Source: Rosistilla ulvae (lineage in GTDB: Bacteria > Planctomycetota > Planctomycetia > Pirellulales > Pirellulaceae). Taken from it: 64,000 nt of DNA. Of the stretch, positions 1 through 64,000 are shown piece after piece; position 1 is the stretch's first letter; the number at the start of each line of letters is the position of its first letter. The translations under genes and the position numbers were made by a program. The notes beneath the pieces were generated by a model. The model saw only the letters and a list, made by a program, of their open reading frames with translations, was not told the origin of the DNA and did no database searches. The DNA is taken from NCBI RefSeq assembly GCF_007741475.1, contig NZ_CP036261.1, forward strand, positions 3,845,798 to 3,909,797, read 5' to 3'.

Positions 1-1
1 T

Positions 2-265
2 CGCGATTTCCCGTCGATCAGCCGCACCGCGATGCAAGCCGTTGGCTACAAAGAGGTCTTCGATCTATTGGATGGGAAAACCGATCTTCGCGAAACGATC
101 GAACAAGTCAAAGCGCACACGCGGCAATTGGCCCGCCGACAGGAAACCTGGCTGCGGTCGATGTCGGAGGTCGAGTTCATCGAGCTGAACGAACAACGGC
201 CCTTCGACGAGATCGCCGCGGAGATCTTGGAAAAATCGAAAACCCGCCCGAAGCCCTCCTCTTAA
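2..265 (+). CDS. miaA: tRNA dimethylallyltransferase, C-terminal fragment
   Basis: The frame is open from the left edge and ends in TAA at 263-265, so only about the last 87 residues are present. The visible part has the MiaA C-terminal signature: AMQAVGYKEVFDLL followed by TRQLARRQETWLR, where family members have (A)xGYKE and (T)RxxA(K/R)RQxTWxR. MiaA transfers a dimethylallyl group to N6 of A37 in tRNAs reading UNN codons, and these residues belong to the tRNA-binding and hinge part. The P-loop and catalytic residues lie outside the window. The first ATG visible (32) is internal. Identification is by family motif. Confidence 0.85.
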   Translation, partial: RDFPSISRTAMQAVGYKEVFDLLDGKTDLRETIEQVKAHTRQLARRQETWLRSMSEVEFIELNEQRPFDEIAAEILEKSKTRPKPSS

Positions 266-531
266 TTTCCGGCCGGTTCGCCGCGGCAAACGAGACTGGC
301 AAACGAGCCACTTGCTCCATTCTGATCGCCGGTCGTCCAACGGCTTGTGGCGCTGCGCGCCGCGGTCCCCCATTTGATCGATGGGTGCGCGACGTTGTGC
401 CTGTCGCAACCGGAACTTCAGCCCCTCATCATGCCTTGGGACGGACGACTTCGTCACGATTTCGCAAAGCCTCTAGCCAAAAATAAAGCTATGGTTCGAA
501 TGGCGAAGCTTTGAAATCCCCCGAACACGAG

Positions 532-1029
532 ATGCGGCAAAGAGCGCCGCCCTCAGCCAAGCGAACCGAGATGATGAAACAACCGAAGACGAAATCCCCA
601 CCAAACCAAGCCGCAGCGAAACGCAACCGCCGCATTTTGGGCGTTGTTTTGGTGGTCTGCATCGTCAGCTACTCCGTATTCGTGGCTCAGAAGTTCACGC
701 AATTGACGTCGGACACCGACCCGGCGCTTTCGCCGGCAGCGACCTCCACGGTTACCTATTCTCCTAGCAAAAAGAAAAGCGACCGGGAACGCGATGCGTT
801 GCTCGCGAGCGCCAACGAGATCGACCGCGAACTGATCGAAAAACTGGAACGCAAAAAAGCACAGCATCAAGAGGCCTCCACACCGGGAGCCGCCCGCTCG
901 GCCTGGCACAAGAAGACGGAGCAGATGGAAGAGGAATTAAAACAGTTTTCCGATATCCCCGAGGGATCGGTCCAGGACGTCCTCAAGAAGAAAATTGAAA
1001 CCTACAACCTCGACAAACCTTCGCTCTAA
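532..1029 (+). CDS. Small single-pass membrane protein of unknown function
   Basis: I do not recognise a family. The frame is open from a TTG at 511; ATGs at 532 and 571 are in frame and none has a clear Shine-Dalgarno, so the start is uncertain. A basic N-terminus (KRNRR) leads into one hydrophobic segment (ILGVVLVVCIVSYSVFVA, about residues 35-52 from 532). The rest is a charged, coiled-coil-prone region rich in Lys, Glu and Gln. It therefore looks like an inner-membrane protein with a soluble C-terminal domain. It sits 66 bp upstream of the TadG-like gene in the same direction and may be co-transcribed with it. Confidence 0.55.
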   Translation: MRQRAPPSAKRTEMMKQPKTKSPPNQAAAKRNRRILGVVLVVCIVSYSVFVAQKFTQLTSDTDPALSPAATSTVTYSPSKKKSDRERDALLASANEIDRELIEKLERKKAQHQEASTPGAARSAWHKKTEQMEEELKQFSDIPEGSVQDVLKKKIETYNLDKPSL

Positions 1030-1095
1030 CTTTTCCGCTATCCCCGCCTCACCATCCCCTTCCTACTCATCTGTCGTTTCTAAAAGGCACCCATC

Positions 1096-2352
1096 ATGCG
1101 CATCGATCGGCCCCTACGAACTTCTGCGAATCGTCGCAAAGGTTCTATCGTCGTCTTAGTCGCGATCATGCTTCCGGTATTGTTCATCCTGGCGGCGTTG
1201 GCGATCAATGCATCCTACATGCAACTGACCCGAACCGAACTGTTTATCGCAACCGACGCGGCGACGCGGTCGGCGGGGCGAACGTTCAGTGAATTGCAAA
1301 ACGTCGACGACGCCAAGGCCGCCGCCAAAGCGACTGCGGCGAAAAACCAAGTCGCGGGCGAATCATTGCAATTACGAACCGGCGATGGAGACAACGAAAT
1401 CGAATTCGGGATGACCAGCAACGACGGGAACTACTCCCGTTTCGAATTCCAGAAAGTCTCGACCTCATCGGTCTCCAGCGGCAGCGCCCGTGCCAACGCA
1501 GTGCGCGTCGTGGGGCGCCGCGATTCGGGATCGCTAGGTGGATCGATCCAGACATTGTTCCCCAAGTTTTTGACAACCGACACTTTCAACCCAACCCAGA
1601 CATCGGTTGCGATGCAGGTCGACCGGGACATCTCCTTGGTCCTCGATCGATCCGGTTCGATGGACTACCTGACGATCACCTGGCCATCGGGAAAATCACC
1701 CTACAACTCGTCGACGATGTCGGCGGCCGTCACCGCCGGCTATCTCTATAAAAGCCGCGGAAACTACTATTACTCCTATGGTGTCTCTTCGGATGAATAC
1801 GAGAAATGGGCTTGGGAAGAATACTACGAACTTGGGCCCTATCCTCAGACACCATGGAATTCGCTGGTCGCTGCAGTCGATGGATTCTTAAACGTCTTGG
1901 ACGAAACCCATCCCGAAGAACATGTATCGGTCTCCAGTTATTCGAGCAACGCCACGTTGGATCTCTATCTGGACGGTGATTACGACGAGGTCCGCGATAC
2001 GTTGGATGATCTGTACCCCAGCGGCAGCACAGCGATTGGCAAGGGGATGGAAAAGGGGATCCAGACGTTGACCCATTCATCGGCGCGTCCCTATGCGGCC
2101 AAGACGATGGTCGTGATGACCGATGGCATGCACAACTATGGAATCGACCCGGTCACCGTGGCGACCTCGCTGGTGGCGACTTACAACTTGACGATTCATA
2201 CCGTCACGTTTGGTTCGGGGGCCGATAAAACACGGATGCAGAAAGTCGCGGCGATCGGCGGTGGATCGCATTACCACGCCGAAGACGGCACAGCGCTCAA
2301 GGATGTCTTTGAAGAGATCGCCAACAATCTCCCCGTGTTGTTGACCGAATAA
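1096..2352 (+). CDS. TadE/TadG-like membrane-anchored von Willebrand factor A protein
   Basis: The N-terminus has the Tad-type layout of a short basic stretch (RRKGS) and one transmembrane helix (about residues 20-40, IVVLVAIMLPVLFILAALA), followed by the pseudopilin-like alpha region with TDAATRSAGR. A von Willebrand A domain starts near residue 180 with the metal-ion-dependent adhesion site DRSGSMD. The downstream conserved Thr and Asp are plausible in SGSTAIGKG and VVMTDG. Such proteins are exported in Tad/Flp pilus or adhesion contexts, but no other tad genes are visible, so a pilus role is not shown. AAGGCACCCATC precedes the ATG, giving a reasonable ribosome site. The small membrane protein at 532 is just upstream. 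Confidence 0.8.
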   Translation: MRIDRPLRTSANRRKGSIVVLVAIMLPVLFILAALAINASYMQLTRTELFIATDAATRSAGRTFSELQNVDDAKAAAKATAAKNQVAGESLQLRTGDGDNEIEFGMTSNDGNYSRFEFQKVSTSSVSSGSARANAVRVVGRRDSGSLGGSIQTLFPKFLTTDTFNPTQTSVAMQVDRDISLVLDRSGSMDYLTITWPSGKSPYNSSTMSAAVTAGYLYKSRGNYYYSYGVSSDEYEKWAWEEYYELGPYPQTPWNSLVAAVDGFLNVLDETHPEEHVSVSSYSSNATLDLYLDGDYDEVRDTLDDLYPSGSTAIGKGMEKGIQTLTHSSARPYAAKTMVVMTDGMHNYGIDPVTVATSLVATYNLTIHTVTFGSGADKTRMQKVAAIGGGSHYHAEDGTALKDVFEEIANNLPVLLTE

Positions 2353-2476
2353 GAGAGATGGCCGCAGCGTCGGCAAAGCGGCCTACCGATCCACGATCGC
2401 GTGACTCAGGTCGCGCGGCAATCGTGGGCAATCGCCGTGGGAACCAGCGAAACAACGCCAGGCCGCTGCACCGCAC

Positions 2477-5281
2477 CTACTTCTTTTTCTGCAGTCCCAG
2501 CGGTCGGCTGATCAACATCTTCGGTTGCGACTTGGGACCGACAAACTTCTTCGCCAAGATATCCGCTTCGGTGAATCGAGCCATCAGGATCTCGCCATCG
2601 GTCGCACGGTTGCGGTCGTACGAAATGTAGATCGTACCGTCGGGAGCTTGAAAACCATCGGGATACGAGATTCCTTTTCGCTCATCCAACACAAGCCCTC
2701 CCTGCCACGAAAGGCCCTCGTCGTCGGAAAGCCAGGCGCTCAATTGCACGCGACCGTTGTGCGTGTCGATCCGGTCGCCATGTTTTACCAACAGGATCTT
2801 CCCCGACGCCAAGCGGCGAACATGGAAGCGGGCGTTGGGTTGAGCGATCCCCGGCGGCTTGGATGGCGTCGCCCAAGTGCGTCCGCCATCGGTCGAGGTC
2901 GTCTGCATGATTCCCTTGGCTGTCCGCGCCAACATCCACAGCGAACCATCTTTCCGCTCGACAATCATATGTTCGTGCCAATCGGGGTTCGGGAAACGGG
3001 CTGCCCCACGCCGCTGCCAACTGGCCCCTTGGTCTTGGGAGACGAAGACGTTCGCGCCGCGGAGCGGTTCGAGTTCGGCGAAGCATCCTTTGAAGGGCCC
3101 AAACCCGGGGCGTTGGTCCAACGAAATTGGCAGCATCCACGAACCATCGGACAAGACGGTCGGTTTGTTCAACGTGACGCCGTGCCAGATTCGTCGCGGT
3201 TGGGACCACTGGGGCTGGTCGCCGTCGGGGTTATCGCAAACGATCGCCCAGACACCCGCCCGGCCGTCGTACATATGCATCGATTGATCGAAGATCATCC
3301 ACAATCGCCCCAGCGGATCGGTCCATAGATTGCCGACCAGAATACTGCGATCCATCGGCAGTTTGGGATCGTGCGAATCGAGGACAAACCGTGGATCGGA
3401 CCATGTCTGTCCGTCGTCGTCGCTGGATGCCAAAACGAAATAGGCTTCGGGACTGTCGCCACCGGCAACCCAACATGCCCACAATCGGCCCCCGGGCGTC
3501 CGCTCGATTCCAATCGTCATCCCATAATCGAGCCGGTCGTATCCGTATTCGGGAAGCGGTGAGGTGTTGAGCGTCGGGGGAACAAGCGCCAGATCGGCGA
3601 CCGCTTCCATCCGTTTGATCCGAGCCGCCGCCTCGGCAGCCCCTTCCGTTTTCGGTTTGACGCGTTCGACCTTGGTCTTTTCGCCGACAACCATCAACGC
3701 AAGCTTCTTCAGCTTCACACGATCTCCTGGATTCACTTCCTTTCGCCACGCGAAGACGCGATTCAGATCGCCCGAAAACAGCTGAAACTCCGGCGTCGGC
3801 AGCTTCTCAAAACCTTGGCGTTTCAAATCGTCGCTGCGATTTGCCCCATGCGGTTTGCTGAGCGTCATCACGAACAGTTCCCCCGGTGCCTTGCATTGGA
3901 CTTCATACCCTTCGATGCTGGTCCGCAGGAAGTCGCGACCGAGCAGAAACTCGGGAGCTTCGATCAATGTGTAGTCCCGATCGGTAAACAGCTTCACGCC
4001 AACCTTCATCACGGCCGGCTGTTCCGCTGGGATCGCGATCGGCTTCCGCGACAGGCCCGCTTGCGAAGCGAACTGCCCCGTCTTTTCCAACGCACCAAAC
4101 ATGATCCGTTCCTTGCGACTGGCGGACGAATCCCCCTGTGTCACGCACAACCAGATCGTTCCATCGTGCTCGTGAAACGCGGGGTACTGGAATGACTTGG
4201 GAGTCTCAAAGCGGTACTTGCGCCGCCACGTCTTACCATCCCGCGAAACGTCGATGTTAAAAACGCTGCGATTCGCCCCGCCGATCCGCGTCGCTTCCTG
4301 CCATCCCAGATAATAGGTGTCGCCAAATTTATCGAAGGTCGGCTTGGAATTGGTCCCATTGGAAACGTGCGGCAGTTCCTTCGCCACCGTCCACGTCTGG
4401 CCATCGACGCTGGTCGTGAATTTGTAATTGCGATTGCCACCATCGTGCCGACAGATCGCCATCCAGCTGCCATCGGGAAGCCGATTGACCGCCGATTCGC
4501 TCAACTGCATCGACTGGGGTTCGTGGTAGTGCCCAACGATTTCGAACGTATCGAAATCGTCGTTTACCGTCGTTAACGCCAACTGACCGGCCATGTAATT
4601 GTTGATCGCAACGTAGGTCTTCCCATCAAATTTCTTGAACGCATCGAACAGATACAGTCCCGCATCTTTGGCCCTTTTCTCGAAGCCGTTGGCAACCGCC
4701 GAAGCATGCAGATGCTGGGGCTGCATATCGAAGAGCCCCGCGGCCGTTTTTAACTTCACGCGATGGATCGTGTCGGCAAATTTTTGCGACGCGATGTCGA
4801 AATCGCGGTACCAAGTTTGCGACTGTCGTTTGCCAGGCGATTCGCTTGCGAAAAAGCAGCGCAGCGTCTGGGCATCCCGCTGAACGATCCGCGGCACAAA
4901 ACAAGCTCCCACCGGCAACGTCTCGTTCGCAAAGACCTGCTCACCACGAGCAAACGGAACGACCATTTCGACCGCCATGGTTTTCAGATCGACGATCGAC
5001 ATCGCGCTGTAGATCTGCGGCCAAGCCGCACTCTCCCCCGAGCGGTCGTCGTTGCATTCCGCAACGATATAGGCTCGATCCCCAACCAAGACCATTTCCG
5101 CGTCGTGCGATCCGCGAACCTGCGGAGCGGTAACTTTTACCAAGCGTTCCATCACGACATCGCCCGCTAAGGCAGGATCCCACCCGTCGGGGACGATCGA
5201 CTGGGCGGCGGCAGCGACTGCCAAGATTGCAGCCAAAAGCGGCTGGACGAAAAACGGGATGGAATTGCGGTTGATATTCAT
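2477..5281 (-). CDS. Secreted two-domain sialidase (BNR/Asp-box) family protein
   Basis: The frame is open from 5491, but the start is placed at ATG 5281 because a clear signal peptide begins there (MNINRNSIPF, then a hydrophobic FVQPLLAAILAVAAAAQS stretch). The mature protein of about 910 residues contains many Asp-box motifs (SxDxGxTW): SVDGQTW and SRDGKTW in the first half, and SSDDDGQTW, SQDQGASW, STDGGRTW and SDDEGLSW in the second. This suggests two beta-propellers in tandem. Planctomycetes carry many such sialidase-like exoproteins, some acting on sulfated or sialylated glycans. The sequence alone does not give the substrate. It is convergent with the VWA gene and has no operon partner. 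Confidence 0.8.
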   Translation of the reverse strand: MNINRNSIPFFVQPLLAAILAVAAAAQSIVPDGWDPALAGDVVMERLVKVTAPQVRGSHDAEMVLVGDRAYIVAECNDDRSGESAAWPQIYSAMSIVDLKTMAVEMVVPFARGEQVFANETLPVGACFVPRIVQRDAQTLRCFFASESPGKRQSQTWYRDFDIASQKFADTIHRVKLKTAAGLFDMQPQHLHASAVANGFEKRAKDAGLYLFDAFKKFDGKTYVAINNYMAGQLALTTVNDDFDTFEIVGHYHEPQSMQLSESAVNRLPDGSWMAICRHDGGNRNYKFTTSVDGQTWTVAKELPHVSNGTNSKPTFDKFGDTYYLGWQEATRIGGANRSVFNIDVSRDGKTWRRKYRFETPKSFQYPAFHEHDGTIWLCVTQGDSSASRKERIMFGALEKTGQFASQAGLSRKPIAIPAEQPAVMKVGVKLFTDRDYTLIEAPEFLLGRDFLRTSIEGYEVQCKAPGELFVMTLSKPHGANRSDDLKRQGFEKLPTPEFQLFSGDLNRVFAWRKEVNPGDRVKLKKLALMVVGEKTKVERVKPKTEGAAEAAARIKRMEAVADLALVPPTLNTSPLPEYGYDRLDYGMTIGIERTPGGRLWACWVAGGDSPEAYFVLASSDDDGQTWSDPRFVLDSHDPKLPMDRSILVGNLWTDPLGRLWMIFDQSMHMYDGRAGVWAIVCDNPDGDQPQWSQPRRIWHGVTLNKPTVLSDGSWMLPISLDQRPGFGPFKGCFAELEPLRGANVFVSQDQGASWQRRGAARFPNPDWHEHMIVERKDGSLWMLARTAKGIMQTTSTDGGRTWATPSKPPGIAQPNARFHVRRLASGKILLVKHGDRIDTHNGRVQLSAWLSDDEGLSWQGGLVLDERKGISYPDGFQAPDGTIYISYDRNRATDGEILMARFTEADILAKKFVGPKSQPKMLISRPLGLQKKK

Positions 5282-6001
5282 AGATTGACGGGACCGATCC
5301 GAGGGGGAGTATGGCAGGTCTAGGGGCTGCTTCAACGACGTTACTAAGGGGTTTCCGGCCCCTAGCATAACCACTACGCTTTCTCGTTTGGGAGCACAGG
5401 CGAAGCGAAAAACAGGGGCAAGCGTTTTTTGCGGTCCGGCGAAACTGCCGCCGCAGCGATCGCTCGCGGCTTCTAGCGAAACCAAACGCAAGGGGATCCC
5501 AGCGGATCGATCGAATTGCCCCCCGATTTGCCCTGAACCTAAAAGCCATTACGTTCTCTTCATTCCCGGGTGCAAACGCATGTGCGCGATCTGAATTTGC
5601 GGCAAGCAAGTCTTGGGCCAGCAATCGACTGCCGCGACGGCATCCGATTCCCGACGAAGTGTCGATGCAAGCAGGGGGGGCCATCCAACCCCGTTCTCTC
5701 ACGGCCGCGATGCCCCGCATGCCGAGTCAGTTCCCACAATCTCTCGAAAGCTGCAACGATGCGGAAAACTACGTAAAAACGGGCAATTGCGGCACCAAGC
5801 CGGCATTAAACGAAGGCCTCGTCACGCAGAATTATGCGATTTGGCACGCTATTTCCTCTTTAACTTTTCCAACGCGAGAGCACTGCCATGGACGGTTGGT
5901 TTATGGCAAAAGTAATCTATACTTGACCTGCTCAAGCGACACGCCCCAACACACGAATCGCGACCGCTTCGGATCGTGAGGGTGGGGGCAGTAGGTGATG
6001 A
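5282..6001. other. Intergenic region between divergent sialidase and phoH genes
   Basis: About 720 bp lie between the divergently transcribed sialidase-like gene (minus) and phoH (plus). Short open frames occur on both strands but none resembles a protein family or has a convincing start. The region must contain the promoters of both genes. I could not single out a promoter or RNA gene with confidence. A purine-rich stretch (GTGAGGGTGGGGGCAG) at about 5977-5992 lies just ahead of phoH. Confidence 0.4.
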
Positions 6002-6952
6002 ATGACTGAAGCGACACTATCGATTTCACAACCGAATCAAATCCTTTCGTTGTTTGGTCCGCGCGATCAGAACGTGCGTATCCTGCGAGAACGGTTTGAC
6101 GTTTCGATCACGCATCGCGATGGGCAGATTCGCGTCACCGGTCCGCAGGACGATGTCCGGCGGGCGACGTTGGTGCTCGAACACCTGCGCGATCTATTGG
6201 TCCGCAATGGCGTTTTGAGCCAAGACGATCTCGACGCCGTTTTGGCCGATGTCGACGGTGGATCGACCCGACCGGGCAAATTGCGTAGCGGCAGTGAAAT
6301 CCAGATCCGCCACGCCGGTCGACGCATCAAGCCGCGCACCGAAGGGCAAGGCCGGTACGTCGCGGCGATCCGTAAACACGATCTCAGCTTCTGCATTGGA
6401 CCGGCCGGAACGGGGAAAACCTATCTTGCCGTGGCAATGGCCGTCGAAGCGCTCAAGGCCGAAGAGGTGCGAAAGATCGTCTTGGTCCGGCCAGCGGTCG
6501 AAGCGGGAGAGAGCCTCGGCTTTCTGCCGGGCGATTTGCGAGCTAAGCTTAACCCGTACCTACGTCCTCTGTTGGACGCGTTGGGCGAGATGGTCGATTA
6601 CGACCACTCCCGAACGCTGATGGAGCAGGACGTGATCGAAGTCATTCCATTGGCTTATATGCGGGGTCGGACGTTAAACGATGCCTTTATCATTCTGGAT
6701 GAAGCGCAGAACACGACCGTCCCGCAGATGAAGATGTTCCTGACCCGGTTGGGCGAACGCAGCAAGATGGTCGTTTCGGGCGATTCCACGCAGATCGACC
6801 TGCCGCGTGGCGTTCAAAGCGGTCTAATCGATGCGATCCGCCGACTCCGCAACGTCAAGGGAATTGGATTAGCAAAGTTGGAAGTTAGCGATATTGTGCG
6901 GCACCGCTTGGTGCAGGAAATTGTCAACGCCTACGAGGAAGACAAGGGATAG
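6002..6952 (+). CDS. phoH: PhoH-like ATPase (YbeZ family)
   Basis: A 316-residue protein of the usual PhoH/YbeZ length. The N-terminal ~110 residues form the KH-like/PhoH N domain. The Walker A motif is GPAGTGKT near residue 133 and the Walker B motif is IILDEAQNT near residue 230, both followed by typical PhoH sequence (PQMKMFLTRLG, SGDSTQIDLP). YbeZ proteins are cytoplasmic P-loop ATPases linked to ribosome maturation and rRNA processing with the endonuclease YbeY. Here ybeY lies two genes downstream, with the HDIG gene between, an order common in bacteria. The ATG at 6002 was chosen because the KH-like domain begins directly after it. Confidence 0.93.
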   Translation: MTEATLSISQPNQILSLFGPRDQNVRILRERFDVSITHRDGQIRVTGPQDDVRRATLVLEHLRDLLVRNGVLSQDDLDAVLADVDGGSTRPGKLRSGSEIQIRHAGRRIKPRTEGQGRYVAAIRKHDLSFCIGPAGTGKTYLAVAMAVEALKAEEVRKIVLVRPAVEAGESLGFLPGDLRAKLNPYLRPLLDALGEMVDYDHSRTLMEQDVIEVIPLAYMRGRTLNDAFIILDEAQNTTVPQMKMFLTRLGERSKMVVSGDSTQIDLPRGVQSGLIDAIRRLRNVKGIGLAKLEVSDIVRHRLVQEIVNAYEEDKG

Positions 6953-7047
6953 CCGAAACCTGAGACTCGATTTCTGCCGAACCGTCTGGAACACGAACCC
7001 CGTGGACCGTCGATTCGGTCGGTCCACGCGTCCTGTCGGCTAATACG

Positions 7048-9399
7048 ATGAGTTCCGCAACACAAAATCGAACGCGCAGCGAGCGCGTCGCCTCGTTGCA
7101 ATTGCCTCCGGGCAAGTTCCAACGATTCATCGCCCTGGTGCGTCAAAGCCATGTTTGGGTGCGATTTGCCCTTGCGCTGATCGCCGCTTTGATCATCTTG
7201 ACCGTTTGCCAATGCTGGCGAGTTCCGTTTGCCTATCGCACCGGGTACATCCCGCCACGCGACATGTACGCGCGAGTCCAATTTGACGTTCCCGATCTGG
7301 CAAAAACGCAATCGGCCAAGGATCTCAAGCGTCGCAGCGTGATCGCGTTTTACAGCAACCGCAGCCTGCCGTTGACGCAGCTGCGCGAAAAGCTGAAGGA
7401 CCAATTATTTCTGGTCCTCGAAGCGCCGTCGTTCGATCAATTGAGCGATTCGGCCCGCGAAGCCTGGGCGCAATTCTTCAAAGGGGACGAGACCGCAGGT
7501 CCCGATGAAACCGCCCCGGCGACATTTGCTGCGATTAAAGCGACGTTTGCCGAAGACAAAGAACTTCAGAAGTTAGATAAAGCGATTCGCTTGGCGATGT
7601 TCCCGTTTTATGAAACCGGCCTGTTGCGGAGCCTGGAGCACGAGGAGGGAGACGCCAGTTCGATTCGCGTTTATCCCGAGAACCAAGCTTCGGACATTCA
7701 ATTGGTCCCGGTCGATAGGGTCCGGATCGCGCAGGCATCGCTCGATTTGAAGCAGCGAATTATCGAAGAGTTCAAGCTGCAGTTCGAGTTCGAAAAATCG
7801 CCGCGAGCGGCCAAGATCGTTGGCGACTGGCTGGCCGATCGCTTGCCCGTCACCTTGGATTACGACGAAGCACGCAGCGAAGAAGCACGCAAAATGGCGG
7901 CCGATGCGGTCCCGGATGTTTTGACGACCTATTACCCTGGCCGCACGTCGATCGCCCCGGCGGGCAAACCGCTGGGTAAACAACAACTGGATCTTCTGCA
8001 ATCCGAATGGAATGCATTGCAAGGCTCGCGATCGCTCACCGATGGCGTGATGCGTTTAATCGCTTATGCCGGCATGCTCGGTGCGCTCTATCTGCTGTGC
8101 GGATCGTACATCTATTTTGTCCACGACCCGGTGTTGATCACCGATGTCGGCAAACTGACCCGGCTGCTCTCTTTGGTCGTTATGGTGATCGCCGCCTGTT
8201 GGTATGCATCGGCTGATAAATGGCAGGCCGAAGTGATCCCATTGGTGATCGGAGCGATCACGGCCACGGTCGCTTACGGTCGCGAATTGGCGCTGCTGGT
8301 GATGGCCGCCGTCGCACTGGCGGTTACGCTGCTGATCGGGCAAGACCTGCCCGATCTGGTCGTCCTGTCGGCCGCCACGCTCAGCTGCATCCTCTTGTTG
8401 GGACGAATCCGCACGCGAACGCGATTGATCACGATTGGCGCCGGCGCGGCGTTGGTCACTGCGGCCACCGTGATCGGCGTTGGCGTCGTCGCCGGTCAAT
8501 CATTGGGTTCGGGCGAACCAACCAACGTGACCGAAGGGATCTATCAATCGCTGGGGCTAGGGGCGTTGATGGTCGAATTGTCCAAGGGCTCGGTTTGGTC
8601 GGGAACGTTGGTGCTGGTCGCCAGCATGTTGATGACCGGTTTGCTTCCGTTTGTCGAAAAGATTTTCCGCGTCCAGACCGATTTGAGCCTGCTGGAATTG
8701 GGCGACGCCAGCCATCCGCTGCTGCGTCAACTGGCACAGCGGGCTCCGGGTACCTACAACCACTCGATCAATGTCGCCTCGATCGCCGAAGCGGCTGCCG
8801 ACGCGATCGGTGGCAACGGACTGCTGGTTCGCGTGGGAGCCTATTTCCACGACATCGGTAAGATTTTCAAGCCCGATTATTTCATCGAGAATCAAGGGGG
8901 CGGCCCCAACCAACACGATTCGCTGCAACCGGCGATGAGCACGTTGGTCATCATCGCGCATGTGAAAGACGGTGCCGACCTGGCCCGTTCGCATCATCTG
9001 CCCGAACCGATGATCGATTTCATCCTGCAGCATCACGGGACGACGCTTGTCGAGTACTTCTACCGCGAAGCGAAGGAACGAAGCGAGGAGAGTCCGAACA
9101 AGGAAGAGGTTTCCGACAAGGACTTCCGTTACCCGGGGCCAAAACCGCGATCGTTGGAAGCGGCGGTCTTGATGTTGTCCGACGGTGTGGAGAGCGCCAG
9201 CCGGACGCTTGTCGATCCGACGCCTGCCCGCATCAAGAGCTTGGTCGAACAGATCGCCATGAAGCGACTGACCGATGGCCAATTCGACGAATCGGGGCTG
9301 ACGCTGAAACAACTCGATCGCGTCAAACAGAGCTTGGTCAAATCGCTGACGGCGATCTATCATGCTCGCGTCAAATACCCAGGCCAACAGACGGCGTGA
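7048..9399 (+). CDS. 7TM-HD (HDIG) family membrane phosphohydrolase, PgpH/YqfF-like
   Basis: The 783-residue protein has the 7TMR-HD layout. There is one N-terminal membrane helix (about residues 35-55), an extracytoplasmic domain to about 330, a cluster of transmembrane helices from about 335 to 540, and a cytoplasmic HD domain from about 570. Metal ligands are seen in YNHSINVASIAEAA and YFHDIGK, with a further QHHGTTLVEYF. PgpH, the characterised relative, hydrolyses cyclic di-AMP; that activity is inferred here from family membership. The gene lies between phoH and ybeY. The ATG at 7048 has no strong Shine-Dalgarno, but it leaves a basic tail before the first helix. Confidence 0.9.
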   Translation: MSSATQNRTRSERVASLQLPPGKFQRFIALVRQSHVWVRFALALIAALIILTVCQCWRVPFAYRTGYIPPRDMYARVQFDVPDLAKTQSAKDLKRRSVIAFYSNRSLPLTQLREKLKDQLFLVLEAPSFDQLSDSAREAWAQFFKGDETAGPDETAPATFAAIKATFAEDKELQKLDKAIRLAMFPFYETGLLRSLEHEEGDASSIRVYPENQASDIQLVPVDRVRIAQASLDLKQRIIEEFKLQFEFEKSPRAAKIVGDWLADRLPVTLDYDEARSEEARKMAADAVPDVLTTYYPGRTSIAPAGKPLGKQQLDLLQSEWNALQGSRSLTDGVMRLIAYAGMLGALYLLCGSYIYFVHDPVLITDVGKLTRLLSLVVMVIAACWYASADKWQAEVIPLVIGAITATVAYGRELALLVMAAVALAVTLLIGQDLPDLVVLSAATLSCILLLGRIRTRTRLITIGAGAALVTAATVIGVGVVAGQSLGSGEPTNVTEGIYQSLGLGALMVELSKGSVWSGTLVLVASMLMTGLLPFVEKIFRVQTDLSLLELGDASHPLLRQLAQRAPGTYNHSINVASIAEAAADAIGGNGLLVRVGAYFHDIGKIFKPDYFIENQGGGPNQHDSLQPAMSTLVIIAHVKDGADLARSHHLPEPMIDFILQHHGTTLVEYFYREAKERSEESPNKEEVSDKDFRYPGPKPRSLEAAVLMLSDGVESASRTLVDPTPARIKSLVEQIAMKRLTDGQFDESGLTLKQLDRVKQSLVKSLTAIYHARVKYPGQQTA

Positions 9400-9529
9400 T
9401 CTCGCGGCCGAACGAGTGCGGAACTGCAGCGACAGTTCAAACGTTGAATCAAACACCTATTCCCGAATACGCAGAGAGCTTGAAGAACATGGAAGTCGAC
9501 GATGTCCTGGATCGCGGGAGCCGCCAACA

Positions 9530-10024
9530 GTGAACGACCAAGACGATGACTTGAAGATCGAAATCAACATCCAACACACGGCGTCGTTCATCGACAGCGC
9601 CGCGTTGGAAAACGCTGTCCGCTTGGTTGCCGACACCTATGGAATCGTCCGCGGCGAGATCAGCATTGGTGTCGTCGATGACGAAAACATGCAGCGATTG
9701 AACCAGAAGTTTTTGCAGCACGATTACACGACCGATTGCTTGAGTTTTGTCTACGAGGAATCGGACGACGCGATCAGTGGCGAGTTGATTTTATGCGCCG
9801 ATTACGCCAGTCGCGAAGCGGTGGAATTCGATTGGCAACCCGAATCGGAACTGTTGCTTTACGCAGTGCATGGGATGCTGCATCTGATGGGGATGGAAGA
9901 CAGTACCGACGAAGGTCGTCAGGCGATGCGTGACGAAGAGCGTGAGATCCTGTCTCGACTGGGCATCGAAGGAGCTCAGCGACACGGTCTTCCGGCGAAC
10001 TCTAACCCGAGCGAGAAATGTTAG
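9530..10024 (+). CDS. ybeY: Endoribonuclease YbeY (rRNA maturation), variant metal site
   Basis: The start is taken as GTG 9530. A GGGAG (9516-9520) sits nine bases ahead of it and the YbeY fold begins directly after; the frame is open further upstream but that part is not family-like. The product is 164 residues. YbeY is a zinc-dependent endoribonuclease needed for 16S rRNA 3' end maturation and ribosome quality control. The metal motif reads HGMLHLMGMED at about residues 113-123. The canonical form is HGxLHLxGYDH, so the third histidine is replaced by Asp. The stop overlaps the start of the next gene by seven bases, indicating translational coupling. Confidence 0.9.
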   Translation: MNDQDDDLKIEINIQHTASFIDSAALENAVRLVADTYGIVRGEISIGVVDDENMQRLNQKFLQHDYTTDCLSFVYEESDDAISGELILCADYASREAVEFDWQPESELLLYAVHGMLHLMGMEDSTDEGRQAMRDEEREILSRLGIEGAQRHGLPANSNPSEKC

Positions 10025-11316
10025 AACTTCAGTTGATCGTGGCAATCGCGGTCATCGGATTTGTAATGGGGACAACCGGCGGTCTAGGCGCCGAATTACT
10101 AAATCGCTTTATCGGCCGATCGCTGGAAGCGTATTGCCGACTGCAGGGCCGTCGCAATCGTTTCGGCGACGTGCTAGATCGACAAGAAGACGCCACCCGT
10201 GGCGCTCTCTATCTACGGATCATCGGCAACGTGCTGTTCCTCTCCTGTGGAACGATCGCCGTGATCGCGCCCAGCGGTTCCGCAGATGGAATCGATGGCG
10301 GCAAGTTGGTCTCTTGGATCGTTGTTGCCAGTGTGCTGGTGATGTTCACGCATCTGTGGTTGCCCGCGGCGGTGACCCGTTTTGCATCGGCGCCAGTCCT
10401 TTACCAAACCTGGCCTTTCTGGAACGGTTTGGCGTACGTGATGCAACCGCTTTCGATCCCCGGCGCGGTGATCGAATGGTTCGCCAGGCGGTTGTCGGGG
10501 CAGGAGGAGGATGAATCCGAAGAGGAAGAACTGCTCGAAGACGAGATCCGCACGATCATCACCGCGGGCACTCGCGATGGCCACTTTGGGCCGGGAGTTC
10601 GCGAGATGATCCAAGGGGTGATGGACATGCACGACGACAGCGTGTCGCACATCATGACCCCGCGCAGCGATGTCGATGCGATCGAAATCGATACGCCATG
10701 GCCGGAGATTTTGAAGGTCGTCGTCGAATCCGGACGGACCCGTCTGCCGGTCTATCGCGAGAACCTGGACAACGTCGTCGGCGTGTTGTACGTCAAAGAC
10801 CTGTTGTCGGAATTGAGCATTCTGAAAGATCCCAACGTCCCCTTGGAAAAACTGCTGCGGCGAACGTGGACCGTTCCCGCCTCCAAACGGGTCGACGAAC
10901 TGTTGCAAGAATTCCTGCACAGCCGCAGCCACATGGCGATCGTGCTGGACGAACGACATCAGTTTTCCGGCGTCGTCACGATCGAGGACTCCTTGGAAGA
11001 AATCGTCGGTGAGATCGTCGACGAATCGGACGATGAAGAGCAGACCGATTTCCATATCGTCGACGAACAGACGGCCGATATGTCGGGCCGGATGATGGTC
11101 GACGAGGTCAACGAACGACTGGGTTGGCAATTAGCCGAATCGGACGATTACGAAACGATCGCCGGTTACGTGCTGCACCACGCCGGCTACATGCCTCGAC
11201 AAGATGAAGCGATCGAATTGGGGCCGCTGGAAATCAAGGTCCTACGAGCCACATCGCGCCAACTGGAACGACTGCGGTTGCGTAACGTGGGCCCCTCGGC
11301 GCTCGAAGCGGGTTGA
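10018..11316 (+). CDS. CorC/HlyC-type membrane protein with CBS pair
   Basis: The 432 residues divide into three parts. An N-terminal membrane domain with hydrophobic helices occupies about residues 1-150 (CNNM/DUF21-like). A CBS-domain pair spans about 205-330 (MTPRSDVDAIEID, GRTRLPVYRE, VVGVLYVKDLL). A C-terminal CorC_HlyC transporter-associated domain runs from about 350 (MSGRMMVDEVNERLG, YETIAGYVL). Such proteins are implicated in magnesium or cobalt homeostasis; YbeX/CorC is the relative that commonly follows ybeY. The ATG overlaps the ybeY stop, so it belongs to the phoH-HDIG-ybeY run. An acidic linker (EEDESEEEELLEDE) precedes the CBS part. Transport activity is inferred, not visible. 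Confidence 0.88.
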   Translation: MLELQLIVAIAVIGFVMGTTGGLGAELLNRFIGRSLEAYCRLQGRRNRFGDVLDRQEDATRGALYLRIIGNVLFLSCGTIAVIAPSGSADGIDGGKLVSWIVVASVLVMFTHLWLPAAVTRFASAPVLYQTWPFWNGLAYVMQPLSIPGAVIEWFARRLSGQEEDESEEEELLEDEIRTIITAGTRDGHFGPGVREMIQGVMDMHDDSVSHIMTPRSDVDAIEIDTPWPEILKVVVESGRTRLPVYRENLDNVVGVLYVKDLLSELSILKDPNVPLEKLLRRTWTVPASKRVDELLQEFLHSRSHMAIVLDERHQFSGVVTIEDSLEEIVGEIVDESDDEEQTDFHIVDEQTADMSGRMMVDEVNERLGWQLAESDDYETIAGYVLHHAGYMPRQDEAIELGPLEIKVLRATSRQLERLRLRNVGPSALEAG

Positions 11317-11503
11317 GCTCGCAGCCGGCCACACGATCCCCTCGCTCGCCATCGACCGACAGAAGGCATTGGTGCCGCTGGGGCGTGAACCAAACGATGT
11401 GATCTCCCATCGCAGACTGCATTCCCCACCGGCTCAGCAGCGGTTCCCGGGAATCAAGCGCAGCGGCCTTCCACGTCTCGTTCCGCCGACGAACCGTCGC
11501 CTC

Positions 11504-11806
11504 TTAATCGCTACGCTTTTCAACGTGAACAAAACGGAAGAAGCCGAGCGTCAACCGTTCGTCGCTGCCGGCTCGCGTGGTCGTCGAAAACAACAGGTAG
11601 TTGTGATAATCGACGACCGAATCGCTGAACGATTCGGCAAACGCAGTACCGATTCGTACCAGCGAGCTATCGCTTCCTTCCGCGGAATAGGGCGCGAGCG
11701 TTTCGGCGGCCAGCTTCCGCACGTGATCTTCTTTCGTTGGATTCGTCAGGGCGAGCGCAACGGTCACACCGCCAAGCACGATCCCGGTTTGAAACTTAAA
11801 AGGCAT
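11504..11806 (-). CDS. DUF4359-like small secreted or membrane-anchored protein
   Basis: A 100-residue protein with a short hydrophobic N-terminus (FQTGIVLGGVTVALALT) followed directly by NPTKEDHV. That pattern is typical of the DUF4359 family (TNPxxEDY after one membrane helix). The family has no assigned function. It lies 60 bp downstream of folC on the same strand and is convergent with the CorC-like gene. The family assignment rests on the N-terminal motif only, so it is tentative. Confidence 0.6.
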   Translation of the reverse strand: MPFKFQTGIVLGGVTVALALTNPTKEDHVRKLAAETLAPYSAEGSDSSLVRIGTAFAESFSDSVVDYHNYLLFSTTTRAGSDERLTLGFFRFVHVEKRSD

Positions 11807-11866
11807 CTTTATTATCTTTGCACGAAGGGCTTGGTGGTTAAAAGACGTTTGCGTTGGATTGCCGGA

Positions 11867-13282
11867 TCAGTCGTTGTCGACAAGCGATCGGCGCAACTCG
11901 GCGGCCAGGAAAAAGGAGCCGCAGATCACGACGACGCCCGCATCACCAGCGCGATGGCGGGCAACTTGCAAAGCATCGTGCGAATTCTCGACCACTTCCC
12001 AACTCTGGCCAACCACTTCCGAAGCGATCGCCGCCAAATCTTGAGGCGGATACCAGCGTGGGTTGGTTCGATACCGAGTCAGCACGATCTGTTTGACGTT
12101 TCGCGCCAAGATAGGCAACATCTCGCGAACGTCTTTGTCGTGGCTGGTGCCAAACACCGCGACGACATTTTGCGACTCAAACCGCTCGGCCAAGACAGCA
12201 GCCAGCGCTTCTACCGAATCGCGGTTGTGCGCGGTATCCAGAATGACAATCGGCTTGCCGGGGAAGAATTCAATTCTGCCCGGAACACTGACGGTGGCCA
12301 ACGCTTGGCGACATGCGGACTCGGGAAACTGTAGCGACTCGGGAGCGTTCAGATTCCAACAATCGGCGATCGCTAACGCCACGGCCGCATTGTGGGCCTG
12401 ATGCAAACCAGCCATCGCCAGCGGGCAAGCGGCGTGCTGGCGAAGGGGCAGCGGAGCGGTTGGACTCGGTTGGAAATCGAAACAGGCCAACGCCGCGCTG
12501 GCCGATGGCGGATCGCGACGGACGCTGAAATCGCGATCGAGCTGCAGCAAGGGAGCCTGCCGTTGAGCGGCGATCCGACGTATCACCTCGGCGGCGTCGG
12601 GGTTCAACACACCGCTGACCACGGGGACGCCCGGTTTGATGATCCCCGCTTTTTCCGTGGCGATCTGTTGGACCGTATCGCCCAACAGATTTTGATGATC
12701 CAATCCGATGCTGGTGATCGCAGTGACCTCCGGAGAACAGACGTTTGTGCTGTCCAGACGCCCCCCCAATCCAACCTCCAACACGGCGACTTCACAACCC
12801 GAGCGGCGAAAGTGTTCGATCGCGACCGCCGTGGTCAGTTCAAAAAATGTGGCATCCCCTTCGCCCCGATGCCGGATCGCATCGGCGGCCGTACGGACGC
12901 AATCGATCAACGAAACCATCTGCTGTTGTGTCGCCGGTTCCCCATCGACGCGAAATCGCTCCTCCAACGACTCCAGATGGGGCGACGTGTAGAGGCCACA
13001 TCGCAGCCCGGCCTGGGTGGCGATCGCGGCGACCATCGACGCGGTGCTCCCCTTCCCCTTGGTACCCCCGATATGCACGATCTTCAGACTCGCTTGCGGA
13101 TCGCCCATTTCGGCCAACAACGCCTGCATCCGCGCCAGCTTCATCGGGTGCTGCGGGGAGGGTTTGCTGAGCCGTTCGTAATTGATCCGACCATATAAAT
13201 AGTCCAACGACTGGGCGTACGACCGTCCGGGCTGAGAGAGTGCTTGTTGGTCGTCGGGCATGTTTGTATCGTGCTGCGTCAC
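11867..13282 (-). CDS. folC: Bifunctional folylpolyglutamate/dihydrofolate synthase
   Basis: A 471-residue Mur-ligase-family protein. The P-loop IGGTKGKGST is near residue 72 and is followed by YTSPHLESLEERFRVDG, the folate-binding loop signature of FolC. The central Mur-ligase motifs VLEVGLGGRLDSTN and ITSIGLDHQNLLG are intact, as is the C-terminal DTAHNRDSV. FolC adds glutamate to dihydropteroate (or tetrahydrofolate) in the cytoplasm. The protein is slightly longer than the ~430 of many FolC proteins because of an N-terminal extension. The start at 13282 is the first in frame. The gene is divergent from the ABC operon. Confidence 0.93.
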   Translation of the reverse strand: MTQHDTNMPDDQQALSQPGRSYAQSLDYLYGRINYERLSKPSPQHPMKLARMQALLAEMGDPQASLKIVHIGGTKGKGSTASMVAAIATQAGLRCGLYTSPHLESLEERFRVDGEPATQQQMVSLIDCVRTAADAIRHRGEGDATFFELTTAVAIEHFRRSGCEVAVLEVGLGGRLDSTNVCSPEVTAITSIGLDHQNLLGDTVQQIATEKAGIIKPGVPVVSGVLNPDAAEVIRRIAAQRQAPLLQLDRDFSVRRDPPSASAALACFDFQPSPTAPLPLRQHAACPLAMAGLHQAHNAAVALAIADCWNLNAPESLQFPESACRQALATVSVPGRIEFFPGKPIVILDTAHNRDSVEALAAVLAERFESQNVVAVFGTSHDKDVREMLPILARNVKQIVLTRYRTNPRWYPPQDLAAIASEVVGQSWEVVENSHDALQVARHRAGDAGVVVICGSFFLAAELRRSLVDND

Positions 13283-13441
13283 TTGCGAAGGTTCCTAATC
13301 CTGGAAGTTCGTTAGCGATGAATGAACCGCCAGTCCTGTTTTCACGTATTGAACCCGTTCTCGGCTCGTCCATGCGGTCCGTGAACACGCATTTTAGCTC
13401 TGTTTTACTTCGTTTTCCCATACAGAATCTGAAAGACTCAA
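13283..13441. promoter_or_regulatory. Divergent promoter region between folC and the ABC operon
   Basis: The 159 bp between folC (minus) and the ABC ATPase gene (plus) must hold both promoters, since no other gene intervenes. I could not pick out unambiguous -35/-10 boxes. Regulation cannot be read from it. Confidence 0.4.
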
Positions 13442-14404
13442 GTGGATATCGACTCGACAGCCGTCGCCGATGGCACTGAGGATTCGAATGCAAAATCGGA
13501 TTCCTCCAGCGTTGTTATTGAAACACGAAGCCTCAGCAAAGTCTATCGTGACTTCTGGGGACGCAAAAAGGTCCAAGCGCTCAAGCCATTGGACATTGAG
13601 GTCAAGCAAGGCGAGATCTTTGGTCTGCTGGGCCCCAACGGTAGCGGCAAGTCGACGACGATCAAGCTGATCTTGGGACTGCTGTTCCCGACCAGCGGCC
13701 GCGTGCTGGTCTTCGATCAAGACGCCACCGAAACAAAAAAGAACGAACGGATCGGATATCTACCCGAAGAGTCCTATCTTTACAAGTTCCTCAACGCCGA
13801 AGAGACGCTCGACTTCTACGGTCGTTTGTTCGATCTGTCCGCCTCCCAGCGAGCGGCCCGAGTCGACGAATTGATCAAGATGGTCGGCCTCGATAAAGCT
13901 CGCCATCGCCAACTGCGCGAATACTCCAAAGGTATGACCCGCCGCGTTGGCCTGGCTCAAGCATTGGTCAACGATCCCGACCTGATCCTGTTGGACGAAC
14001 CAACCACCGGTTTGGATCCGATCGGTACTCGCGAGATGAAGGACCTGATCCTGCGGCTTCGCGACGAGGGCAAAACGATCCTGTTGTGCAGCCATCAATT
14101 GGCCGACGTGCAAGACGTTTGCGACCGCGTGGCGATCCTGCACCAGGGTGAACTCAAGGAATTGGGCCGCGTCGATGAACTGCTGAAGGTTAAAGACGTC
14201 ACCGAGATCCATGCCCGCGGGCTCTCCGATGCAGCCAAGCAAGAGATCCAAGCGGTGATCGATCGCAACGGCGGCACCACCGATTACATGGATAATCCGA
14301 CCGCCACGATGGAAGAGCTGTTCTTGCAGATCGTTCGCGAAAGCGACGAGCGTCCTGGAATGCGACGCGTCTCGGAGCGTGATTTGCAGGAGGGAGACAA
14401 ATAA
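13442..14404 (+). CDS. ABC transporter ATP-binding protein (ABC-2 type)
   Basis: A 320-residue nucleotide-binding subunit. Walker A is GPNGSGKST near residue 64, the signature is [15 protein letters not shown], Walker B is [13 protein letters not shown], and the H-loop is LLCSHQL. The C-terminal ~80 residues are the extension usual in ABC-2 exporters of the DrrA/CcmA type. The start is GTG 13442; about 30 polar residues precede the ABC fold, so a later start is possible. The stop overlaps the permease ATG by one base (TAATG), so the two are translationally coupled. The exported substrate is unknown. Confidence 0.92.
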
Positions 14405-16290
14405 TGACGCTTCAGCCGGAAGACTTCTGGTCATTTACCGAGTGGTTGTTGCGGCCGGGGGCTTTCCTGGAAAGCGCTCTGTTGCAAGGGATCGCGCTGA
14501 TCGTGCTGGCGATCATCGCCGGGTTGGTGGTCGGTTATTTGATCGCCGCTGCCCGCTATGGACCAAGCGAAGGTTTTTACAGCGTCGCGCGGATCGTTCG
14601 CGAATTCGTTCGCGAAGATGCCCCTGGCACCTCGCCGCGGCGGATCTATGCACTCGCCCGTCTCGCCTTCAAAGAAGCGATTCGACGCAAGGTCTTGTTT
14701 GTCGTCGGATTGTTTATCGTCCTGTTGATGTTTGCCGGTTGGTATCTGGATCCCAAAAGCGACGATCCGGCGCGGCTGTACATCAGTTTTGTACTGACGT
14801 CGACCAATTATCTGTTGCTGATGTTGGCGCTGTTCATCAGTACCGCCAGCTTGCCGAACGACATCAAAAATAAAACGATCTACACGATCGTCACCAAACC
14901 GGTTCGCACCACGGAGATCATCCTGGGGCGCGTCTTCGGATTCGTCGGCGTCGGTACGCTGATGATCGTGCCGATGGCGATCGCCAGTTACTTCTTTGTC
15001 ACCGGCGACCTCGATCACACCCATGAAATCGAGACGACAACGGTCCTTTCCGATGACACCGTCGTCGGGCAAACAACCGACCTGCGAGGGCACCGGCACT
15101 CCTTCACCCTCGATTCGGATGGTTATGGTGCGACCGATACGCAGCGAGGTCACCAACACGCGGTCTTCCGCGATGGCGATACGATTCAGGTCGGCAGCGC
15201 TCAAGGCATGCTTCGCGCTCGTGTCCCTGTCTATGGTGAAATGCAGTTCTTCGACCGTTCGGGACGGCACGCTGACAAAGGGATCAACGTTGGATATGAA
15301 GACCGCAAGGGTGGTTACGGATCGGCGGGCCTGTCTCGCTTGGTCAACACCGGCGGCACGCAAGCTCGCCGCATCGAACACGGTTATGTCGAAGGGGCGT
15401 CGTTGAGTCGCGCCGAATACACGTTCTCCAACGTCACCCCGGCGGAGTATCCCGAAGGAATTCCGATCGAGTTCACGCTGCGAGCCTTCCGGTCGCTGAA
15501 GGGGGATATTATCACGGGCGTTCAAGGAACGCTGACAGTTCAACATCCGACCAAACCGATCGAGAGCAATCCGTTCCGGTTTGAAGTTAAAGAGTTCCAG
15601 GTCGACGATCAATTCATCCCGCTGGAAATGGAAGGGACCAACGTCACCGAGACCGGTACCCTGAATCTGTACGAAGATCTGGTCGATGAAAACGGGCAGG
15701 TCAAGATCGTCGTCCGCTGTATCGATCCAGGCCAGTACTTGGGCATGACGCAAAGCGATCTGTACCTCAAGCCGGCGGAAAATTCGTTCGCTTGGAACCT
15801 CGCCAAAGGCTTTATCAGCATCTGGTTGCAGATGGTTTTGATCATCAGCTTTGGCGTGATGTTCAGTACCTTCCTGAACGGTTCGGTGGCGATGCTGGCC
15901 ACGTTCATCTGCGTCGTTCTCGGCTTCTCAGCGGAAAGTATCTACGAAGCTCGCTATAATCAAGTGGTGGGACGGAACATGGGTGGCGGTCCGATCGAAT
16001 CGGTCGTCCGATTGTTGCGACAAGATGCATTCACGACCGAATTGGACGTCGAATCCGCCCCCAAGATGATCATTCAAGGTGTCGACGGAGTGATCATGTA
16101 CTGCTTGGACTTGATCGCCACGGCACTCCCCAACTTGCCCAAAATGATGCAGACCGCGGAATTTGTGGCGAGTGGATTTGATGTGCTCGGCGGCCTGTTG
16201 GCCAGGCATGTCGCAACGACCTTGTGTTATCTAATTATGACCTGCATTATTGCATACTTCTTCCTTAAAACACGGGAGATCGCAGCGTGA
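14404..16290 (+). CDS. ABC-2 type transporter permease with large extracytoplasmic domain
   Basis: A 628-residue membrane protein. Hydrophobic helices occur near residues 25-55 (ALIVLAIIAGLVVGYLIAA), 95-115 (VLFVVGLFIVLLMFAGWYL), 120-145 and 175-200. A polar, His- and Asp-rich domain follows from about 200 to 455, with more helices near 470-510 (IWLQMVLIISFGVMFSTFL) and at the C-terminus (TTLCYLIMTCIIAYFF). The paired helix blocks with an inserted soluble domain suggest an ABC-2 permease with a periplasmic insertion. It overlaps the ATPase gene by one base and the next gene by four bases (GTGA). Confidence 0.8.
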   Translation: MTLQPEDFWSFTEWLLRPGAFLESALLQGIALIVLAIIAGLVVGYLIAAARYGPSEGFYSVARIVREFVREDAPGTSPRRIYALARLAFKEAIRRKVLFVVGLFIVLLMFAGWYLDPKSDDPARLYISFVLTSTNYLLLMLALFISTASLPNDIKNKTIYTIVTKPVRTTEIILGRVFGFVGVGTLMIVPMAIASYFFVTGDLDHTHEIETTTVLSDDTVVGQTTDLRGHRHSFTLDSDGYGATDTQRGHQHAVFRDGDTIQVGSAQGMLRARVPVYGEMQFFDRSGRHADKGINVGYEDRKGGYGSAGLSRLVNTGGTQARRIEHGYVEGASLSRAEYTFSNVTPAEYPEGIPIEFTLRAFRSLKGDIITGVQGTLTVQHPTKPIESNPFRFEVKEFQVDDQFIPLEMEGTNVTETGTLNLYEDLVDENGQVKIVVRCIDPGQYLGMTQSDLYLKPAENSFAWNLAKGFISIWLQMVLIISFGVMFSTFLNGSVAMLATFICVVLGFSAESIYEARYNQVVGRNMGGGPIESVVRLLRQDAFTTELDVESAPKMIIQGVDGVIMYCLDLIATALPNLPKMMQTAEFVASGFDVLGGLLARHVATTLCYLIMTCIIAYFFLKTREIAA

Positions 16291-18395
16291 ACCGCAATGC
16301 TGCTTGGCGTCGGAAAATGATCTACCTAGGCATCATCGTGGTGATGCTGCTGCCCCTGTACCTGTTGGGTCAACCTGCCACTGGCAGCACGACCGGCGGT
16401 GGTGGTGGCAGTCTCGCTCGGTTGCAGGACGAATTAAATTTGTCCGTTGCCGACTTGGGTGAGATCGATCCGGCCAGTGAATCGATGAAACTGGCGACAC
16501 TCGGAATGCGCGGGGTTGCCGCGACCGTGTTGTGGCAGAAGTCGCACGATTACCAACGCTACCAGGAATGGGACCGTTTGAGTGCCACGCTGAACCAGAT
16601 CGCGCTGCTGCAACCACACTTTGAAAAGGTGTGGGAGTATCAGGCGCATAACCTTTCGTACAACGTGTCGGTCGAATTCGACGATTACCGCCAACGTTAC
16701 AAATGGGTCAAACAGGGAACCGATTTCTTGACGCGGGGTGTCAAGTTGAATCGCCGCGAACCGCGGCTGGTTTGGTTCACCGGTTGGTTCTACGGTCAGA
16801 AGATCGGCATGTCCGACGAGAAGACCCAGTTCCGCGAACTGTTCCGCAACGATGAAGCCTTCCACGAGAAGATCCTCAATGATGGAATCGGAATCAATGG
16901 TCCCGATGCTCGCGGGCCCGATGGCAAACCGGACAACTGGCTCGTCGGCCGGCTGTGGTTGTACCGCGGGTACGACCTGGTCGACAGCGGCGTCCCGTTG
17001 ATCAACAAGAGTCCGTTGACGTTCTACGACATCGGGCCGAAGTGGCGGATCCGTTTCGCCGATGCGATCGAAGACGAAGGAACCTTGGATGAATCAGCCA
17101 AGTTCGCGTGGCAGGCTGCCAACAAGGACTGGGATTCGTTTGGCCAACGCGATATCGAAACCACCGAAGGCTTCACGATCAAACTCGGATCGGTCGAAAC
17201 GTCCCGGTTGCGAGTGGCTGATATCGAACGCCAATTCGATGAACTGACCGGCAACCGCCGCGAGGAGATTCGCAAACAGCGTTTTGGGAAATTGAGCCAA
17301 GAGGTTCAAGATGCCTTTAACACCCCCGATGAAGAAAAGACTCCCGAACAATTCCGGATGGTCTTTGAGAATACCGCCAAACTGGCGGCGTCGATGAAAG
17401 AAGTCGCGTTGGAGCTGGAAAAGAGCAAACAGCTGACCGGGCTTCGATTGGCTGAAGAATACGCGACTGCCGACCGTTATGCCAAAAAGGTCGATGCCTA
17501 TCGACGGCAAACGAACTATCCCTACTGGGAAGGACGTTGCATCGCTGAACAGGACGATCGCACGATCGATGCGCGGCGTTTTGTCATGGAGGCAAACGAA
17601 TTGCTCGACGAAGCCGAACTCGACAAAGCGATCGAGAAATTCGATCTCGCCTGGGACGCTTGGTCTAGCGTCTACGAAGACCATCCTCTTCTGGTGAGCG
17701 ACGAAAGCGCTATGGATCTGATGAGTTCGATTCGGCGGTACGCTCGGATGCTCGACGAAGAGGATCTGCCGGAGGACTTCCCGTTGACTGTCTTTGTCGA
17801 AATGCAAAACGAAGACAACGAAGACGCCGACGAATACTCCCGTCGCTTCGCCGCTTGGAAAGAAAAACAAGCCGAAGCGAAAGCCAAAGCGACACAAGCC
17901 GAGGCAGACAAGGAGAAACCAGCAGCGGAAGAACCCAAAGATCCGCCAGCTGAAAAGCCTGAGATGAAAGAGACTCCGGCGGAGAAGGAGTCGGCTGACA
18001 AGAAAGCCGACGACAAGAAAGCCGACGACAAGAAAGCCGACGACAAGAAAGCCGACGACAAGAAAGCCGACGACAAGAAAGCCGACGACAAGAAAGCCGA
18101 CGACAAGAAAGCTGACGACAAGAAAGCTGACGACAAGAAAGCTGACAACAAGAAAGCTGACGACAAGAAAGCTGACGACAAGAAAGCTGACGACAAGAAA
18201 GCTGACGACAAGAAAGCTGACGACAAGAAAGCTGACGACAAGAAAGCTGACGACTCAAAGGCTGACGACTCAAAGGCTGACGACTCAAAGGCTGACGACT
18301 CAAAGGCTGACGACTCAAAGGCTGACGACTCAAAGGCTGACGACTCAAAGGCTGACGACTCAAAGGCTGACGACTCGACGTCGGAAGAAAAATAG
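16287..18395 (+). CDS. Membrane-anchored protein with KADDK/SKADD repeat tail, ABC operon partner
   Basis: The GTG at 16287 overlaps the permease stop by four bases, so it is the third gene of the ABC operon. The N-terminus has one membrane helix (MIYLGIIVVMLLPLYLLGQ, about residues 11-30). A soluble region of about 500 residues follows, rich in aromatic residues and helices, which I do not recognise. From about residue 525 the sequence becomes low-complexity: KEKQAEAKAK, then PAEKP, then about 17 KADDK units and 8 SKADD units up to the end, STSEEK. The tail is highly charged and probably disordered. The antisense frames there (Ser/Ala/Phe repeats) are artefacts of the repeat. Confidence 0.75.
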   Translation: MNRNAAWRRKMIYLGIIVVMLLPLYLLGQPATGSTTGGGGGSLARLQDELNLSVADLGEIDPASESMKLATLGMRGVAATVLWQKSHDYQRYQEWDRLSATLNQIALLQPHFEKVWEYQAHNLSYNVSVEFDDYRQRYKWVKQGTDFLTRGVKLNRREPRLVWFTGWFYGQKIGMSDEKTQFRELFRNDEAFHEKILNDGIGINGPDARGPDGKPDNWLVGRLWLYRGYDLVDSGVPLINKSPLTFYDIGPKWRIRFADAIEDEGTLDESAKFAWQAANKDWDSFGQRDIETTEGFTIKLGSVETSRLRVADIERQFDELTGNRREEIRKQRFGKLSQEVQDAFNTPDEEKTPEQFRMVFENTAKLAASMKEVALELEKSKQLTGLRLAEEYATADRYAKKVDAYRRQTNYPYWEGRCIAEQDDRTIDARRFVMEANELLDEAELDKAIEKFDLAWDAWSSVYEDHPLLVSDESAMDLMSSIRRYARMLDEEDLPEDFPLTVFVEMQNEDNEDADEYSRRFAAWKEKQAEAKAKATQAEADKEKPAAEEPKDPPAEKPEMKETPAEKESADKKADDKKADDKKADDKKADDKKADDKKADDKKADDKKADDKKADDKKADNKKADDKKADDKKADDKKADDKKADDKKADDKKADDSKADDSKADDSKADDSKADDSKADDSKADDSKADDSKADDSTSEEK
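18001..18374 (+). repeat. 15-bp tandem repeat array inside coding sequence
   Basis: About 25 consecutive 15-bp units encode the C-terminal tail of the ABC-associated protein. The first ~17 encode KADDK (unit AGAAAGCCGACGACA, with GCC switching to GCT near 18110) and the last 8 encode SKADD (unit TCAAAGGCTGACGAC) from 18255. One unit near 18145 has Asn (ADNKK). The near-perfect DNA identity points to recent expansion by slippage or recombination. Confidence 0.95.
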
Positions 18396-18409
18396 CTTGG
18401 GCAGCGCGT

Positions 18410-18432
18410 TGGGGCTTCTTTTTGCAGCCCCA
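18410..18432 (+). terminator. Hairpin after the ABC operon
   Basis: TGGGGCT (18410-18416) pairs with AGCCCCA (18426-18432) around a T-rich loop, 15 bases after the stop of the repeat-tailed protein. There is no T-run after it, so it is only a candidate terminator. A second, stronger stem-loop lies at 18482-18511. Confidence 0.45.
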
Positions 18433-18481
18433 CGACAGTTCTTAAATCTGAGAGGATTCAGGGCTCGCTACGCCAGCCAAT

Positions 18482-18511
18482 CGCTCCGATCATCGCTTGA
18501 TGGTCGGAGCG
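18482..18511 (+). terminator. Candidate terminator hairpin between convergent genes
   Basis: CGCTCCGATCATC pairs with GATGGTCGGAGCG around a short GCTT loop, giving a ~13-bp stem with one G-T/A-C-type mismatch, followed by TTCTATAG. It lies between the ABC operon (plus) and the zinc-finger gene (minus), where a bidirectional terminator would be expected. Confidence 0.5.
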
Positions 18512-18636
18512 TTCTATAGCTTTCTCCAGCACAGCCCGCTGCAGACCATCGCCCAGCGGGTGCCCCAAACCAACGGAACGCTGGTTAACGTCTGGATTCG
18601 TCGCAGCTGCAACTGCCTCGTTTCCTTTAACCCTTT

Positions 18637-19077
18637 CTACGAAAGCGGCCAGCGGCTGCCAGGGTGTTGAGCGACGACGTTAGGTTTCGTTGAAGTTCCT
18701 GCCGCCGCGACCGGCGACTGCGGATTCTCCAACTCCCGCATCTTTGCCGAACAGGCAGGACACTGCTCGATGTGTCGCTGGAATGCGTCCTGGGTTTCCG
18801 GCTCCAGATCGCCGCGGACGTATTGCGGCAATTGCGCCTGAATCTCGCCGCAATCCATCACCCCAAAAGGGCAGGGCGTCGGAGCGTTAGGGTCTGTTTG
18901 AGCCCAGACGCCGAGCCCGAGACAGCCGACCAGCAGCGTTGGCAAGACGACGCGTCGGACCGTTTTCCGTCGTCGCTCGCGGCGTTGGCGTCGCACGAAT
19001 TGGCTGAGAGTGCCGGGGGCGCAGCGCGTCCAGTCATCCGCCCTTCCGAACGGGGTGGGAGGCTCTTGATGATTCAT
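18637..19077 (-). CDS. Membrane-anchored zinc-finger (anti-sigma-like) protein
   Basis: The start is ATG 19077 because AAGGAAA lies eight bases upstream; the frame is open to 19131. The 146-residue product has a basic N-terminus (RRQRRERRRKTVRR), one membrane helix (VVLPTLLVGCLGLGVWA) and a C-terminal zf-HC2-like module with CGEIQ, LPQYVRGDLEP and HIEQCPACSAKM. The helix comes before the zinc module, the reverse of the usual anti-sigma layout, so the module may be outside the cell or inverted. No sigma factor gene is adjacent. The call is a domain-level resemblance. Confidence 0.6.
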   Translation of the reverse strand: MNHQEPPTPFGRADDWTRCAPGTLSQFVRRQRRERRRKTVRRVVLPTLLVGCLGLGVWAQTDPNAPTPCPFGVMDCGEIQAQLPQYVRGDLEPETQDAFQRHIEQCPACSAKMRELENPQSPVAAAGTSTKPNVVAQHPGSRWPLS

Positions 19078-19591
19078 AACACCATTTCCTTCTGGAGTGA
19101 TGTGTGGGGGCGGGAGCGGAACCGGCGGCAAGGGGCGGGGATCCGCCGCGAATGGTTCCGGGCGAGCGTCTTCATGACGTCCGCTCTGACCAATCGTCCA
19201 TTTCCCAACGATTCCGGTCTGTGCAGCAGCTCACATTCACATAGTTCTTCGTGCGGAATTTCGCTCTACGGGCTGGCACCGAACATATTCAACCGTCACG
19301 GCAAGAACATCCCCTGTCGATTTGGCGGTAAACTTTTCCCTGTAAGGATGGCGACGGTTACGCGTCTATCTCTTGAACACAAGGGCGACGCTGCAGTTTT
19401 CCTCAAAGGCGATTTAGCTCCGATCCTGGTTTTCCACCAACGATGCCATTCACCACGCGGTGGCCTCCGGTTCTCCAGCAGATGGCTCGCGATTGCGCTC
19501 AGGCAGGTTTGCCGCAAGACAAACCGCAAATCGACCGGCAGCCACCCCCAGTTCGCTCACCCCTGTTTTTCAAGCAAAGGAAAGATCTACG
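19078..19591. other. Intergenic region between divergent genes
   Basis: About 510 bp separate the zinc-finger gene (minus) from the AhpD-like gene (plus). No coding sequence or RNA gene is recognisable. It should contain two promoters. CAAGCAAAGGAAAG near 19570-19584 provides the ribosome site of the plus-strand gene. Confidence 0.4.
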
Positions 19592-20128
19592 ATGCCACGT
19601 CTAAAAACAATTGGCCCCAACGAAGCTCAGCCACCGTTGAAGGCAATCTACGACGATTTGACATCCCAGATGGGAAAGGTCGTCAACATTTTTCAAGGCA
19701 TGGGAAACAGCCCCGCCGCCTTAAAAGCTTATCTGTCGATGTCCGCTGCGCTGGCCGAAGGCGATCTCTCGCCGGAGGATCGCGAGATCATCTACCTGGC
19801 GGTCAGCGAACAGAACGGATGCCATTACTGCGTCTCGGCGCATGCGATGTTGGCCAAGCGGGTTGGTTTAGCCGACGACGCGATCCGCGCCGCGCGGCAG
19901 TTCCAATCAAGCGACCCCAAGCACGAAGCGTTACTTACCTTCGTCCGCCGCGTGATCGCCAGCAGGGGATTTGTCAGCGACGAGGAGTTGCAAGGTGTCA
20001 AATCAGCCGGCTACAGCGATGGCCAAATTGCCGAAGCGGTCGGCTACATCGGCTTGGCGACCTTCTCGAACCTCTTCAACCACGTCAACGGCACGGAACT
20101 CGACTTCCCCGCCGCCGAACAACTGTAA
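19592..20128 (+). CDS. Carboxymuconolactone decarboxylase / AhpD-like peroxidase-related protein
   Basis: The start is ATG 19592, preceded by AAAGGAAAG; the frame is open upstream but unrelated in sequence. The 178 residues carry the AhpD-like redox motif GCHYCVSAH (CxxC with His three residues after the second Cys) near residue 87, in the helical context typical of the family. AhpD proteins reduce AhpC or act as alkylhydroperoxidases. Many CMD-family proteins have no assigned role. No ahpC or other partner is adjacent, and a repeat-rich intergenic region follows. Confidence 0.88.
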   Translation: MPRLKTIGPNEAQPPLKAIYDDLTSQMGKVVNIFQGMGNSPAALKAYLSMSAALAEGDLSPEDREIIYLAVSEQNGCHYCVSAHAMLAKRVGLADDAIRAARQFQSSDPKHEALLTFVRRVIASRGFVSDEELQGVKSAGYSDGQIAEAVGYIGLATFSNLFNHVNGTELDFPAAEQL

Positions 20129-20922
20129 AGAGATAGAGAGAGTCGCCACCATCGTCGCCCCGTCGCAATGTGAGCCCTCCGGCCCCCGAGCCCGGAGGGC
20201 GGCACATCTAATGCCGGTGGTGTAAACCACCGGTGCTTCTACCCGACCAGCTATCTCCTGAGCCCGCAGGGCGGCACATCTAACGCCGGTGGTGTAAACC
20301 ACCGGTACCGCTGAGCCGCGCTGCATCAAAGGCCAGAGGCCGACACAAAACATCTGTCGGCCTCCGGCCTAGTGCATTTTGCTGGTCCTTCGATCCGGTG
20401 GTTTACACCACCGGCAGGGAATGTGTCGGCCTCCGGCCTAGAAAACTCCCTATACATTACCTCTCACCTACTATCTCCTAAGCCCGGAGGGCGGCACATC
20501 TAATGCCGGTGGTGTAAGCCACCGGTGCCGCAGAGAGGACCGCCCCCATGTCGTCGCTTCGCGACTCGTGGCGGATCGTTTGTCGCAGACCTGGGACTTG
20601 CGTCCCAGGCTAACACATCTCGTCGCTTCGCGACTGACCTGATTTGCAGTGGCGAAGCCACGCCATGCAACAGCATGGGACGCAAGTCCCAGGAATCCTC
20701 GGCGGCAAAATAACTTCACCCGCCCGGCGGCAGCCGGGAGGGTCGAAAAACGAGCGCCGAGCTAGTTTTTCGGGGAGGGCTTTCCGATGGGATCGAACGA
20801 CGCAGATTGGCCGCGTGACAGCCAGCCCCGAACCTCGCTGCGCTGGTTCGACCCTCCCTTTCAAACTGCGTTTGGGGGAGCGGTGAAGCGTGGTTTGCAT
20901 GATATCCGCCAGCGGCGGTTTG
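20129..20922. repeat. Intergenic palindromic-repeat block A
   Basis: About 790 bp without a gene. It holds at least four copies of a palindrome with arms ACCGGTGG/CCACCGGT, at about 20213-20234, 20285-20306, 20395-20415 and 20505-20526. Between them are GTCGGCCTCCGGCCT elements and CTGGGACTTGCGTCCCAGG hairpins near 20590-20610 and 20675-20693. A motif TAGTTTTTCGGGGAGGG lies near 20763. Most of the block (about 20260-20890) is repeated at 22990-23640. The six-frame translations here are not protein-like. Confidence 0.85.
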
Positions 20923-21972
20923 TCACTCGCTCGACACGCGGTTGAGCGCTTTGGTCGCCGCCTCTAGCACGCGCGGCGAGAGCTTGATGTAGCCGAGCGA
21001 GTCGCTGAAGCCTTGTCCCTCTTCGAGGCACCAGGCGACAAAATGCTCGACAGCTTCCCCCTTCTCGGAACTGGCGTAGTTCTCGTATAGCAACAACCAA
21101 GTCAACGTCACGATCGGATACGAATCGTCTCCCTTTGGATCGGGAAAGAAGGCCTGCAAATTCTCCGGCAGCTCGGCGTTCTCGAGCGTTTGCATCCCGC
21201 TTTGGCCGGTGGGAGCTACAAACTTTCCGGCTCGGTTTTCCAGCGACGCCATCTGCAGCTTGGCGTGTTCGGCGATCCCGTACTGGACATATCCGATCGA
21301 TCCATGGGAGCGTTGGATCTGGCCGGCGACGCCGCCGTTGCCGTTGGCCAACATCGTCGAACCGGGCCAATCGATCAACTTCCCCGTCCCCGGTCCCTCC
21401 GTTTTCCATTGTTCGCTGATCGTGCTCAAGTGGTTAGTAAACGCATACGTCGTCCCGCTGCCGTCCTGACGTGCAACGACGACGATGTCCAAGGCGGGCA
21501 GCTGCAAGTTGGGGTTGTCGTCGACGATCCGGCTGTCGTTCCAACGCTTGATCTCCCCAAGGAAGATGTCGACATAGACGTCGCGGCTCAGCTTCAGCGG
21601 TTCGGTCAAATCGGGAAGGTTGTAAGCGAGGACCAAAACGCCGCCGGTGACCGGAATCCGCACCGCCCCTGGCGAGACCTTCGCCTCTTCGTCGGGCAAC
21701 AACCCCGCATCGCTACCGCCAAAGTCGACGGTCCCAGCGATAAATTGATCGACGCCATCGCCGCTCCCCGTCGCAGCGTAAGCGACATGCCGATCGGGGA
21801 ACGCCGCCTGATACTCTTGGATCCATTTTTTGTAGAGCGGCGCTGGAAAGGTCGCCCCCGCGCCACGGATCCCCAACGTTTCATCCACCGGGTTGTCGGA
21901 AGCCGGCTTGTTGCAGCCGACAAAAACAGCCATCGCGGCGATTACCAACATCAACTTGATTCGGACATTCAT
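20923..21972 (-). CDS. pstS: Phosphate ABC transporter substrate-binding lipoprotein
   Basis: The start is ATG 21972, with AGAGGGAT upstream; the frame is open further but the lipoprotein signal begins here. The 349-residue protein starts MNVRIKLMLVIAAMAVFVGC, a lipobox-like end, so Cys-20 should be lipidated. PstS hallmarks follow: GAGATFPAPLYKKWI, TGSGDGVDQFI, DFGGSDAG and RQDGSGTTYAF, which line the phosphate pocket. PstS captures phosphate for the PstCAB importer. No pstC, pstA or pstB is in the window, so it is an orphan or works with a distant importer. Phosphate control is likely, but I did not identify a Pho box. Confidence 0.92.
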   Translation of the reverse strand: MNVRIKLMLVIAAMAVFVGCNKPASDNPVDETLGIRGAGATFPAPLYKKWIQEYQAAFPDRHVAYAATGSGDGVDQFIAGTVDFGGSDAGLLPDEEAKVSPGAVRIPVTGGVLVLAYNLPDLTEPLKLSRDVYVDIFLGEIKRWNDSRIVDDNPNLQLPALDIVVVARQDGSGTTYAFTNHLSTISEQWKTEGPGTGKLIDWPGSTMLANGNGGVAGQIQRSHGSIGYVQYGIAEHAKLQMASLENRAGKFVAPTGQSGMQTLENAELPENLQAFFPDPKGDDSYPIVTLTWLLLYENYASSEKGEAVEHFVAWCLEEGQGFSDSLGYIKLSPRVLEAATKALNRVSSE

Positions 21973-23812
21973 CGATCGGATCCCTCTTGCCAATTTTTGA
22001 ATCAATCTAAAACGGTTAGCGCCGACCGGCGACGATTTGCATCTTGGAACCGCTCGCAAAAATGCGCACCACGTTTTTACGGACAACAGCCATTTGCCTT
22101 CCCACGCGACGGCCCCACAACAATCACCTTTACCGACTCGCATCGGAATCCCCAGCGATGTCCGCATCGCCGCTCTACCCACATAGCGCTTCCAATGAGC
22201 GATGTAAACGCGAACGTGCCATCCCAATCGGGCGACCGGGGACCGATGCATTAGCCATCCCCAGCGGAGCGAACGCGTCGGGCTCACTCCGAAACCCGCG
22301 CAATGGGACAACCGCAAACCAAACCAACGACCAAATCGCTGATCTACGATCGACGATATTAATAGGCAAGTCGCCTGTCAAGATACACCACTGGAGCGGT
22401 TTCCCGCTTCTCTCCCGATCTCCTTGGCCGCCTGCGTCTGGAGCGTTTAAAAATTAACGCTTCCTTAACCCGCTCTTCACACCCCCAACGGTCATTGCTG
22501 CCCAAACGTGGTTCACTGCAAACCGACGGTTTGCACCCTGTCACTTATACGCAAGTCGCCGACAACGGCGAAAGGGACAGGAACATTCCTCACAGGCCTG
22601 GCGCGGGCCGAAGGTCCAGCAATTTGCATAGCCCAGCCTGCAGGGCTGGGTATCAGCCGACGGCGCCCTGTTTCATTTCACAACGGGCGAAGGGGCAACG
22701 CCCCGGGGTAGGTGGTGACAATCGACCGGGCCTACAGCCCAACCACGTCAATCATCGCCACTAGAACCCAGGCCGATGGCCTGGGCTATGCAAATGGCCG
22801 AGCCTGCGGCCCGGACTCGGATGAATGCGATGTGGAACGGCCTGCGACGAACGAAAGACTTCTCACTAGACTGGCAAGCGTTCGGTCGCGACAACTCACA
22901 ATGACTTACGTATAACTGCCAGGGTTTGCACCACCGGCAGAGAATGCGACGGCCTCTGGCCTGCCCCCCCCCGATTACCTCCTCGCTGTTACCTCCGGAG
23001 CCCGGAGGGCGCCAAATCTAATGCCGGTGGTGTAAACCACCGGTACCGCAGAGCCGCGCTGCACAAAGGCCGGAGGCCGACACAAACATCTGCCGGCCTC
23101 CAGCCTGGTGTTTTTTGCTGGTGCTTCGATCCGGTGGTTTACACCACCGGCAGGGAATGTGTCGGCCTCCGGCCTAGAAAACTCCCAATGCATTACCTCT
23201 CACCTACTGTCTCCTAAGCCCGCAGTGCGGCACATCCAATGCCGGTGGTGCAAACCACCGGTGAGGCAAAGAGGACCGCCCCCATGTCGTCGCTTCGCGA
23301 CTCGTGGTGACGCGTTTATTCTTAGACCTGGGACTTGCGTCACCAGGCTAACACCTCTCCTCGCTTCACGACTGAGGTGCGTTGCAGTGGCGAAGCCACG
23401 CCATGCAACAGCCAGGGGACGCAAGTCCCAGGAATCCTCGGCGGCAACCAATCACTTCACCCGCCCGGCGGAGCTGGGAGGGTCGAAAAACGAGCGTTTA
23501 GCTAGTTTTTCGGGGAGGGCCATCCCATGGGATCGAACGACGTCGAATTGCCGCGCGACACACCTCCCCGAACCTCGCTGCGCTGGTTCGACCCTCCCCT
23601 ACAAACTGCGTTTTTGGGAGGGTGAAGACGAGCACCATTCCGGCCTCCCAAACCACCGCTGCCGCAAAGACGCGCCCCTACCATCCCAATCCTCAATCGC
23701 TCCCATGCAAAAATTGTCAGCCGAAAATTTGCAGTCGATCGTCGATCCGATTAGGCTCTTCATCCCCCTAATGAAAGACACTAACTCAACCTCCACATCG
23801 AGAGACTACACG
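21973..23812. repeat. Intergenic palindromic-repeat block B
   Basis: About 1.84 kb without a convincing gene. The first ~500 bp are non-repetitive and should include the pstS promoter. From about 22600 there are hairpins such as AGCCCAGCC/GGGCTGGGT (near 22627-22650) and CCCAGGCC/GGCCTGGG (near 22767-22788). Palindromes with ACCGGTGG/CCACCGGT arms lie at 23023-23044, 23131-23151 and 23241-23262. The stretch 22990-23640 is a diverged copy of block A. Short open frames here do not resemble proteins. Confidence 0.8.
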
Positions 23813-24472
23813 ATGCAAATGAACCGCCTCACACGAAACACCGCCGTTGCCGCTTTTGCGATTTTTGCCGCGCTCTGCAGCAGCGTCGCTGTGACAGCCG
23901 AAGAGAACAAATCGAGCGGCGACCAGGCGGCTTGGATCTCGCTGTTCGATGGCAAGTCGATGGAGGGCTGGGAGAAGGTCGGTTCGGACGGCAGCAAATG
24001 GGAAGTCAAAGAGGGAGCGATTTGGGGATCGGGAACGCCTTCGATGCTGGTCAACACAACCGGCCCTTACAAAAACTTCCACTATCGCGCCGAGGTGAAG
24101 ATCAACGACGGCGGCAACTCGGGCCTCTACTTCCGCACCACTCGGAAGCCCGGATTCTCCGACGGCTACGAAGCTCAAATCGACAGCACCCACACCGACC
24201 CGATCCGCACCGGATCGCTCTACGGTTTCTGCCACGTCTATCCACAACTGGTTAAACCGGGAACCTGGTTCACCTATGAGATCGAAGTTCGCGACGACGT
24301 CTGGCGCGGCCGCGAGATGACTCGCATCAAGATCACCGTCGACGGGAACGAGCTGTACGAATACCTCGACTTTGAAAAGACCTACGGCCCCGGCCACTTC
24401 GCCTTCCAACAGCACGACCCAGGCAGCACCGTCGCGATCCGTAAAGCCGAAGTCCAACCGCTAGCCGACTGA
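23813..24472 (+). CDS. Secreted DUF1080 (3-keto-disaccharide hydrolase-like) protein
   Basis: The start is ATG 23813 (a second ATG two codons later), where a signal peptide begins: NRLTRNTAVAAFAIFAALCS followed by VAVTAEE. The frame upstream runs through repeats and is not coding. The remaining ~190 residues match DUF1080: WISLFDGKSMEGWEKVG at the start, NSGLYFRTT, GYEAQIDSTH and the C-terminal beta-sandwich ending VAIRKAEVQPL. The family folds as a concanavalin-like jelly roll, and some members hydrolyse 3-keto-glycosides. It is greatly expanded in planctomycetes. The substrate is unknown and there is no operon partner. Confidence 0.88.
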   Translation: MQMNRLTRNTAVAAFAIFAALCSSVAVTAEENKSSGDQAAWISLFDGKSMEGWEKVGSDGSKWEVKEGAIWGSGTPSMLVNTTGPYKNFHYRAEVKINDGGNSGLYFRTTRKPGFSDGYEAQIDSTHTDPIRTGSLYGFCHVYPQLVKPGTWFTYEIEVRDDVWRGREMTRIKITVDGNELYEYLDFEKTYGPGHFAFQQHDPGSTVAIRKAEVQPLAD

Positions 24473-24502
24473 TTGGCAGCACACGCGCTATCAACCGCCC
24501 GA

Positions 24503-24581
24503 TCAGCCGCCACGCGTTAGCGTCCGGTTCCATCGTCCCGCGTCGACGCAATAGAACCAGACGCTAACGCGTGGCGGCTGA
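24503..24581. repeat. Long near-perfect inverted repeat (28-bp arms)
   Basis: Left arm 24503-24530 and right arm 24554-24581 are reverse complements at 27 of 28 positions (core CCACGCGTTAGCGTC against GACGCTAACGCGTGG), separated by a 23-base loop. It lies 30 bases after the DUF1080 gene and could form a very stable hairpin, acting as terminator or as a mobile REP-type element. Confidence 0.85.
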
Positions 24582-24726
24582 CAGACACGATGCAGTGCTG
24601 CGGGCCCACGGGCATACACTCGACGGCGGCGGGGGAATCCGATCTATTGAATGTGGAAACATTGGCTGCGACGGCGGATCGACGCAGGCCAGTATTGATT
24701 CACCTTCTTGCACAGGAACCTCCGCG

Positions 24727-25515
24727 ATGGATTTGGGACTCAAGAACAAGCTCGCCGTGATCACCGGATCGACCTCGGGGATTGGCCAAGCGATCGCCAA
24801 GTCGCTGTTGGACGAGGGGGCGACGGTGGTGATCAACGGCCGCAGCCAAACTTCGCTCGACCGCGCGATCAAGGAACTCGGCGGCGGCGATTCGCTGCAT
24901 GGCGTCGCGGCGGACGTCTCGACAGCTGACGGGTGCGCGGCACTGGTCGCCGCAGCCGAAGCGATCGCGCCGATCGATATCCTGATCAACAACGCGGGGA
25001 TCTTTGAACCGAAGCCGTTTGCGGAGATCAGCGACGAGGATTGGCAGCGGTTCTACGAAGTCAACGTGATGAGTGGCGTGCGGATGAGCCGCGCGGTGAT
25101 GGGATCGATGCAGCAGCGGGGTTGGGGACGGATCGTTTTCATCTCCAGCGAATCGGCGATCAACATCCCGACCGAAATGGTCCATTACGGAATGACCAAA
25201 ACCGCTCAACTGTCGATCTCTCGCGGTTTGGCCAAGACGCTCAAAGACACCGGCGTGACCGTCAACTGCGTCCTCCCCGGGCCGACGTGGAGCGAAGGGG
25301 TGGAACAGTTTGTCGAGAGCTTGGCGGGCGACCAGGACATCGAACAGGTCAAGCGTGACTTCTTTCGCGACTCCCGCGGCGGATCGTTGATCCAACGCTT
25401 TGCGAGCGTCGAAGAGGTGGCATCGCTTGTCAGCTACGTCGTCAGCCAACGCGCCTCAGCGACCACCGGCGCCGCCCTCCGCTGCGACGGCGGCCTCGTC
25501 GACACCTGCTTCTAA
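24727..25515 (+). CDS. SDR-family NAD(P)-dependent oxidoreductase
   Basis: The start is ATG 24727, where the Rossmann fold begins. The 262-residue protein has the classical SDR motifs: TGSTSGIGQ (TGxxxGIG, cofactor loop) near residue 13, NNAG near 88, the catalytic Ser in ISSES, and YGMTK (YxxxK) near 155. NGRSQTS at the second strand, with Arg after Gly, favours NADP. The C-terminal half has PGPTWSEG. SDRs oxidise or reduce alcohols, ketones or sugars; the substrate cannot be inferred. It follows the 28-bp hairpin and stands alone. Confidence 0.9.
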   Translation: MDLGLKNKLAVITGSTSGIGQAIAKSLLDEGATVVINGRSQTSLDRAIKELGGGDSLHGVAADVSTADGCAALVAAAEAIAPIDILINNAGIFEPKPFAEISDEDWQRFYEVNVMSGVRMSRAVMGSMQQRGWGRIVFISSESAINIPTEMVHYGMTKTAQLSISRGLAKTLKDTGVTVNCVLPGPTWSEGVEQFVESLAGDQDIEQVKRDFFRDSRGGSLIQRFASVEEVASLVSYVVSQRASATTGAALRCDGGLVDTCF

Positions 25516-26226
25516 ACAGCCCCCGCGGCTCCAATGCTGCCCCTCCGCCTCACCGCCCCACAGCGCTGAGGCCGACGCCCGGCACGCCTCATTTCTATAG
25601 GCAGAACCGCCTTCCAACGCGCCGTAAAAAAGGCCGAAGGCCGACACACGACCTGCCGGTGGCATAAGCCACCGGTCACCGCAAAACAACCTGCCTTCTT
25701 AAAGGCCGGAGGCCGACACAAAAACCTGTGCCGGCCTTCGGCCTCGTGGTTTCGCACGAGGATTCGTTCCGGTGGTTTACACCACCGGCAGGTCCTTTAC
25801 CGGCCTCCGGCCTAAAGCCACCGACCAACGGATACTCGCCCCGCAAGCCCAAAGGACGCCCCCCAATGCCGGTGTCATAAGCCACTGGCATCCCACAGCC
25901 AAACCATTCCCAAAGTCCAAATTCCAGCACGCGTCATCTCGACAAGCAAGACCGCCCCCCAACGACACCCAACCGCGCGGAGGCCAGAGGCCGGCACACG
26001 GGCTGCCGGTGGCATAAACCACCGGTCACCAACATGCCAACCGCCCCCAGGCCGGAGGCCGACACAACGGCCGAGCTTCGCTTTCCACGAGAAGCGACCT
26101 AAGCTGCAGCGATTCACGCCGCTCTTCCCAACGCCAAACAGCTGCGTCCCCGCAAGACAGCCGCCCCTTGTTCAGCCCCTATCCGAAAAGCGTGGCACCT
26201 TCCGTGGCGTCCTTGAAACGCAATGC
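25516..26226. repeat. Intergenic palindromic-repeat block C at the island edge
   Basis: About 710 bp without a gene, between the SDR gene and the end of the Dnd island. Palindromes with CCGGTGG arms occur at about 25655-25676, 25769-25789, 25868-25889 (degenerate) and 26004-26025, interleaved with AGGCCGGAGGCCGACAC elements. The central bases differ (TGTAAA, CATAAG, CATAAA), so arms are conserved more than loops. Confidence 0.8.
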
Positions 26227-28296
26227 CTACTCGTCCGAACGATCATCGACTCGATAAAGGTAGGCATTGCCTTTCTTTTTGAAGCGAATTTTTCCCGAGT
26301 CACGCAGATGCGCCAACGCACATGTTGTCAGTTTCAGTCGCTTTCGCACTTCGGCGCTGCGAAGCCAGCCTTGGTCGGGTGATTGGGTCAGCCGAGGCTC
26401 GACCTCCGTGTTCCAATAGCTCAACCTTCCGATCCGCGACTTGTCGACATGATCGAGCATCATCCATTCAAGCGAGCGTTGCTGACTCTCTGCGATGTCG
26501 AAGCCTTGATAGTCGTCGGCAACAAACAGCCATTTGTGATGGTAGATGTACGGATCAGCAAACGCTGGATGCAATTTGATCCCCCCGTCGAGATGAACCA
26601 CAGCATAGCCCCCCGTAGACGGTTCGTGGGCAGTGTCGAAGTCGGGGCAATGAATGAAACTAACGTTGCCGTTCATTTCGTTGTGTTTGACTACAGTGTA
26701 TTCAAACTCAGCGGGTAGTTTGCCCTTGGCCTCCACCACCACTTTGCCAAGCACGTGTTCGTATTGCCGATGGACGTAAACCGCTCCACCAATCCGTTTG
26801 CCCACCCCGTACCTCGGGCATCGTTTTGGCAGCGACACCTTCGGCTTCGACTGGTTTTGCGACGACTTGATCAATCGATGGCCCCGATGTTCGAACCCCA
26901 ACGCCTGCAAGTTTTCCTGCCAAACCGATTGAGTAAGAAAGTCGTCCTCATCGCGAAGCAAACCATGCTTTACCTCCTGATTTGTCAGCCGTTCAAACTT
27001 AGACCGCCGATCATCCTCGGTATCGAGCATCCGATTTTTGCGGTCCAGTAGTGGCGGGTCTATTCGACTCTTTGTTTCGTAGTAGCCGACTCGCAGCGTC
27101 CGTAGCCAGACCTTTGTCGTTTCGGTTGTGATCGGATGCGGCACCGAATCAAAGTCAGGACAAGCGAGGTAGGAGACCTTGCCCGAAAAGCGGTGAAGCT
27201 TGATGAGGTTGGCGTCCTCGATGCTGCCGAGATAGGCGCGAGCACACCCCTCGTAGATCCGAAGCAAGGGTTCAAGTTGATCTCGGACACTCTCGTGTAT
27301 CCAGAGCGAACTGGGGCACAGCCGTCCAATCGAAGATCGCTTGCATGCGGCATCGATTTCGTCTGGATCGCCGGCACGGAACATCAGCCGGTCGGCCTCG
27401 TTGCATGCGTTCTTATAGTTGGCGAAAAACGCTTTGACGTCCCGCTGGAACTTGATTGACAGCTCGGAAAACTTGGGTCGCACCCCGAAATTCGCAAGCG
27501 CCAAATAGACCAGTAAATCCTCGCTGCGTTGCTTGCGAACCCGCTCCCAATCATCCTCCGAAGTAACGCGTCGGATGAGCCCAAACGCCCGTTTGAGCGA
27601 CCCAAACGTATCGACAACCTGTTCCGACAATGCAAACTCATCGGGTTCTGGCAGCCGCCCCAGTTCCGTGATCGCTTCGATCAACGCATCGAGAACCTCA
27701 CGGTGTGCCTCGTACCGAACCTCCGCAATCCGCTTTCGTGGCGCGGCAATTCTGCGGTGATACTTAGAAGCCAAATAGTTCGACTTCAGCTCTTCGTCGC
27801 GGAAAACGTAAAACACGCCCGGAGCTGCCGGAAAACACTCCTGTCCTAACGTCGCCTCCACGTACTGCCGCAGTTCGGCTTGCGTGAAATACTTTTGGAA
27901 CGTACCGATTCGGGTCAGAACGCCATCGCCATATTCGACGTCACCGCCACTCTGGTCGCTGACAAGAATACGTGCCGCGACGCAGAGCACTTGTTCCGCT
28001 AGCTGCCAGGCCTCTTTCAAGGTGTCCGCTCGCTCCTGGACGTCTTCGATAACATTCAGCACGAACCCGAGGTTTACGACCGGCGCAGACAACTTAGGCG
28101 CATCGGGGCGAAACGCAGGATCGAACCCACCGCACTCGATTCCCTCAGCCTTTAGAGCGGCCAAGTCATCACCGTGGCCACAACCGAAATCGAACATCGC
28201 CCGATGCTTGTTAACCAATTGGTCACGGACCAAACATTTCACGGGAAGCGAATGCTCATGCCGGCGAATGGCAGCCTTGTGACGCTTGACCTCCAA
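26227..28296 (-). CDS. DNA phosphorothioation-associated putative methyltransferase
   Basis: The frame is open from ATG 28338, but that ATG abuts the T-run of a terminator. TTG 28296, with GGAG seven bases upstream, starts exactly at the conserved EVKRHKAAIRRHE and is preferred (689 residues). The N-terminal domain has the SAM-binding signature FDFGCGHGDD near residue 38, GGFDPAFRP, and VVNLGFVLNVIEDVQER. This order matches the family described as a dnd-associated putative methyltransferase (TIGR04096-like). The C-terminal half has two similar blocks (LIKLHRFSGKVSYLACPDFD and VSFIHCPDFDTAHEP) that look like an internal duplication. The target of methylation is unknown. It is the last gene of the island. 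Confidence 0.8.
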   Translation of the reverse strand: MEVKRHKAAIRRHEHSLPVKCLVRDQLVNKHRAMFDFGCGHGDDLAALKAEGIECGGFDPAFRPDAPKLSAPVVNLGFVLNVIEDVQERADTLKEAWQLAEQVLCVAARILVSDQSGGDVEYGDGVLTRIGTFQKYFTQAELRQYVEATLGQECFPAAPGVFYVFRDEELKSNYLASKYHRRIAAPRKRIAEVRYEAHREVLDALIEAITELGRLPEPDEFALSEQVVDTFGSLKRAFGLIRRVTSEDDWERVRKQRSEDLLVYLALANFGVRPKFSELSIKFQRDVKAFFANYKNACNEADRLMFRAGDPDEIDAACKRSSIGRLCPSSLWIHESVRDQLEPLLRIYEGCARAYLGSIEDANLIKLHRFSGKVSYLACPDFDSVPHPITTETTKVWLRTLRVGYYETKSRIDPPLLDRKNRMLDTEDDRRSKFERLTNQEVKHGLLRDEDDFLTQSVWQENLQALGFEHRGHRLIKSSQNQSKPKVSLPKRCPRYGVGKRIGGAVYVHRQYEHVLGKVVVEAKGKLPAEFEYTVVKHNEMNGNVSFIHCPDFDTAHEPSTGGYAVVHLDGGIKLHPAFADPYIYHHKWLFVADDYQGFDIAESQQRSLEWMMLDHVDKSRIGRLSYWNTEVEPRLTQSPDQGWLRSAEVRKRLKLTTCALAHLRDSGKIRFKKKGNAYLYRVDDRSDE

Positions 28297-28338
28297 ATAC
28301 CTTCTCCACCTATCAGAAACAAGGTTCCCACCAACCAT

Positions 28339-28370
28339 AAAAAGCCCGAGCCACTTACGACTCGGGCCGC
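28339..28370 (-). terminator. Rho-independent terminator upstream of the methyltransferase
   Basis: Reading the minus strand, GCCCGAG (28367-28361) pairs with CTCGGGC (28350-28344) and is followed by TTTTT. It is a compact GC stem with a T tail, directly after the AIPR-like gene. It should end transcription coming from the rest of the island, so the methyltransferase may need its own promoter or read-through. Confidence 0.75.
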
Positions 28371-28382
28371 AAACATCCCCAA

Positions 28383-29762
28383 CTACTTGTTTGCATGAAG
28401 CATGACCTGAACCTTGAAGGAATCCTGAGCGATCTTGTAGGAACTCTGTTGCTTGCCGACCTTTGCTGGATCGAAATTCTGCCCTTGCATCATACCGTAA
28501 TACGAATCGACGATCGTATCCAGGTGGTCTTCTATAAACCGGTAGGGATTTACCTTCCAGCTGACAACCCCTTGTTTACATTCCATCAACTCACGAAGAG
28601 CAAAAACCAACGGCATGATAAATCCCTCACCGTAGTCAAACTTAACTTCGCGGGAATAGAACTTTGTTTTTGGTGGCCGCTTCAAATGCTTGGGATTATC
28701 AGACCGAACGTTATCAGCTTCAAAAAAACGAACGCCTGTGATCTTCCCAAATTTTTTCCCGTTGTTGTTCGCAGAGATTGGCATTTTTTCATAAATCAAA
28801 TCGTAGAGCTTCGGCATGTCCTTCATCATTACTAGTGCGCTCTGAACCCCCTCATGCACCACTTCGATAATCTCACCCTTATTCTCAATTTTTTGGCTTA
28901 TACCTTCATGCTGAAGCATCTCGTTGTAAAGACTTACACAATTGCCTTTTGAAGAAAAAATCATCGTAGAGAGATTGTCAATCTTTTTTTTAAGCGAAGC
29001 ATCACTTGAAAAAACATCTTCTGGCAATACAGACAGGGGGATAAGGCTCAATGCCACCAAGTCTCGTGACTTGATCCTCCCACCATCGTTGGACTTCCAC
29101 TCGACGTCTCTGGCCAAATTTATGTCAAGATTTTTCTTGATCTCTTCGTAATACCCCGACTTATTGGCCTTGGTCGATTCCGTCAACTGAGCGTTATTGT
29201 TTCGAGCACGGTTAATATCAAGAATCGCGTTTGTGAATTCGTCGCATCCATCTGATTCATCAATAGGATAAATAACTTCCATCGGAATAAGAAAATCAAT
29301 TTCGTCGCGAATGGCTTCTATCTGGTCAAGGTAATTCGCCCATACAGGTTGCAACTCCTTCCACGTTTTAACTTTTCGAAGAACGAGATCGGCTTCCTCA
29401 CCGAGTGCTTGCCGAAGGATATAACGAGCAATCGCCAAAGTATTGTGGCCGCCATCAAGTATTCCTTCGAGTTCGGGATCTTCAAATCGAAGCCTAACTC
29501 GATTTCGCTCGAGCAACTCCACCTCACGGCAAGCAACTAACAAACCTTTGCTCTTATAGTGGAACAGCTCCGGGCAATCGGTAAGGCAGTCTTCAATTTC
29601 TTTCGTCACGGCCCCTTTCTTGGCGACACGCGGGTTCGCCTCGAGGTCTGCCCCCGTGATTAAGTCAATGAAAGAAGGTGCACGAACATCTCCGCGAATA
29701 CGATTGAGCTTGTGTTGTGAAGCCTTAAAGTCGTCGAAACGTACGATAACAGAACTTTTCAA
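28383..29762 (-). CDS. AIPR-like protein with GGHNT motif, in Dnd island
   Basis: The start is taken as TTG 29762, with GGAG eight bases upstream; the frame is open to 29801. The ~459-residue protein is not classical DndB. The order NPRVAKKG, LFHYKSKGLLVAC and GILDGGHNTLAIA parallels the AIPR (abortive infection phage resistance) domain, where NNG and NGxQT occupy the same places. It also echoes the DGQHR motif of DndB. N-R-A-R-N-N-N-A-Q-L follows in the middle. Codon use here is visibly more A/T-rich than in its neighbours, suggesting separate acquisition. The function is unknown; a sensor or effector role in defence is inference. It is separated from the upstream nuclease by 211 bp and followed by a terminator. 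Confidence 0.6.
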   Translation of the reverse strand: MKSSVIVRFDDFKASQHKLNRIRGDVRAPSFIDLITGADLEANPRVAKKGAVTKEIEDCLTDCPELFHYKSKGLLVACREVELLERNRVRLRFEDPELEGILDGGHNTLAIARYILRQALGEEADLVLRKVKTWKELQPVWANYLDQIEAIRDEIDFLIPMEVIYPIDESDGCDEFTNAILDINRARNNNAQLTESTKANKSGYYEEIKKNLDINLARDVEWKSNDGGRIKSRDLVALSLIPLSVLPEDVFSSDASLKKKIDNLSTMIFSSKGNCVSLYNEMLQHEGISQKIENKGEIIEVVHEGVQSALVMMKDMPKLYDLIYEKMPISANNNGKKFGKITGVRFFEADNVRSDNPKHLKRPPKTKFYSREVKFDYGEGFIMPLVFALRELMECKQGVVSWKVNPYRFIEDHLDTIVDSYYGMMQGQNFDPAKVGKQQSSYKIAQDSFKVQVMLHANK

Positions 29763-29973
29763 AAGAATGTCTCCAAATCCTGGAGACCAGCCGGGTAGCA
29801 TCCCGCGACACAGCGATGTCGTTGCAGAAACTTCCAGCCAGTCTACCGACTAACTTAAACCTAGTTCCCATCCGGGAACAAACCCTCTCTTCCGGGAGGG
29901 TCGGGCCACCACATGCAGCCACCCCAAAAGGGTACCCACCCAACATACATTGGTCAAGTCTTTGAACCGAGGT

Positions 29974-30882
29974 TCAAAGAAATATTGAAAGTCGGCGCGC
30001 GGGAGACCGAAATACTTCCTTTCGGTGCCAGCCGATGAAGTCTGGCGACGGTGAATGAATCTTACTTTGTGGAGGACGGATTTCAATACCGTGATGGTTC
30101 AATAGCCAGTTCGTAAGACCTTGCGTCCCATGCACCCACTCCGAAACTAACAACGTTCGATCGTCGGAGAGACCGATTGCCCCCCGGTCGAAAAGCTTGT
30201 GATGCAAGGAACACAATGCCAGCCCATTTTGAACCGTGTCTGGACCGCGGGCCTGGTACCATTTGATATGGGCGGCTTCTAGGCCAAGCGCCCGGCCGCC
30301 CATTCGCAAATTCAACCCGCAGATTGCGCAACGATACTCGTAGGCAGTTAGAACTTGGTCCCGAAATTTTGGATCACGTTTCCGTCGCTGGATAAGCTCG
30401 ACTGCGTCTTCTAAGCCGACGGAGTTAAGAATTTCTTGATGGAACGATTCAGGAAAACACCGGTCTAACAGGTCTGAGGAAACTCGCTTGATCAACGATC
30501 GATCAAGCTGGATTGCATCGTACAGGTCAGCGGTGAGCCCACCGGTTACATCGTGTTTGAGCAGTTCGCTCTTCTTAGCGTCCCTGTTGCTTTTCCGGCT
30601 TTCAACGTTTTCAGTGTTTACAAGTTCCCAAATCCCGTCGTTCTGGAGACGCCAGAACGGGTACTCGCTGTGATACGATTTTCGCGGCGGACCAAAGGCT
30701 TCAAGCAACTCTCTAAGCGGTCGGTCGATTTCCGAGTACGGGATGAGTCGCTCGGCCCCCAATGCGTACTTGCCCAGGACAAGCAAAACTAGAAGCGGCT
30801 TGTGCGGAGCACGTTCATCGCCCCGTTGCCAGACCTTCAAGGCTCGGAACTGATCGAGCAACGAATTATATTCTGTCGCCAA
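29974..30882 (-). CDS. Sulfur-binding-domain HNH endonuclease (phosphorothioate-dependent restriction type)
   Basis: The start is TTG 30882, with AGGAG ten bases upstream; the open frame to 30981 would overlap the upstream gene. The ~302-residue protein begins with a domain bearing RAPHKPLLVLLVLGKYALG and SEYPFWRLQNDGIWEL. These are the motifs that shape the sulfur pocket in SBD proteins such as ScoMcrA. The C-terminus is an HNH nuclease: CAICGLNLR, EAAHIKW, QNGLALCSLHHKLFD, with the two His, the Asn and zinc Cys residues present. Characterised relatives cut DNA near phosphorothioate links. It follows the dnd-associated small gene by 37 bp, so it is probably co-transcribed with the modification operon. 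Confidence 0.8.
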   Translation of the reverse strand: MATEYNSLLDQFRALKVWQRGDERAPHKPLLVLLVLGKYALGAERLIPYSEIDRPLRELLEAFGPPRKSYHSEYPFWRLQNDGIWELVNTENVESRKSNRDAKKSELLKHDVTGGLTADLYDAIQLDRSLIKRVSSDLLDRCFPESFHQEILNSVGLEDAVELIQRRKRDPKFRDQVLTAYEYRCAICGLNLRMGGRALGLEAAHIKWYQARGPDTVQNGLALCSLHHKLFDRGAIGLSDDRTLLVSEWVHGTQGLTNWLLNHHGIEIRPPQSKIHSPSPDFIGWHRKEVFRSPARRLSIFL

Positions 30883-30919
30883 ATGCCGATGACTCCTATA
30901 TGCACAACCAGGCAAAAAC

Positions 30920-31462
30920 CTACAACTGCATGTCGAGCATATCCAGCAGCGGGTCGCGGACGTCTTCGGTGGCCGACTCATCCATTTTGACGCAGTCTAT
31001 CTCGCCCATGGCGGTCAACATCAAATCCCGAATTCCACTTTCGTCAGAACGTCGGTCGTCGAGCCATTTGAAACCGGCGTGAGCAAAGCGATCTAGCAGC
31101 TCCAATCGCTCCGCCATTCGCTCTTCAGAAATCAAATCCAGTTGGCACGACAGCGATTGCGGAACCGTGTCGTGATCGGTTTCGGCAATCAGTGCCACAG
31201 CTGTTGCCAATTCTTTTGCGCCAGCGGCACCAATGAACACAGAGTCACGAATCGACGTGTTGTCCTTCTTAGCCTTTGGCATCGACTCGGCTGGTGTCGG
31301 TGAGTTGAGCGCCATCGCTATCGATGCAGCAAAAACATAGGCGTCTCTTTGATCCTTGAATGGACCAGTCTTGGTCGAACCAGCCAGGGACGAAACCTTC
31401 CCGGAGGCAATGAGCGCATCGAGAATATCGCGATGCTCGGCATAAATAGTGGCATTCGCCAT
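30920..31462 (-). CDS. Dnd system-associated small protein (dnd_assoc_4-like)
   Basis: A 180-residue soluble protein with no signal or membrane segment. The layout HRDILDALIASGK, FKDQRDAYVFAASIAMALN, then LLDRFAHAGFKWLDD resembles the family described as dnd system-associated protein 4. The match rests on pattern recall and is moderate. It lies 12 bases after the Rad50-like ATPase gene and 37 before the HNH nuclease gene. It is probably a subunit or regulator of the restriction module; its activity is unknown. Confidence 0.6.
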   Translation of the reverse strand: MANATIYAEHRDILDALIASGKVSSLAGSTKTGPFKDQRDAYVFAASIAMALNSPTPAESMPKAKKDNTSIRDSVFIGAAGAKELATAVALIAETDHDTVPQSLSCQLDLISEERMAERLELLDRFAHAGFKWLDDRRSDESGIRDLMLTAMGEIDCVKMDESATEDVRDPLLDMLDMQL

Positions 31463-31474
31463 GATAAGTTGATC

Positions 31475-33607
31475 CTAACCAAGTAAGGCGATACGGGTGC
31501 GGGCGGAGGAAACTTCGGGATGATTGATGCTGTACGTGTGGTCCTTCCCGCCCCAAGTTACGGTCCGGTTGCTGGTCTGATTGGATGTCAACTCCATCAC
31601 GTAGGCTTTGCCCACTTTGTCCGCAATGGCTTCCCACACCGCCACCGATTTGGCGGATACGGGGACGATGATCTGCGGCAGGAGCTTCGGCAATGCCTGC
31701 ACAACATCAACCTCGTATTCTTCGTCTAGCGGGCTGGTCGGGGCATCTAAAACGACTGGAAATCCGGTGCGTTTTGACGTCTCAACGTTGCCGGTCATCG
31801 CCAATTGTTGCCCTTCCCTCGCGATCTCCTCATAGTGAGGTGCCAAGCGAGCGATTGCACCGAGAAACGCGATCAGCAACAGAACCTTCTCGGACTGGGA
31901 CAGCGGCACCGTCGCACCGCCCTCTGTGAGTTTGACCCGAATGCCAAACCCAGAATCGACTTTGACAACGTAAGGTTTCGCGATCAGATCGTTGTAGGTT
32001 TCATTGATCGCTCGCTCGAAGTCCTCTCGCCCAAATTCATTGAGACCTTGGCGGGCGGCGTCGAAATAGCCTTTGGCGTCCGTCAGAATTTTGAGAGCTT
32101 TCGTTTTCTGCATATGCTCAACGGATTGACCGGACTTCTCTTCAAGGTTCTTCAACGCGTCGTCATGTATCTTTTTCAACTCGTCGAATTTGACATGGAT
32201 TCCGGTCAATTCGTCGCTGATCGCGTTCACACGATCTTGGGCGTTTATATATAGCTCGATTGGGCTTTCACCAATCTCAGGACGTTCAAATTTCGATTCA
32301 GTTACGAAGTCGTCTAGGTCTTGTTTCGCTTGGCGGTGAAGACTGCTACTTACCGTAATGCAAGATCTAACGACGGAAGCGAGTATCTTAATACTGGCTT
32401 CTTTGGGAGGTGGATCGAGCTTCAATTCGACGGCCAACTTTTCAACTTCTTCACGAAGACGATCTGCCTCGGTGCCTCTTCTTTCCAAGAACTGTTTCAA
32501 AGTCGTTCGTGCTTCAAGTCCTCGCACCGCAATTTGAGCGTCACCGACTCGGTCACGGAGCTTTTGAACCCGGTCTTTTGTCTGGTCGTCAAGCGGCGTG
32601 CGGCAAAGAGCGCAACACCCCGTTTCAAGAGATTTTTCCAGTACGGACTCGTGAATCCGTGGAGGCATCAAGCCGGCCGTCTCTGCCAAATCGAGCCGAC
32701 GAATCGCTGACTCGCAAACGAACTGAGCCATATGCGAATGAGAGCCTCGGGAGAGATCCACGTAGAGGGCATCAGCGCGAACCACTATTTGCTCGGCGTC
32801 AGTGACCAATTTTGTCAGTCGGGTGTTCTTATCCGACCACTTCTTGATCTCATTCGGATCATAGCGATCAGCTTCTGACTTCGCCTTGGCGGCCAGCGTC
32901 TTCGCTTTTAACAAGAGTTGCGGAAGGATGTCTTTGCGTTCCGTGACAGCGTCGAGGTTCGCCTCGGCTTGTTCGTACTTGTGGCGAGCCAAGTTGACCG
33001 CCTCTTGGCCCTGGCCACCGCTTGGAACCTTCAATGTGCTGCTTTTCTTGGCATCACGAATGTCATCGCTCGCGTGCTCATAAATGTCGCCAGACAGCAG
33101 GGACCTGATCGCTCGTCCAACATCAAACGCAGCGCCCTCACCACCGCGATCGCCCTTAAGCACGTTTGCAGTGCTAAACGTTTCTGCGGGGAAAAAGAAT
33201 AGATCTTTGAGAGGTTCAGGCAAAATGCGGTGAATGTCCGCCTCGACCGCACGTTCACCGTTTCGCGTCACAACCAAATCATAGTCAGATGTGACTTGAC
33301 GACTGGCGTTGGTTGATCGGCGAACCGAGTACTCGTCGGATTCGTGTTGCAATCGAACCTCGACAAATGTTTCAGCGGATGGGTCAATTTCTGACGCGCC
33401 CAGATTGACCAGGCGATCGGTATGGTCAAAGCCCTCAGTGAATTCACCATAGATTGCCCAAGTGAACGCATTTAACAAAGCGGTCTTCCCCGCTCCATTC
33501 GGCCCAAGGAGCAAGGTTACTGGTCGCTCTGGGTCAACGGAAAACACGATTTCGTGTTCGCCATGGAATGAACGCCAGTTTCGCATCTTCAACGAGACGA
33601 ATTTCAC
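31475..33607 (-). CDS. Rad50/SMC-like zinc-hook ATPase of the Dnd restriction module
   Basis: The start is GTG 33607, because AGGAGG lies seven bases upstream and the fold begins at KFVSLKMRNWRSFHG; the longer frame to 33895 runs through other genes. The 710-residue protein has Walker A GPNGAGKTALLNAF near residue 35, a long coiled-coil, a zinc-hook-like CCALC near the middle, a second coil, signature LSQSEKVLLL and Walker B VVLDAPTSPLDEE. It is thus a DNA-end or DNA-loop ATPase of the SbcC/Rad50 kind, distinct from DndD. Its start overlaps the 60-aa gene stop by four bases. It probably powers DNA cleavage or scanning together with the helicase. Confidence 0.8.
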   Translation of the reverse strand: MKFVSLKMRNWRSFHGEHEIVFSVDPERPVTLLLGPNGAGKTALLNAFTWAIYGEFTEGFDHTDRLVNLGASEIDPSAETFVEVRLQHESDEYSVRRSTNASRQVTSDYDLVVTRNGERAVEADIHRILPEPLKDLFFFPAETFSTANVLKGDRGGEGAAFDVGRAIRSLLSGDIYEHASDDIRDAKKSSTLKVPSGGQGQEAVNLARHKYEQAEANLDAVTERKDILPQLLLKAKTLAAKAKSEADRYDPNEIKKWSDKNTRLTKLVTDAEQIVVRADALYVDLSRGSHSHMAQFVCESAIRRLDLAETAGLMPPRIHESVLEKSLETGCCALCRTPLDDQTKDRVQKLRDRVGDAQIAVRGLEARTTLKQFLERRGTEADRLREEVEKLAVELKLDPPPKEASIKILASVVRSCITVSSSLHRQAKQDLDDFVTESKFERPEIGESPIELYINAQDRVNAISDELTGIHVKFDELKKIHDDALKNLEEKSGQSVEHMQKTKALKILTDAKGYFDAARQGLNEFGREDFERAINETYNDLIAKPYVVKVDSGFGIRVKLTEGGATVPLSQSEKVLLLIAFLGAIARLAPHYEEIAREGQQLAMTGNVETSKRTGFPVVLDAPTSPLDEEYEVDVVQALPKLLPQIIVPVSAKSVAVWEAIADKVGKAYVMELTSNQTSNRTVTWGGKDHTYSINHPEVSSARTRIALLG

Positions 33608-33786
33608 GACGCTGCCTCCTGTTGCTTCGCGAGTTGCAACGCCGACGTCGCGAACTCGTCGGGCAGCTTCGACCGGTCTGAGAAGCGCTTCTGGTGCTCC
33701 GCCGCCAATACCTTTTTCACAATCTGCTTCGCCTCCGGCGACAGATCGCCGGCGAGTTTTTTCATTCGGTCCTGAAAAGCGCTCAT
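33604..33786 (-). CDS. Tiny conserved-position protein between helicase and ATPase genes
   Basis: A 60-residue protein (MSAFQDRMKKLAGDL...LAKQQEAAS), charged and helical with no cysteine or membrane segment. Its ATG overlaps the helicase stop (ATGA) and its stop overlaps the ATPase GTG (GTGA), so it is translated in a chain with both. I do not recognise a family. The strict coupling suggests a stoichiometric small subunit. Confidence 0.7.
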   Translation of the reverse strand: MSAFQDRMKKLAGDLSPEAKQIVKKVLAAEHQKRFSDRSKLPDEFATSALQLAKQQEAAS

Positions 33787-36017
33787 GATGTCCATTCCTG
33801 CATTTCGTCTTCGCCCTGTAGTTGCATCCAGACATACTTCTCTGGGTCAAGTTGGTAATGATAGGCCCAGTCCCGAATGTCGAACAGCACCTCATGATTC
33901 CGAGCTGCGTCGGCTAGCTCAGCCGAACGGGCCAGCTCTGATCCAATCATGGTTTTCTCGGAATCAGAAATTGGACCGTCACTCTCCGGTGGAAGGACGA
34001 TAAAGTCGTAGATCGTCGCGTGTGATTTCGGATTCTTCGGGTCGCGGCGAAGCAGCCTTCCTCGCCGCTGGACAAATTGCCGAGGGTTCTGCGTTGATGC
34101 CGTAATGATCCCGATTTTGACGGAGGGTATATCAACACCTTCATCCAGGCACTTCATCGCCAACAGAGCGTGGACATCCCCTTTCGCCAGGGAACTTTGC
34201 AAGGCATCCCTTTGTTCAGTACTGGTTTCGCCGTAGTAGCGAGCCACTCGCATGTCAAAGTCACCTCGAAGAATCTGTTCCACTTGATCGAGCTGTTTGA
34301 TGTCACTTTCGGGACGACTTCCCTCGGCGACGTAAATGATTTGATGCGTCTTTTTGCTAAGTCCAGACTGCATCAGTTCGCGAAGCCGAACGATTTTGTT
34401 CACAGCGTGCTGCTTTAGACGATTGCGAAGCCGAATAAAGTTCTCGGCAACTTGGTCGTCGCCACGAGCGTAGGCTGCCGCAATCTTGGCGGAAAGTTTT
34501 CTGTACTCATCCGCTTCATCGCTTGTCAGGTCAATTCGGCAAGGGAAATAGTCGTAGGGAACGAGCGTTTCGTACTTGTAGATCGCATCTTTAATGTTGA
34601 TGGTGATTACCGGGATACCAAAGTAGCCCAAAAGCGTATCGGTTCCCTCCTCATCACCATGGCGTTTGGGCGTCGCCGACAAGCCAAGCGTATAGTCAGG
34701 CGACTTGGGCAGTGCGGCGATTCTTTCGGGTGTGCCAAGCGAATGCATCTCGTCACCGATAACCAAAATCGGTCCGTTGTGCCTTTGCAGCTGTCGTTGC
34801 AAGAAGTGTTCAGTCACATCTTTTGAACCAACAGGGGTCAGGCTTCCCGCAGTCGTGATCACCATCTCAGCCCGTTTGTCGAACACCGATCTTGCCGCTG
34901 AAAACGCAGCTTTCAACTTGTTTTGCTCAGCCTTTCTCAGAGCACCGTGACAAATGACCGGACGAAAGCCAAACCACTCCGCGTTACCTTTCCACTGATG
35001 AACCAAGTCGATCAACGGTACAACGACAAGGACCAGAAGCGGTCGATTGCTTCGGGCGGCGTGGAGAGCCGCCTGGGTCGCTGCTGCGAGAGCAGTAATC
35101 GTCTTGCCCGTTCCCGTCGCCATCGCGAACGTGCCGCGCCCGCCGGCAGCCAGCCAATCATTCACAGCGATTCGTTGATAGTCGTGAAGCCGAAGATCCT
35201 CTGGCAGCGACGGGACCAAGGAGACCTTTTCAAAAGATGAATTCATTAACGCATTCGCCTCCTCGATCGGTGGAAGGGTGATCCGGCGAGTGGATTTGGC
35301 GACGACAGATTCGGGTTGCGGTTCGCGGACCCCGAAGGCATCTCGCATCGGTGCTTCTAGCCATTCGGTGACTGACCATGTAACTACGCCCTCGACTTGC
35401 TCATGCCAGACGGCATCAATGCGGCATCGTTCTTCTTCAGCAAAGGCTCTCTGATCTTCGCTGCTCCAGCTTCGATGCAACGGAAAAGATTCTGAGTGCC
35501 GAAGCACGCCACCAACGGTTTCGTTTGGGCTGCCGGAAAAGGACATCCAATTGCCATCTGCGTCCGTGAATACCCCAATCTTTTCATGGAACAAGGAATA
35601 GCAATCGGGGTGTTCACGAAGTGCAATTCGCACTTCGAGTCTTCGAGCGGCGATCATCCAAGTCAGCAGCTTCAAGCGATTCAATTGTATCGAGCTTGGA
35701 ATCGACCGACGAATTTCAGAGTGAAGATCATACTCGAGCCGTTTTTGAAGCTCTCGCCCCTTTCCCATCGCTTCAAGGTCATCGTCGCTTAAATTTGCAG
35801 GTGAAGTGATCAGTCTCATTCGCCCTCCGTTGCCAACGAACTTGTCCAAAGCTGGTGCGATTGCGGCCAAGAGCGACGATGAAAAGAATCCAACAGCGCG
35901 GTCGTAGCGAACGCTTCGATGAAGGGCGGGACGGTAGAAGTCTTGGATCAGGTTGTCAGGCGGGGAGTTGTATCGCCGCCGCCAGTTGGGCTCCCAAGAT
36001 GGCAACGAATCGCTCAT
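33783..36017 (-). CDS. PLD-like/SF2 helicase, Dnd system restriction enzyme
   Basis: A 744-residue fusion. The N-terminal ~180 residues carry a phospholipase-D-type motif, HEKIGVFTD followed by GSPNE (about residues 144-166), which suggests a nuclease domain. An SF2 helicase follows: RLHDYQRIAVNDW, Walker A ATGTGKT near 300, DEMH near 423, GLSATP, and the last motif QRRGRLLRR. The combination matches the family named DNA phosphorothioation system restriction enzyme (TIGR04095-like), usually found beside dnd genes. Its ATG overlaps the previous stop by one base (TGATG). It should be the main cleaving component against unmodified DNA; that is family inference. Confidence 0.85.
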   Translation of the reverse strand: MSDSLPSWEPNWRRRYNSPPDNLIQDFYRPALHRSVRYDRAVGFFSSSLLAAIAPALDKFVGNGGRMRLITSPANLSDDDLEAMGKGRELQKRLEYDLHSEIRRSIPSSIQLNRLKLLTWMIAARRLEVRIALREHPDCYSLFHEKIGVFTDADGNWMSFSGSPNETVGGVLRHSESFPLHRSWSSEDQRAFAEEERCRIDAVWHEQVEGVVTWSVTEWLEAPMRDAFGVREPQPESVVAKSTRRITLPPIEEANALMNSSFEKVSLVPSLPEDLRLHDYQRIAVNDWLAAGGRGTFAMATGTGKTITALAAATQAALHAARSNRPLLVLVVVPLIDLVHQWKGNAEWFGFRPVICHGALRKAEQNKLKAAFSAARSVFDKRAEMVITTAGSLTPVGSKDVTEHFLQRQLQRHNGPILVIGDEMHSLGTPERIAALPKSPDYTLGLSATPKRHGDEEGTDTLLGYFGIPVITINIKDAIYKYETLVPYDYFPCRIDLTSDEADEYRKLSAKIAAAYARGDDQVAENFIRLRNRLKQHAVNKIVRLRELMQSGLSKKTHQIIYVAEGSRPESDIKQLDQVEQILRGDFDMRVARYYGETSTEQRDALQSSLAKGDVHALLAMKCLDEGVDIPSVKIGIITASTQNPRQFVQRRGRLLRRDPKNPKSHATIYDFIVLPPESDGPISDSEKTMIGSELARSAELADAARNHEVLFDIRDWAYHYQLDPEKYVWMQLQGEDEMQEWTS

Positions 36018-38659
36018 CAGAAGCCACCAAGTAGATCCAAGAGCGGATCAGATACCTTGTCAACAGAACCATTGGATTCGGCTGTGTCAATGTCACTGTC
36101 GTCGCCAAACGAAAGTTCCGGTTCACGGTCTTCCCGGATCAGCTTTATTGCCGCGCTGCTTGGAACGATCAAGATCCGATCACCTGCCCGGTAGTCTTCC
36201 GCTTTCAAATATTCGGACACGCGACCGACATCAACTAATCGGTTCAGGCTATGGGGGCGCCAAATCAAGCTGGCCTCATCGTCGGCTCCCTCAATCGGTA
36301 CAACCAAATCATCACCAGGACGAATACCATTTGCATAAGCCACGTCAAAGTTGACCCCAAGCGAATATCCGTTGAAGTGCCGTTCGTAAACCAACGAACG
36401 GTATCCCCAATAGTCGCCGACCCGAATCGCGTCCTTGCACGTCTCTGGATGCCGCGGGGAGTATTCATCTCCTTCCGCCCGCCGCACCATATCGTTTTCA
36501 ACGACAAAAGCCGAAGATGCTAGATAGGACCGCACTGAACCTTCGGCGACGTCGAATTGCGACGGAATCTCCGTCAGTAACACATGGACTGGGACCGACC
36601 CGTTGTACGCATCGATCCGCTGTTCAATTTCGCCGACGATTCCGTCGTAAACGTCGTCGATCCATTCAATGAACCCCCAACGATAACGATCCGCACGTGC
36701 AACACCTTCAATGTTCCCCAGGATATTTGTAATCCTCTGCCCATCGAGGCCAATCAGATCAGAAAGCTCTTCTTTGGTCGCCGGTCGCCCGATCTTCTTG
36801 ATCGCGGAGGCCGCCAGGCATTTCATGGTGGACTTGATGGTCCAATTGCCGAAAGAACGCCCTAAGCCGAGGACTTCCAATAGATACTCATCACGATCAG
36901 CATCATTGCAAAACAACTCCGAGCAGGTCGACTCGACATGGCAATCATCAATAAATCCATATTGATCTGATTCCAAGGCGAGTGATTGATCAAGCGACGA
37001 AACATCATCGGCTATCCATTCATGAATACTCCAATTTCCGCTCTGTTTCCACGGACCAAACAACTTGAGCATGAATGCCGCCAACATTTCCGCGTGTTCA
37101 CTCTTCTCAGCAATTGCGGTTGCGGCGGAGTGCAATTCAGTCGTCCGAACAACTCGCGTTCGAAGTGGCTGAAGCGCCTGTTCGCCCACGCCTTTGAAGA
37201 CATTGGAAAACTGCATCTCCACCGAATTTGTCACCTTCGTTTCAATCTGACGAACTCGTTCCCGAGTTACTCCCCATCTGCCTGCGATCGATTCAAGTAT
37301 CTCAACGGAACCGAGTACGTAACTCCGTGATTTTAGGATGTCAAAGTCTCGCGTGCTGAGGCTGTTCAGGAATGTGTCAAATGACGCGTCTGGCAAACTG
37401 ACGCCCAGATGCACCGCGAGCGCATCTAGCTCTATCCCGATCGCAGAGGCACCGCAAATAACGCCGACATCCCGTGATTTGCTTTGATAGGCGCCGCTAA
37501 GCAGGGCGTGAACCAGTTTCTTCCAGTAAGCCCCATCAGTGACTTCGCCGAAATCAAACTCTGGATGGTCAGAACTCACGTCTGGTGCCCCGGACTGCGG
37601 TACTATCGCCCCCGTAGGTGAGGCAACGACGCTGCGGACGCTAATGTTTTGTTTCAATGGATTTACAAATGATTCGCCGCCGGTTTGATATTCAATCAAC
37701 GCTCGCGCAGCATTGCTAAAATCAATCGCAAGCGAGTCCTCTCCCTCGAACCTGACCGCTTCGGCGAAACGCAATAGGCGGTCCGCCGCTATTTCGATGA
37801 AGCTTGGGTGGTTCGCGTTGAATCCGGGCAGCAGTTCAGAGGCGATCGCAAGTCGCGTCTGCCGCCTCAGACATTGATCGGGCCAAGGGTGGCAAGCGAG
37901 AGATATCGCAGCGGCCTGCTTTGCAGTGTAACGCTCACCCAGTCGCAGCGACTCGCAAATTGCTTCACGTATGTCGCGGTGAAGCTGGTGCGAATGATCC
38001 TCGCTGCTCACAGCTTTTTGTGGCGGGATAGAAGCTGGTCTGGCTAAAACGTACGCGGATAAGCTCTCGTTGACTAACGGATCAGTGGCTGCGACCGCCG
38101 GCGTATCTACGCCAAGCCGTTTCATGCCAACGCAATTGGACCGCAAGTCATCGAACTGCCTTAAGTGCAGGCCATTGACGGTGACTGGTTCAGATGCCGG
38201 TGCGACCGCTACGGTCGAGCGTGACGCATTGTCGAAGCCTGCGGGCGAAATCGCATCGGTGTCAGCTTCTAGGTTTGAACCTACTTCACTCGAGCCATGG
38301 GCTGATGCAATCTCGCTGTCCCCACTACCGGTGGAGCTAGATGCCCCAAGCGTTCGTTGCTCATCACTCACCGTTGAAGGAGGAACGGCCGGGCGTAGTT
38401 CAGGTTCGGCAACGGCTTGGTTAGCTGTTGGAGCTTCCCGTCGGTCGTCTTCTCGTTTTTGTGTCATAACGACACGGCTGACGACTGCGTCCTGCGGCGA
38501 GGGCTTCGGATCTTTCGGTTCTGATGTCACGCAGACCCATTTGTCGTTCACAAAGCGGAAGGGAGCCTTGCACGCCGGGCACCTACCTTTGCTGGATCGA
38601 GCCGACGCTTCTCTCGGTACACGCAGCTTTTTGCCGCAAGCGCAGAGCAATCGAATCAT
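36017..38659 (-). CDS. Zinc-ribbon protein with sigma-region-4-like HTH, Dnd restriction module
   Basis: The start is ATG 38659, or TTG 38683; neither has a strong ribosome site. The ~880-residue protein opens with a zinc ribbon (CACGKKL...GRCPACKAPF) of a type common in planctomycete proteins, then a Ser/Glu/Pro-rich linker to about residue 190. A central region contains WGVTRERVRQIE near residue 470. This is the sigma-70 region 4 helix-turn-helix motif, but regions 2 and 3 are absent, so it is not a sigma factor. The C-terminal 200 residues are beta-rich (NGIRPGDDLVVPIEGAD). It is the first gene of the restriction module, 109 bp after dndE. A role in DNA recognition by the complex is inferred. 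Confidence 0.65.
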   Translation of the reverse strand: MIRLLCACGKKLRVPREASARSSKGRCPACKAPFRFVNDKWVCVTSEPKDPKPSPQDAVVSRVVMTQKREDDRREAPTANQAVAEPELRPAVPPSTVSDEQRTLGASSSTGSGDSEIASAHGSSEVGSNLEADTDAISPAGFDNASRSTVAVAPASEPVTVNGLHLRQFDDLRSNCVGMKRLGVDTPAVAATDPLVNESLSAYVLARPASIPPQKAVSSEDHSHQLHRDIREAICESLRLGERYTAKQAAAISLACHPWPDQCLRRQTRLAIASELLPGFNANHPSFIEIAADRLLRFAEAVRFEGEDSLAIDFSNAARALIEYQTGGESFVNPLKQNISVRSVVASPTGAIVPQSGAPDVSSDHPEFDFGEVTDGAYWKKLVHALLSGAYQSKSRDVGVICGASAIGIELDALAVHLGVSLPDASFDTFLNSLSTRDFDILKSRSYVLGSVEILESIAGRWGVTRERVRQIETKVTNSVEMQFSNVFKGVGEQALQPLRTRVVRTTELHSAATAIAEKSEHAEMLAAFMLKLFGPWKQSGNWSIHEWIADDVSSLDQSLALESDQYGFIDDCHVESTCSELFCNDADRDEYLLEVLGLGRSFGNWTIKSTMKCLAASAIKKIGRPATKEELSDLIGLDGQRITNILGNIEGVARADRYRWGFIEWIDDVYDGIVGEIEQRIDAYNGSVPVHVLLTEIPSQFDVAEGSVRSYLASSAFVVENDMVRRAEGDEYSPRHPETCKDAIRVGDYWGYRSLVYERHFNGYSLGVNFDVAYANGIRPGDDLVVPIEGADDEASLIWRPHSLNRLVDVGRVSEYLKAEDYRAGDRILIVPSSAAIKLIREDREPELSFGDDSDIDTAESNGSVDKVSDPLLDLLGGF

Positions 38660-38768
38660 GGTTCCATCGCTGGGCAAGATCAAGGTCCTGGGATTTGAAG
38701 ATTAAGACAGGCAACAGTTTACGCGACCGAATGTCCATGTGCCACCTAGTTCAGCGGCACGCGGCGAC

Positions 38769-39131
38769 CTAAGTGATGGCCAGAGAAGCCAGGTCAGCAA
38801 TTGACTTTACTTGCCGGCTCAATGCAATCACACCCCGATTCAAGTGAGCGCGAAAGTAGTCAACTTCAACGGCGTCATCGGGCAGTTCGTCGTTGAGCAT
38901 CCTTTGCCGAAGCATTGCGACGTACAACGCGTCCCACTCACCAAGCAAGGTGTAGCGATTGAACTCGCGATCCTCTTCTGGGTACTCGCCTGGATCGGGA
39001 ATGGCTGGATCGCTTAGCGACATACAAAAACCGATGCGGCTTAGGATGTTTGGCGTCAGCCCAGTTCTTGCCTTAAGTTGCTTCAAACGATCGGACGCAT
39101 CTTTGGTCAGTTTGATTTTGTTAAGATGCAT
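38769..39131 (-). CDS. dndE: DNA sulfur modification protein DndE
   Basis: A 120-residue protein beginning KIKLTKDASDRLKQLKARTG then LTPNILSRIGFCMSLSD, the DndE N-terminal signature. The length is usual. DndE binds nicked double-stranded DNA and works with DndC and DndD to place sulfur in the DNA backbone. Its ATG lies inside the dndD stop region (overlap of 11 bases), so translation is coupled. It is the last of the five modification genes. Confidence 0.93.
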   Translation of the reverse strand: MHLNKIKLTKDASDRLKQLKARTGLTPNILSRIGFCMSLSDPAIPDPGEYPEEDREFNRYTLLGEWDALYVAMLRQRMLNDELPDDAVEVDYFRAHLNRGVIALSRQVKSIADLASLAIT

Positions 39132-41166
39132 TCGTCAGTTCCTGGTTGCGATGGTTCCAGAAGTAACCTTCGCTCACGACGGTTCGCCCTTGGGACTGCT
39201 CGTAGCTGAGGTGGTAAACGTGGCTGAGGTGAGGCTTGAGGTCGTTGAAGTATGTTTCGTCGATTTCCGTGTCGGTGCTGAGGATGATGACTTGGTGGCT
39301 CGCCTCGGGAAAATAGTGCTCGACTAAGTGCGAGCGGTGCTCGCCATCGAGCCGGCCCAGGGGCGTATCGATCACCATCGGCAAGGGGCGTCGTGACACT
39401 TCGGCCAGTCCCCAAAGCATAGAAATGGCATACATCTGTTTTTCGCCGGCCGATAGCTGGGTCTTGGGGACTACGCGATCGTGACGATCGTAGAGCTTGA
39501 CAATGAATGAGATCGGGTCGATTTCGATGCGACGAACGATATCGCCCTTTCGCCAAAGTTGTTGAAAGCGGCGGCGGACACACTGCGCGAGCTCGCGGGA
39601 CTTGTCGGCGGTGAGCTCCCTGACGTATTCCTCAAGTGCCGCGTTCACGCTTTCCACCATTTGTTCGCGTTCGCCTTGTTTCTCGGCTTCGCTCTTTTTG
39701 TCTGTCAGTTTCGCCTTGCGACTACGTTCTTCCTTCAGGGAAAATTCGGCACTGCTGTACTCAGCTAATGCTCTTTTTAGATCAGCATCCGCGCCGCCAA
39801 TCTCGCGGTTCAAGTCGTTTACCCGCTCAACAAGTGGCCGCAATTGGTCCTCCTTCGGAGCCTTCTTTAAGGCCGCCTCAGTTTTTTGCAAATCGCGAGT
39901 GTCGGTTTCGAGTTGGCCGATCACCTTCTTTGCCCTATCAGGTACGTACTCCGTTGCACCTCTTATGCCTTCAAACAATGACTCTTTAAGATCGCTGGAC
40001 AAACGATGGACCAACTTCACATCAGGCAAGCCTTCGGGTGGTTCGCCCAACTTGCCAACCATCTGTGTGATTCGGTCGGCAAGCACGCCACGCGTTTCAT
40101 CGGTCAGGCCGTCGATTCCAGCAAGTTCTTTTCGGGTCGCTATGTGAAGTCGCTCTATGCGTTCTTGCAGAAGTGTTCGATGCGAGCGCCAGCCTTGGAC
40201 GCGGTCTTCGTTCTTGAGTTGGTTCGTGAGGTCTCGGCAAAGAGATTTAGCGAGCGAAAATGGTAGCAAGCCTTCCGCTAGCTGTCGCAGTTGATTTTCG
40301 GCATCTTCGATCGCGGTCCGCAATCGCTTCCGATCTGACTCAAGCTTCCCACGAACATCGGCGAACGCACCGCCTTCTTTCGCGATGCGGGCTTCAGTGG
40401 CTGCGATTTGCTTGGCAATGTCGTCAACACGCGACTGAGCTTCATCGAGGGCAATTCGGGATTTCAAGTGACGGTCTTGTTTGTCTTGAATCTCCTTCTC
40501 GACGTTGTCGAGCTCTTTTTGCAGCGTGTCGATATTGTCGAGCTTCTGTAGTCGGTTAGCATAAATTTGCAAGTCGCCACTCAAACGTTCCACCAAATCA
40601 AGACCAAGCAAACTACGAATAGCGTCGGACAGCGCAGCGTCGTCGTCATCGGATTCGGCAAGTTCTTGGATTTTTTCACCATCGAAGAAGTAGAGCTGAG
40701 ACACACCGGGCGGAATCAGATCACGCAAAAAATCGTCGGCGTGTGCGTGATCGAGATCGTCAATCGGGTCCCCATCGCGTTGAACCAGCAGATGCGTCTT
40801 AATCTTCTTGGTACCGATGTCCCAACTTCGTTCGACCGTGTAGCGATGGCTTTTGCCGAGCTCGGAATGTTCAAACTCTAACGCAACCGAAGCGGTTGTA
40901 TTCATCACCAGAGCGTCGTCGTTGCGGTGAACGCGAGATCTAAGGTACTCTTCGTATTCGCGTGCCGATACGCGGGAGCCTAGCAGCAATGGCCCGTATA
41001 GGCAGAGCCGCACGGCTTCGAGGATCGTTGTTTTGCCGGCGCCGTTCTTGCCACCGACCAGTATAACAGGACGCTCTTTGTTGTATTTGACCTTGGGTAG
41101 CAAATCAAATTCGGTCACACCTCGAAAGAGGCCAAAGTTATTCAGTCGTAGGGTATGAATTCTCAC
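39121..41166 (-). CDS. dndD: DNA sulfur modification ATPase DndD
   Basis: A 681-residue SMC-like ATPase. It begins RIHTLRLNNFGLFRGVTEFD, with Walker A GGKNGAGKTTILEAVRLCLYG near residue 35, LYFFDGEKIQELAES near 180 and a long coiled-coil centre. The signature LSAGEKQMYAISMLWG and Walker B MVIDTPLGRLDGEHR lie near the C-terminus. It matches DndD in length and motif order. DndD is thought to nick or open DNA using ATP so that sulfur can be inserted. GTG 41166 overlaps the dndC stop by four bases and the 3' end overlaps dndE. Confidence 0.94.
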   Translation of the reverse strand: MRIHTLRLNNFGLFRGVTEFDLLPKVKYNKERPVILVGGKNGAGKTTILEAVRLCLYGPLLLGSRVSAREYEEYLRSRVHRNDDALVMNTTASVALEFEHSELGKSHRYTVERSWDIGTKKIKTHLLVQRDGDPIDDLDHAHADDFLRDLIPPGVSQLYFFDGEKIQELAESDDDDAALSDAIRSLLGLDLVERLSGDLQIYANRLQKLDNIDTLQKELDNVEKEIQDKQDRHLKSRIALDEAQSRVDDIAKQIAATEARIAKEGGAFADVRGKLESDRKRLRTAIEDAENQLRQLAEGLLPFSLAKSLCRDLTNQLKNEDRVQGWRSHRTLLQERIERLHIATRKELAGIDGLTDETRGVLADRITQMVGKLGEPPEGLPDVKLVHRLSSDLKESLFEGIRGATEYVPDRAKKVIGQLETDTRDLQKTEAALKKAPKEDQLRPLVERVNDLNREIGGADADLKRALAEYSSAEFSLKEERSRKAKLTDKKSEAEKQGEREQMVESVNAALEEYVRELTADKSRELAQCVRRRFQQLWRKGDIVRRIEIDPISFIVKLYDRHDRVVPKTQLSAGEKQMYAISMLWGLAEVSRRPLPMVIDTPLGRLDGEHRSHLVEHYFPEASHQVIILSTDTEIDETYFNDLKPHLSHVYHLSYEQSQGRTVVSEGYFWNHRNQELTNAS

Positions 41167-42641
41167 TCGTTGTCCTCGTCATCGGCCTCAGATGCTGCAA
41201 TCAATGCATCCACCTCCGCTCGCGCCCGTATCTCTTCTTTCCAGTCTTCGCGAAACACTCTGTCGATCTGCTTAAAGATGCCAGCACGGCGACTCATCCC
41301 TTGCATGTCACGTTCAAGATCTAGCAACTTGCCAACCAACCGAGTCGGTACGTCATGCCTTGAACAAACCTCCTGCAGCAAAGATGCGTCGGCGCTGGTC
41401 AGGCTTGTGACATCATCAATAACGCCAGGAAGTTCCTCGCCGGTGACTTCGCGATATATCTTCGGAACCGAGTCTCGCCAATCTTGTTCCTCGGTTCGCC
41501 AGATTTTGCGAATCTCACCAAGTTCATCCTCGCGGATCAATCGTGCATTGGGGTCTGGCCCTTCGCGACGGATACGTTGTTCGATCTCCAATAGCTCGCG
41601 GAGCATCTCGCAACGGAACTCGAATAGATATGGACCAGGAATTGGCGTTCCCTCCGATCCATCTTCGTTCTTCTTACGCCATACTCGCCCGTCGCGTCGT
41701 TTGATTGATCGAATTTTCCTTTTTACCTCGGGAAGGCGATGCGTTGCCAACTTGTTGCGGAAGTCCAGCAGCGGTTCCATCCACTCTTCGCCGTTGTCTA
41801 CGAGCGACTCCATCGAGTGGTCTTTCTCGACGACAGTGCAAACCCAGCATCCAAAGCGGCTGTTGCCGCATGACGGCGTGCTGTTGTCTACGACGAGTGG
41901 ACACTCACCGCCAGCCGCACTCTTGTACATTCCGACGAGCTCGCTGTTGTCAGCCCCCCATGGTGATCGTCCATTGTCACCTTGGAGGATATACGTCCAA
42001 ACGTCGTTGGTTGAAAACTCTTCAATCGGTGCGTAAACGAATGCGTTTAAAAGCGTGGAGTGCTTCCGCAGACGGGAACCATGAATCTCGCGGTTCTTCA
42101 TCACCTGGTCACGCGTTGCACTCTCGCCACGACGTGCCCCCAAAACCATCACAACTTCGCCGAATTCAGCAACGCGGCCAAGAATAAACTTATCGGCCGG
42201 GCTGATCTTCATTCGTGCGGTACACCACCTGAAACGTGTCGTCGGTGCGGGGTAACCTTTTCCTAGCAGGCAAACCCAGAAGGTATCGGAGACTTCAGGA
42301 ACAACTTTGTGCGCCTCGAAAGGCAAGCCTTCGGCTTTGGCGGCTGAATTAATTGCATCGAGGTTAGTGTCGATGTGCCCAACGATGACCGGTGTTTCGA
42401 CGAATGTGTCCGATGAAATGACGTAAACAGTCTTTTGACGTTTCTCGAGTGGGAGGGCCTTAATCGCCATCCAAACCAACTGCAGTGTCGCCGTCGAGTC
42501 CTTGCCACCGCTGTAGCCCAGTACCCAAGGGGCGTTGTCAGCCAAGTAAACGTCTTGCACTTCTGCGATGAATGCGTCAATCGGTTTTAAATCGAAAATC
42601 GAGTTTCGCTCATTTGCGACTGCGGGGATCTTGATCTTTGC
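41163..42641 (-). CDS. dndC: DNA sulfur modification protein DndC (PAPS reductase-like)
   Basis: The start is ATG 42641; an in-frame TTG at 42683 is possible, and neither has a clear ribosome site. The ~492-residue protein has the ATP-pyrophosphatase P-loop GYSGGKDSTAT near residue 40 and the iron-sulfur cysteines in CPLVVDNSTPSCGNSRFGCW followed by VC. These are the DndC features. DndC adenylates the DNA backbone or carries sulfur from the cysteine desulfurase through its 4Fe-4S cluster. It lies after dndB and overlaps dndD. Confidence 0.94.
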   Translation of the reverse strand, partial: AKIKIPAVANERNSIFDLKPIDAFIAEVQDVYLADNAPWVLGYSGGKDSTATLQLVWMAIKALPLEKRQKTVYVISSDTFVETPVIVGHIDTNLDAINSAAKAEGLPFEAHKVVPEVSDTFWVCLLGKGYPAPTTRFRWCTARMKISPADKFILGRVAEFGEVVMVLGARRGESATRDQVMKNREIHGSRLRKHSTLLNAFVYAPIEEFSTNDVWTYILQGDNGRSPWGADNSELVGMYKSAAGGECPLVVDNSTPSCGNSRFGCWVCTVVEKDHSMESLVDNGEEWMEPLLDFRNKLATHRLPEVKRKIRSIKRRDGRVWRKKNEDGSEGTPIPGPYLFEFRCEMLRELLEIEQRIRREGPDPNARLIREDELGEIRKIWRTEEQDWRDSVPKIYREVTGEELPGVIDDVTSLTSADASLLQEVCSRHDVPTRLVGKLLDLERDMQGMSRRAGIFKQIDRVFREDWKEEIRARAEVDALIAASEADDEDNE

Positions 42642-42696
42642 CATAATGGATTGGAGGCCAAGCTTGTAGCGAGTCTCGGCCAAATTTGTTAGCGAC

Positions 42697-43803
42697 TTAT
42701 CGTTCGGAAGGTTTGTATTGCTGGAGCTTCGCTTCTTGTTGCTGTTCGGCTGCGGATAGAGAAAGTCCGAGCTGCTGCTTCAAATAATTAGTGGTTAGCA
42801 CTACATTCGTCAGCGCCTTGCTTATCTTACCGCGAACCAGTGCCCTACCTTCCCAAACTTCGCCGTTCTTACGCGACCAATCGATTTTCGCGATCGGCTT
42901 CAATCGCCGCTTCCAACCGCTGGGGTCATCTGCGAGCAACGACGCTCCCATACCGCCAAGCGCTTGCAATGCAATCCCGTGCGCATGAATAAAATCGCGA
43001 CGAAGTTCGGCGCACGCGACCTTTTTATCGACGGCAAGCCCCCAATCCGGAATCAGCTTACCCGTTTCTTCCCAAAAGCTAACTGCCAGGTCTTTTTCGT
43101 GAGCAGCAACCTTTGAACGCTTGGATTTTCCTAACAGCGTTCGCGTTGCTTGGTAAATACTGCTTAGAGTGTGAAGCTTGTTAGTTCGGTTAGAAATTGT
43201 CGTCTTTTCTGTTTCTGTAAGAACCGCAAAGAAACTTACCTCGTCGACAACGTGACGGGCAAGTTGAGACAGTGGGTCGCGATGATCGTACAATATGCCC
43301 AAAGACTTAGTCGGCCGTATTGCATGCCGATTCAAATCTGAAAACATCTGCTGACTGCGTCTTAGCCCTGCATCGTGGAAGAACACGACGGAAATTGTTT
43401 CATCCCCTAACTCAGGACGTTCCTTAACAGCTTCCTCAATAGCCGCCCTTCGATGCTGCCCGTCATTCACCAGAAAGCGTGACGTCATTGGAACGCTCAA
43501 TTTCCCAAGGTTTTTACCAGCCCCATTCGCCTCAAATGGCTTGAATTCAACATTGCCATCAATGGATGCGGTAATGGACGAGAAGATGTAGTCTTTAGGA
43601 TTTTCGACGATATATCTCGTTAATTCCGGCACACGAGAACGATTAATTGATCTCTGCGCGCGCAGCTCAGCTCCGACTTCTTCTTCATCAAACACGAAAA
43701 ATTTTGCGACCACACGTAGCGGACACATCGCGCCGTAATACTCGCGACCAGCTTGAACACCACGAATCGCGGAAAACGTCAACACATTGTCTTCAGATCC
43801 CAT
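42697..43803 (-). CDS. dndB: DndB, DGQHR-domain regulator of DNA sulfur modification
   Basis: A 368-residue protein with the diagnostic FLVNDGQHRRAAIEEA near residue 115, and SRVPELTRYI and IFSSITAS before it. GGAGGTGAGGC directly precedes the ATG at 43803. In other systems DndB represses the dnd operon or adjusts modification frequency and is not strictly needed for sulfur insertion. Here it sits between dndA and dndC, with 96 bp between it and dndA. A short direct repeat (GGAAGTTAAACC-like) in that gap could be a binding site. Confidence 0.93.
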   Translation of the reverse strand: MGSEDNVLTFSAIRGVQAGREYYGAMCPLRVVAKFFVFDEEEVGAELRAQRSINRSRVPELTRYIVENPKDYIFSSITASIDGNVEFKPFEANGAGKNLGKLSVPMTSRFLVNDGQHRRAAIEEAVKERPELGDETISVVFFHDAGLRRSQQMFSDLNRHAIRPTKSLGILYDHRDPLSQLARHVVDEVSFFAVLTETEKTTISNRTNKLHTLSSIYQATRTLLGKSKRSKVAAHEKDLAVSFWEETGKLIPDWGLAVDKKVACAELRRDFIHAHGIALQALGGMGASLLADDPSGWKRRLKPIAKIDWSRKNGEVWEGRALVRGKISKALTNVVLTTNYLKQQLGLSLSAAEQQQEAKLQQYKPSER

Positions 43804-43899
43804 GCCTCACCTCCGCGGAAGTTAAACCCCAAGCACCGGAAGTTAAACCAACCTGAACTGGAAGTCAACTGCACAGCGATCTTCGGCTTCCAAGTTCGT

Positions 43900-45063
43900 T
43901 CAACGAACGCTAAGTTTGCGAAGTTTTTTCGCAGCAACCGAAACGAGTGTGATAACTCGTTCGATTTCTTCCATCGTGTTGAATCGCCCGATGCCGAAAC
44001 GCAGGCTTGATGGAATCAGGCTGGGTTCAATTCCCATCGCGATAAGTACGTGGCTCGGCTCCGGCGCAAGCGTCGTGCAAGCCGATCCTGAACTCACCGC
44101 CAGGTCGTTTCGCAGATTTAGCATCAGCGCATTACTGTTCACCCCAGGTATCGAGACATGGAGACTACCTGGCATGCGTTCCGTTTGATGCCCGTTGAAT
44201 TGAATGTCGACGACCGATGCCGCAAGACCGTGGCGAAGTTGATCGCGAATCTCTGCCAGACGCTTTGATTCAACTTCGCGGTTTGCTTTACAAAGCCGGC
44301 ACGCTTCCCCAAGCCCGACAATTTGATGCACTGGCAACGTCCCGCTTCGCATTCGCCTCTCATGCCCTCCGCCTTCGAATAGAGGCTCAACCCTAATACG
44401 GGGCGTTCCTCGGCGAACATAGAGTGCTCCGATTCCTTTTGGTCCATACATTTTGTGAGCAGACAAGCTCAGTAGGTCAACGGGCATCCTGGAAAGATCA
44501 AACCTCACCGTTCCAACGGTCTGCGTTGCGTCCGTATGAAATAACACACCCGCCCGTCTGCACGTCTCGCCAATTTTGCAAATCGAATTGATTGACCCAA
44601 CTTCGTTGTTGGCGTGCATAACCGACACAAGCGCGGTGTCTTTGCGAATTGCAGCCCGTACAGTACTCGGGGAAACCATTCCGTACTCATCCACCGGCAA
44701 AACGGTGATATCGTAGCCCTCACGTTCGAGCCTATGGGCAGGATCTAAAATAGTCTTATGTTCAGCTGCGCTGACAATCAAATGCTTCCCGTTTGCTGCA
44801 GCTCGCATTACGCCAAACAAAGCAAGGTTATTGGCCTCGGTCGCTCCACTCGTGAAGACAATCGCTTTTTCGTCACAACCAAGCAAATTTGCGACAGCTT
44901 CACGCGCCTCACTCACTGCAGCTCCCGCAACCAGCCCGTACTCATGCGTAACGCTAGATGCATTCCCGAAGTGTTCCGTCAAGTAGGGCAACATCTTTGC
45001 AACAACAACGGGGTCAGTTCGTGTTGTCGCATTATTGTCCAGATAAATGGGCTTTGCAGTCAT
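43900..45063 (-). CDS. dndA: Cysteine desulfurase DndA (IscS-like)
   Basis: The start is ATG 45063, with an in-frame GTG at 45087. The ~387-residue PLP enzyme opens PIYLDNNATTRTDPVVV. The PLP lysine is in LSLSAHKMYGPKG and the catalytic cysteine in SSGSACTTLAPEPSH. It fits IscS/NifS/DndA in length. It supplies persulfide sulfur from cysteine to DndC. Its place as first gene of the dnd set supports the DndA assignment over a general IscS. Confidence 0.92.
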   Translation of the reverse strand: MTAKPIYLDNNATTRTDPVVVAKMLPYLTEHFGNASSVTHEYGLVAGAAVSEAREAVANLLGCDEKAIVFTSGATEANNLALFGVMRAAANGKHLIVSAAEHKTILDPAHRLEREGYDITVLPVDEYGMVSPSTVRAAIRKDTALVSVMHANNEVGSINSICKIGETCRRAGVLFHTDATQTVGTVRFDLSRMPVDLLSLSAHKMYGPKGIGALYVRRGTPRIRVEPLFEGGGHERRMRSGTLPVHQIVGLGEACRLCKANREVESKRLAEIRDQLRHGLAASVVDIQFNGHQTERMPGSLHVSIPGVNSNALMLNLRNDLAVSSGSACTTLAPEPSHVLIAMGIEPSLIPSSLRFGIGRFNTMEEIERVITLVSVAAKKLRKLSVR

Positions 45064-45779
45064 GTTCTTACTCAGTTCAAGTCTCACTGGCGGTTTATCC
45101 GCATTTTACCCCTGGCCGGAAGCGCTGGAAGCGGTCTGACACCCACCTTCGCAAAACACGCCTCCCCAAACGCAAATCGCCCAGAGAAAAAAATAATAGC
45201 GAAGCGTTTGCTGAAACTCTTAAAACACAAAAAGGCCATAGCATTCGACCACACTTTTTCTTAGCGTCCAACAACTGGTGTGGCCAAAGAATGTTGATGT
45301 GTCGGCGACACTGCGTCCTACGCGGTTCAAGCCTGCTCCTCTCCGTTGCAGGAACAAGACGATTCTTAACAGCAGCCCCAACAGGAGAAGAAGCTCTCAA
45401 AACGACTTGCGAAAATCGAACCGACTCGGAAAGTCCAGGCGGCCCGCGTCAAAAGAAAATTAAGGCCGAGCAGCCTCAGCCCACGAAAAACCAGCAATGG
45501 GCAAGCCTACGCACAACCGACGCATTGGCCCAAGAAACCTTCGACAAATAAGACGAGCCGCGTCAAACGAAAACCATTTGAGTAGATTTCGTCATCGATG
45601 ACGAATTCGAGATGGTTGGCGTGGCGGGTGCCCCGGCTCACCAGGCTAAGGCCGATCGAAGTGGTAATCAGGCCATTGTCGATGACGCGTTGCGAAAACG
45701 CTTGGCGGATCGTCCGGTAAAGCTGCTGGATGTTTTTCGCTGCTGGGACATGGCTTTGAGGCCTGGCGTTCTGCGTTTC
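45064..45779. other. Upstream region of the dnd operon, with possible gene relic
   Basis: About 700 bp. The part next to dndA (45064-45300) should contain the operon promoter, although I could not define boxes. On the minus strand, about 45540-45760, a frame without a start reads NIQQLYRTIRQAFSQRVID, then GLITTSIGLSLVSRGTRH and NHLEFVIDDEIYSNGFRL. It looks coding and may be a remnant or the frameshifted end of the GTQVV protein gene. I do not recognise it. TTCGTCATCGATGACGAA (45588-45605) is a perfect palindrome but lies in that frame. Confidence 0.35.
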
Positions 45780-46139
45780 TTACTTGATTGCGAGGGGGAG
45801 TGCCGCCGCGGAACATTGGGAACACGTAAGCGTCGGGACCAATGAATCACTCGTATCAGTTACGGGATCGTATAGATCGCCGCTCATCACCGTCACAGCC
45901 CCACCGTGGATCGAAGCGGCTTTAAATTCCGCCAAGCGGACGAGTTGGTCGTGGCGGAGCTGCGTTTCGAAACCGTTGGAAAAACGGACGCGATAACTAT
46001 GACTGCGGTCCTGCGGAGCGCAAACGATCACGCTGGCCGCGCTGGCCGGATTTGCGATCCGATCGTTGGCCGCGATCACATCCCGCTGCGCCACGACTTG
46101 GGTCCCTACCGAATAAATCAACGGCTGCGAAAGGTTCAC
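45780..46139 (-). CDS. GTQVV-domain protein, probably truncated
   Basis: The start is GTG 46139, with AAGGA seven bases upstream. The 119-residue product has YSVGTQVVAQRDV, SVIVCAPQDRSHSYRVRFSN and GFETQLRHDQLVRLAEFK in its first 80 residues. This is a small beta domain I associate with the N-terminus of larger planctomycete nucleotidyltransferase-like proteins. The last 40 residues are not domain-like, so the gene has probably lost its 3' part. It was separated from the minus-strand gene at 47727-48725 by the IS4-family insertion. Confidence 0.45.
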   Translation of the reverse strand: MNLSQPLIYSVGTQVVAQRDVIAANDRIANPASAASVIVCAPQDRSHSYRVRFSNGFETQLRHDQLVRLAEFKAASIHGGAVTVMSGDLYDPVTDTSDSLVPTLTCSQCSAAALPLAIK

Positions 46140-46165
46140 GGATCGTTCCTTTGTTTTGTTGGGGA

Positions 46166-46176
46166 CTTGTGACCTC
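46166..46176. repeat. Left target-site duplication of IS4-family element
   Basis: CTTGTGACCTC immediately precedes the left terminal repeat and is repeated exactly at 47711-47721 after the right end. An 11-bp duplication fits IS4-family insertion. Confidence 0.9.
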
Positions 46177-47710
46177 CTGTTGATTACCCACAAGTCGCCG
46201 CAAAAACAGCTCGTTCTGGCACGGTATTTGCGCTTGTAGTATTTCATTTTGCACAATGAAATCTCAAGGTGAAAGCATGCAACCGACCAGTATCGCATAC
46301 GAATTTCAAGATATTCAACTTGGAGACAAACGTCTCAACGATCGAGCCGAAGCGTTGCTCGCCTCGCTGGCGGCCAACCCTTCGGCCAGTATCAACGAAG
46401 CTTGCAGTGGCTGGGACGAAACCAAAGCCGCCTACCGTCTATTGGATAACCCCAACGTCGATCCCGAAGCCATTCTCGGGGCTCACGCTGAAAAGACACT
46501 CCAACGAATCAAAGCCCAAGACACCGTTTGCATCGCACAAGATACCACCGAACTGGACTACACCGCGCATCCGCCCGAAGGCGTCCGCAATCTCGATCGC
46601 TTAGGCCGCCGTGGACTTTACGATCATTCCCACATCGCCTTCACGCCGGAGAAACTTTGTCTCGGGGTGGTCGGTGTTAAGTTCTACGATCGCGACAAAG
46701 AAGCGCTCGGCACCAGCAAGAAGCGAGAAGGCCAACCCCTACACACCGGCGAAGGGCAACGATGGCTCGATGGTTACCGCAAGGCCTGCGAGATCGCCGG
46801 AAAATGTCCTGAAACTCAGATCGTTTCGCTGGCCGATCGCGAAGGAGACATCTACGACATTTTCGTCGAAGCCGATCAGCATGAAACACCGGCTCAGTTC
46901 GTCATTCGCTCGCAGCGAAAACGCTCGTTGCCGGAGAAAGACCCCGATGGCGGGCCTGCGGCTTATAAGAAAATGCGTGCCGAAATCGCATCCGCCCAGC
47001 CGGTCGCTTACCGCGAAGTCCAGCTTCCCCAAACGCCCGAGCGAACCAAAGGATCAGGAAACAAACAACACCCCGGCCGTGAAGCACGCACTGCGAAGTT
47101 AGAAATTCGAGCGAAGCGGATGACTCTTCGTGCGCCACACAACAAGCAGTCTTCGATGCCGCCGGTCGAGATCAGTGTCGTTTGGGTGAGCGAGATCGAT
47201 GGCCCAGGCGACGGAACCGAAGTCGACTGGCTGTTTTTGAGTTCTCTGCCGGTCGACACGATTGCCCAGACGCTGCGGATTGTGGATTTGTATGTGGCTC
47301 GTTGGCCAATCGAAGTATTCTTTCGAGTTTTCAAAACTGGCTGCCGGGTCGAAGAGATTCAACTCGAAGCGAGAGACCGACTGATCCGCGCGTTGATGTT
47401 TTACAAAGTGATCGCATGGCGGATCATGTTTGTGACCTTCTTAGGCCGCGAGTGTCCAGAGCTTCCCTGTGATGTCGTCTTCAGCGAAGCGGAATAGAAG
47501 TCGGTCTGGAAAGTGGTGGAAAAGACGGCTCCCCCAAAGCAGGCTCCTGAGCTGTCTCGACTCATTGCGACCCTTGGCGGCTACAATCACCGCGAAGGCG
47601 ACGGTCCGCCGGGAGCCGAAGTGATCTGGCGAGGCACGCGGCGAATGCTCGACTTCGCCCTCTGCTGGCAAGCCTTCGGACCAGACCAATGACTTGTGGG
47701 TAATCGACAG
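46177..47710 (+). mobile_element. IS4-family insertion sequence, 1534 bp
   Basis: The left end starts CTGTTGATTACCCACAAGTC (46177-46196) and the right end (47691-47710) is its reverse complement with one mismatch. The ends are flanked by the 11-bp direct repeat CTTGTGACCTC. It contains one transposase frame. It inserted between two minus-strand genes, only about 16 bp past the stop of one and about 26 bp ahead of the start of the next. The intact duplication and near-identical ends suggest a fairly recent insertion. Confidence 0.93.
46256..47692 (+). pseudogene. IS4-family transposase interrupted by an amber codon
   Basis: The N-terminal ~60 residues form a Tn5-type transposase DNA-binding domain (FQDIQLGDKRLNDRAEALL, ACSGWDETKAAYRLLDNP). 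The DDE core follows with IAQDTTELDY and LADREGDIYDIF, and the C-terminal signature YVARWPIEVFFRVFK carries the IS4 Y-x2-R-x3-E-x6-K pattern. The frame stops at TAG 47495-47497 (residue 414). The same frame then continues, KSVWKVVEKTAPPKQAPELS to LGGYNHREGDGPPG and WRGTRRMLDFALCWQ, ending TGA at 47692. The stop replaces a probable Trp (EWKSV), so this copy is likely inactive or read through. Confidence 0.85.
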
Positions 47711-47721
47711 CTTGTGACCTC
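47711..47721. repeat. Right target-site duplication of IS4-family element
   Basis: Exact copy of the left repeat CTTGTGACCTC at 46166-46176. Confidence 0.9.
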
Positions 47722-47726
47722 GTCCA

Positions 47727-48725
47727 CTACGGTGCAGTGAACTTCTTGACGAGATCGGCGACGGCGGGATGGGATGCGCCGTAGGAGACGATCGCGATAT
47801 CCAACGGGGTTTCGCGGTAGCTGGCGACCGCGCGCTCGATGGCTGCAATGATCCACTCGTTCCGGTTCCCAAACACTCCGCCTCCCAACAGCGTCAGGTA
47901 GAGCTTGTTCGATCCGGTTTCGGCGAGGTTGACGACCGCTGCGGCCAAGGTCGCTTCGTAGGCAGCTTCCAAAACCAGTTTCGCAAACGCAGTCCATTCC
48001 GCCGCGGGTTGGCTTCCATAAGCGACGGGCAGCGCCGAACAATAGGCTTGCGAGACGCGGTGGCTGGATCCCGCAAGCGTCACCGCCGTGTTCCATTGCA
48101 GCCCGATACGCAACGTGTCGCGATAGCTGTCGCGTTCGCCGGCGGTGGCAGATTCAAGCGTCCGGTCGATCTGCCGCAGCCCCGAATCGGTCGGAAAGAG
48201 GTAACCGTTTTGCATTCGCCAAAGCTGATTCGCTCGATTCCCCAACAGCCGGCCGAGGTCCGCGCTGCAATCGATCTGATGGTCGTGCGATTGGCCGACG
48301 CGATCTCCCACGGCAGCGAAATAGTTGCGATAGATCGTGCCAGCTCCACACGCGACAGCGCAGGCCGGCCCCTGGGTGTGGTCGTGTTCGTAGATCCCCA
48401 CACCTCGTTCGGGAGTCACCGAGGGGGCGGCCATCTCCAGCAGATTAAATTGCGATGCGACTTGGAAAAGCGCGTCGGCGTTGCTCGGGTCGGCATGCAG
48501 TTGCCGCACGTCAGCGACGATCTCTCGCAGCGATAAACGACCGGTTGCCGGGCTCGTCGCATCCGCTGTTGCACGCAATTCAGCGAGCGTCGGCGTCTGC
48601 AAACGCCCGCAGGCGATTCGTCTGCCATCGGGACAGACGAGCTGTTCGCCATCGACACTCAACTGCGCCCGCACCTGCTGCGGCGTCGATTCGTCGATCC
48701 CTGTCAATTGTTGAAACCACGACAT
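47727..48725 (-). CDS. Macro-domain-like protein of unknown function
   Basis: A 332-residue soluble protein. The first ~75 residues are unassigned. The middle contains LFQVASQFNLLEMAAPSVTP and GPACAVACGAGTIYRNYF, and the C-terminus LYLTLLGGGVFGNRNEWI then LDIAIVSYGASHPAV. This order, an FN-L-E segment plus a GGGxFGN loop followed by beta strands, recalls macro-like ADP-ribose-binding folds. I make that call only tentatively. Its stop lies six bases from the right IS duplication, so it was formerly about 40 bp upstream of the GTQVV gene, in one operon. Confidence 0.5.
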   Translation of the reverse strand: MSWFQQLTGIDESTPQQVRAQLSVDGEQLVCPDGRRIACGRLQTPTLAELRATADATSPATGRLSLREIVADVRQLHADPSNADALFQVASQFNLLEMAAPSVTPERGVGIYEHDHTQGPACAVACGAGTIYRNYFAAVGDRVGQSHDHQIDCSADLGRLLGNRANQLWRMQNGYLFPTDSGLRQIDRTLESATAGERDSYRDTLRIGLQWNTAVTLAGSSHRVSQAYCSALPVAYGSQPAAEWTAFAKLVLEAAYEATLAAAVVNLAETGSNKLYLTLLGGGVFGNRNEWIIAAIERAVASYRETPLDIAIVSYGASHPAVADLVKKFTAP

Positions 48726-48830
48726 GTGTTCGTTTCCGTTTTCGTTTCAGGAGCTGCGATGGTGTTTTCGTTTCGCTAGTTTAGTGGAGGTGCTGGGAGT
48801 GAGGGAATCTCTGGCGTAGCGGAAGTCGTC

Positions 48831-50638
48831 AACGGCCTGTCGATTTAGTCATTCGCTGTCGACATGGAACTGGATAGCGCTAAACTCTTTACGGGGCAAT
48901 CGTACGGTCAGTTTGGAGAAGAGCGATGGGCTGGGCACAACCGAAAGAAAATCGCGAACAGCTCGTTCTTTTCGCTGAAAAACTTGATGACGCCGTCCCT
49001 ATCGAGCATCCGGTTCGCACCATCGATGCGATGCTCGGCAAGATCGATTGGTCGAACTGGGAGGCTAGCTACGACCTCACCAAAGGACAGCCGCCAATTC
49101 ATCCTCGCGTCATCGCCGGAGTCATTCTCTACGGGCTACTCAAACGCGTGCGAACCTCCCGGGCACTGGAGGAAGCCTTGCAATTTCGCTTGGACTTTCG
49201 CTGGCTGGCCGAAGGACGCTCGATCGACCACAGCACCATCGCCCGCTTTCGCACCTCCAACGCCGGGGCTATCGGCGACCTGTTTGTTCAAATCGGCCTG
49301 ATTGCTCAACAGATGGGGCATCTCACATTGCGGTCACTCGGCTATGACGGCACACGCCTGCGAGCAAGCAACCGCCGCATCGGCACGCGGACGCCGGACG
49401 AACTTCGCCAGGCCAAGAAGCAACTCACCGCCGAGTTTGAAGAACATCGCCAAGCCGTTGAGCAGGCTCAGGACAGCGAAGACGAAATCTTCGACGCTGC
49501 GGCGGCAGCCGACAAAGAAGAGCAACTCTCTCGCCAGAGCCAGCAGATTGACTCGGCCCTTGCCGAGCTCGAACGGATTCAAAGCGAAGGCAAGAAGGTT
49601 CCCGATCGCTTGCCGATCACCGACCCGCAAAGCCGGATCGCCAAAAACAAGGAAGGCGGCTTCGCACCGAACTATAACCCAACGGCCACGGTCGATGCCG
49701 ATAGCGGGCTGATCGCCGCAGCCGATGTGATCAGCGGCATTGATGAACAGAGCCACATGCACGGGGCGATCGATCAGGTTCGCGAGAACTTCATGGAAGG
49801 CGACCGCGAGCGTGAGGTCCAGGTGCTGGCCGACGGATTGATGGCAACCGGTGAGAACATTGCTGCCTGCAAGGACAAGCACGTCGACTTCTACACGCCA
49901 GCGGGACCGGAGAACCCGGCGTACCGCAAAGATCCAAGTCAACCGATCGCAGCCGAAAAGATTGACCGACTTCCTGTTCGCGGCAAGAAGCCGAAGAAGG
50001 GTGAGCAGGACGAGCGTACGCTTGACAAGACAGCATTCCTGTACGATGCCGAGGCGGACGTTTACTACTGCCCGATGGGCAAGACACTTGAGCGCAAGAG
50101 CCGGCGCAAAGATCACACCGGTGCCGAGCGTTTCCTTTACCGAGCCGACAAGCGAGACTGTTCGGGTTGTTCACTTCGGACGAAGTGTTTCAAGAACAGT
50201 CGCAATCAATATGGTCGCCGGATCGAGTGCGGTGTCCACGAACAAGCCAAGACTTCGCACACGCGTCGGATGCAGAGGGACTGCTCACGCACAAAATACG
50301 CTCTTCGAGCGGCGGTAACCGAACGTCCTTTCGCGTTGATCAAGCATCACTTTGGTGTTCGTGAGTTCCTTGTGCGCGGCCTAGAGAAGGTTCGTTGCGA
50401 GTGGCAATGGTTGTGCATCGCTCACAATGTTCATCGCTTGCTGTGTCTGGCTCCCCATCTTGCACGAGCGTGCGTTCCATAACGTTCGACTTCACCGGCA
50501 CCGTGCCTTTCCCTGTCCGCCTCTCCTCCTACCTGCTCTCGATGACTTGTAGCTACCGCTACGCCGTCATCGCCAGCGGAGGTAAGGAGGAAACCAAGAA
50601 AAAAACGAACCTAGACCACTTATATCGACAGGCCGTCA
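48831..50638 (+). mobile_element. IS1182-like insertion sequence
   Basis: An imperfect inverted repeat flanks the transposase gene: ACGGCCTGTCGATTTAGT near 48832-48849 and its counterpart ACTTATATCGACAGGCCGT near 50619-50637. The exact ends and any target duplication could not be fixed. It lies 105 bp upstream of the macro-like gene, divergent from it. Confidence 0.75.
48926..50482 (+). CDS. IS1182-family transposase
   Basis: A 518-residue full-length transposase. The N-terminal helical domain has HPVRTIDAMLGKIDW and HPRVIAGVILYGLLKRVRTS (DUF772-like). The catalytic Asp is in LGYDGTRLRASNRR, followed by an Ala/Glu/Gln-rich coiled insertion (about residues 160-230). ADGLMATGENI holds the second Asp, and VTERPFALIKHHFGVR the Glu. 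A Cys cluster (CSGCSLRTKC) precedes it, as in IS1182 relatives. No stop or frameshift is seen, so it may be active. Confidence 0.9.
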   Translation: MGWAQPKENREQLVLFAEKLDDAVPIEHPVRTIDAMLGKIDWSNWEASYDLTKGQPPIHPRVIAGVILYGLLKRVRTSRALEEALQFRLDFRWLAEGRSIDHSTIARFRTSNAGAIGDLFVQIGLIAQQMGHLTLRSLGYDGTRLRASNRRIGTRTPDELRQAKKQLTAEFEEHRQAVEQAQDSEDEIFDAAAAADKEEQLSRQSQQIDSALAELERIQSEGKKVPDRLPITDPQSRIAKNKEGGFAPNYNPTATVDADSGLIAAADVISGIDEQSHMHGAIDQVRENFMEGDREREVQVLADGLMATGENIAACKDKHVDFYTPAGPENPAYRKDPSQPIAAEKIDRLPVRGKKPKKGEQDERTLDKTAFLYDAEADVYYCPMGKTLERKSRRKDHTGAERFLYRADKRDCSGCSLRTKCFKNSRNQYGRRIECGVHEQAKTSHTRRMQRDCSRTKYALRAAVTERPFALIKHHFGVREFLVRGLEKVRCEWQWLCIAHNVHRLLCLAPHLARACVP

Positions 50639-50739
50639 AGAGTTTCGGCCCCCCCGGTCCCGCAAAGACGTCAGCCAGTCCATTGGTTCACGCCTCTCTT
50701 CGCCGCAAACATGCCTCCGCTTGCAGCCAAGCGAACATT

Positions 50740-51849
50740 CTAATTTCCGGAATCAGACATGGTGTAATCCAACGAGAATGTGCTTCGGGGACGTACGAGG
50801 AACTCATCCAGTACAGGCGAATAGGTCTGGACTTCAATCTTGTTCCTGTCGGGATAGAAAGTCATGATCCGCAAGAATCCACTCCCTGCCTTGATCTTGG
50901 GAATGTCCCAGTACCAGTAGTCGGCCTGAACCTGATGGACAAGGTTTCCATGCTTTCCCTTGCTAGTCAATCGATTCTCCATGGCATGCCCCGATAGCAC
51001 CATAAAGATATTTCTGTGTTGGCTGACAAATTTATTCCAGATGACTTCGCCTGAATTGCCTTGCACCTTGTAATTGTCAGCACTCGACCGCTGCCCGGTT
51101 TTGCTCGTGAGGTAGGCATGGGTGACAACGATGGTGCGGCAATCCGGATGCTGCGAAACAATCTTGTTTGCCCATGCAAGGGTCTCGTCGCGTGGTTTGA
51201 ATTCGAGAATGACAATCAGAAACTTCATTCCACCGGCGTTTAGAAAAAGGTAATAGTTCTCGATCTTCCCCTCTTCCCGAAAGTGCTGCTTCGCATCCAC
51301 GCCGAAATGTGGGCGATACAACGGATTGTTTGTGAAACGCGACGGAGCGAAATAGGCGTTGAACCGGCTGTCACGCGAATAACTGGTGCCTCGGTGTTGC
51401 GGCGAATACCCCATGTCGTGATTCCCGGAACAAACGACATAGGGAACATGATCGTCGAGCACTCGGAAGGCCGTATCCGCAATCTCCCATTCGTCATCGT
51501 GATCCGTCTGCGTGATGTCTCCCACATGCACCACCATCGCGATGTTCAACTTCTGCTGATTCTGCTTGATCCACTCCGTCTGTTGAAAGAAACAGGAGCG
51601 TTGATCGCCAATGTCGGGCCAGTGCTTCTGTGTCTCCTTATGCCTGACATCGGCGTAGCCCTGCGTGTCGGGCAGCACGACCAGAGTGAAGGAATCAGAA
51701 TCGCGTCCGGAGCCTTCGTGCGCTGGAGTCGTCGATCCGCTGGCGTGACCAGGAATCGCGACTATCGGACGGTCTTGCCCCTTTGCCGAAGCGGGTGTGC
51801 AACAAGAAAGCAGCAGTAGGGCCAAGTCCAGCAAAATCGAGCGTTTCAA
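50740..51849 (-). CDS. Calcineurin-like metallophosphoesterase lipoprotein
   Basis: The start is TTG 51849, with AAAGGA six bases upstream, directly before the signal sequence KRSILLDLALLLLSC, whose end is a lipobox (LLSC). About 369 residues. The metal-binding motifs are LPDTQGY (D-x-Q variant), VVHVGDITQTDHD (GDxxx), CSGNHDMGY (GNHD), VVTHAY and LSGHAME (GHx). All blocks of the calcineurin-like fold are present. Such secreted enzymes hydrolyse phosphate mono- or diesters; the substrate is unknown. It stands between the IS1182-like element and a small membrane protein gene. Confidence 0.85.
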   Translation of the reverse strand: MKRSILLDLALLLLSCCTPASAKGQDRPIVAIPGHASGSTTPAHEGSGRDSDSFTLVVLPDTQGYADVRHKETQKHWPDIGDQRSCFFQQTEWIKQNQQKLNIAMVVHVGDITQTDHDDEWEIADTAFRVLDDHVPYVVCSGNHDMGYSPQHRGTSYSRDSRFNAYFAPSRFTNNPLYRPHFGVDAKQHFREEGKIENYYLFLNAGGMKFLIVILEFKPRDETLAWANKIVSQHPDCRTIVVTHAYLTSKTGQRSSADNYKVQGNSGEVIWNKFVSQHRNIFMVLSGHAMENRLTSKGKHGNLVHQVQADYWYWDIPKIKAGSGFLRIMTFYPDRNKIEVQTYSPVLDEFLVRPRSTFSLDYTMSDSGN

Positions 51850-52064
51850 AATAGTCCTTTCTACTAGCGAGCAGCTGGCCCCAAAGTGCCAGGGCGACAA
51901 ACGGAAGTTGGCCCACGCCGGGAAAAACGCGGTGCATGGAATTCATCGTCCACGGGGCGAGCGGCAACCTAGGTAACGACGGACGTGACCCGGCTATCGC
52001 AGCACGGTTTGGGTTCAATGCTCACTTACTCGTCCCAACGGCGTTCAGCGCTTCGTTGATCGAC

Positions 52065-52487
52065 TTATGGCGGCCCCGCAGCGTTGTCACTCATCTCGGC
52101 CGGCCAATCCAACGGATCCGCTACCGCAATCCCTGTGTACTCGGAAAGTGCATCGGCGATCTGTGTCATGGAGCGCTGGCGTGCGACTTGCAATCGTTGC
52201 TCCGTTGCATCATCCGAACGATAACCATCGCAAGGAGTGTAATGGGTCGAAATATAACCGATCATGTTGGCGGAACGAATTGCGGAGTCCCTATCCGTCA
52301 CGACCGCGTATTCGTCAGCCCAGCGGTCCAACTCACGGATCACGTTGCGTTGGTGTTCACCAACGATGCGACGATTAAGACGTGGCCCCCCGATCAAGCA
52401 GGCGATCACGATCGCAACGATAGCGAATCCGGCGAAGATCAACCGTCGGTATTTCGTCAAGATCTTGCGCTGGTTAACGTTGGCCAT
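52065..52487 (-). CDS. Hypothetical single-pass membrane protein
   Basis: The start is ATG 52487 (MANVNQRKILTKYRR); the open frame upstream is not protein-like. The 140 residues contain one helix (LIFAGFAIVAIVIACLIGG) after a basic tail, then a helical soluble domain with DRWADEYAVVTDRDSAIRSA. No family recognised. It is 215 bp from the metallophosphoesterase start on the same strand. Confidence 0.5.
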   Translation of the reverse strand: MANVNQRKILTKYRRLIFAGFAIVAIVIACLIGGPRLNRRIVGEHQRNVIRELDRWADEYAVVTDRDSAIRSANMIGYISTHYTPCDGYRSDDATEQRLQVARQRSMTQIADALSEYTGIAVADPLDWPAEMSDNAAGPP

Positions 52488-52763
52488 CACTGGGCACGGT
52501 GGGTTGGTTGTCCATGTCAAATACGTCAGATGACGTGCTCCAGCGCATGCCGTGGTAACATCACGGCACCTGGAAACGGTGCCAACAGATTGTCCAGCAT
52601 GTCTAACACTGCATAGGGATTGTAGATGACCGAAGTTGGGCGGAGCAACTATTGACGCGTGCAAGACGCGCGATTTGACGACGAAACAGACGAGAAGTTA
52701 GCCCCAATCAATTCGCAAACGTCAACCGCTCGAACTTCCAGACCGAAGGGGATGCCGACGGAT

Positions 52764-52830
52764 TTGAAACGCAGAGGCGCAGAGAGCGCAGAGCAGGAAC
52801 TCGACAAGGCTCTGCGTCCTCTGCGTTAAT
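52764..52830. repeat. Inverted-repeat element, copy 1 (GAAACGCAGAGG family)
   Basis: TTGAAACGCAGAGGCGCAGAG starts the element; CTCTGCGTCCTCTGCGTT near the end pairs with it as a hairpin. The surrounding 52488-53021 (about 530 bp) has no gene. Copy 2 lies on the other side of the VOC gene at 53539-53607, in the same orientation. Confidence 0.85.
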
Positions 52831-53021
52831 ATTTTGCAAACGTTGGTCACCATCGACGCGGAAGACGCTTGGCGGCCAAAGTTCCATTCAACAGCGTCGC
52901 TAGTAATTTGCGGTTCGTAGCGTAACGGGAAGGTCTAAGGTGTCAGGACTTTCCAGAAATGGGGCCGTTAAAAGAGGCCTGACACCACAGATACATCTAC
53001 CGCATGGTTGTCCGCCGCATG

Positions 53022-53399
53022 CTATTGCATGGAATGGAGGCCAAACATATTGCCTTCGGTATCGATAGCAAGCGCAAACGCCCCAAATTCCTCGATGCTC
53101 ATCTTCGGGCTTTTGATCTTCCCGCCGGCCGCTTCGACGCGTGAAGCTTCGACAGCGCAATCGTCGCAGCCAAAGTAGACGATCGTGCCGCCGGATCCCG
53201 ATTCAAACCCGTCCATCTTCATCAGCGCTCCCGACGCACCGGGGCGTTCAATGTCGAGCGGAAAGGCCATCATTTCCATTGCCGGCACAGGGGCTTCGAG
53301 CTTGTTGAGCTTTATGCCAAGCACTGTCTCGTAGAACTTCGTAGCACGGCAAATGTCTTGCACGTAGATCTCAAACCAGCCGACGGGATTCGTTTGCAT
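53022..53399 (-). CDS. VOC family (glyoxalase/bleomycin-resistance-like) protein
   Basis: A 125-residue protein of the vicinal oxygen chelate fold. It starts NPVGWFEIYVQDICRATKFY, has the central GTIVYFGCDDCAVEASRVEA and ends FGAFALAIDTEGNMFGLHSM, the common paired beta-alpha-beta modules of uncharacterised VOC proteins. The usual C-terminal metal Glu position is occupied by D/E in IDTEGN. The substrate is unknown. It is flanked on both sides by related hairpin repeats. Confidence 0.85.
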   Translation of the reverse strand: MQTNPVGWFEIYVQDICRATKFYETVLGIKLNKLEAPVPAMEMMAFPLDIERPGASGALMKMDGFESGSGGTIVYFGCDDCAVEASRVEAAGGKIKSPKMSIEEFGAFALAIDTEGNMFGLHSMQ

Positions 53400-53538
53400 T
53401 GTGAACTTTCGAAAGTACTTGAAGTCGAGGGAGCGTGCGCAAGGTCAATGGTCCCTGCACACCGTGATACCTTAGGCCTCCGGAAGAATCCTGTCGCCTT
53501 TGATTCGTCCGAACCACGCGACATAAGGGGGCGACGGT

Positions 53539-53607
53539 TTTGAAACGCAGAGGCGCAGAGTTGCGCACGCGACAGGGCTCTGCGCTCTCTGCGCCTCTGC
53601 GTTAAAG
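53539..53607. repeat. Inverted-repeat element, copy 2 (GAAACGCAGAGG family)
   Basis: TTGAAACGCAGAGGCGCAGAG again begins the element and CTCTGCGCCTCTGCGTT ends it, giving a longer and better hairpin than copy 1. The flanking 53400-53754 (355 bp) has no gene. A TGTCAGG...GGCACC segment at about 53680-53733 resembles 52940-52992 near copy 1. Confidence 0.85.
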
Positions 53608-53754
53608 AAATCGGCACAACAATTGGTGAACATTAGAAGCAGTCGAAGCGAATGATGAAGGGCGAACCAGGACAAGACTGTCAGGTCACGGTGATAAACA
53701 GGGGCGTTCAAAGAGTCGTGGCACCTTTGATTCATCTAGGATTGTTGAATGGAG

Positions 53755-54780
53755 TCAATCCCGCGTGGCCCGTATTGGCGTGTTGAGATCATTTCCCTTT
53801 TCCCGTGGCGCAATCGTGATGACACGGCCGTAGATCGAGTTGGGGCCATCTTTTTCACCCGCATAGTGAACCATAAACCAATCGTTGCCAGAGAGGTGCG
53901 TCATCCAGGGATAGCCGAAATCTTCAACATCGGGAGAGGTAGTCAGGACACGGTTCTCCTGCCATTGAAGCGTATCTCTCTCGGCTTGCCACAGGTTGAT
54001 CCGATTATCGCTAATTCTTTCGGTCTGCAGCGCGTAGAGCCGATCAGGTTGCGTCGGATCGGCAACGATGAAAGGGCTCGGATGGACCGCCTTTTCGTTC
54101 CCTTGGATGACACTCGGTCGAAATTGCCAACTCGCGCCTTGGTCATCGCTGACGAATTGATGGTAGGCATGGGCAGCGTTTTCGCGAACTAACCCAACCA
54201 GACGCCCACCCGAGAAGATGAAAGTTGGTTCAAAATATTTCCTTGTGGAGATCGTCTTCGCCGGCCCCCAGTTCTTGCCATTGTCTTTGGAATAAGCGAT
54301 CCACAGACCCTCTCCGCGTGGCTTTCGGTAGTGGCCGCACGCCGCCAGACCTTCTGCCGGAACCTGAAATAGATGGCCGAAGACCGATCCCGTTTTGCTG
54401 TCTCCAATCCCGGACGTGTCGGTACTTTTCCAGGTTCTGCCGTGATCCTCGGATCGCCAACCGTAGATATGGTTGCGAAGGTCATCCGTGAAAGCCATCG
54501 CCATCAGAACGATGGCACCATCCTCGGCTTTCCCAATAGCTAGGTTGGCAGCATGCTGATACCGCATTGTGTTGTCAAAAGTCTTCAGCCCGTGAGGCGA
54601 TGTGAAACTGTACCGCCATCGTTGGACACCGACACGGCGGGCAAGCGTCACCATTGACGTGTTTCCTCCCCGCGATGTAGGCGACGACAATGCTGCCATC
54701 ATCCGCTTTGATGACTTTTGGCTACGATAAGTGACAATACCGGGCGTCTTCGGGTGCCGGTACCATGATCCGAGTGGGAC
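53755..54780 (-). pseudogene. Frameshifted sialidase (BNR-repeat) gene
   Basis: The long frame from about 54620 to 53755 is a sialidase-like propeller: LAIGKAEDGAIVLMAMAF, SEDHGRTWKS, SKDNGKNWGP, SDDQGASWQF (Asp boxes) and a full C-terminus. Upstream, homology moves between frames. RHPKTPGIVTYRS is in the same frame. PKVIKADDGSIVVAYIAG is then in a second frame, with a TAG directly before it. LPAVSVSNDGGTVSHRL, an Asp box, is in the third. At least three frame changes in about 150 bp show decay of the N-terminal part. No signal peptide is recognisable. Confidence 0.75.
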
Positions 54781-54980
54781 TGCCCTCACCCGCGACCGCC
54801 GACTAGCCGCCCATCAATGGCACTGCAGCGATTATCAATCCGGTGAAAGTATCAAGCTTCAATTGGCAAGCCTCATTGACACAACAACGGGTGGAAGAAC
54901 TGGCCCGCCGCAGGTGGTGCTCCACTAGAAAAAACGCGACCGGCGGATCCGCGTTCAATCCATGGGTAATGGCTTGGGTG

Positions 54981-55715
54981 CTACAAGAACCGGTCAACCA
55001 CATCGCCAGGAATCATACCGCTTGCTGTAAAATGCGACGTTAATCCCTCGTGCTTGAAATCTTCAAAGGCCTTCAGGTACCAATTGGAGTCTGCGGCGTC
55101 GTCTGTATATTCCTCGTAAACCTTGACATCGCCGAACTTACCATCCGGCCACGTCTCGATTCCGAACACTTTGCCGTTAAACGTCTCAAATCGTTTCAAG
55201 GCCTTTAAAAAGTCTCCAGCGGAAAAATTTTTCATTGATGCGGTGTCAAATCCCGAATTTAGGTCTGTGAGGTCGTGATACACAAACTTGTTTAAGAACT
55301 CTTGCTGCGCGGGTGGGATTGCAAGGCCCATCGCCAAAGCGAGCTCGTCCCGTTGCGATAGGTAGTTTGCTGCGTCGCGGAAGTCAGCGTACCTTTTGTC
55401 AGTGAGAAATGTAGGAATATTGCAATCGTCAAGAAGACACGGTAGCACTTTCACTCGCCGCCCAACGATTTCCTGCGTCAGGGCTATGTTGACTTCCTTT
55501 TCCACCCAAGCTGATTTGCAGGAAGCTTGGCTTAACAGGACGATCAAGAAGTCAACATTGTCAATTCCCTCAGAGATCTTTTGTATCAGAGAATCGCCTA
55601 CACGAATTTCTGCTTCGTCGATCCATACTTTTGTTCCGAATGCACGAAGGTCGTTTCCGATTCGGCGTGCGAACGGCTTGTCGGGTGATGAGTGACTAAG
55701 AAATACGCCGGTCAT
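54981..55715 (-). CDS. TIR-domain protein
   Basis: The start is ATG 55715; an in-frame TTG at 55727 is possible. The 244-residue product opens with a TIR domain: GVFLSHSSPDKPFARRI, KVWIDEAEIRVGDSLIQKI, then FLIVLLSQASCKSAWVEKEV. The Glu in DEAEI is in the position of the catalytic Glu of NAD-cleaving TIR proteins. The C-terminal ~110 residues (from about 135) are of unknown fold. TIR proteins in bacteria often act as NADase effectors of anti-phage systems. It is 104 bp downstream of the HEPN-like gene on the same strand, which suggests a two-gene unit. Confidence 0.82.
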   Translation of the reverse strand: MTGVFLSHSSPDKPFARRIGNDLRAFGTKVWIDEAEIRVGDSLIQKISEGIDNVDFLIVLLSQASCKSAWVEKEVNIALTQEIVGRRVKVLPCLLDDCNIPTFLTDKRYADFRDAANYLSQRDELALAMGLAIPPAQQEFLNKFVYHDLTDLNSGFDTASMKNFSAGDFLKALKRFETFNGKVFGIETWPDGKFGDVKVYEEYTDDAADSNWYLKAFEDFKHEGLTSHFTASGMIPGDVVDRFL

Positions 55716-55819
55716 TGGATTCTTCAAGCATAACTTTTGGCATTACCGTGCCGCCACGGTTGATGCACTATTTGAAAACGCTTTGTCTGCGGCTCCGCGT
55801 TGATGCCTTTGCTATCCAA

Positions 55820-57121
55820 CTACTCAATCATGGTCGAATTGGAGAGGATTGTGCGTTCTGCGATGAACCTTAGTAACGGGAGTTCTTTTGCCAGCTCGTG
55901 GTCGTCCGCAAACGGCGTGTACTTTGCTTTTTCGCCATCCTTGCTGTGCACGAGCGCATTGCGAGTTGAATAGATCCTTTGGGCAAGGGCTTTCAAAACC
56001 TTGTCCTGATCTGCATCATGTAACTCGACCTCCGGGCCATTAGAAAAACGAACCTTGTTGCCCTTGTAGTACGGAACCAAAGAATCGTCGTAGGCATCTA
56101 GATCATTGACGAGTGCCGTAAGCTCGACAAATTTCTTGAGTGTTAGCCGTAAGGCTTGTTCCTCTGAGAAGGTCACCGTGTCATTCTGTACCTTGAGTGA
56201 TTTCCGAACGGTCTTTATCAGGTCGCGAATGTCTTTCTTTCGGCGGTAGGAAAACGAAGGGGTTGTTACTTGATTCTGAACGGCCAAGATCAGATCGTCG
56301 TGAAACACCGCCTCGTAGAAATGCTCCAGCGTATGGTAGTGGGATAGATATTCTACAACTGGATTGTCAGTCGATACCGCCAGAAGATAATGGTGAATCA
56401 AATCTGGGTTGTATGTACGCCGAGGTGGATCAATTTCGGCGGGACGATTCCGGCGCATCCGAGAAATTCTACCTGCCCGCGCGTACCCGTCCATTTCTCG
56501 CTGTGGGACGAGTGCAATATCAGTGTTAAAGGCAAGCTGAAACAGGAAGGCATTCGCCAATGTCGACATGCGGTTGACTGTTGTTTTTGAGTCGCACTGA
56601 ATGTTAACCGTTTTGATTCGCAAGTACGCACGCGTAAGAATTTCGAAGATCGAGACTTGGGAATCACTCTCCTGCATCATGCGATCAAGCATTGGCGCAG
56701 GGAAGCCACGCATGAAAAGCCGAGGGTCGGAATGTTGCGATATTTGATGCAGAAAGAACAGGACGTACCCATCTGACGGACTTGCCACTGTGTATGTGAC
56801 CCCGTTGTCATCGTCTCTTACGACGAGCGGATCACCACGAAGCGACCGGGAAGGGCCGTATCCTTCTTCACGAACAAGGATTTCAAGGTGCTTGTCGTCG
56901 GTAAGCCACAAGTCAGCGAACGTAGATTTTTCAGAAAGTGACGGGATCACGATTCCTAGGTCCGATTTGGTGATCGAAACACTGTGCGGAGTTCTGGAAC
57001 CAACCGGAAAGGAATAGCTGTGTTCTGTCTCAATCGGTTCACACCGAAACGCGTTGGCGAACAGTTGAACGGCAAGCGATTCATCCATGTCAAGCTTCTG
57101 TGGGATAACTATCTTGTTCAT
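55820..57121 (-). CDS. HEPN-like protein, probable partner of the TIR protein
   Basis: The start is ATG 57121 (GGAC upstream); GTG 57154 is an alternative. About 433 residues. The N-terminal 300 residues are unrecognised. The C-terminal region contains IYSTRNALVHSKDGEKAKY near residue 390, an R-x4-H motif typical of HEPN ribonuclease-like domains, in the helical context ALAQRIYSTRNAL and LRFIAERTI. This resembles the ApeA-type or other defence HEPN proteins in layout, but the family was not confirmed. It is followed by the TIR gene. Confidence 0.55.
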   Translation of the reverse strand: MNKIVIPQKLDMDESLAVQLFANAFRCEPIETEHSYSFPVGSRTPHSVSITKSDLGIVIPSLSEKSTFADLWLTDDKHLEILVREEGYGPSRSLRGDPLVVRDDDNGVTYTVASPSDGYVLFFLHQISQHSDPRLFMRGFPAPMLDRMMQESDSQVSIFEILTRAYLRIKTVNIQCDSKTTVNRMSTLANAFLFQLAFNTDIALVPQREMDGYARAGRISRMRRNRPAEIDPPRRTYNPDLIHHYLLAVSTDNPVVEYLSHYHTLEHFYEAVFHDDLILAVQNQVTTPSFSYRRKKDIRDLIKTVRKSLKVQNDTVTFSEEQALRLTLKKFVELTALVNDLDAYDDSLVPYYKGNKVRFSNGPEVELHDADQDKVLKALAQRIYSTRNALVHSKDGEKAKYTPFADDHELAKELPLLRFIAERTILSNSTMIE

Positions 57122-57154
57122 CTGCACGTCCGGGCGGGAATATCGGATTCCCAC

Positions 57155-57543
57155 CTGTTTTCACCGGTCGTGGCTGAGAATCAATGCGACGCTTGCGAAC
57201 TGATACTAAGCCCCATGCGGCGCGTTAGGAAACTGTTTGTCCCCACCTGCCTGAGTGACTTGCAACAACTTGCCGTTTGCTGCTTCTCTGGCGGCTATTC
57301 TTGCCCGTTCTGGGGGCGGTGTCAACATTCGGCGTTCAACGTCCAGGTCAAATCCGTGATTCGAACCGGCATGGCAGAGGCAAAGGTAACCCGACGCGTA
57401 GGCGAAGAATTCACGGGGGACTCGCTTACGCATCGGGTTACCAATCAATGCCCAAAGTAGACCAGTGTTTTTGCCTTGGTCCTGGGACTTTGCTGCGCGG
57501 TGATTAGATTTCCTGTGCCTCGCGTTGCAGCGTTCAAGGTCGC
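57155..57543. other. Intergenic region
   Basis: About 390 bp between the HEPN-like gene and the 3' end of the giant repeat protein, both on the minus strand. No gene, RNA or clear terminator was recognised. It should hold the promoter of the HEPN/TIR pair. Confidence 0.35.
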
Positions 57544-60500
57544 CTAGTTGTTAAATTCTCCCAGAGCCGTGTCGATCAACTCATGCCACTCTTCCTGCGA
57601 TGTCGGCTCATCGTCGGTTAATGCAGCATCCACCGCATCGACGGGGATCGATCCCGAATATCGGTTTGCTGTGGGGGTTGGGAACTGAGTTGCTTTGTCG
57701 ACTCGCAAGAAACTGGCCGACGATTCTTGATCGATCCATTCAGCCTCTTCAAACGCATCCCGCTGGCTACTGTCGGCAACGGGGGGCGTGATTGTCTCGC
57801 TTGTGCTGTTGTGCAGTTGTTCCGCGTTCAGAATGTTTAGCACTCGCAGGGCATCGATTGGCGTTAAGCGTTGGTCGCCGTTGACGTCGAGCAGCCCTTC
57901 GGATTCGGTGCGTTGCGCTGGCAGCGACTGGAATGTGCGAGAGCGTAGGCCGTCGAGTATCAAGTCGGCATCGACCGCAGTGACCATGCCGTCTTGATTG
58001 ACGTCGGTTTGATTGATCGCGTTTTGCCAAATGCTTCTGTCGGAGTAGGCTCGCAGGGCAAACGTGGTACTCGAATATTTGACGGGCGTTCCTCGATCGA
58101 TTGCGGTCACGATAATCGACCACGAACCATCGCTGGGGATGTGAGCCGCATCGAATGAAAGGTCGTGTGGATTAAACGATAGCCAGCTTGGCAATGGCGA
58201 TCCATCGGTCAAACGTGTCTCGTAGATCAATGAATGGTCCGAATCGCTATCGACAAATGGGTCGTCGGCAATATCAAAAGTGAACCGCTCGCCCACGGTT
58301 GCAACAAAGCTTGGCAGTTCGTCGACCAATTCAGGGGCCGCGTTGTTTTCTGAGACGACAAGCGGTGCGCCAGCGAAATTCAGGCGGGCGAGATTTGATG
58401 CCGTGGGTGTTGCAGCCACCTCAAAGGCTTGAAACAAGTACTCCTGCCCAATCGCTGACAACGGGATCGGTACGGTTCCTGTTGCGTTGCCGTTGGCATC
58501 ACTGGTTGCAATGATCGTGACCGAAGGATCCGCAATGCTCAGAATGACTCCGAATTCCGATAGCAAGGTGAGTCCCGGTTCATAGCCCCACGCGAACATA
58601 ATTGAGCTATTGGGGGTGAGACCGGATGCTTCGAACCAGACGCCTTCGGCAAGAATGGAGTTGAAGACAATGTCAGGGTCGTTGTCGATCGCCAACGGGT
58701 TGCCCTGTCGCGCGGCGTCAGCTGCCACGTTCTTCAGCAGCGGACTGAAGACTTTGCCTACGGTCGCAAAGACCAGTTGCTTAAGTCGTTGCAGTGGAGC
58801 CTGTTTGGGTAGATCGTCACCACGTCCTCGCGCGTCGTTGACGCCTGAACCACCATCGACCGTGTCGTCGCCACCGTCGCCGCCATAGACTAAGTCGTCG
58901 CCCTCTTCGCCGTAAAGATCGTCGTCGCGATGTTGTCCATAAAGCAAATCGTCTCCCAAGCCACCGTAAATCACATCGTTGCTGATTTCCGACATGCCGC
59001 CATCACGACGGTATTGCGTTGCGAGTTCAAAGTTCTCACGCCACAGATAGTCAAATTCAACAGCTCCAGGATCGGGATAATCATAGAGCAAGTCGGGCGT
59101 CTCGGATAAATGGATCGTGAGAATCGCAAGGCTATCGCCCAAGATCACGTCGTCGCCAGCGTCGCCATGCATGACGTCGTTGCCCGCCAGTATCTTCACT
59201 TCCTGCGAAGTGCCACCGCGGTGGGCAAATTCTGGATGCGTGTAGCGTGCGTGCAGGTCGTCGAAGTCGAATTCGTGGTGCCGTTCGACCAGGAAGTCAT
59301 GCACGTCATTCAGTAGATCGGACAGGTTGTTGTCCAGTTCACTCGATTCGGCTGGAGTCGAAGGGTTCTGCAAAACAACGGGATTGATCAAGATGCCGAA
59401 GTCGCCGATCAAGGTATCGTCGCCCAGATCGCCGGCAATCGTATCGTCGCCGATTTGCAATTCGTAGCGATAATCTGCGATGATGTTGGCCAGTGTCGAT
59501 TCCGCAATCGTCCGTGAATCACGATTGTGATCCGTCGCGATATGCGATGTCAGGCCGCTGTGCACTAACGCCTGTTGTGCGGTCAGAGCATCGCGAGCCG
59601 CTTGCCACACCGAGGCATCGATCGGTGAATCGAGCTCGACTTGATCGAGCCGCTGACCATTGACCGCGGGCGTTAGGATCGTCCCCCGGTCGCCGATCAC
59701 GAGGTCATCGCCTTGCTGACCGTCGATGGTATCGTTTCCGATCAGCAAATCATGATGATCGTGATCTGCGCCGCTACTGATATTCGCTGCGATCAGTTGA
59801 TTGAGGACTTGATAATGCGCTTCGAACAGCACGTTCTCTAGGTCGATTGCCGCATGCTGCAGATCGCGTAGAGACTGATGCTTTTCGAGACCGGCATCGA
59901 CGAAGTCCGACTCTTCAACGGGCAAGCCCGTGACAAACGAAGCGACGATTTGGCCATCGTCACCGATGATTTGGTCCGCTCCATCGCCACCAACGATATT
60001 GTCTCTACCGATTTCAATCGTCTTTGTAACGGCGACTTGATGGATCGCGTGTTGAACGTGGTCGAAATCGATCGCCAGGGTGCTGAGTGTGTGCTTGACC
60101 GCGGCCAAAGCATCTTGAGCGTCGCTAGCTGCGGCATCGATCTCCGATAGCCCCGACTTCAGTGGCGAGAAAACGCTACCGTTGTCGCCAACCAACAGAT
60201 CATCGCCATCGCCACCATCGATCGTGTCGTTCCCCGGAAGCACCGACTCGTGCCCCACAACAGCGGGAACGATTGCCAACATGGGGCTGATCGAGGTGCC
60301 GTCGGGCAATGTTAATGGCCCCGCACCGACTTGATTCAGCACGGCGTCGGTTACGTCGGGCAGAGTATTGGCCGAGCTGAAATCGATATCGAAGGCCGAA
60401 TTCAGATCCATCACTTCGGGATACAAAGTCGCTGGATTCATGAAGGCCCAACCGCACGAATCGGCTGTCGTCAGAGTATGTTGCGGAGCTGTCAGGCCCG

Positions 60501-63500
60501 ATAAACGGATGCCATTAAAGACATGGGGCAGATCGGTTTGCATCGGCGACAGGTTCGATAGGCCGTCACCAAAGACCGAATCATTGCCCGCGTTGCCGCT
60601 GAGGTTGTCGTTGCCACGTTGTCCGATCAAGACATCATCGCCGTCGTCGCCAAAAATCGTGTCGTGGCCGGCGGGCTCGAAGTCCAACAGCAGCAGCGAG
60701 GTCCGCCAAGCGTCGTTGTCCGGCTGCAGCGCTCGCGATCCGTCGGAATTGTAATTGCCGGCCAGCACGACCATGTCCGCTTGCAAAATCTTCGCCGCCA
60801 GATCGGCATCGATCGAGCGGAGCGGTGTCGTATCGAGATCGATCGTTCCGACCAAAGTCGCCGTCTCTTCCAGATAGACTTCGCGATGCGGCGTGCCATC
60901 GAGATTCAGACGTGCGGTGCCATCGGCGTTGAGTGTGCGATGGATGTATCCAACATCTCCCAGCACGATGTCGGGCCCCGCTCCGCCACGCAACGTGTCA
61001 TCTCCCAGACCGCCGATGATTTCATCGTCGTCCGCTCCGCCATCGATCTGATCGTTGCCACGCTGGCCGTGAAGAATGTCACGTCCGGCGTCTCCGAAGA
61101 TCGTGTCGTCGCCAGAAATCAGATCGATATCATCGAAGCGTTGCACTTGGCGAATCGCGTCGGCGTGCGGCGCGGGATATCTGTCCCACGTTGTTGGCGA
61201 AACGGTGATCTCGGTTCGCAGAATCAAGCCGTTGTCGCCAAGCACCACGTCGGAATCGTTGCCGCCATGGATCGTGTCATTGCCATCTTTGCCGCCAAGG
61301 ACATTGTGACCGCCGGTGATATCGTCGTCGCCATCATCCCCAAACAGGATGTCGTCGCCTTGCTGGCCCAAGATAAAGTCATCGCCGGCGTCGCCATGAA
61401 TCGTGTCGTTGCCACCGCCATCCGAATCGCCAGTGAAGATCGACAGCACCGGTTGGTTAGCCGAGTGCGGCGCGATGTCGATCGCTGTGCAATACGATGC
61501 CGGATCGTGATTGATGACAAGCGTGTTGTCCAAGCGGCCATGATCGCCGAGCAAGATGTCGTGATCGTCGCCACCCAAAATCGTGTCTCCACCGGTGCCG
61601 CCCAGCACGATGTCTTCCCCGCCGCCGCTGAAGATATGGTCGGCGTCACCGATGGTCGGGTCGATGGATTCAAACAGCGTTAGCGAACTGGTAACACCCG
61701 CGACGACAAACGTCGCCCTGCCGTGATCACCCAAGATCAGGTCGTTCCCGGTATCAGGCCCCAGTAGAGCGAGCGTCGTTCGATCGATGTTGATGAAGTC
61801 GCTGCCGGCTCCACCGAAGACGATGTCGTCGCCATCGCCCGAGTCGATGTTGTCGCCAGCCCCTTCCGATGAATCGCTGGTGGTGATGTCGACGAGGATG
61901 CCAGCAGCATCGAAGTTAGCAACCCCGTTATCGCCGATGATGATGTCGCGCAAGCTGCCGCCACGAATGTCGTCGGCTCCGTTGCCGCCAAACAGAATGT
62001 TTAATGCGTTACCCGCCGCAATGATGTCGTCGCCACCGATCGCTGGCGTTGCGGTCGAAACAATTGAAACGATGCCGGTGACGTCGTCGAAGATCGCCAC
62101 TCCTTCGTCGCCGACAACAATGTCTGGTTCGTTGTCGCTACCGGCCAACAATTCGTCGCCACCTGCGCCACCGAAGATGATCTTTTCACCAGCGCCGGCG
62201 GTGATGAAGTCTTGGTCACCGCGGTTGGCAGCATTGGTTTCAATCCGGACAAGGATCGATTCTCCGCTGGCGATATCGAATTCGGCCATGCCGTTATCGC
62301 CGACGATCAAATCGTTCCCAGATTCGGGCGTGAGCGGATTGGCATCGCGACTGAAGTTGACGTAGTCGGTCCCGGTGCCGGCAAGAATGATGTCGTTGTC
62401 GTTGCCGCCTGAAATCCGATCGCTGCCGCCGATTGCCGGCGATTTCGTGCGAACCTGAGCGATCAGGCTCTTGAATCCTGCCGCTCCAACGGCGGGGACC
62501 GAAGTGCGGTCGATCGAACCGTTATCGCCCAAGATCACGTCGTCGCCGTCTTGGCCGTCGATATCGTCGTTGCCGGCACCGCCCAGGATCTGATCGCCAC
62601 CGAGACCGCCGATGATCGCATCGTTGCCCCCTTCGCCGTCGTTAACCGTCAGAATCAAGTTCGCTTCGCGGCGAACGCCATCGGTTTGATCTTCGGGATA
62701 GGTCGAAATGCGGTAAGCGCTTGTCGCGTCGAGCGTCTCGGTGAAGTTCGGCGAAATGGTTAGCGACTTGTCCGTATTGGCTGTGATCAACCGCGGCTGT
62801 TGCAGGAAGCCGGTTCCGTTGTTGATGTCGACAAAAAGACCGACAAGTCCCGAGTCGAAGCCATCGGCCTCGGGGAAGTCGGCTTGCGAGTCACGCAAAT
62901 TTTGCGAGATGTTAAAGTCACCGTCGACCGTGCCTGTGATCGGTGCCGGGGCGGTCCCCAGACGCGTGACGATGGAATAATTCCCGTTGAGGTCCTCTTC
63001 GCTGAAGAAGTCGACGCGGCCTTGATCGCCAAACAGGATGTCGTCGCCACTGCCGCCGGTAATCGTATCGTTGCCAAGTCCACCAAACACGACAACGCCT
63101 AACGTCGAACCGCTTGCGTCGGCGATATCGTTTCCGTCTTGTGCGTTGATCGCCAACGAACCATCAGCGAGTTTCTTGATCGCGTAGGTATCCGACGTAT
63201 CGGGCAACTTTTCCCACACGCCGTCGAGCGTCAACGTGTCGTCGTTGTTGCCGAGGATCGTCCGGACCTGCTCGGTACCGGTTCCCGGATTGATCAGCAA
63301 TTTGTAGCCGACCAAGCTGTCCGTCGTGCCGAACGATCCGCTGGCGTCTCGCAGCGTGGCGAAGGAAGACTGTGTAGCGTTTGTCGACGAGGAGACGTTG
63401 CCAGAGGTGACGATTTGGTCGGCTGCATCGACATCGACCGTGATCGTATCTCCCTGAACACCGTTCCAAACAATGTCGTTTCCTGTGTTCAGAAAAGTCC

Positions 63501-64000
63501 AAGTTTGGAAAAACTCGACTTCTGGTGTCTCCAAATCCTCGGGACGAGTGTGAGTCCCCAGGACTTGGAAATTATTGTTGCCGCTGCCGAGATCGATTTG
63601 CAGAACTTCAAGGTTTCCATACGTGATCCCGCCGGCTCGCAGACGGTTTCCGATGGTGACATCCGGCCCCATGTTCAGGCCCCACAAGCGATTGGCGGTC
63701 AGGAAACCGTCGCTATCTGCAGGGCTGTCCTCGTCGTGGATGAACATGAAGTCGACAAGCTCGGCTTCGTTCACGAAGAAATTGAGACTCTCCGACGTGA
63801 TCGCGTAACTTCGAATCAGATCGTCGTCGCTAACATCAAAGGCTTCGTTGGTCGTCAGAGTCACCACGTTGTCCAAGCGGGTTGCCGCCGAGATCAAGCG
63901 GAACTGTCCAACAACCGGATCGTTAGGATCCCCCGTGGTGACGCCGGTGATCTCGATCGTTTTGCCCACCAATTCACCGATGTCGCTAAGATCGGTCTGT
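57544..64000 (-). CDS. Giant calcium-binding-repeat (RTX-like) protein with dockerin-like C-terminus, N-terminus cut off
   Basis: The frame is open to the right edge, so more than 2150 residues are visible and the N-terminus is missing. Most of the visible sequence is a dense array of GGxGxDxLxGDxG-type hemolysin calcium-binding repeats (NDTIHGGNDSDVVLGDNG, GGDGADQIIGDDG). These alternate with longer beta blocks. After about residue 1850 there is a cadherin/Ig-like domain (PELVDELPSFVATVGERFTF). Two EF-hand loops follow, DVNQDGMVTAVDADLIL and DVNGDQRLTPIDALRVL, which form a dockerin-type module. The protein ends with an acidic tail. It is probably secreted to the cell surface and calcium-stabilised; an adhesive or structural role is inferred. 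Confidence 0.85.
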   Translation of the reverse strand, partial: QTDLSDIGELVGKTIEITGVTTGDPNDPVVGQFRLISAATRLDNVVTLTTNEAFDVSDDDLIRSYAITSESLNFFVNEAELVDFMFIHDEDSPADSDGFLTANRLWGLNMGPDVTIGNRLRAGGITYGNLEVLQIDLGSGNNNFQVLGTHTRPEDLETPEVEFFQTWTFLNTGNDIVWNGVQGDTITVDVDAADQIVTSGNVSSSTNATQSSFATLRDASGSFGTTDSLVGYKLLINPGTGTEQVRTILGNNDDTLTLDGVWEKLPDTSDTYAIKKLADGSLAINAQDGNDIADASGSTLGVVVFGGLGNDTITGGSGDDILFGDQGRVDFFSEEDLNGNYSIVTRLGTAPAPITGTVDGDFNISQNLRDSQADFPEADGFDSGLVGLFVDINNGTGFLQQPRLITANTDKSLTISPNFTETLDATSAYRISTYPEDQTDGVRREANLILTVNDGEGGNDAIIGGLGGDQILGGAGNDDIDGQDGDDVILGDNGSIDRTSVPAVGAAGFKSLIAQVRTKSPAIGGSDRISGGNDNDIILAGTGTDYVNFSRDANPLTPESGNDLIVGDNGMAEFDIASGESILVRIETNAANRGDQDFITAGAGEKIIFGGAGGDELLAGSDNEPDIVVGDEGVAIFDDVTGIVSIVSTATPAIGGDDIIAAGNALNILFGGNGADDIRGGSLRDIIIGDNGVANFDAAGILVDITTSDSSEGAGDNIDSGDGDDIVFGGAGSDFINIDRTTLALLGPDTGNDLILGDHGRATFVVAGVTSSLTLFESIDPTIGDADHIFSGGGEDIVLGGTGGDTILGGDDHDILLGDHGRLDNTLVINHDPASYCTAIDIAPHSANQPVLSIFTGDSDGGGNDTIHGDAGDDFILGQQGDDILFGDDGDDDITGGHNVLGGKDGNDTIHGGNDSDVVLGDNGLILRTEITVSPTTWDRYPAPHADAIRQVQRFDDIDLISGDDTIFGDAGRDILHGQRGNDQIDGGADDDEIIGGLGDDTLRGGAGPDIVLGDVGYIHRTLNADGTARLNLDGTPHREVYLEETATLVGTIDLDTTPLRSIDADLAAKILQADMVVLAGNYNSDGSRALQPDNDAWRTSLLLLDFEPAGHDTIFGDDGDDVLIGQRGNDNLSGNAGNDSVFGDGLSNLSPMQTDLPHVFNGIRLSGLTAPQHTLTTADSCGWAFMNPATLYPEVMDLNSAFDIDFSSANTLPDVTDAVLNQVGAGPLTLPDGTSISPMLAIVPAVVGHESVLPGNDTIDGGDGDDLLVGDNGSVFSPLKSGLSEIDAAASDAQDALAAVKHTLSTLAIDFDHVQHAIHQVAVTKTIEIGRDNIVGGDGADQIIGDDGQIVASFVTGLPVEESDFVDAGLEKHQSLRDLQHAAIDLENVLFEAHYQVLNQLIAANISSGADHDHHDLLIGNDTIDGQQGDDLVIGDRGTILTPAVNGQRLDQVELDSPIDASVWQAARDALTAQQALVHSGLTSHIATDHNRDSRTIAESTLANIIADYRYELQIGDDTIAGDLGDDTLIGDFGILINPVVLQNPSTPAESSELDNNLSDLLNDVHDFLVERHHEFDFDDLHARYTHPEFAHRGGTSQEVKILAGNDVMHGDAGDDVILGDSLAILTIHLSETPDLLYDYPDPGAVEFDYLWRENFELATQYRRDGGMSEISNDVIYGGLGDDLLYGQHRDDDLYGEEGDDLVYGGDGGDDTVDGGSGVNDARGRGDDLPKQAPLQRLKQLVFATVGKVFSPLLKNVAADAARQGNPLAIDNDPDIVFNSILAEGVWFEASGLTPNSSIMFAWGYEPGLTLLSEFGVILSIADPSVTIIATSDANGNATGTVPIPLSAIGQEYLFQAFEVAATPTASNLARLNFAGAPLVVSENNAAPELVDELPSFVATVGERFTFDIADDPFVDSDSDHSLIYETRLTDGSPLPSWLSFNPHDLSFDAAHIPSDGSWSIIVTAIDRGTPVKYSSTTFALRAYSDRSIWQNAINQTDVNQDGMVTAVDADLILDGLRSRTFQSLPAQRTESEGLLDVNGDQRLTPIDALRVLNILNAEQLHNSTSETITPPVADSSQRDAFEEAEWIDQESSASFLRVDKATQFPTPTANRYSGSIPVDAVDAALTDDEPTSQEEWHELIDTALGEFNN

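Follow-up and report, generated by a model that had tools for sequence, protein, structure and literature searches.

The window, a stretch of 64,000 nucleotides from Rosistilla ulvae, carries an island whose genes all lie on the minus strand: dndA-B-C-D-E, the gene of an 888-residue protein (P0006), a PbeA-B-C-D cassette, and genes for an SBD-HNH endonuclease, an AIPR-family protein and a Dnd-associated methyltransferase. The gene set that a sequence-only reading had placed at 26227-45087 was found there in full. The GC content is about 48-55% in the island and about 58-62% in the left flank, and two transposase genes lie to the right of the island (46256-47497 and 48926-50482). The features are as follows.

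43900-45087, minus strand: dndA (P0001), DndA/IscS-type cysteine desulfurase (PADLOC DndA 512 bits, NCBIfam DndA 445.7 bits); an ATG at about 45063 is a likelier start than the GTG
42697-43803, minus strand: dndB (P0002; TIGR03233, 497.4 bits, cut-off 328)
41163-42683, minus strand: dndC (P0003; TIGR03183, 566.6 bits, cut-off 290.4)
39121-41166, minus strand: dndD (P0004; TIGR03185, 527.8 bits, cut-off 245.85)
38769-39131, minus strand: dndE (P0005; TIGR03184, 91.2 bits, cut-off 71.85)
36017-38683, minus strand: P0006, with a zinc ribbon, sigma-70 region 4 (residues 435-487) and tandem winged helices; an ATG at about 38659 is a likelier start than the TTG
33783-36017, minus strand: pbeA (P0007), PLD (HKD-type) nuclease and SF2 helicase (PADLOC PbeA 664 bits)
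33604-33786, minus strand: small ORF in the place of pbeB, assigned by position and size
31475-33607, minus strand: pbeC (P0008, GTG start at 33607), CxC-type ABC ATPase (PADLOC PbeC 189.7 bits)
30920-31462, minus strand: dnd_assoc_4-like gene in the place of pbeD (P0009), assigned by position (TIGR04062, 32.4 bits)
29974-30981, minus strand: SBD-HNH endonuclease (P0010; NF045808, 377.1 bits, cut-off 180), its true start probably nearer 30920
28383-29801, minus strand: AIPR-family protein (P0011; Pfam AIPR, 36.4 bits, gathering 25)
26227-28338, minus strand: Dnd-associated putative methyltransferase (P0012; TIGR04096, 579.5 bits, cut-off 150)

Dnd, Pbe and accessory genes

The Dnd profiles bore out the claim that dndA to dndE are present in one orientation, DndB to DndE scoring above the NCBIfam cut-offs and DndA below its own. 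P0001 fell under both NCBIfam cut-offs (445.7 versus 480 bits for DndA, 474 versus 548 bits for IscS), and in PADLOC it matched DndA with 512 bits and SspA with 508.5 bits. Because IscS-type enzymes can replace DndA, according to the excerpted text of PMC7461809, a Dnd module is still possible with such a score. DndE matched a solved archaeal DndE (7x4e, E 6e-29). DndF, DndG and DndH had been reported as unrecognisable and, in agreement with this, no model of any of the three stood among the NCBIfam and PADLOC matches listed for the 13 proteins (the best 25 families in the case of P0001, P0004 and P0008). Elsewhere in the genome DndF and DndH gave no match, and neither did they in the control genomes.

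PADLOC also placed P0007 and P0008 among Pbe models. The PLD-SF2 protein, the 60-residue protein, the zinc-hook ATPase and the dnd-associated small protein listed earlier correspond to PbeA, PbeB, PbeC and PbeD, respectively, PbeB and PbeD by their place in the gene order. The PADLOC PbeA match spans residues 11-709 of P0007, which reached 403.8 bits with TIGR04095 (cut-off 600), and the catalytic motifs are kept: H144, K146, G302, K305, D422 and E423 are invariant in four aligned PbeA proteins. The ORF in the place of pbeB encodes 60 residues from its second ATG or 63 from the first, at 33795; it matched no PbeB profile in NCBIfam, PADLOC or Pfam, and other loci hold ORFs of 49-82 residues in this place. 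A CxxC apex motif is visible by eye in PbeC, and P0009 remained below the TIGR04062 cut-off of 74.25 bits. Inspection of the sequence also recovered the start/stop overlaps that had been described, TGATG at P0006/pbeA (1 nt), ATGA at pbeA/pbeB and GTGA at pbeB/pbeC.

The Pbe-type reading of the sequence-only analysis stood, with 664 bits for PbeA and 189.7 bits for PbeC, but it understated the range of Pbe, which is found beside Dnd in bacteria too. An archaeal-type system strayed into bacteria was ruled out because Pbe is widespread in bacteria: Xiong 2019 counted 235 bacterial pbeAC (PMC6459918) and Rakesh 2024 counted 936 bacterial taxa with DndDE and CxC (Pbe) systems in tandem (PMC10853773), so that the adjacency of Pbe and Dnd in bacteria is already published. 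The published Dnd-Pbe systems share the order seen here (Dnd modification genes, then PbeA-B-C-D), a small protein in the place of PbeB and the CxxC-type ATPase. The present island differs by DndB, by the sigma-4/winged-helix gene directly before pbeA, and by the SBD-HNH, AIPR and TIGR04096 genes behind pbeD.

P0010 scored above the NCBIfam cut-off for the family of the phosphorothioate-dependent SBD-HNH enzymes ScoMcrA, SprMcrA and EcoWI, and it matched the SBD of ScoMcrA (E 7.5e-9). At the four ScoMcrA positions compared, which we take to be the sulfur-binding residues, the His and the Tyr-Pro are kept, whereas Lys replaces Arg and Arg replaces Ala (2 of 4 positions differ). Unlike these three enzymes, P0010 is encoded behind its own host's Dnd and Pbe genes, where self-attack must be avoided. 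A gene similar to P0012 overlaps dndE at two other loci (L033 and L040). No AIPR gene like that of P0011 was present near the 77 PbeA loci considered below, and the tie of P0011 to the Dnd-Pbe system is uncertain.

P0006 and its counterparts at other Pbe loci

A gap of about 85-110 nt precedes P0006. Its Pfam sigma70_r4 score (19.6 bits) is below gathering (24.1), yet the protein matched the solved region 4 of SigA (E 2e-4), and region 4 was counted as present. There was no Pfam match to sigma region 2 at E values up to 0.5, which rules out a full sigma factor, and none to an alpha-CTD. For residues 610-888, AlphaFold gave a mean pLDDT of 67.6; the full-length model was poor (42.2) and was left out of use.

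Several other assignments were considered. P0006 is no equivalog of MzaA (22.7 bits versus a cut-off of 800, the match lying at sigma-4 only). A recognition domain of the B3/EcoRII type was unsupported: the Foldseek rows toward the EcoRII-N/B3 fold were weak (E 0.023 and 0.13), the PDB profile search returned no B3 chain, and hhalign gave 0.4% against four EcoRII-N relatives. A C-terminal tail common to P0006 and PbeD, the best of 78 window pairs, was weak as well, random C-terminus pairs equalling its score in 178 of 200,000 draws, and it was seen in 0 of 9 other loci.

A search with P0006 returned no relative from genome_contigs, viral_contigs or phages, and among 294 same-phylum genomes only fragments of the size of sigma-4 or of the zinc ribbon matched (24 genomes, its own included). 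Published Pbe descriptions account for PbeA-D but not for a zinc-ribbon sigma-4 protein, and searches of an open-licence paper library yielded no description of a sigma-4 partner of Pbe. P0006 looks to be the new element, with counterparts that recur in the same two places elsewhere.

This recurrence was assessed at 77 PbeA loci: 57 from genome_contigs (out of 113 confirmed loci 80 were taken, and 57 of these counted as PbeA), 3 from same-phylum genomes, with flanks of just 1.2-1.5 kb, 2 from viral contigs and 15 from plasmids (15 of 22 records, some picked for sigma-like annotation). A sigma-4 or P0006-family gene was present at 18 of them, always on the pbeA strand, either directly upstream of pbeA (12 cases) or at the pbeD end (6 cases, one with an ORF between), and nowhere else in the available flanks. 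These 18 include three L. plantarum plasmids, two with identical PbeA, and two close Rhodobacterales plasmids. Both detection profiles were seeded with P0006; 17 of the 18 genes were found by the sigma-4 profile, which biases the set toward genes keeping the motif, and the one at L036 by the family profile alone. Because plasmid records were partly picked as sigma-like, the less biased figure is that for genome_contigs, 10/57, or 6/38 with flanks of at least 2 kb upstream and at least 6 kb downstream. The 47 genome_contigs loci without the gene indicate that it is dispensable in general; in a haloarchaeon, by the excerpted account, pbeABCD is functional without a sigma-4 gene (PMC6459918).

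In 59 control loci without PbeA (955 kb), matches occurred only in the 6 loci fetched for the P0006 family and in L108, that is, in 1 of 53 unselected loci. On a quick PbeA tree, built without bootstrap, with the window added and 3 of the 77 loci dropped (L030, L092 and L158), presence of the gene changed about 8 times, the label being nevertheless clustered. The helix motif (T/S)RER(V/I)RQ is kept in 17/18. BLAST similarity to P0006 beyond sigma-4 was limited, among the Pbe-linked genes, to L033, L036, L040 and L091, and the place is thus better conserved than the protein. That P0006 is part of the module is well supported.

Named bacteria of four phyla carry such genes. Two plasmid islands, one in Ruegeria sp. 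THAF33 and one in Pontibrevibacter nitratireducens, have the same order (dndC-D-E, then PbeABCD, the sigma-4 gene lying immediately ahead of pbeA) and share a cysteine desulfurase, a sigma factor-like HTH protein, PbeA, a small protein, the ATPase and dnd_assoc_4. They differ in that dndA follows dndE, with one opposite-strand gene in between, and in that the sigma-like protein (1017-1026 residues) shows a weak alpha-CTD match and resembles P0006 only around sigma-4. Aravind and Iyer (2012) are said to have described proteins joining RNA polymerase alpha-subunit and sigma features; some Pbe-linked counterparts likewise combine an alpha-CTD with sigma-4, whereas P0006 has a zinc ribbon instead. 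In MZA, too, a sigma-type protein (MzaA) lies within a defence operon, and MZA systems, like this island, include an AIPR protein.

One locus, L048, is labelled Methanobrevibacter, yet its gene has sigma regions 2 and 4; this suggests that the archaeal bin may reflect misbinning.

Possible roles of P0006

We propose, with moderate confidence, that the island joins a phosphorothioation module, DndABCDE, to the exclusion module PbeABCD, of which P0006 would be a fifth component. As the primary-sigma helix motif is kept and region 2 was not found, one expects a protein that reads promoter-like DNA or serves as an RNA polymerase adaptor rather than a working sigma factor. DndA-E would mark self DNA; P0006 would use its sigma-like helix and its winged helices to bind DNA and, as an adaptor, would load PbeA, the nuclease-helicase, on RNA polymerase or on promoter-like DNA, and PbeA, with a PbeC-PbeD scanner, would thereby be directed to unmarked DNA. 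SBD-HNH may be a second effector, which would spare self DNA because it is regulated or because it recognises another sequence. What is observed is the set of genes with their order and overlaps, and the recurrence of sigma-4 genes at two positions of other Pbe operons; that P0006 directs PbeA, through a putative contact, is inferred.

A close rival, which we consider a real possibility though a doubtful one, is that P0006 and its counterparts regulate transcription of the pbe operon, binding one of its promoters and so repressing or activating a dangerous nuclease module. Of the 10 counterparts scanned, 9 scored above Pfam gathering for region 4, those of L041, L042 and L048 have regions 2 and 4 together, which fits a role in transcription, and an alpha-CTD match was obtained in 5 of 10 (3 above gathering). 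Sigma-type MzaA occurs in a few MZA systems, as far as the excerpt of PMC9523054 goes, and the gap before P0006 could hold a promoter. Yet the gene occupies two places, one of them at the operon end, region 2 was not seen in P0006 or in 7 of the 10 counterparts, and long winged-helix parts in proteins of 350-1308 residues would be unusual for a plain regulator.

Tentatively, and as an unlikely extension, a subset of Pbe systems may be transcription-coupled: sigma-4 subunits, some alpha-CTD-like, would put PbeA at promoters or RNA polymerase, so that invaders would be recognised as transcription begins, while self DNA would be marked by phosphorothioate or by methylation.

We regard it as improbable that the sigma-4 genes are passengers, or parts of other systems, that came to lie next to pbeA through shared mobility or by chance. 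Relatives of P0006 do occur away from any Pbe gene on actinobacterial plasmids (Mycolicibacterium) and, on Microbacterium plasmids, next to genes for UvrD and DUF4011 helicases, and the gene is missing from most PbeA loci; against this stand the few-nucleotide overlaps with pbeA, the single strand, the restriction to two places, the near-empty unselected controls, and a presence that changed about 8 times on the tree, although it is clustered there. Least probable of all is that SBD-HNH, with AIPR and the methyltransferase, is the true effector and Pbe secondary: the NF045808 score is high (377 bits) and SBD-HNH-like genes accompany 5/77 PbeA loci, but a cutter of phosphorothioate DNA beside its own writer implies self-attack unless specificities differ, association with dnd clusters may concern <3.6% of predicted such enzymes (PMC7461809, as excerpted), half of the compared sulfur-site positions differ, and the PbeA motifs are intact.

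The sigma-4 protein may belong to the Pbe machine and have escaped notice so far, and bacterial tests using pbeABCD alone may omit a component. Pbe stops viral replication without visible cleavage, and a recurrent partner, predicted to bind DNA and to read promoters through its helix, offers a testable handle on where the machine is loaded. A related question concerns the way in which a genome modified only in part avoids attack by its own phosphorothioate-based defence; with SBD-HNH in the same gene run, this self-attack paradox becomes testable at one locus.

The Dnd island and its known parts

The genes between 26227 and 45087 form a single run, all on the minus strand. Together with the profile scans, this bears out the sequence-only reading of the stretch as a Dnd island, and the start/stop overlaps quoted there are present in the sequence. 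The run comprises the following features.

dndA, minus strand: PADLOC DndA 512 bits; NCBIfam DndA 445.7, below its cut-off of 480
dndB, dndC, dndD and dndE, minus strand: each over its cut-off in profile scans
P0006, 36017-38683, minus strand: 888 aa, between dndE and pbeA
pbeA, minus strand: PADLOC PbeA 664 bits
ORF in the pbeB place, minus strand: 60-63 aa, between pbeA and pbeC
pbeC, minus strand: PADLOC PbeC 189.7 bits
P0009, in the pbeD place, minus strand: 180 aa, sub-threshold dnd_assoc_4 match
P0010, minus strand, behind the Pbe genes: putative SBD-HNH endonuclease, NF045808 377 bits (cut-off 180)
AIPR protein, minus strand, behind the Pbe genes: from profile scan
TIGR04096 methyltransferase, minus strand, behind the Pbe genes: from profile scan

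No DndF, DndG or DndH model was among the matches listed in the profile scans for the 13 island proteins, for three of which the best 25 families were listed. Searching the whole genome for DndF and DndH gave no match, but the control genomes gave none either. The island copy of DndD is the only one over the cut-off in the genome. GC is lower in the island than in its left flank, and two different transposase genes (46256-47497 and 48926-50482) adjoin the dndA end.

DndA-E write phosphorothioate, and PbeA joins an HKD nuclease to an SF2 helicase. In the available text of the sources, PbeABCD was defined with DndCDEA in archaea, with 235 more pbeAC in bacteria (Xiong 2019, PMC6459918), and Pbe was equated with CxC ABC-ATPase systems, tandem DndDE and CxC systems being counted in 936 bacterial taxa (Rakesh 2024, PMC10853773). 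The HNH enzymes of Dnd loci, counted there in 698 taxa, have winged-helix (SBD) and SAD domains, whereas P0010 had no SAD match in profile scans. By these counts, a bacterial locus that combines Dnd with Pbe and an HNH enzyme belongs to a known kind; the Pbe assignment of the sequence-only reading, right by the PADLOC scores, is thus not new. In its main text, PMC10853773 uses the word "sigma" a single time, about a DndH variant.

SBD-HNH-like genes were found in 5 of the 77 PbeA loci listed. Aligned with ScoMcrA, P0010 keeps the His and Tyr-Pro of what we take to be the sulfur site; two further positions carry Lys and Arg.

Architecture of P0006

P0006 starts with a zinc ribbon, recognized by eye, followed by a long, poorly conserved stretch. 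Its sigma-70 region 4 (residues 435-487) scores under Pfam gathering and is matched by a solved SigA region 4 (E 2e-4); the recognition helix reads VTRERVRQIE, and a profile scan found no sigma region 2. For the C-terminal part, a model built with four aligned sequences (mean pLDDT 67.6) shows two winged helices plus a beta-rich domain. Foldseek returned nothing at E 0.001 or better for this model, SelB winged helices being among the top rows. The C-termini of P0006 (VSDPLLDLLGGF, near 36017) and P0009 (VRDPLLDMLDMQL, near 30920) may represent a shared docking tail, a feature absent from 9 other loci compared. Within the dndE-P0006 gap (38640-38775) is a short inverted repeat, GTGCC ... GGCAC, which may be an operator or a terminator.

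Recurrence of a sigma-4 gene beside pbeA

A protein search of plasmids retrieved an Arthrobacter relative directly upstream of pbeA, with dndD, dndE and a TIGR04096 methyltransferase nearby; its likeness to P0006 extends from sigma-4 across the winged helices. PbeA loci were then gathered, and two profiles were used to find sigma-4 or P0006-family genes. Such a gene was present in 18 of the 77 PbeA loci listed, always on the pbeA strand: 12 lie directly upstream of pbeA, 6 at the pbeD end and none elsewhere in the flanks examined. The ends of eleven upstream genes range from 55 nt inside the pbeA ORF to 8 nt ahead of it, and the twelfth (locus L033) directly adjoins the first of two pbeA frames. 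At the other end, five genes directly follow pbeD, and the sixth (L046) is separated from it by one ORF. Gene order, coupling and recurrence are thus seen directly. Among 59 control loci without PbeA (955,209 bases), matches occurred in L108 and in six loci chosen because they carry the family. The genome_contigs set is less biased: there the gene was found in 10 of 57 loci listed, and in 6 of the 38 whose flanks are ample; most PbeA loci therefore lack it. A DndC match was present in the flanks examined of 15 loci, 5 of which have the gene.

The positives come from Actinomycetota (Arthrobacter, Streptomyces, Nocardioides), Bacillota (Lachnospiraceae, Thermincola, Lacticaseibacillus, L. plantarum), Pseudomonadota (Rhodobacteraceae, Pontibrevibacter, Ruegeria, Aurantiacibacter), Campylobacterota (Sulfurimonas), a bin labelled Methanobrevibacter, two further bins and one IMG/VR contig, where a 1133-aa alpha-CTD/sigma-4 protein (L118:6517-9918) directly precedes the PbeA gene. 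Ruegeria and Pontibrevibacter share the order dndC-D-E, cysteine desulfurase, one opposite-strand gene, sigma-like HTH, PbeA, small protein, ATPase, dnd_assoc_4. In Aurantiacibacter the sigma-like gene comes after the pbeD place and a DNA methyltransferase gene precedes pbeA; the partner is thus not restricted to phosphorothioate systems.

Among 10 counterparts scanned, region 4 was over Pfam gathering in 9 and alpha-CTD matched in 5 (3 over gathering); L036 had an Lsr2-type DNA-binding match only. The motif (T/S)RER(V/I)RQ is kept in 17 of the 18 Pbe-linked genes, L036 being the exception, while likeness to P0006 beyond sigma-4 is confined to L033, L036, L040 and L091. What is conserved is the place more than any one orthologous protein. 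On the PbeA tree, gene presence takes 8 changes, 7 of them forced by starred branches; the window PbeA shares one starred set with the three actinobacterial loci, which have the gene upstream, and with 15 loci, mostly cyanobacterial, that lack it.

Away from Pbe, the motif is kept in three relatives (the second of L032, L150, L151) and lost in four on plasmids or chromosomes (one of L032, L031, L034, L035). L031, L034 and L035, on Mycolicibacterium and Mycobacterium plasmids, encode stand-alone proteins of ~600 aa. In L150 and L151 (Microbacterium plasmids) the P0006-family proteins stand beside UvrD-type and DUF4011 helicase genes, with no PbeA, perhaps a different defence system sharing the P0006-type subunit.

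Possible role of P0006

The ABC ATPase-DndE pair has been proposed to scan DNA (available text of PMC10853773). We infer that P0006 would set where the Pbe complex loads; its target would be promoter-like DNA or RNA polymerase, because the sigma-4 helix has the primary-sigma motif. A close rival is that P0006 and its counterparts regulate transcription of their own operon. This is favoured by the sigma-type MzaA of MZA systems and by the three counterparts with sigma-70 region 2 (over gathering) as well as region 4. These three genes (L041:14903-16063, L042:14848-15900, L048:14882-16489) directly follow the pbeD place, and their loci also have a cysteine-desulfurase-like gene ahead of pbeA. 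That the gene is a passenger is less likely, given its two fixed places with overlaps. What is new is the partner with sigma-4, which a minority of Pbe operons carry.
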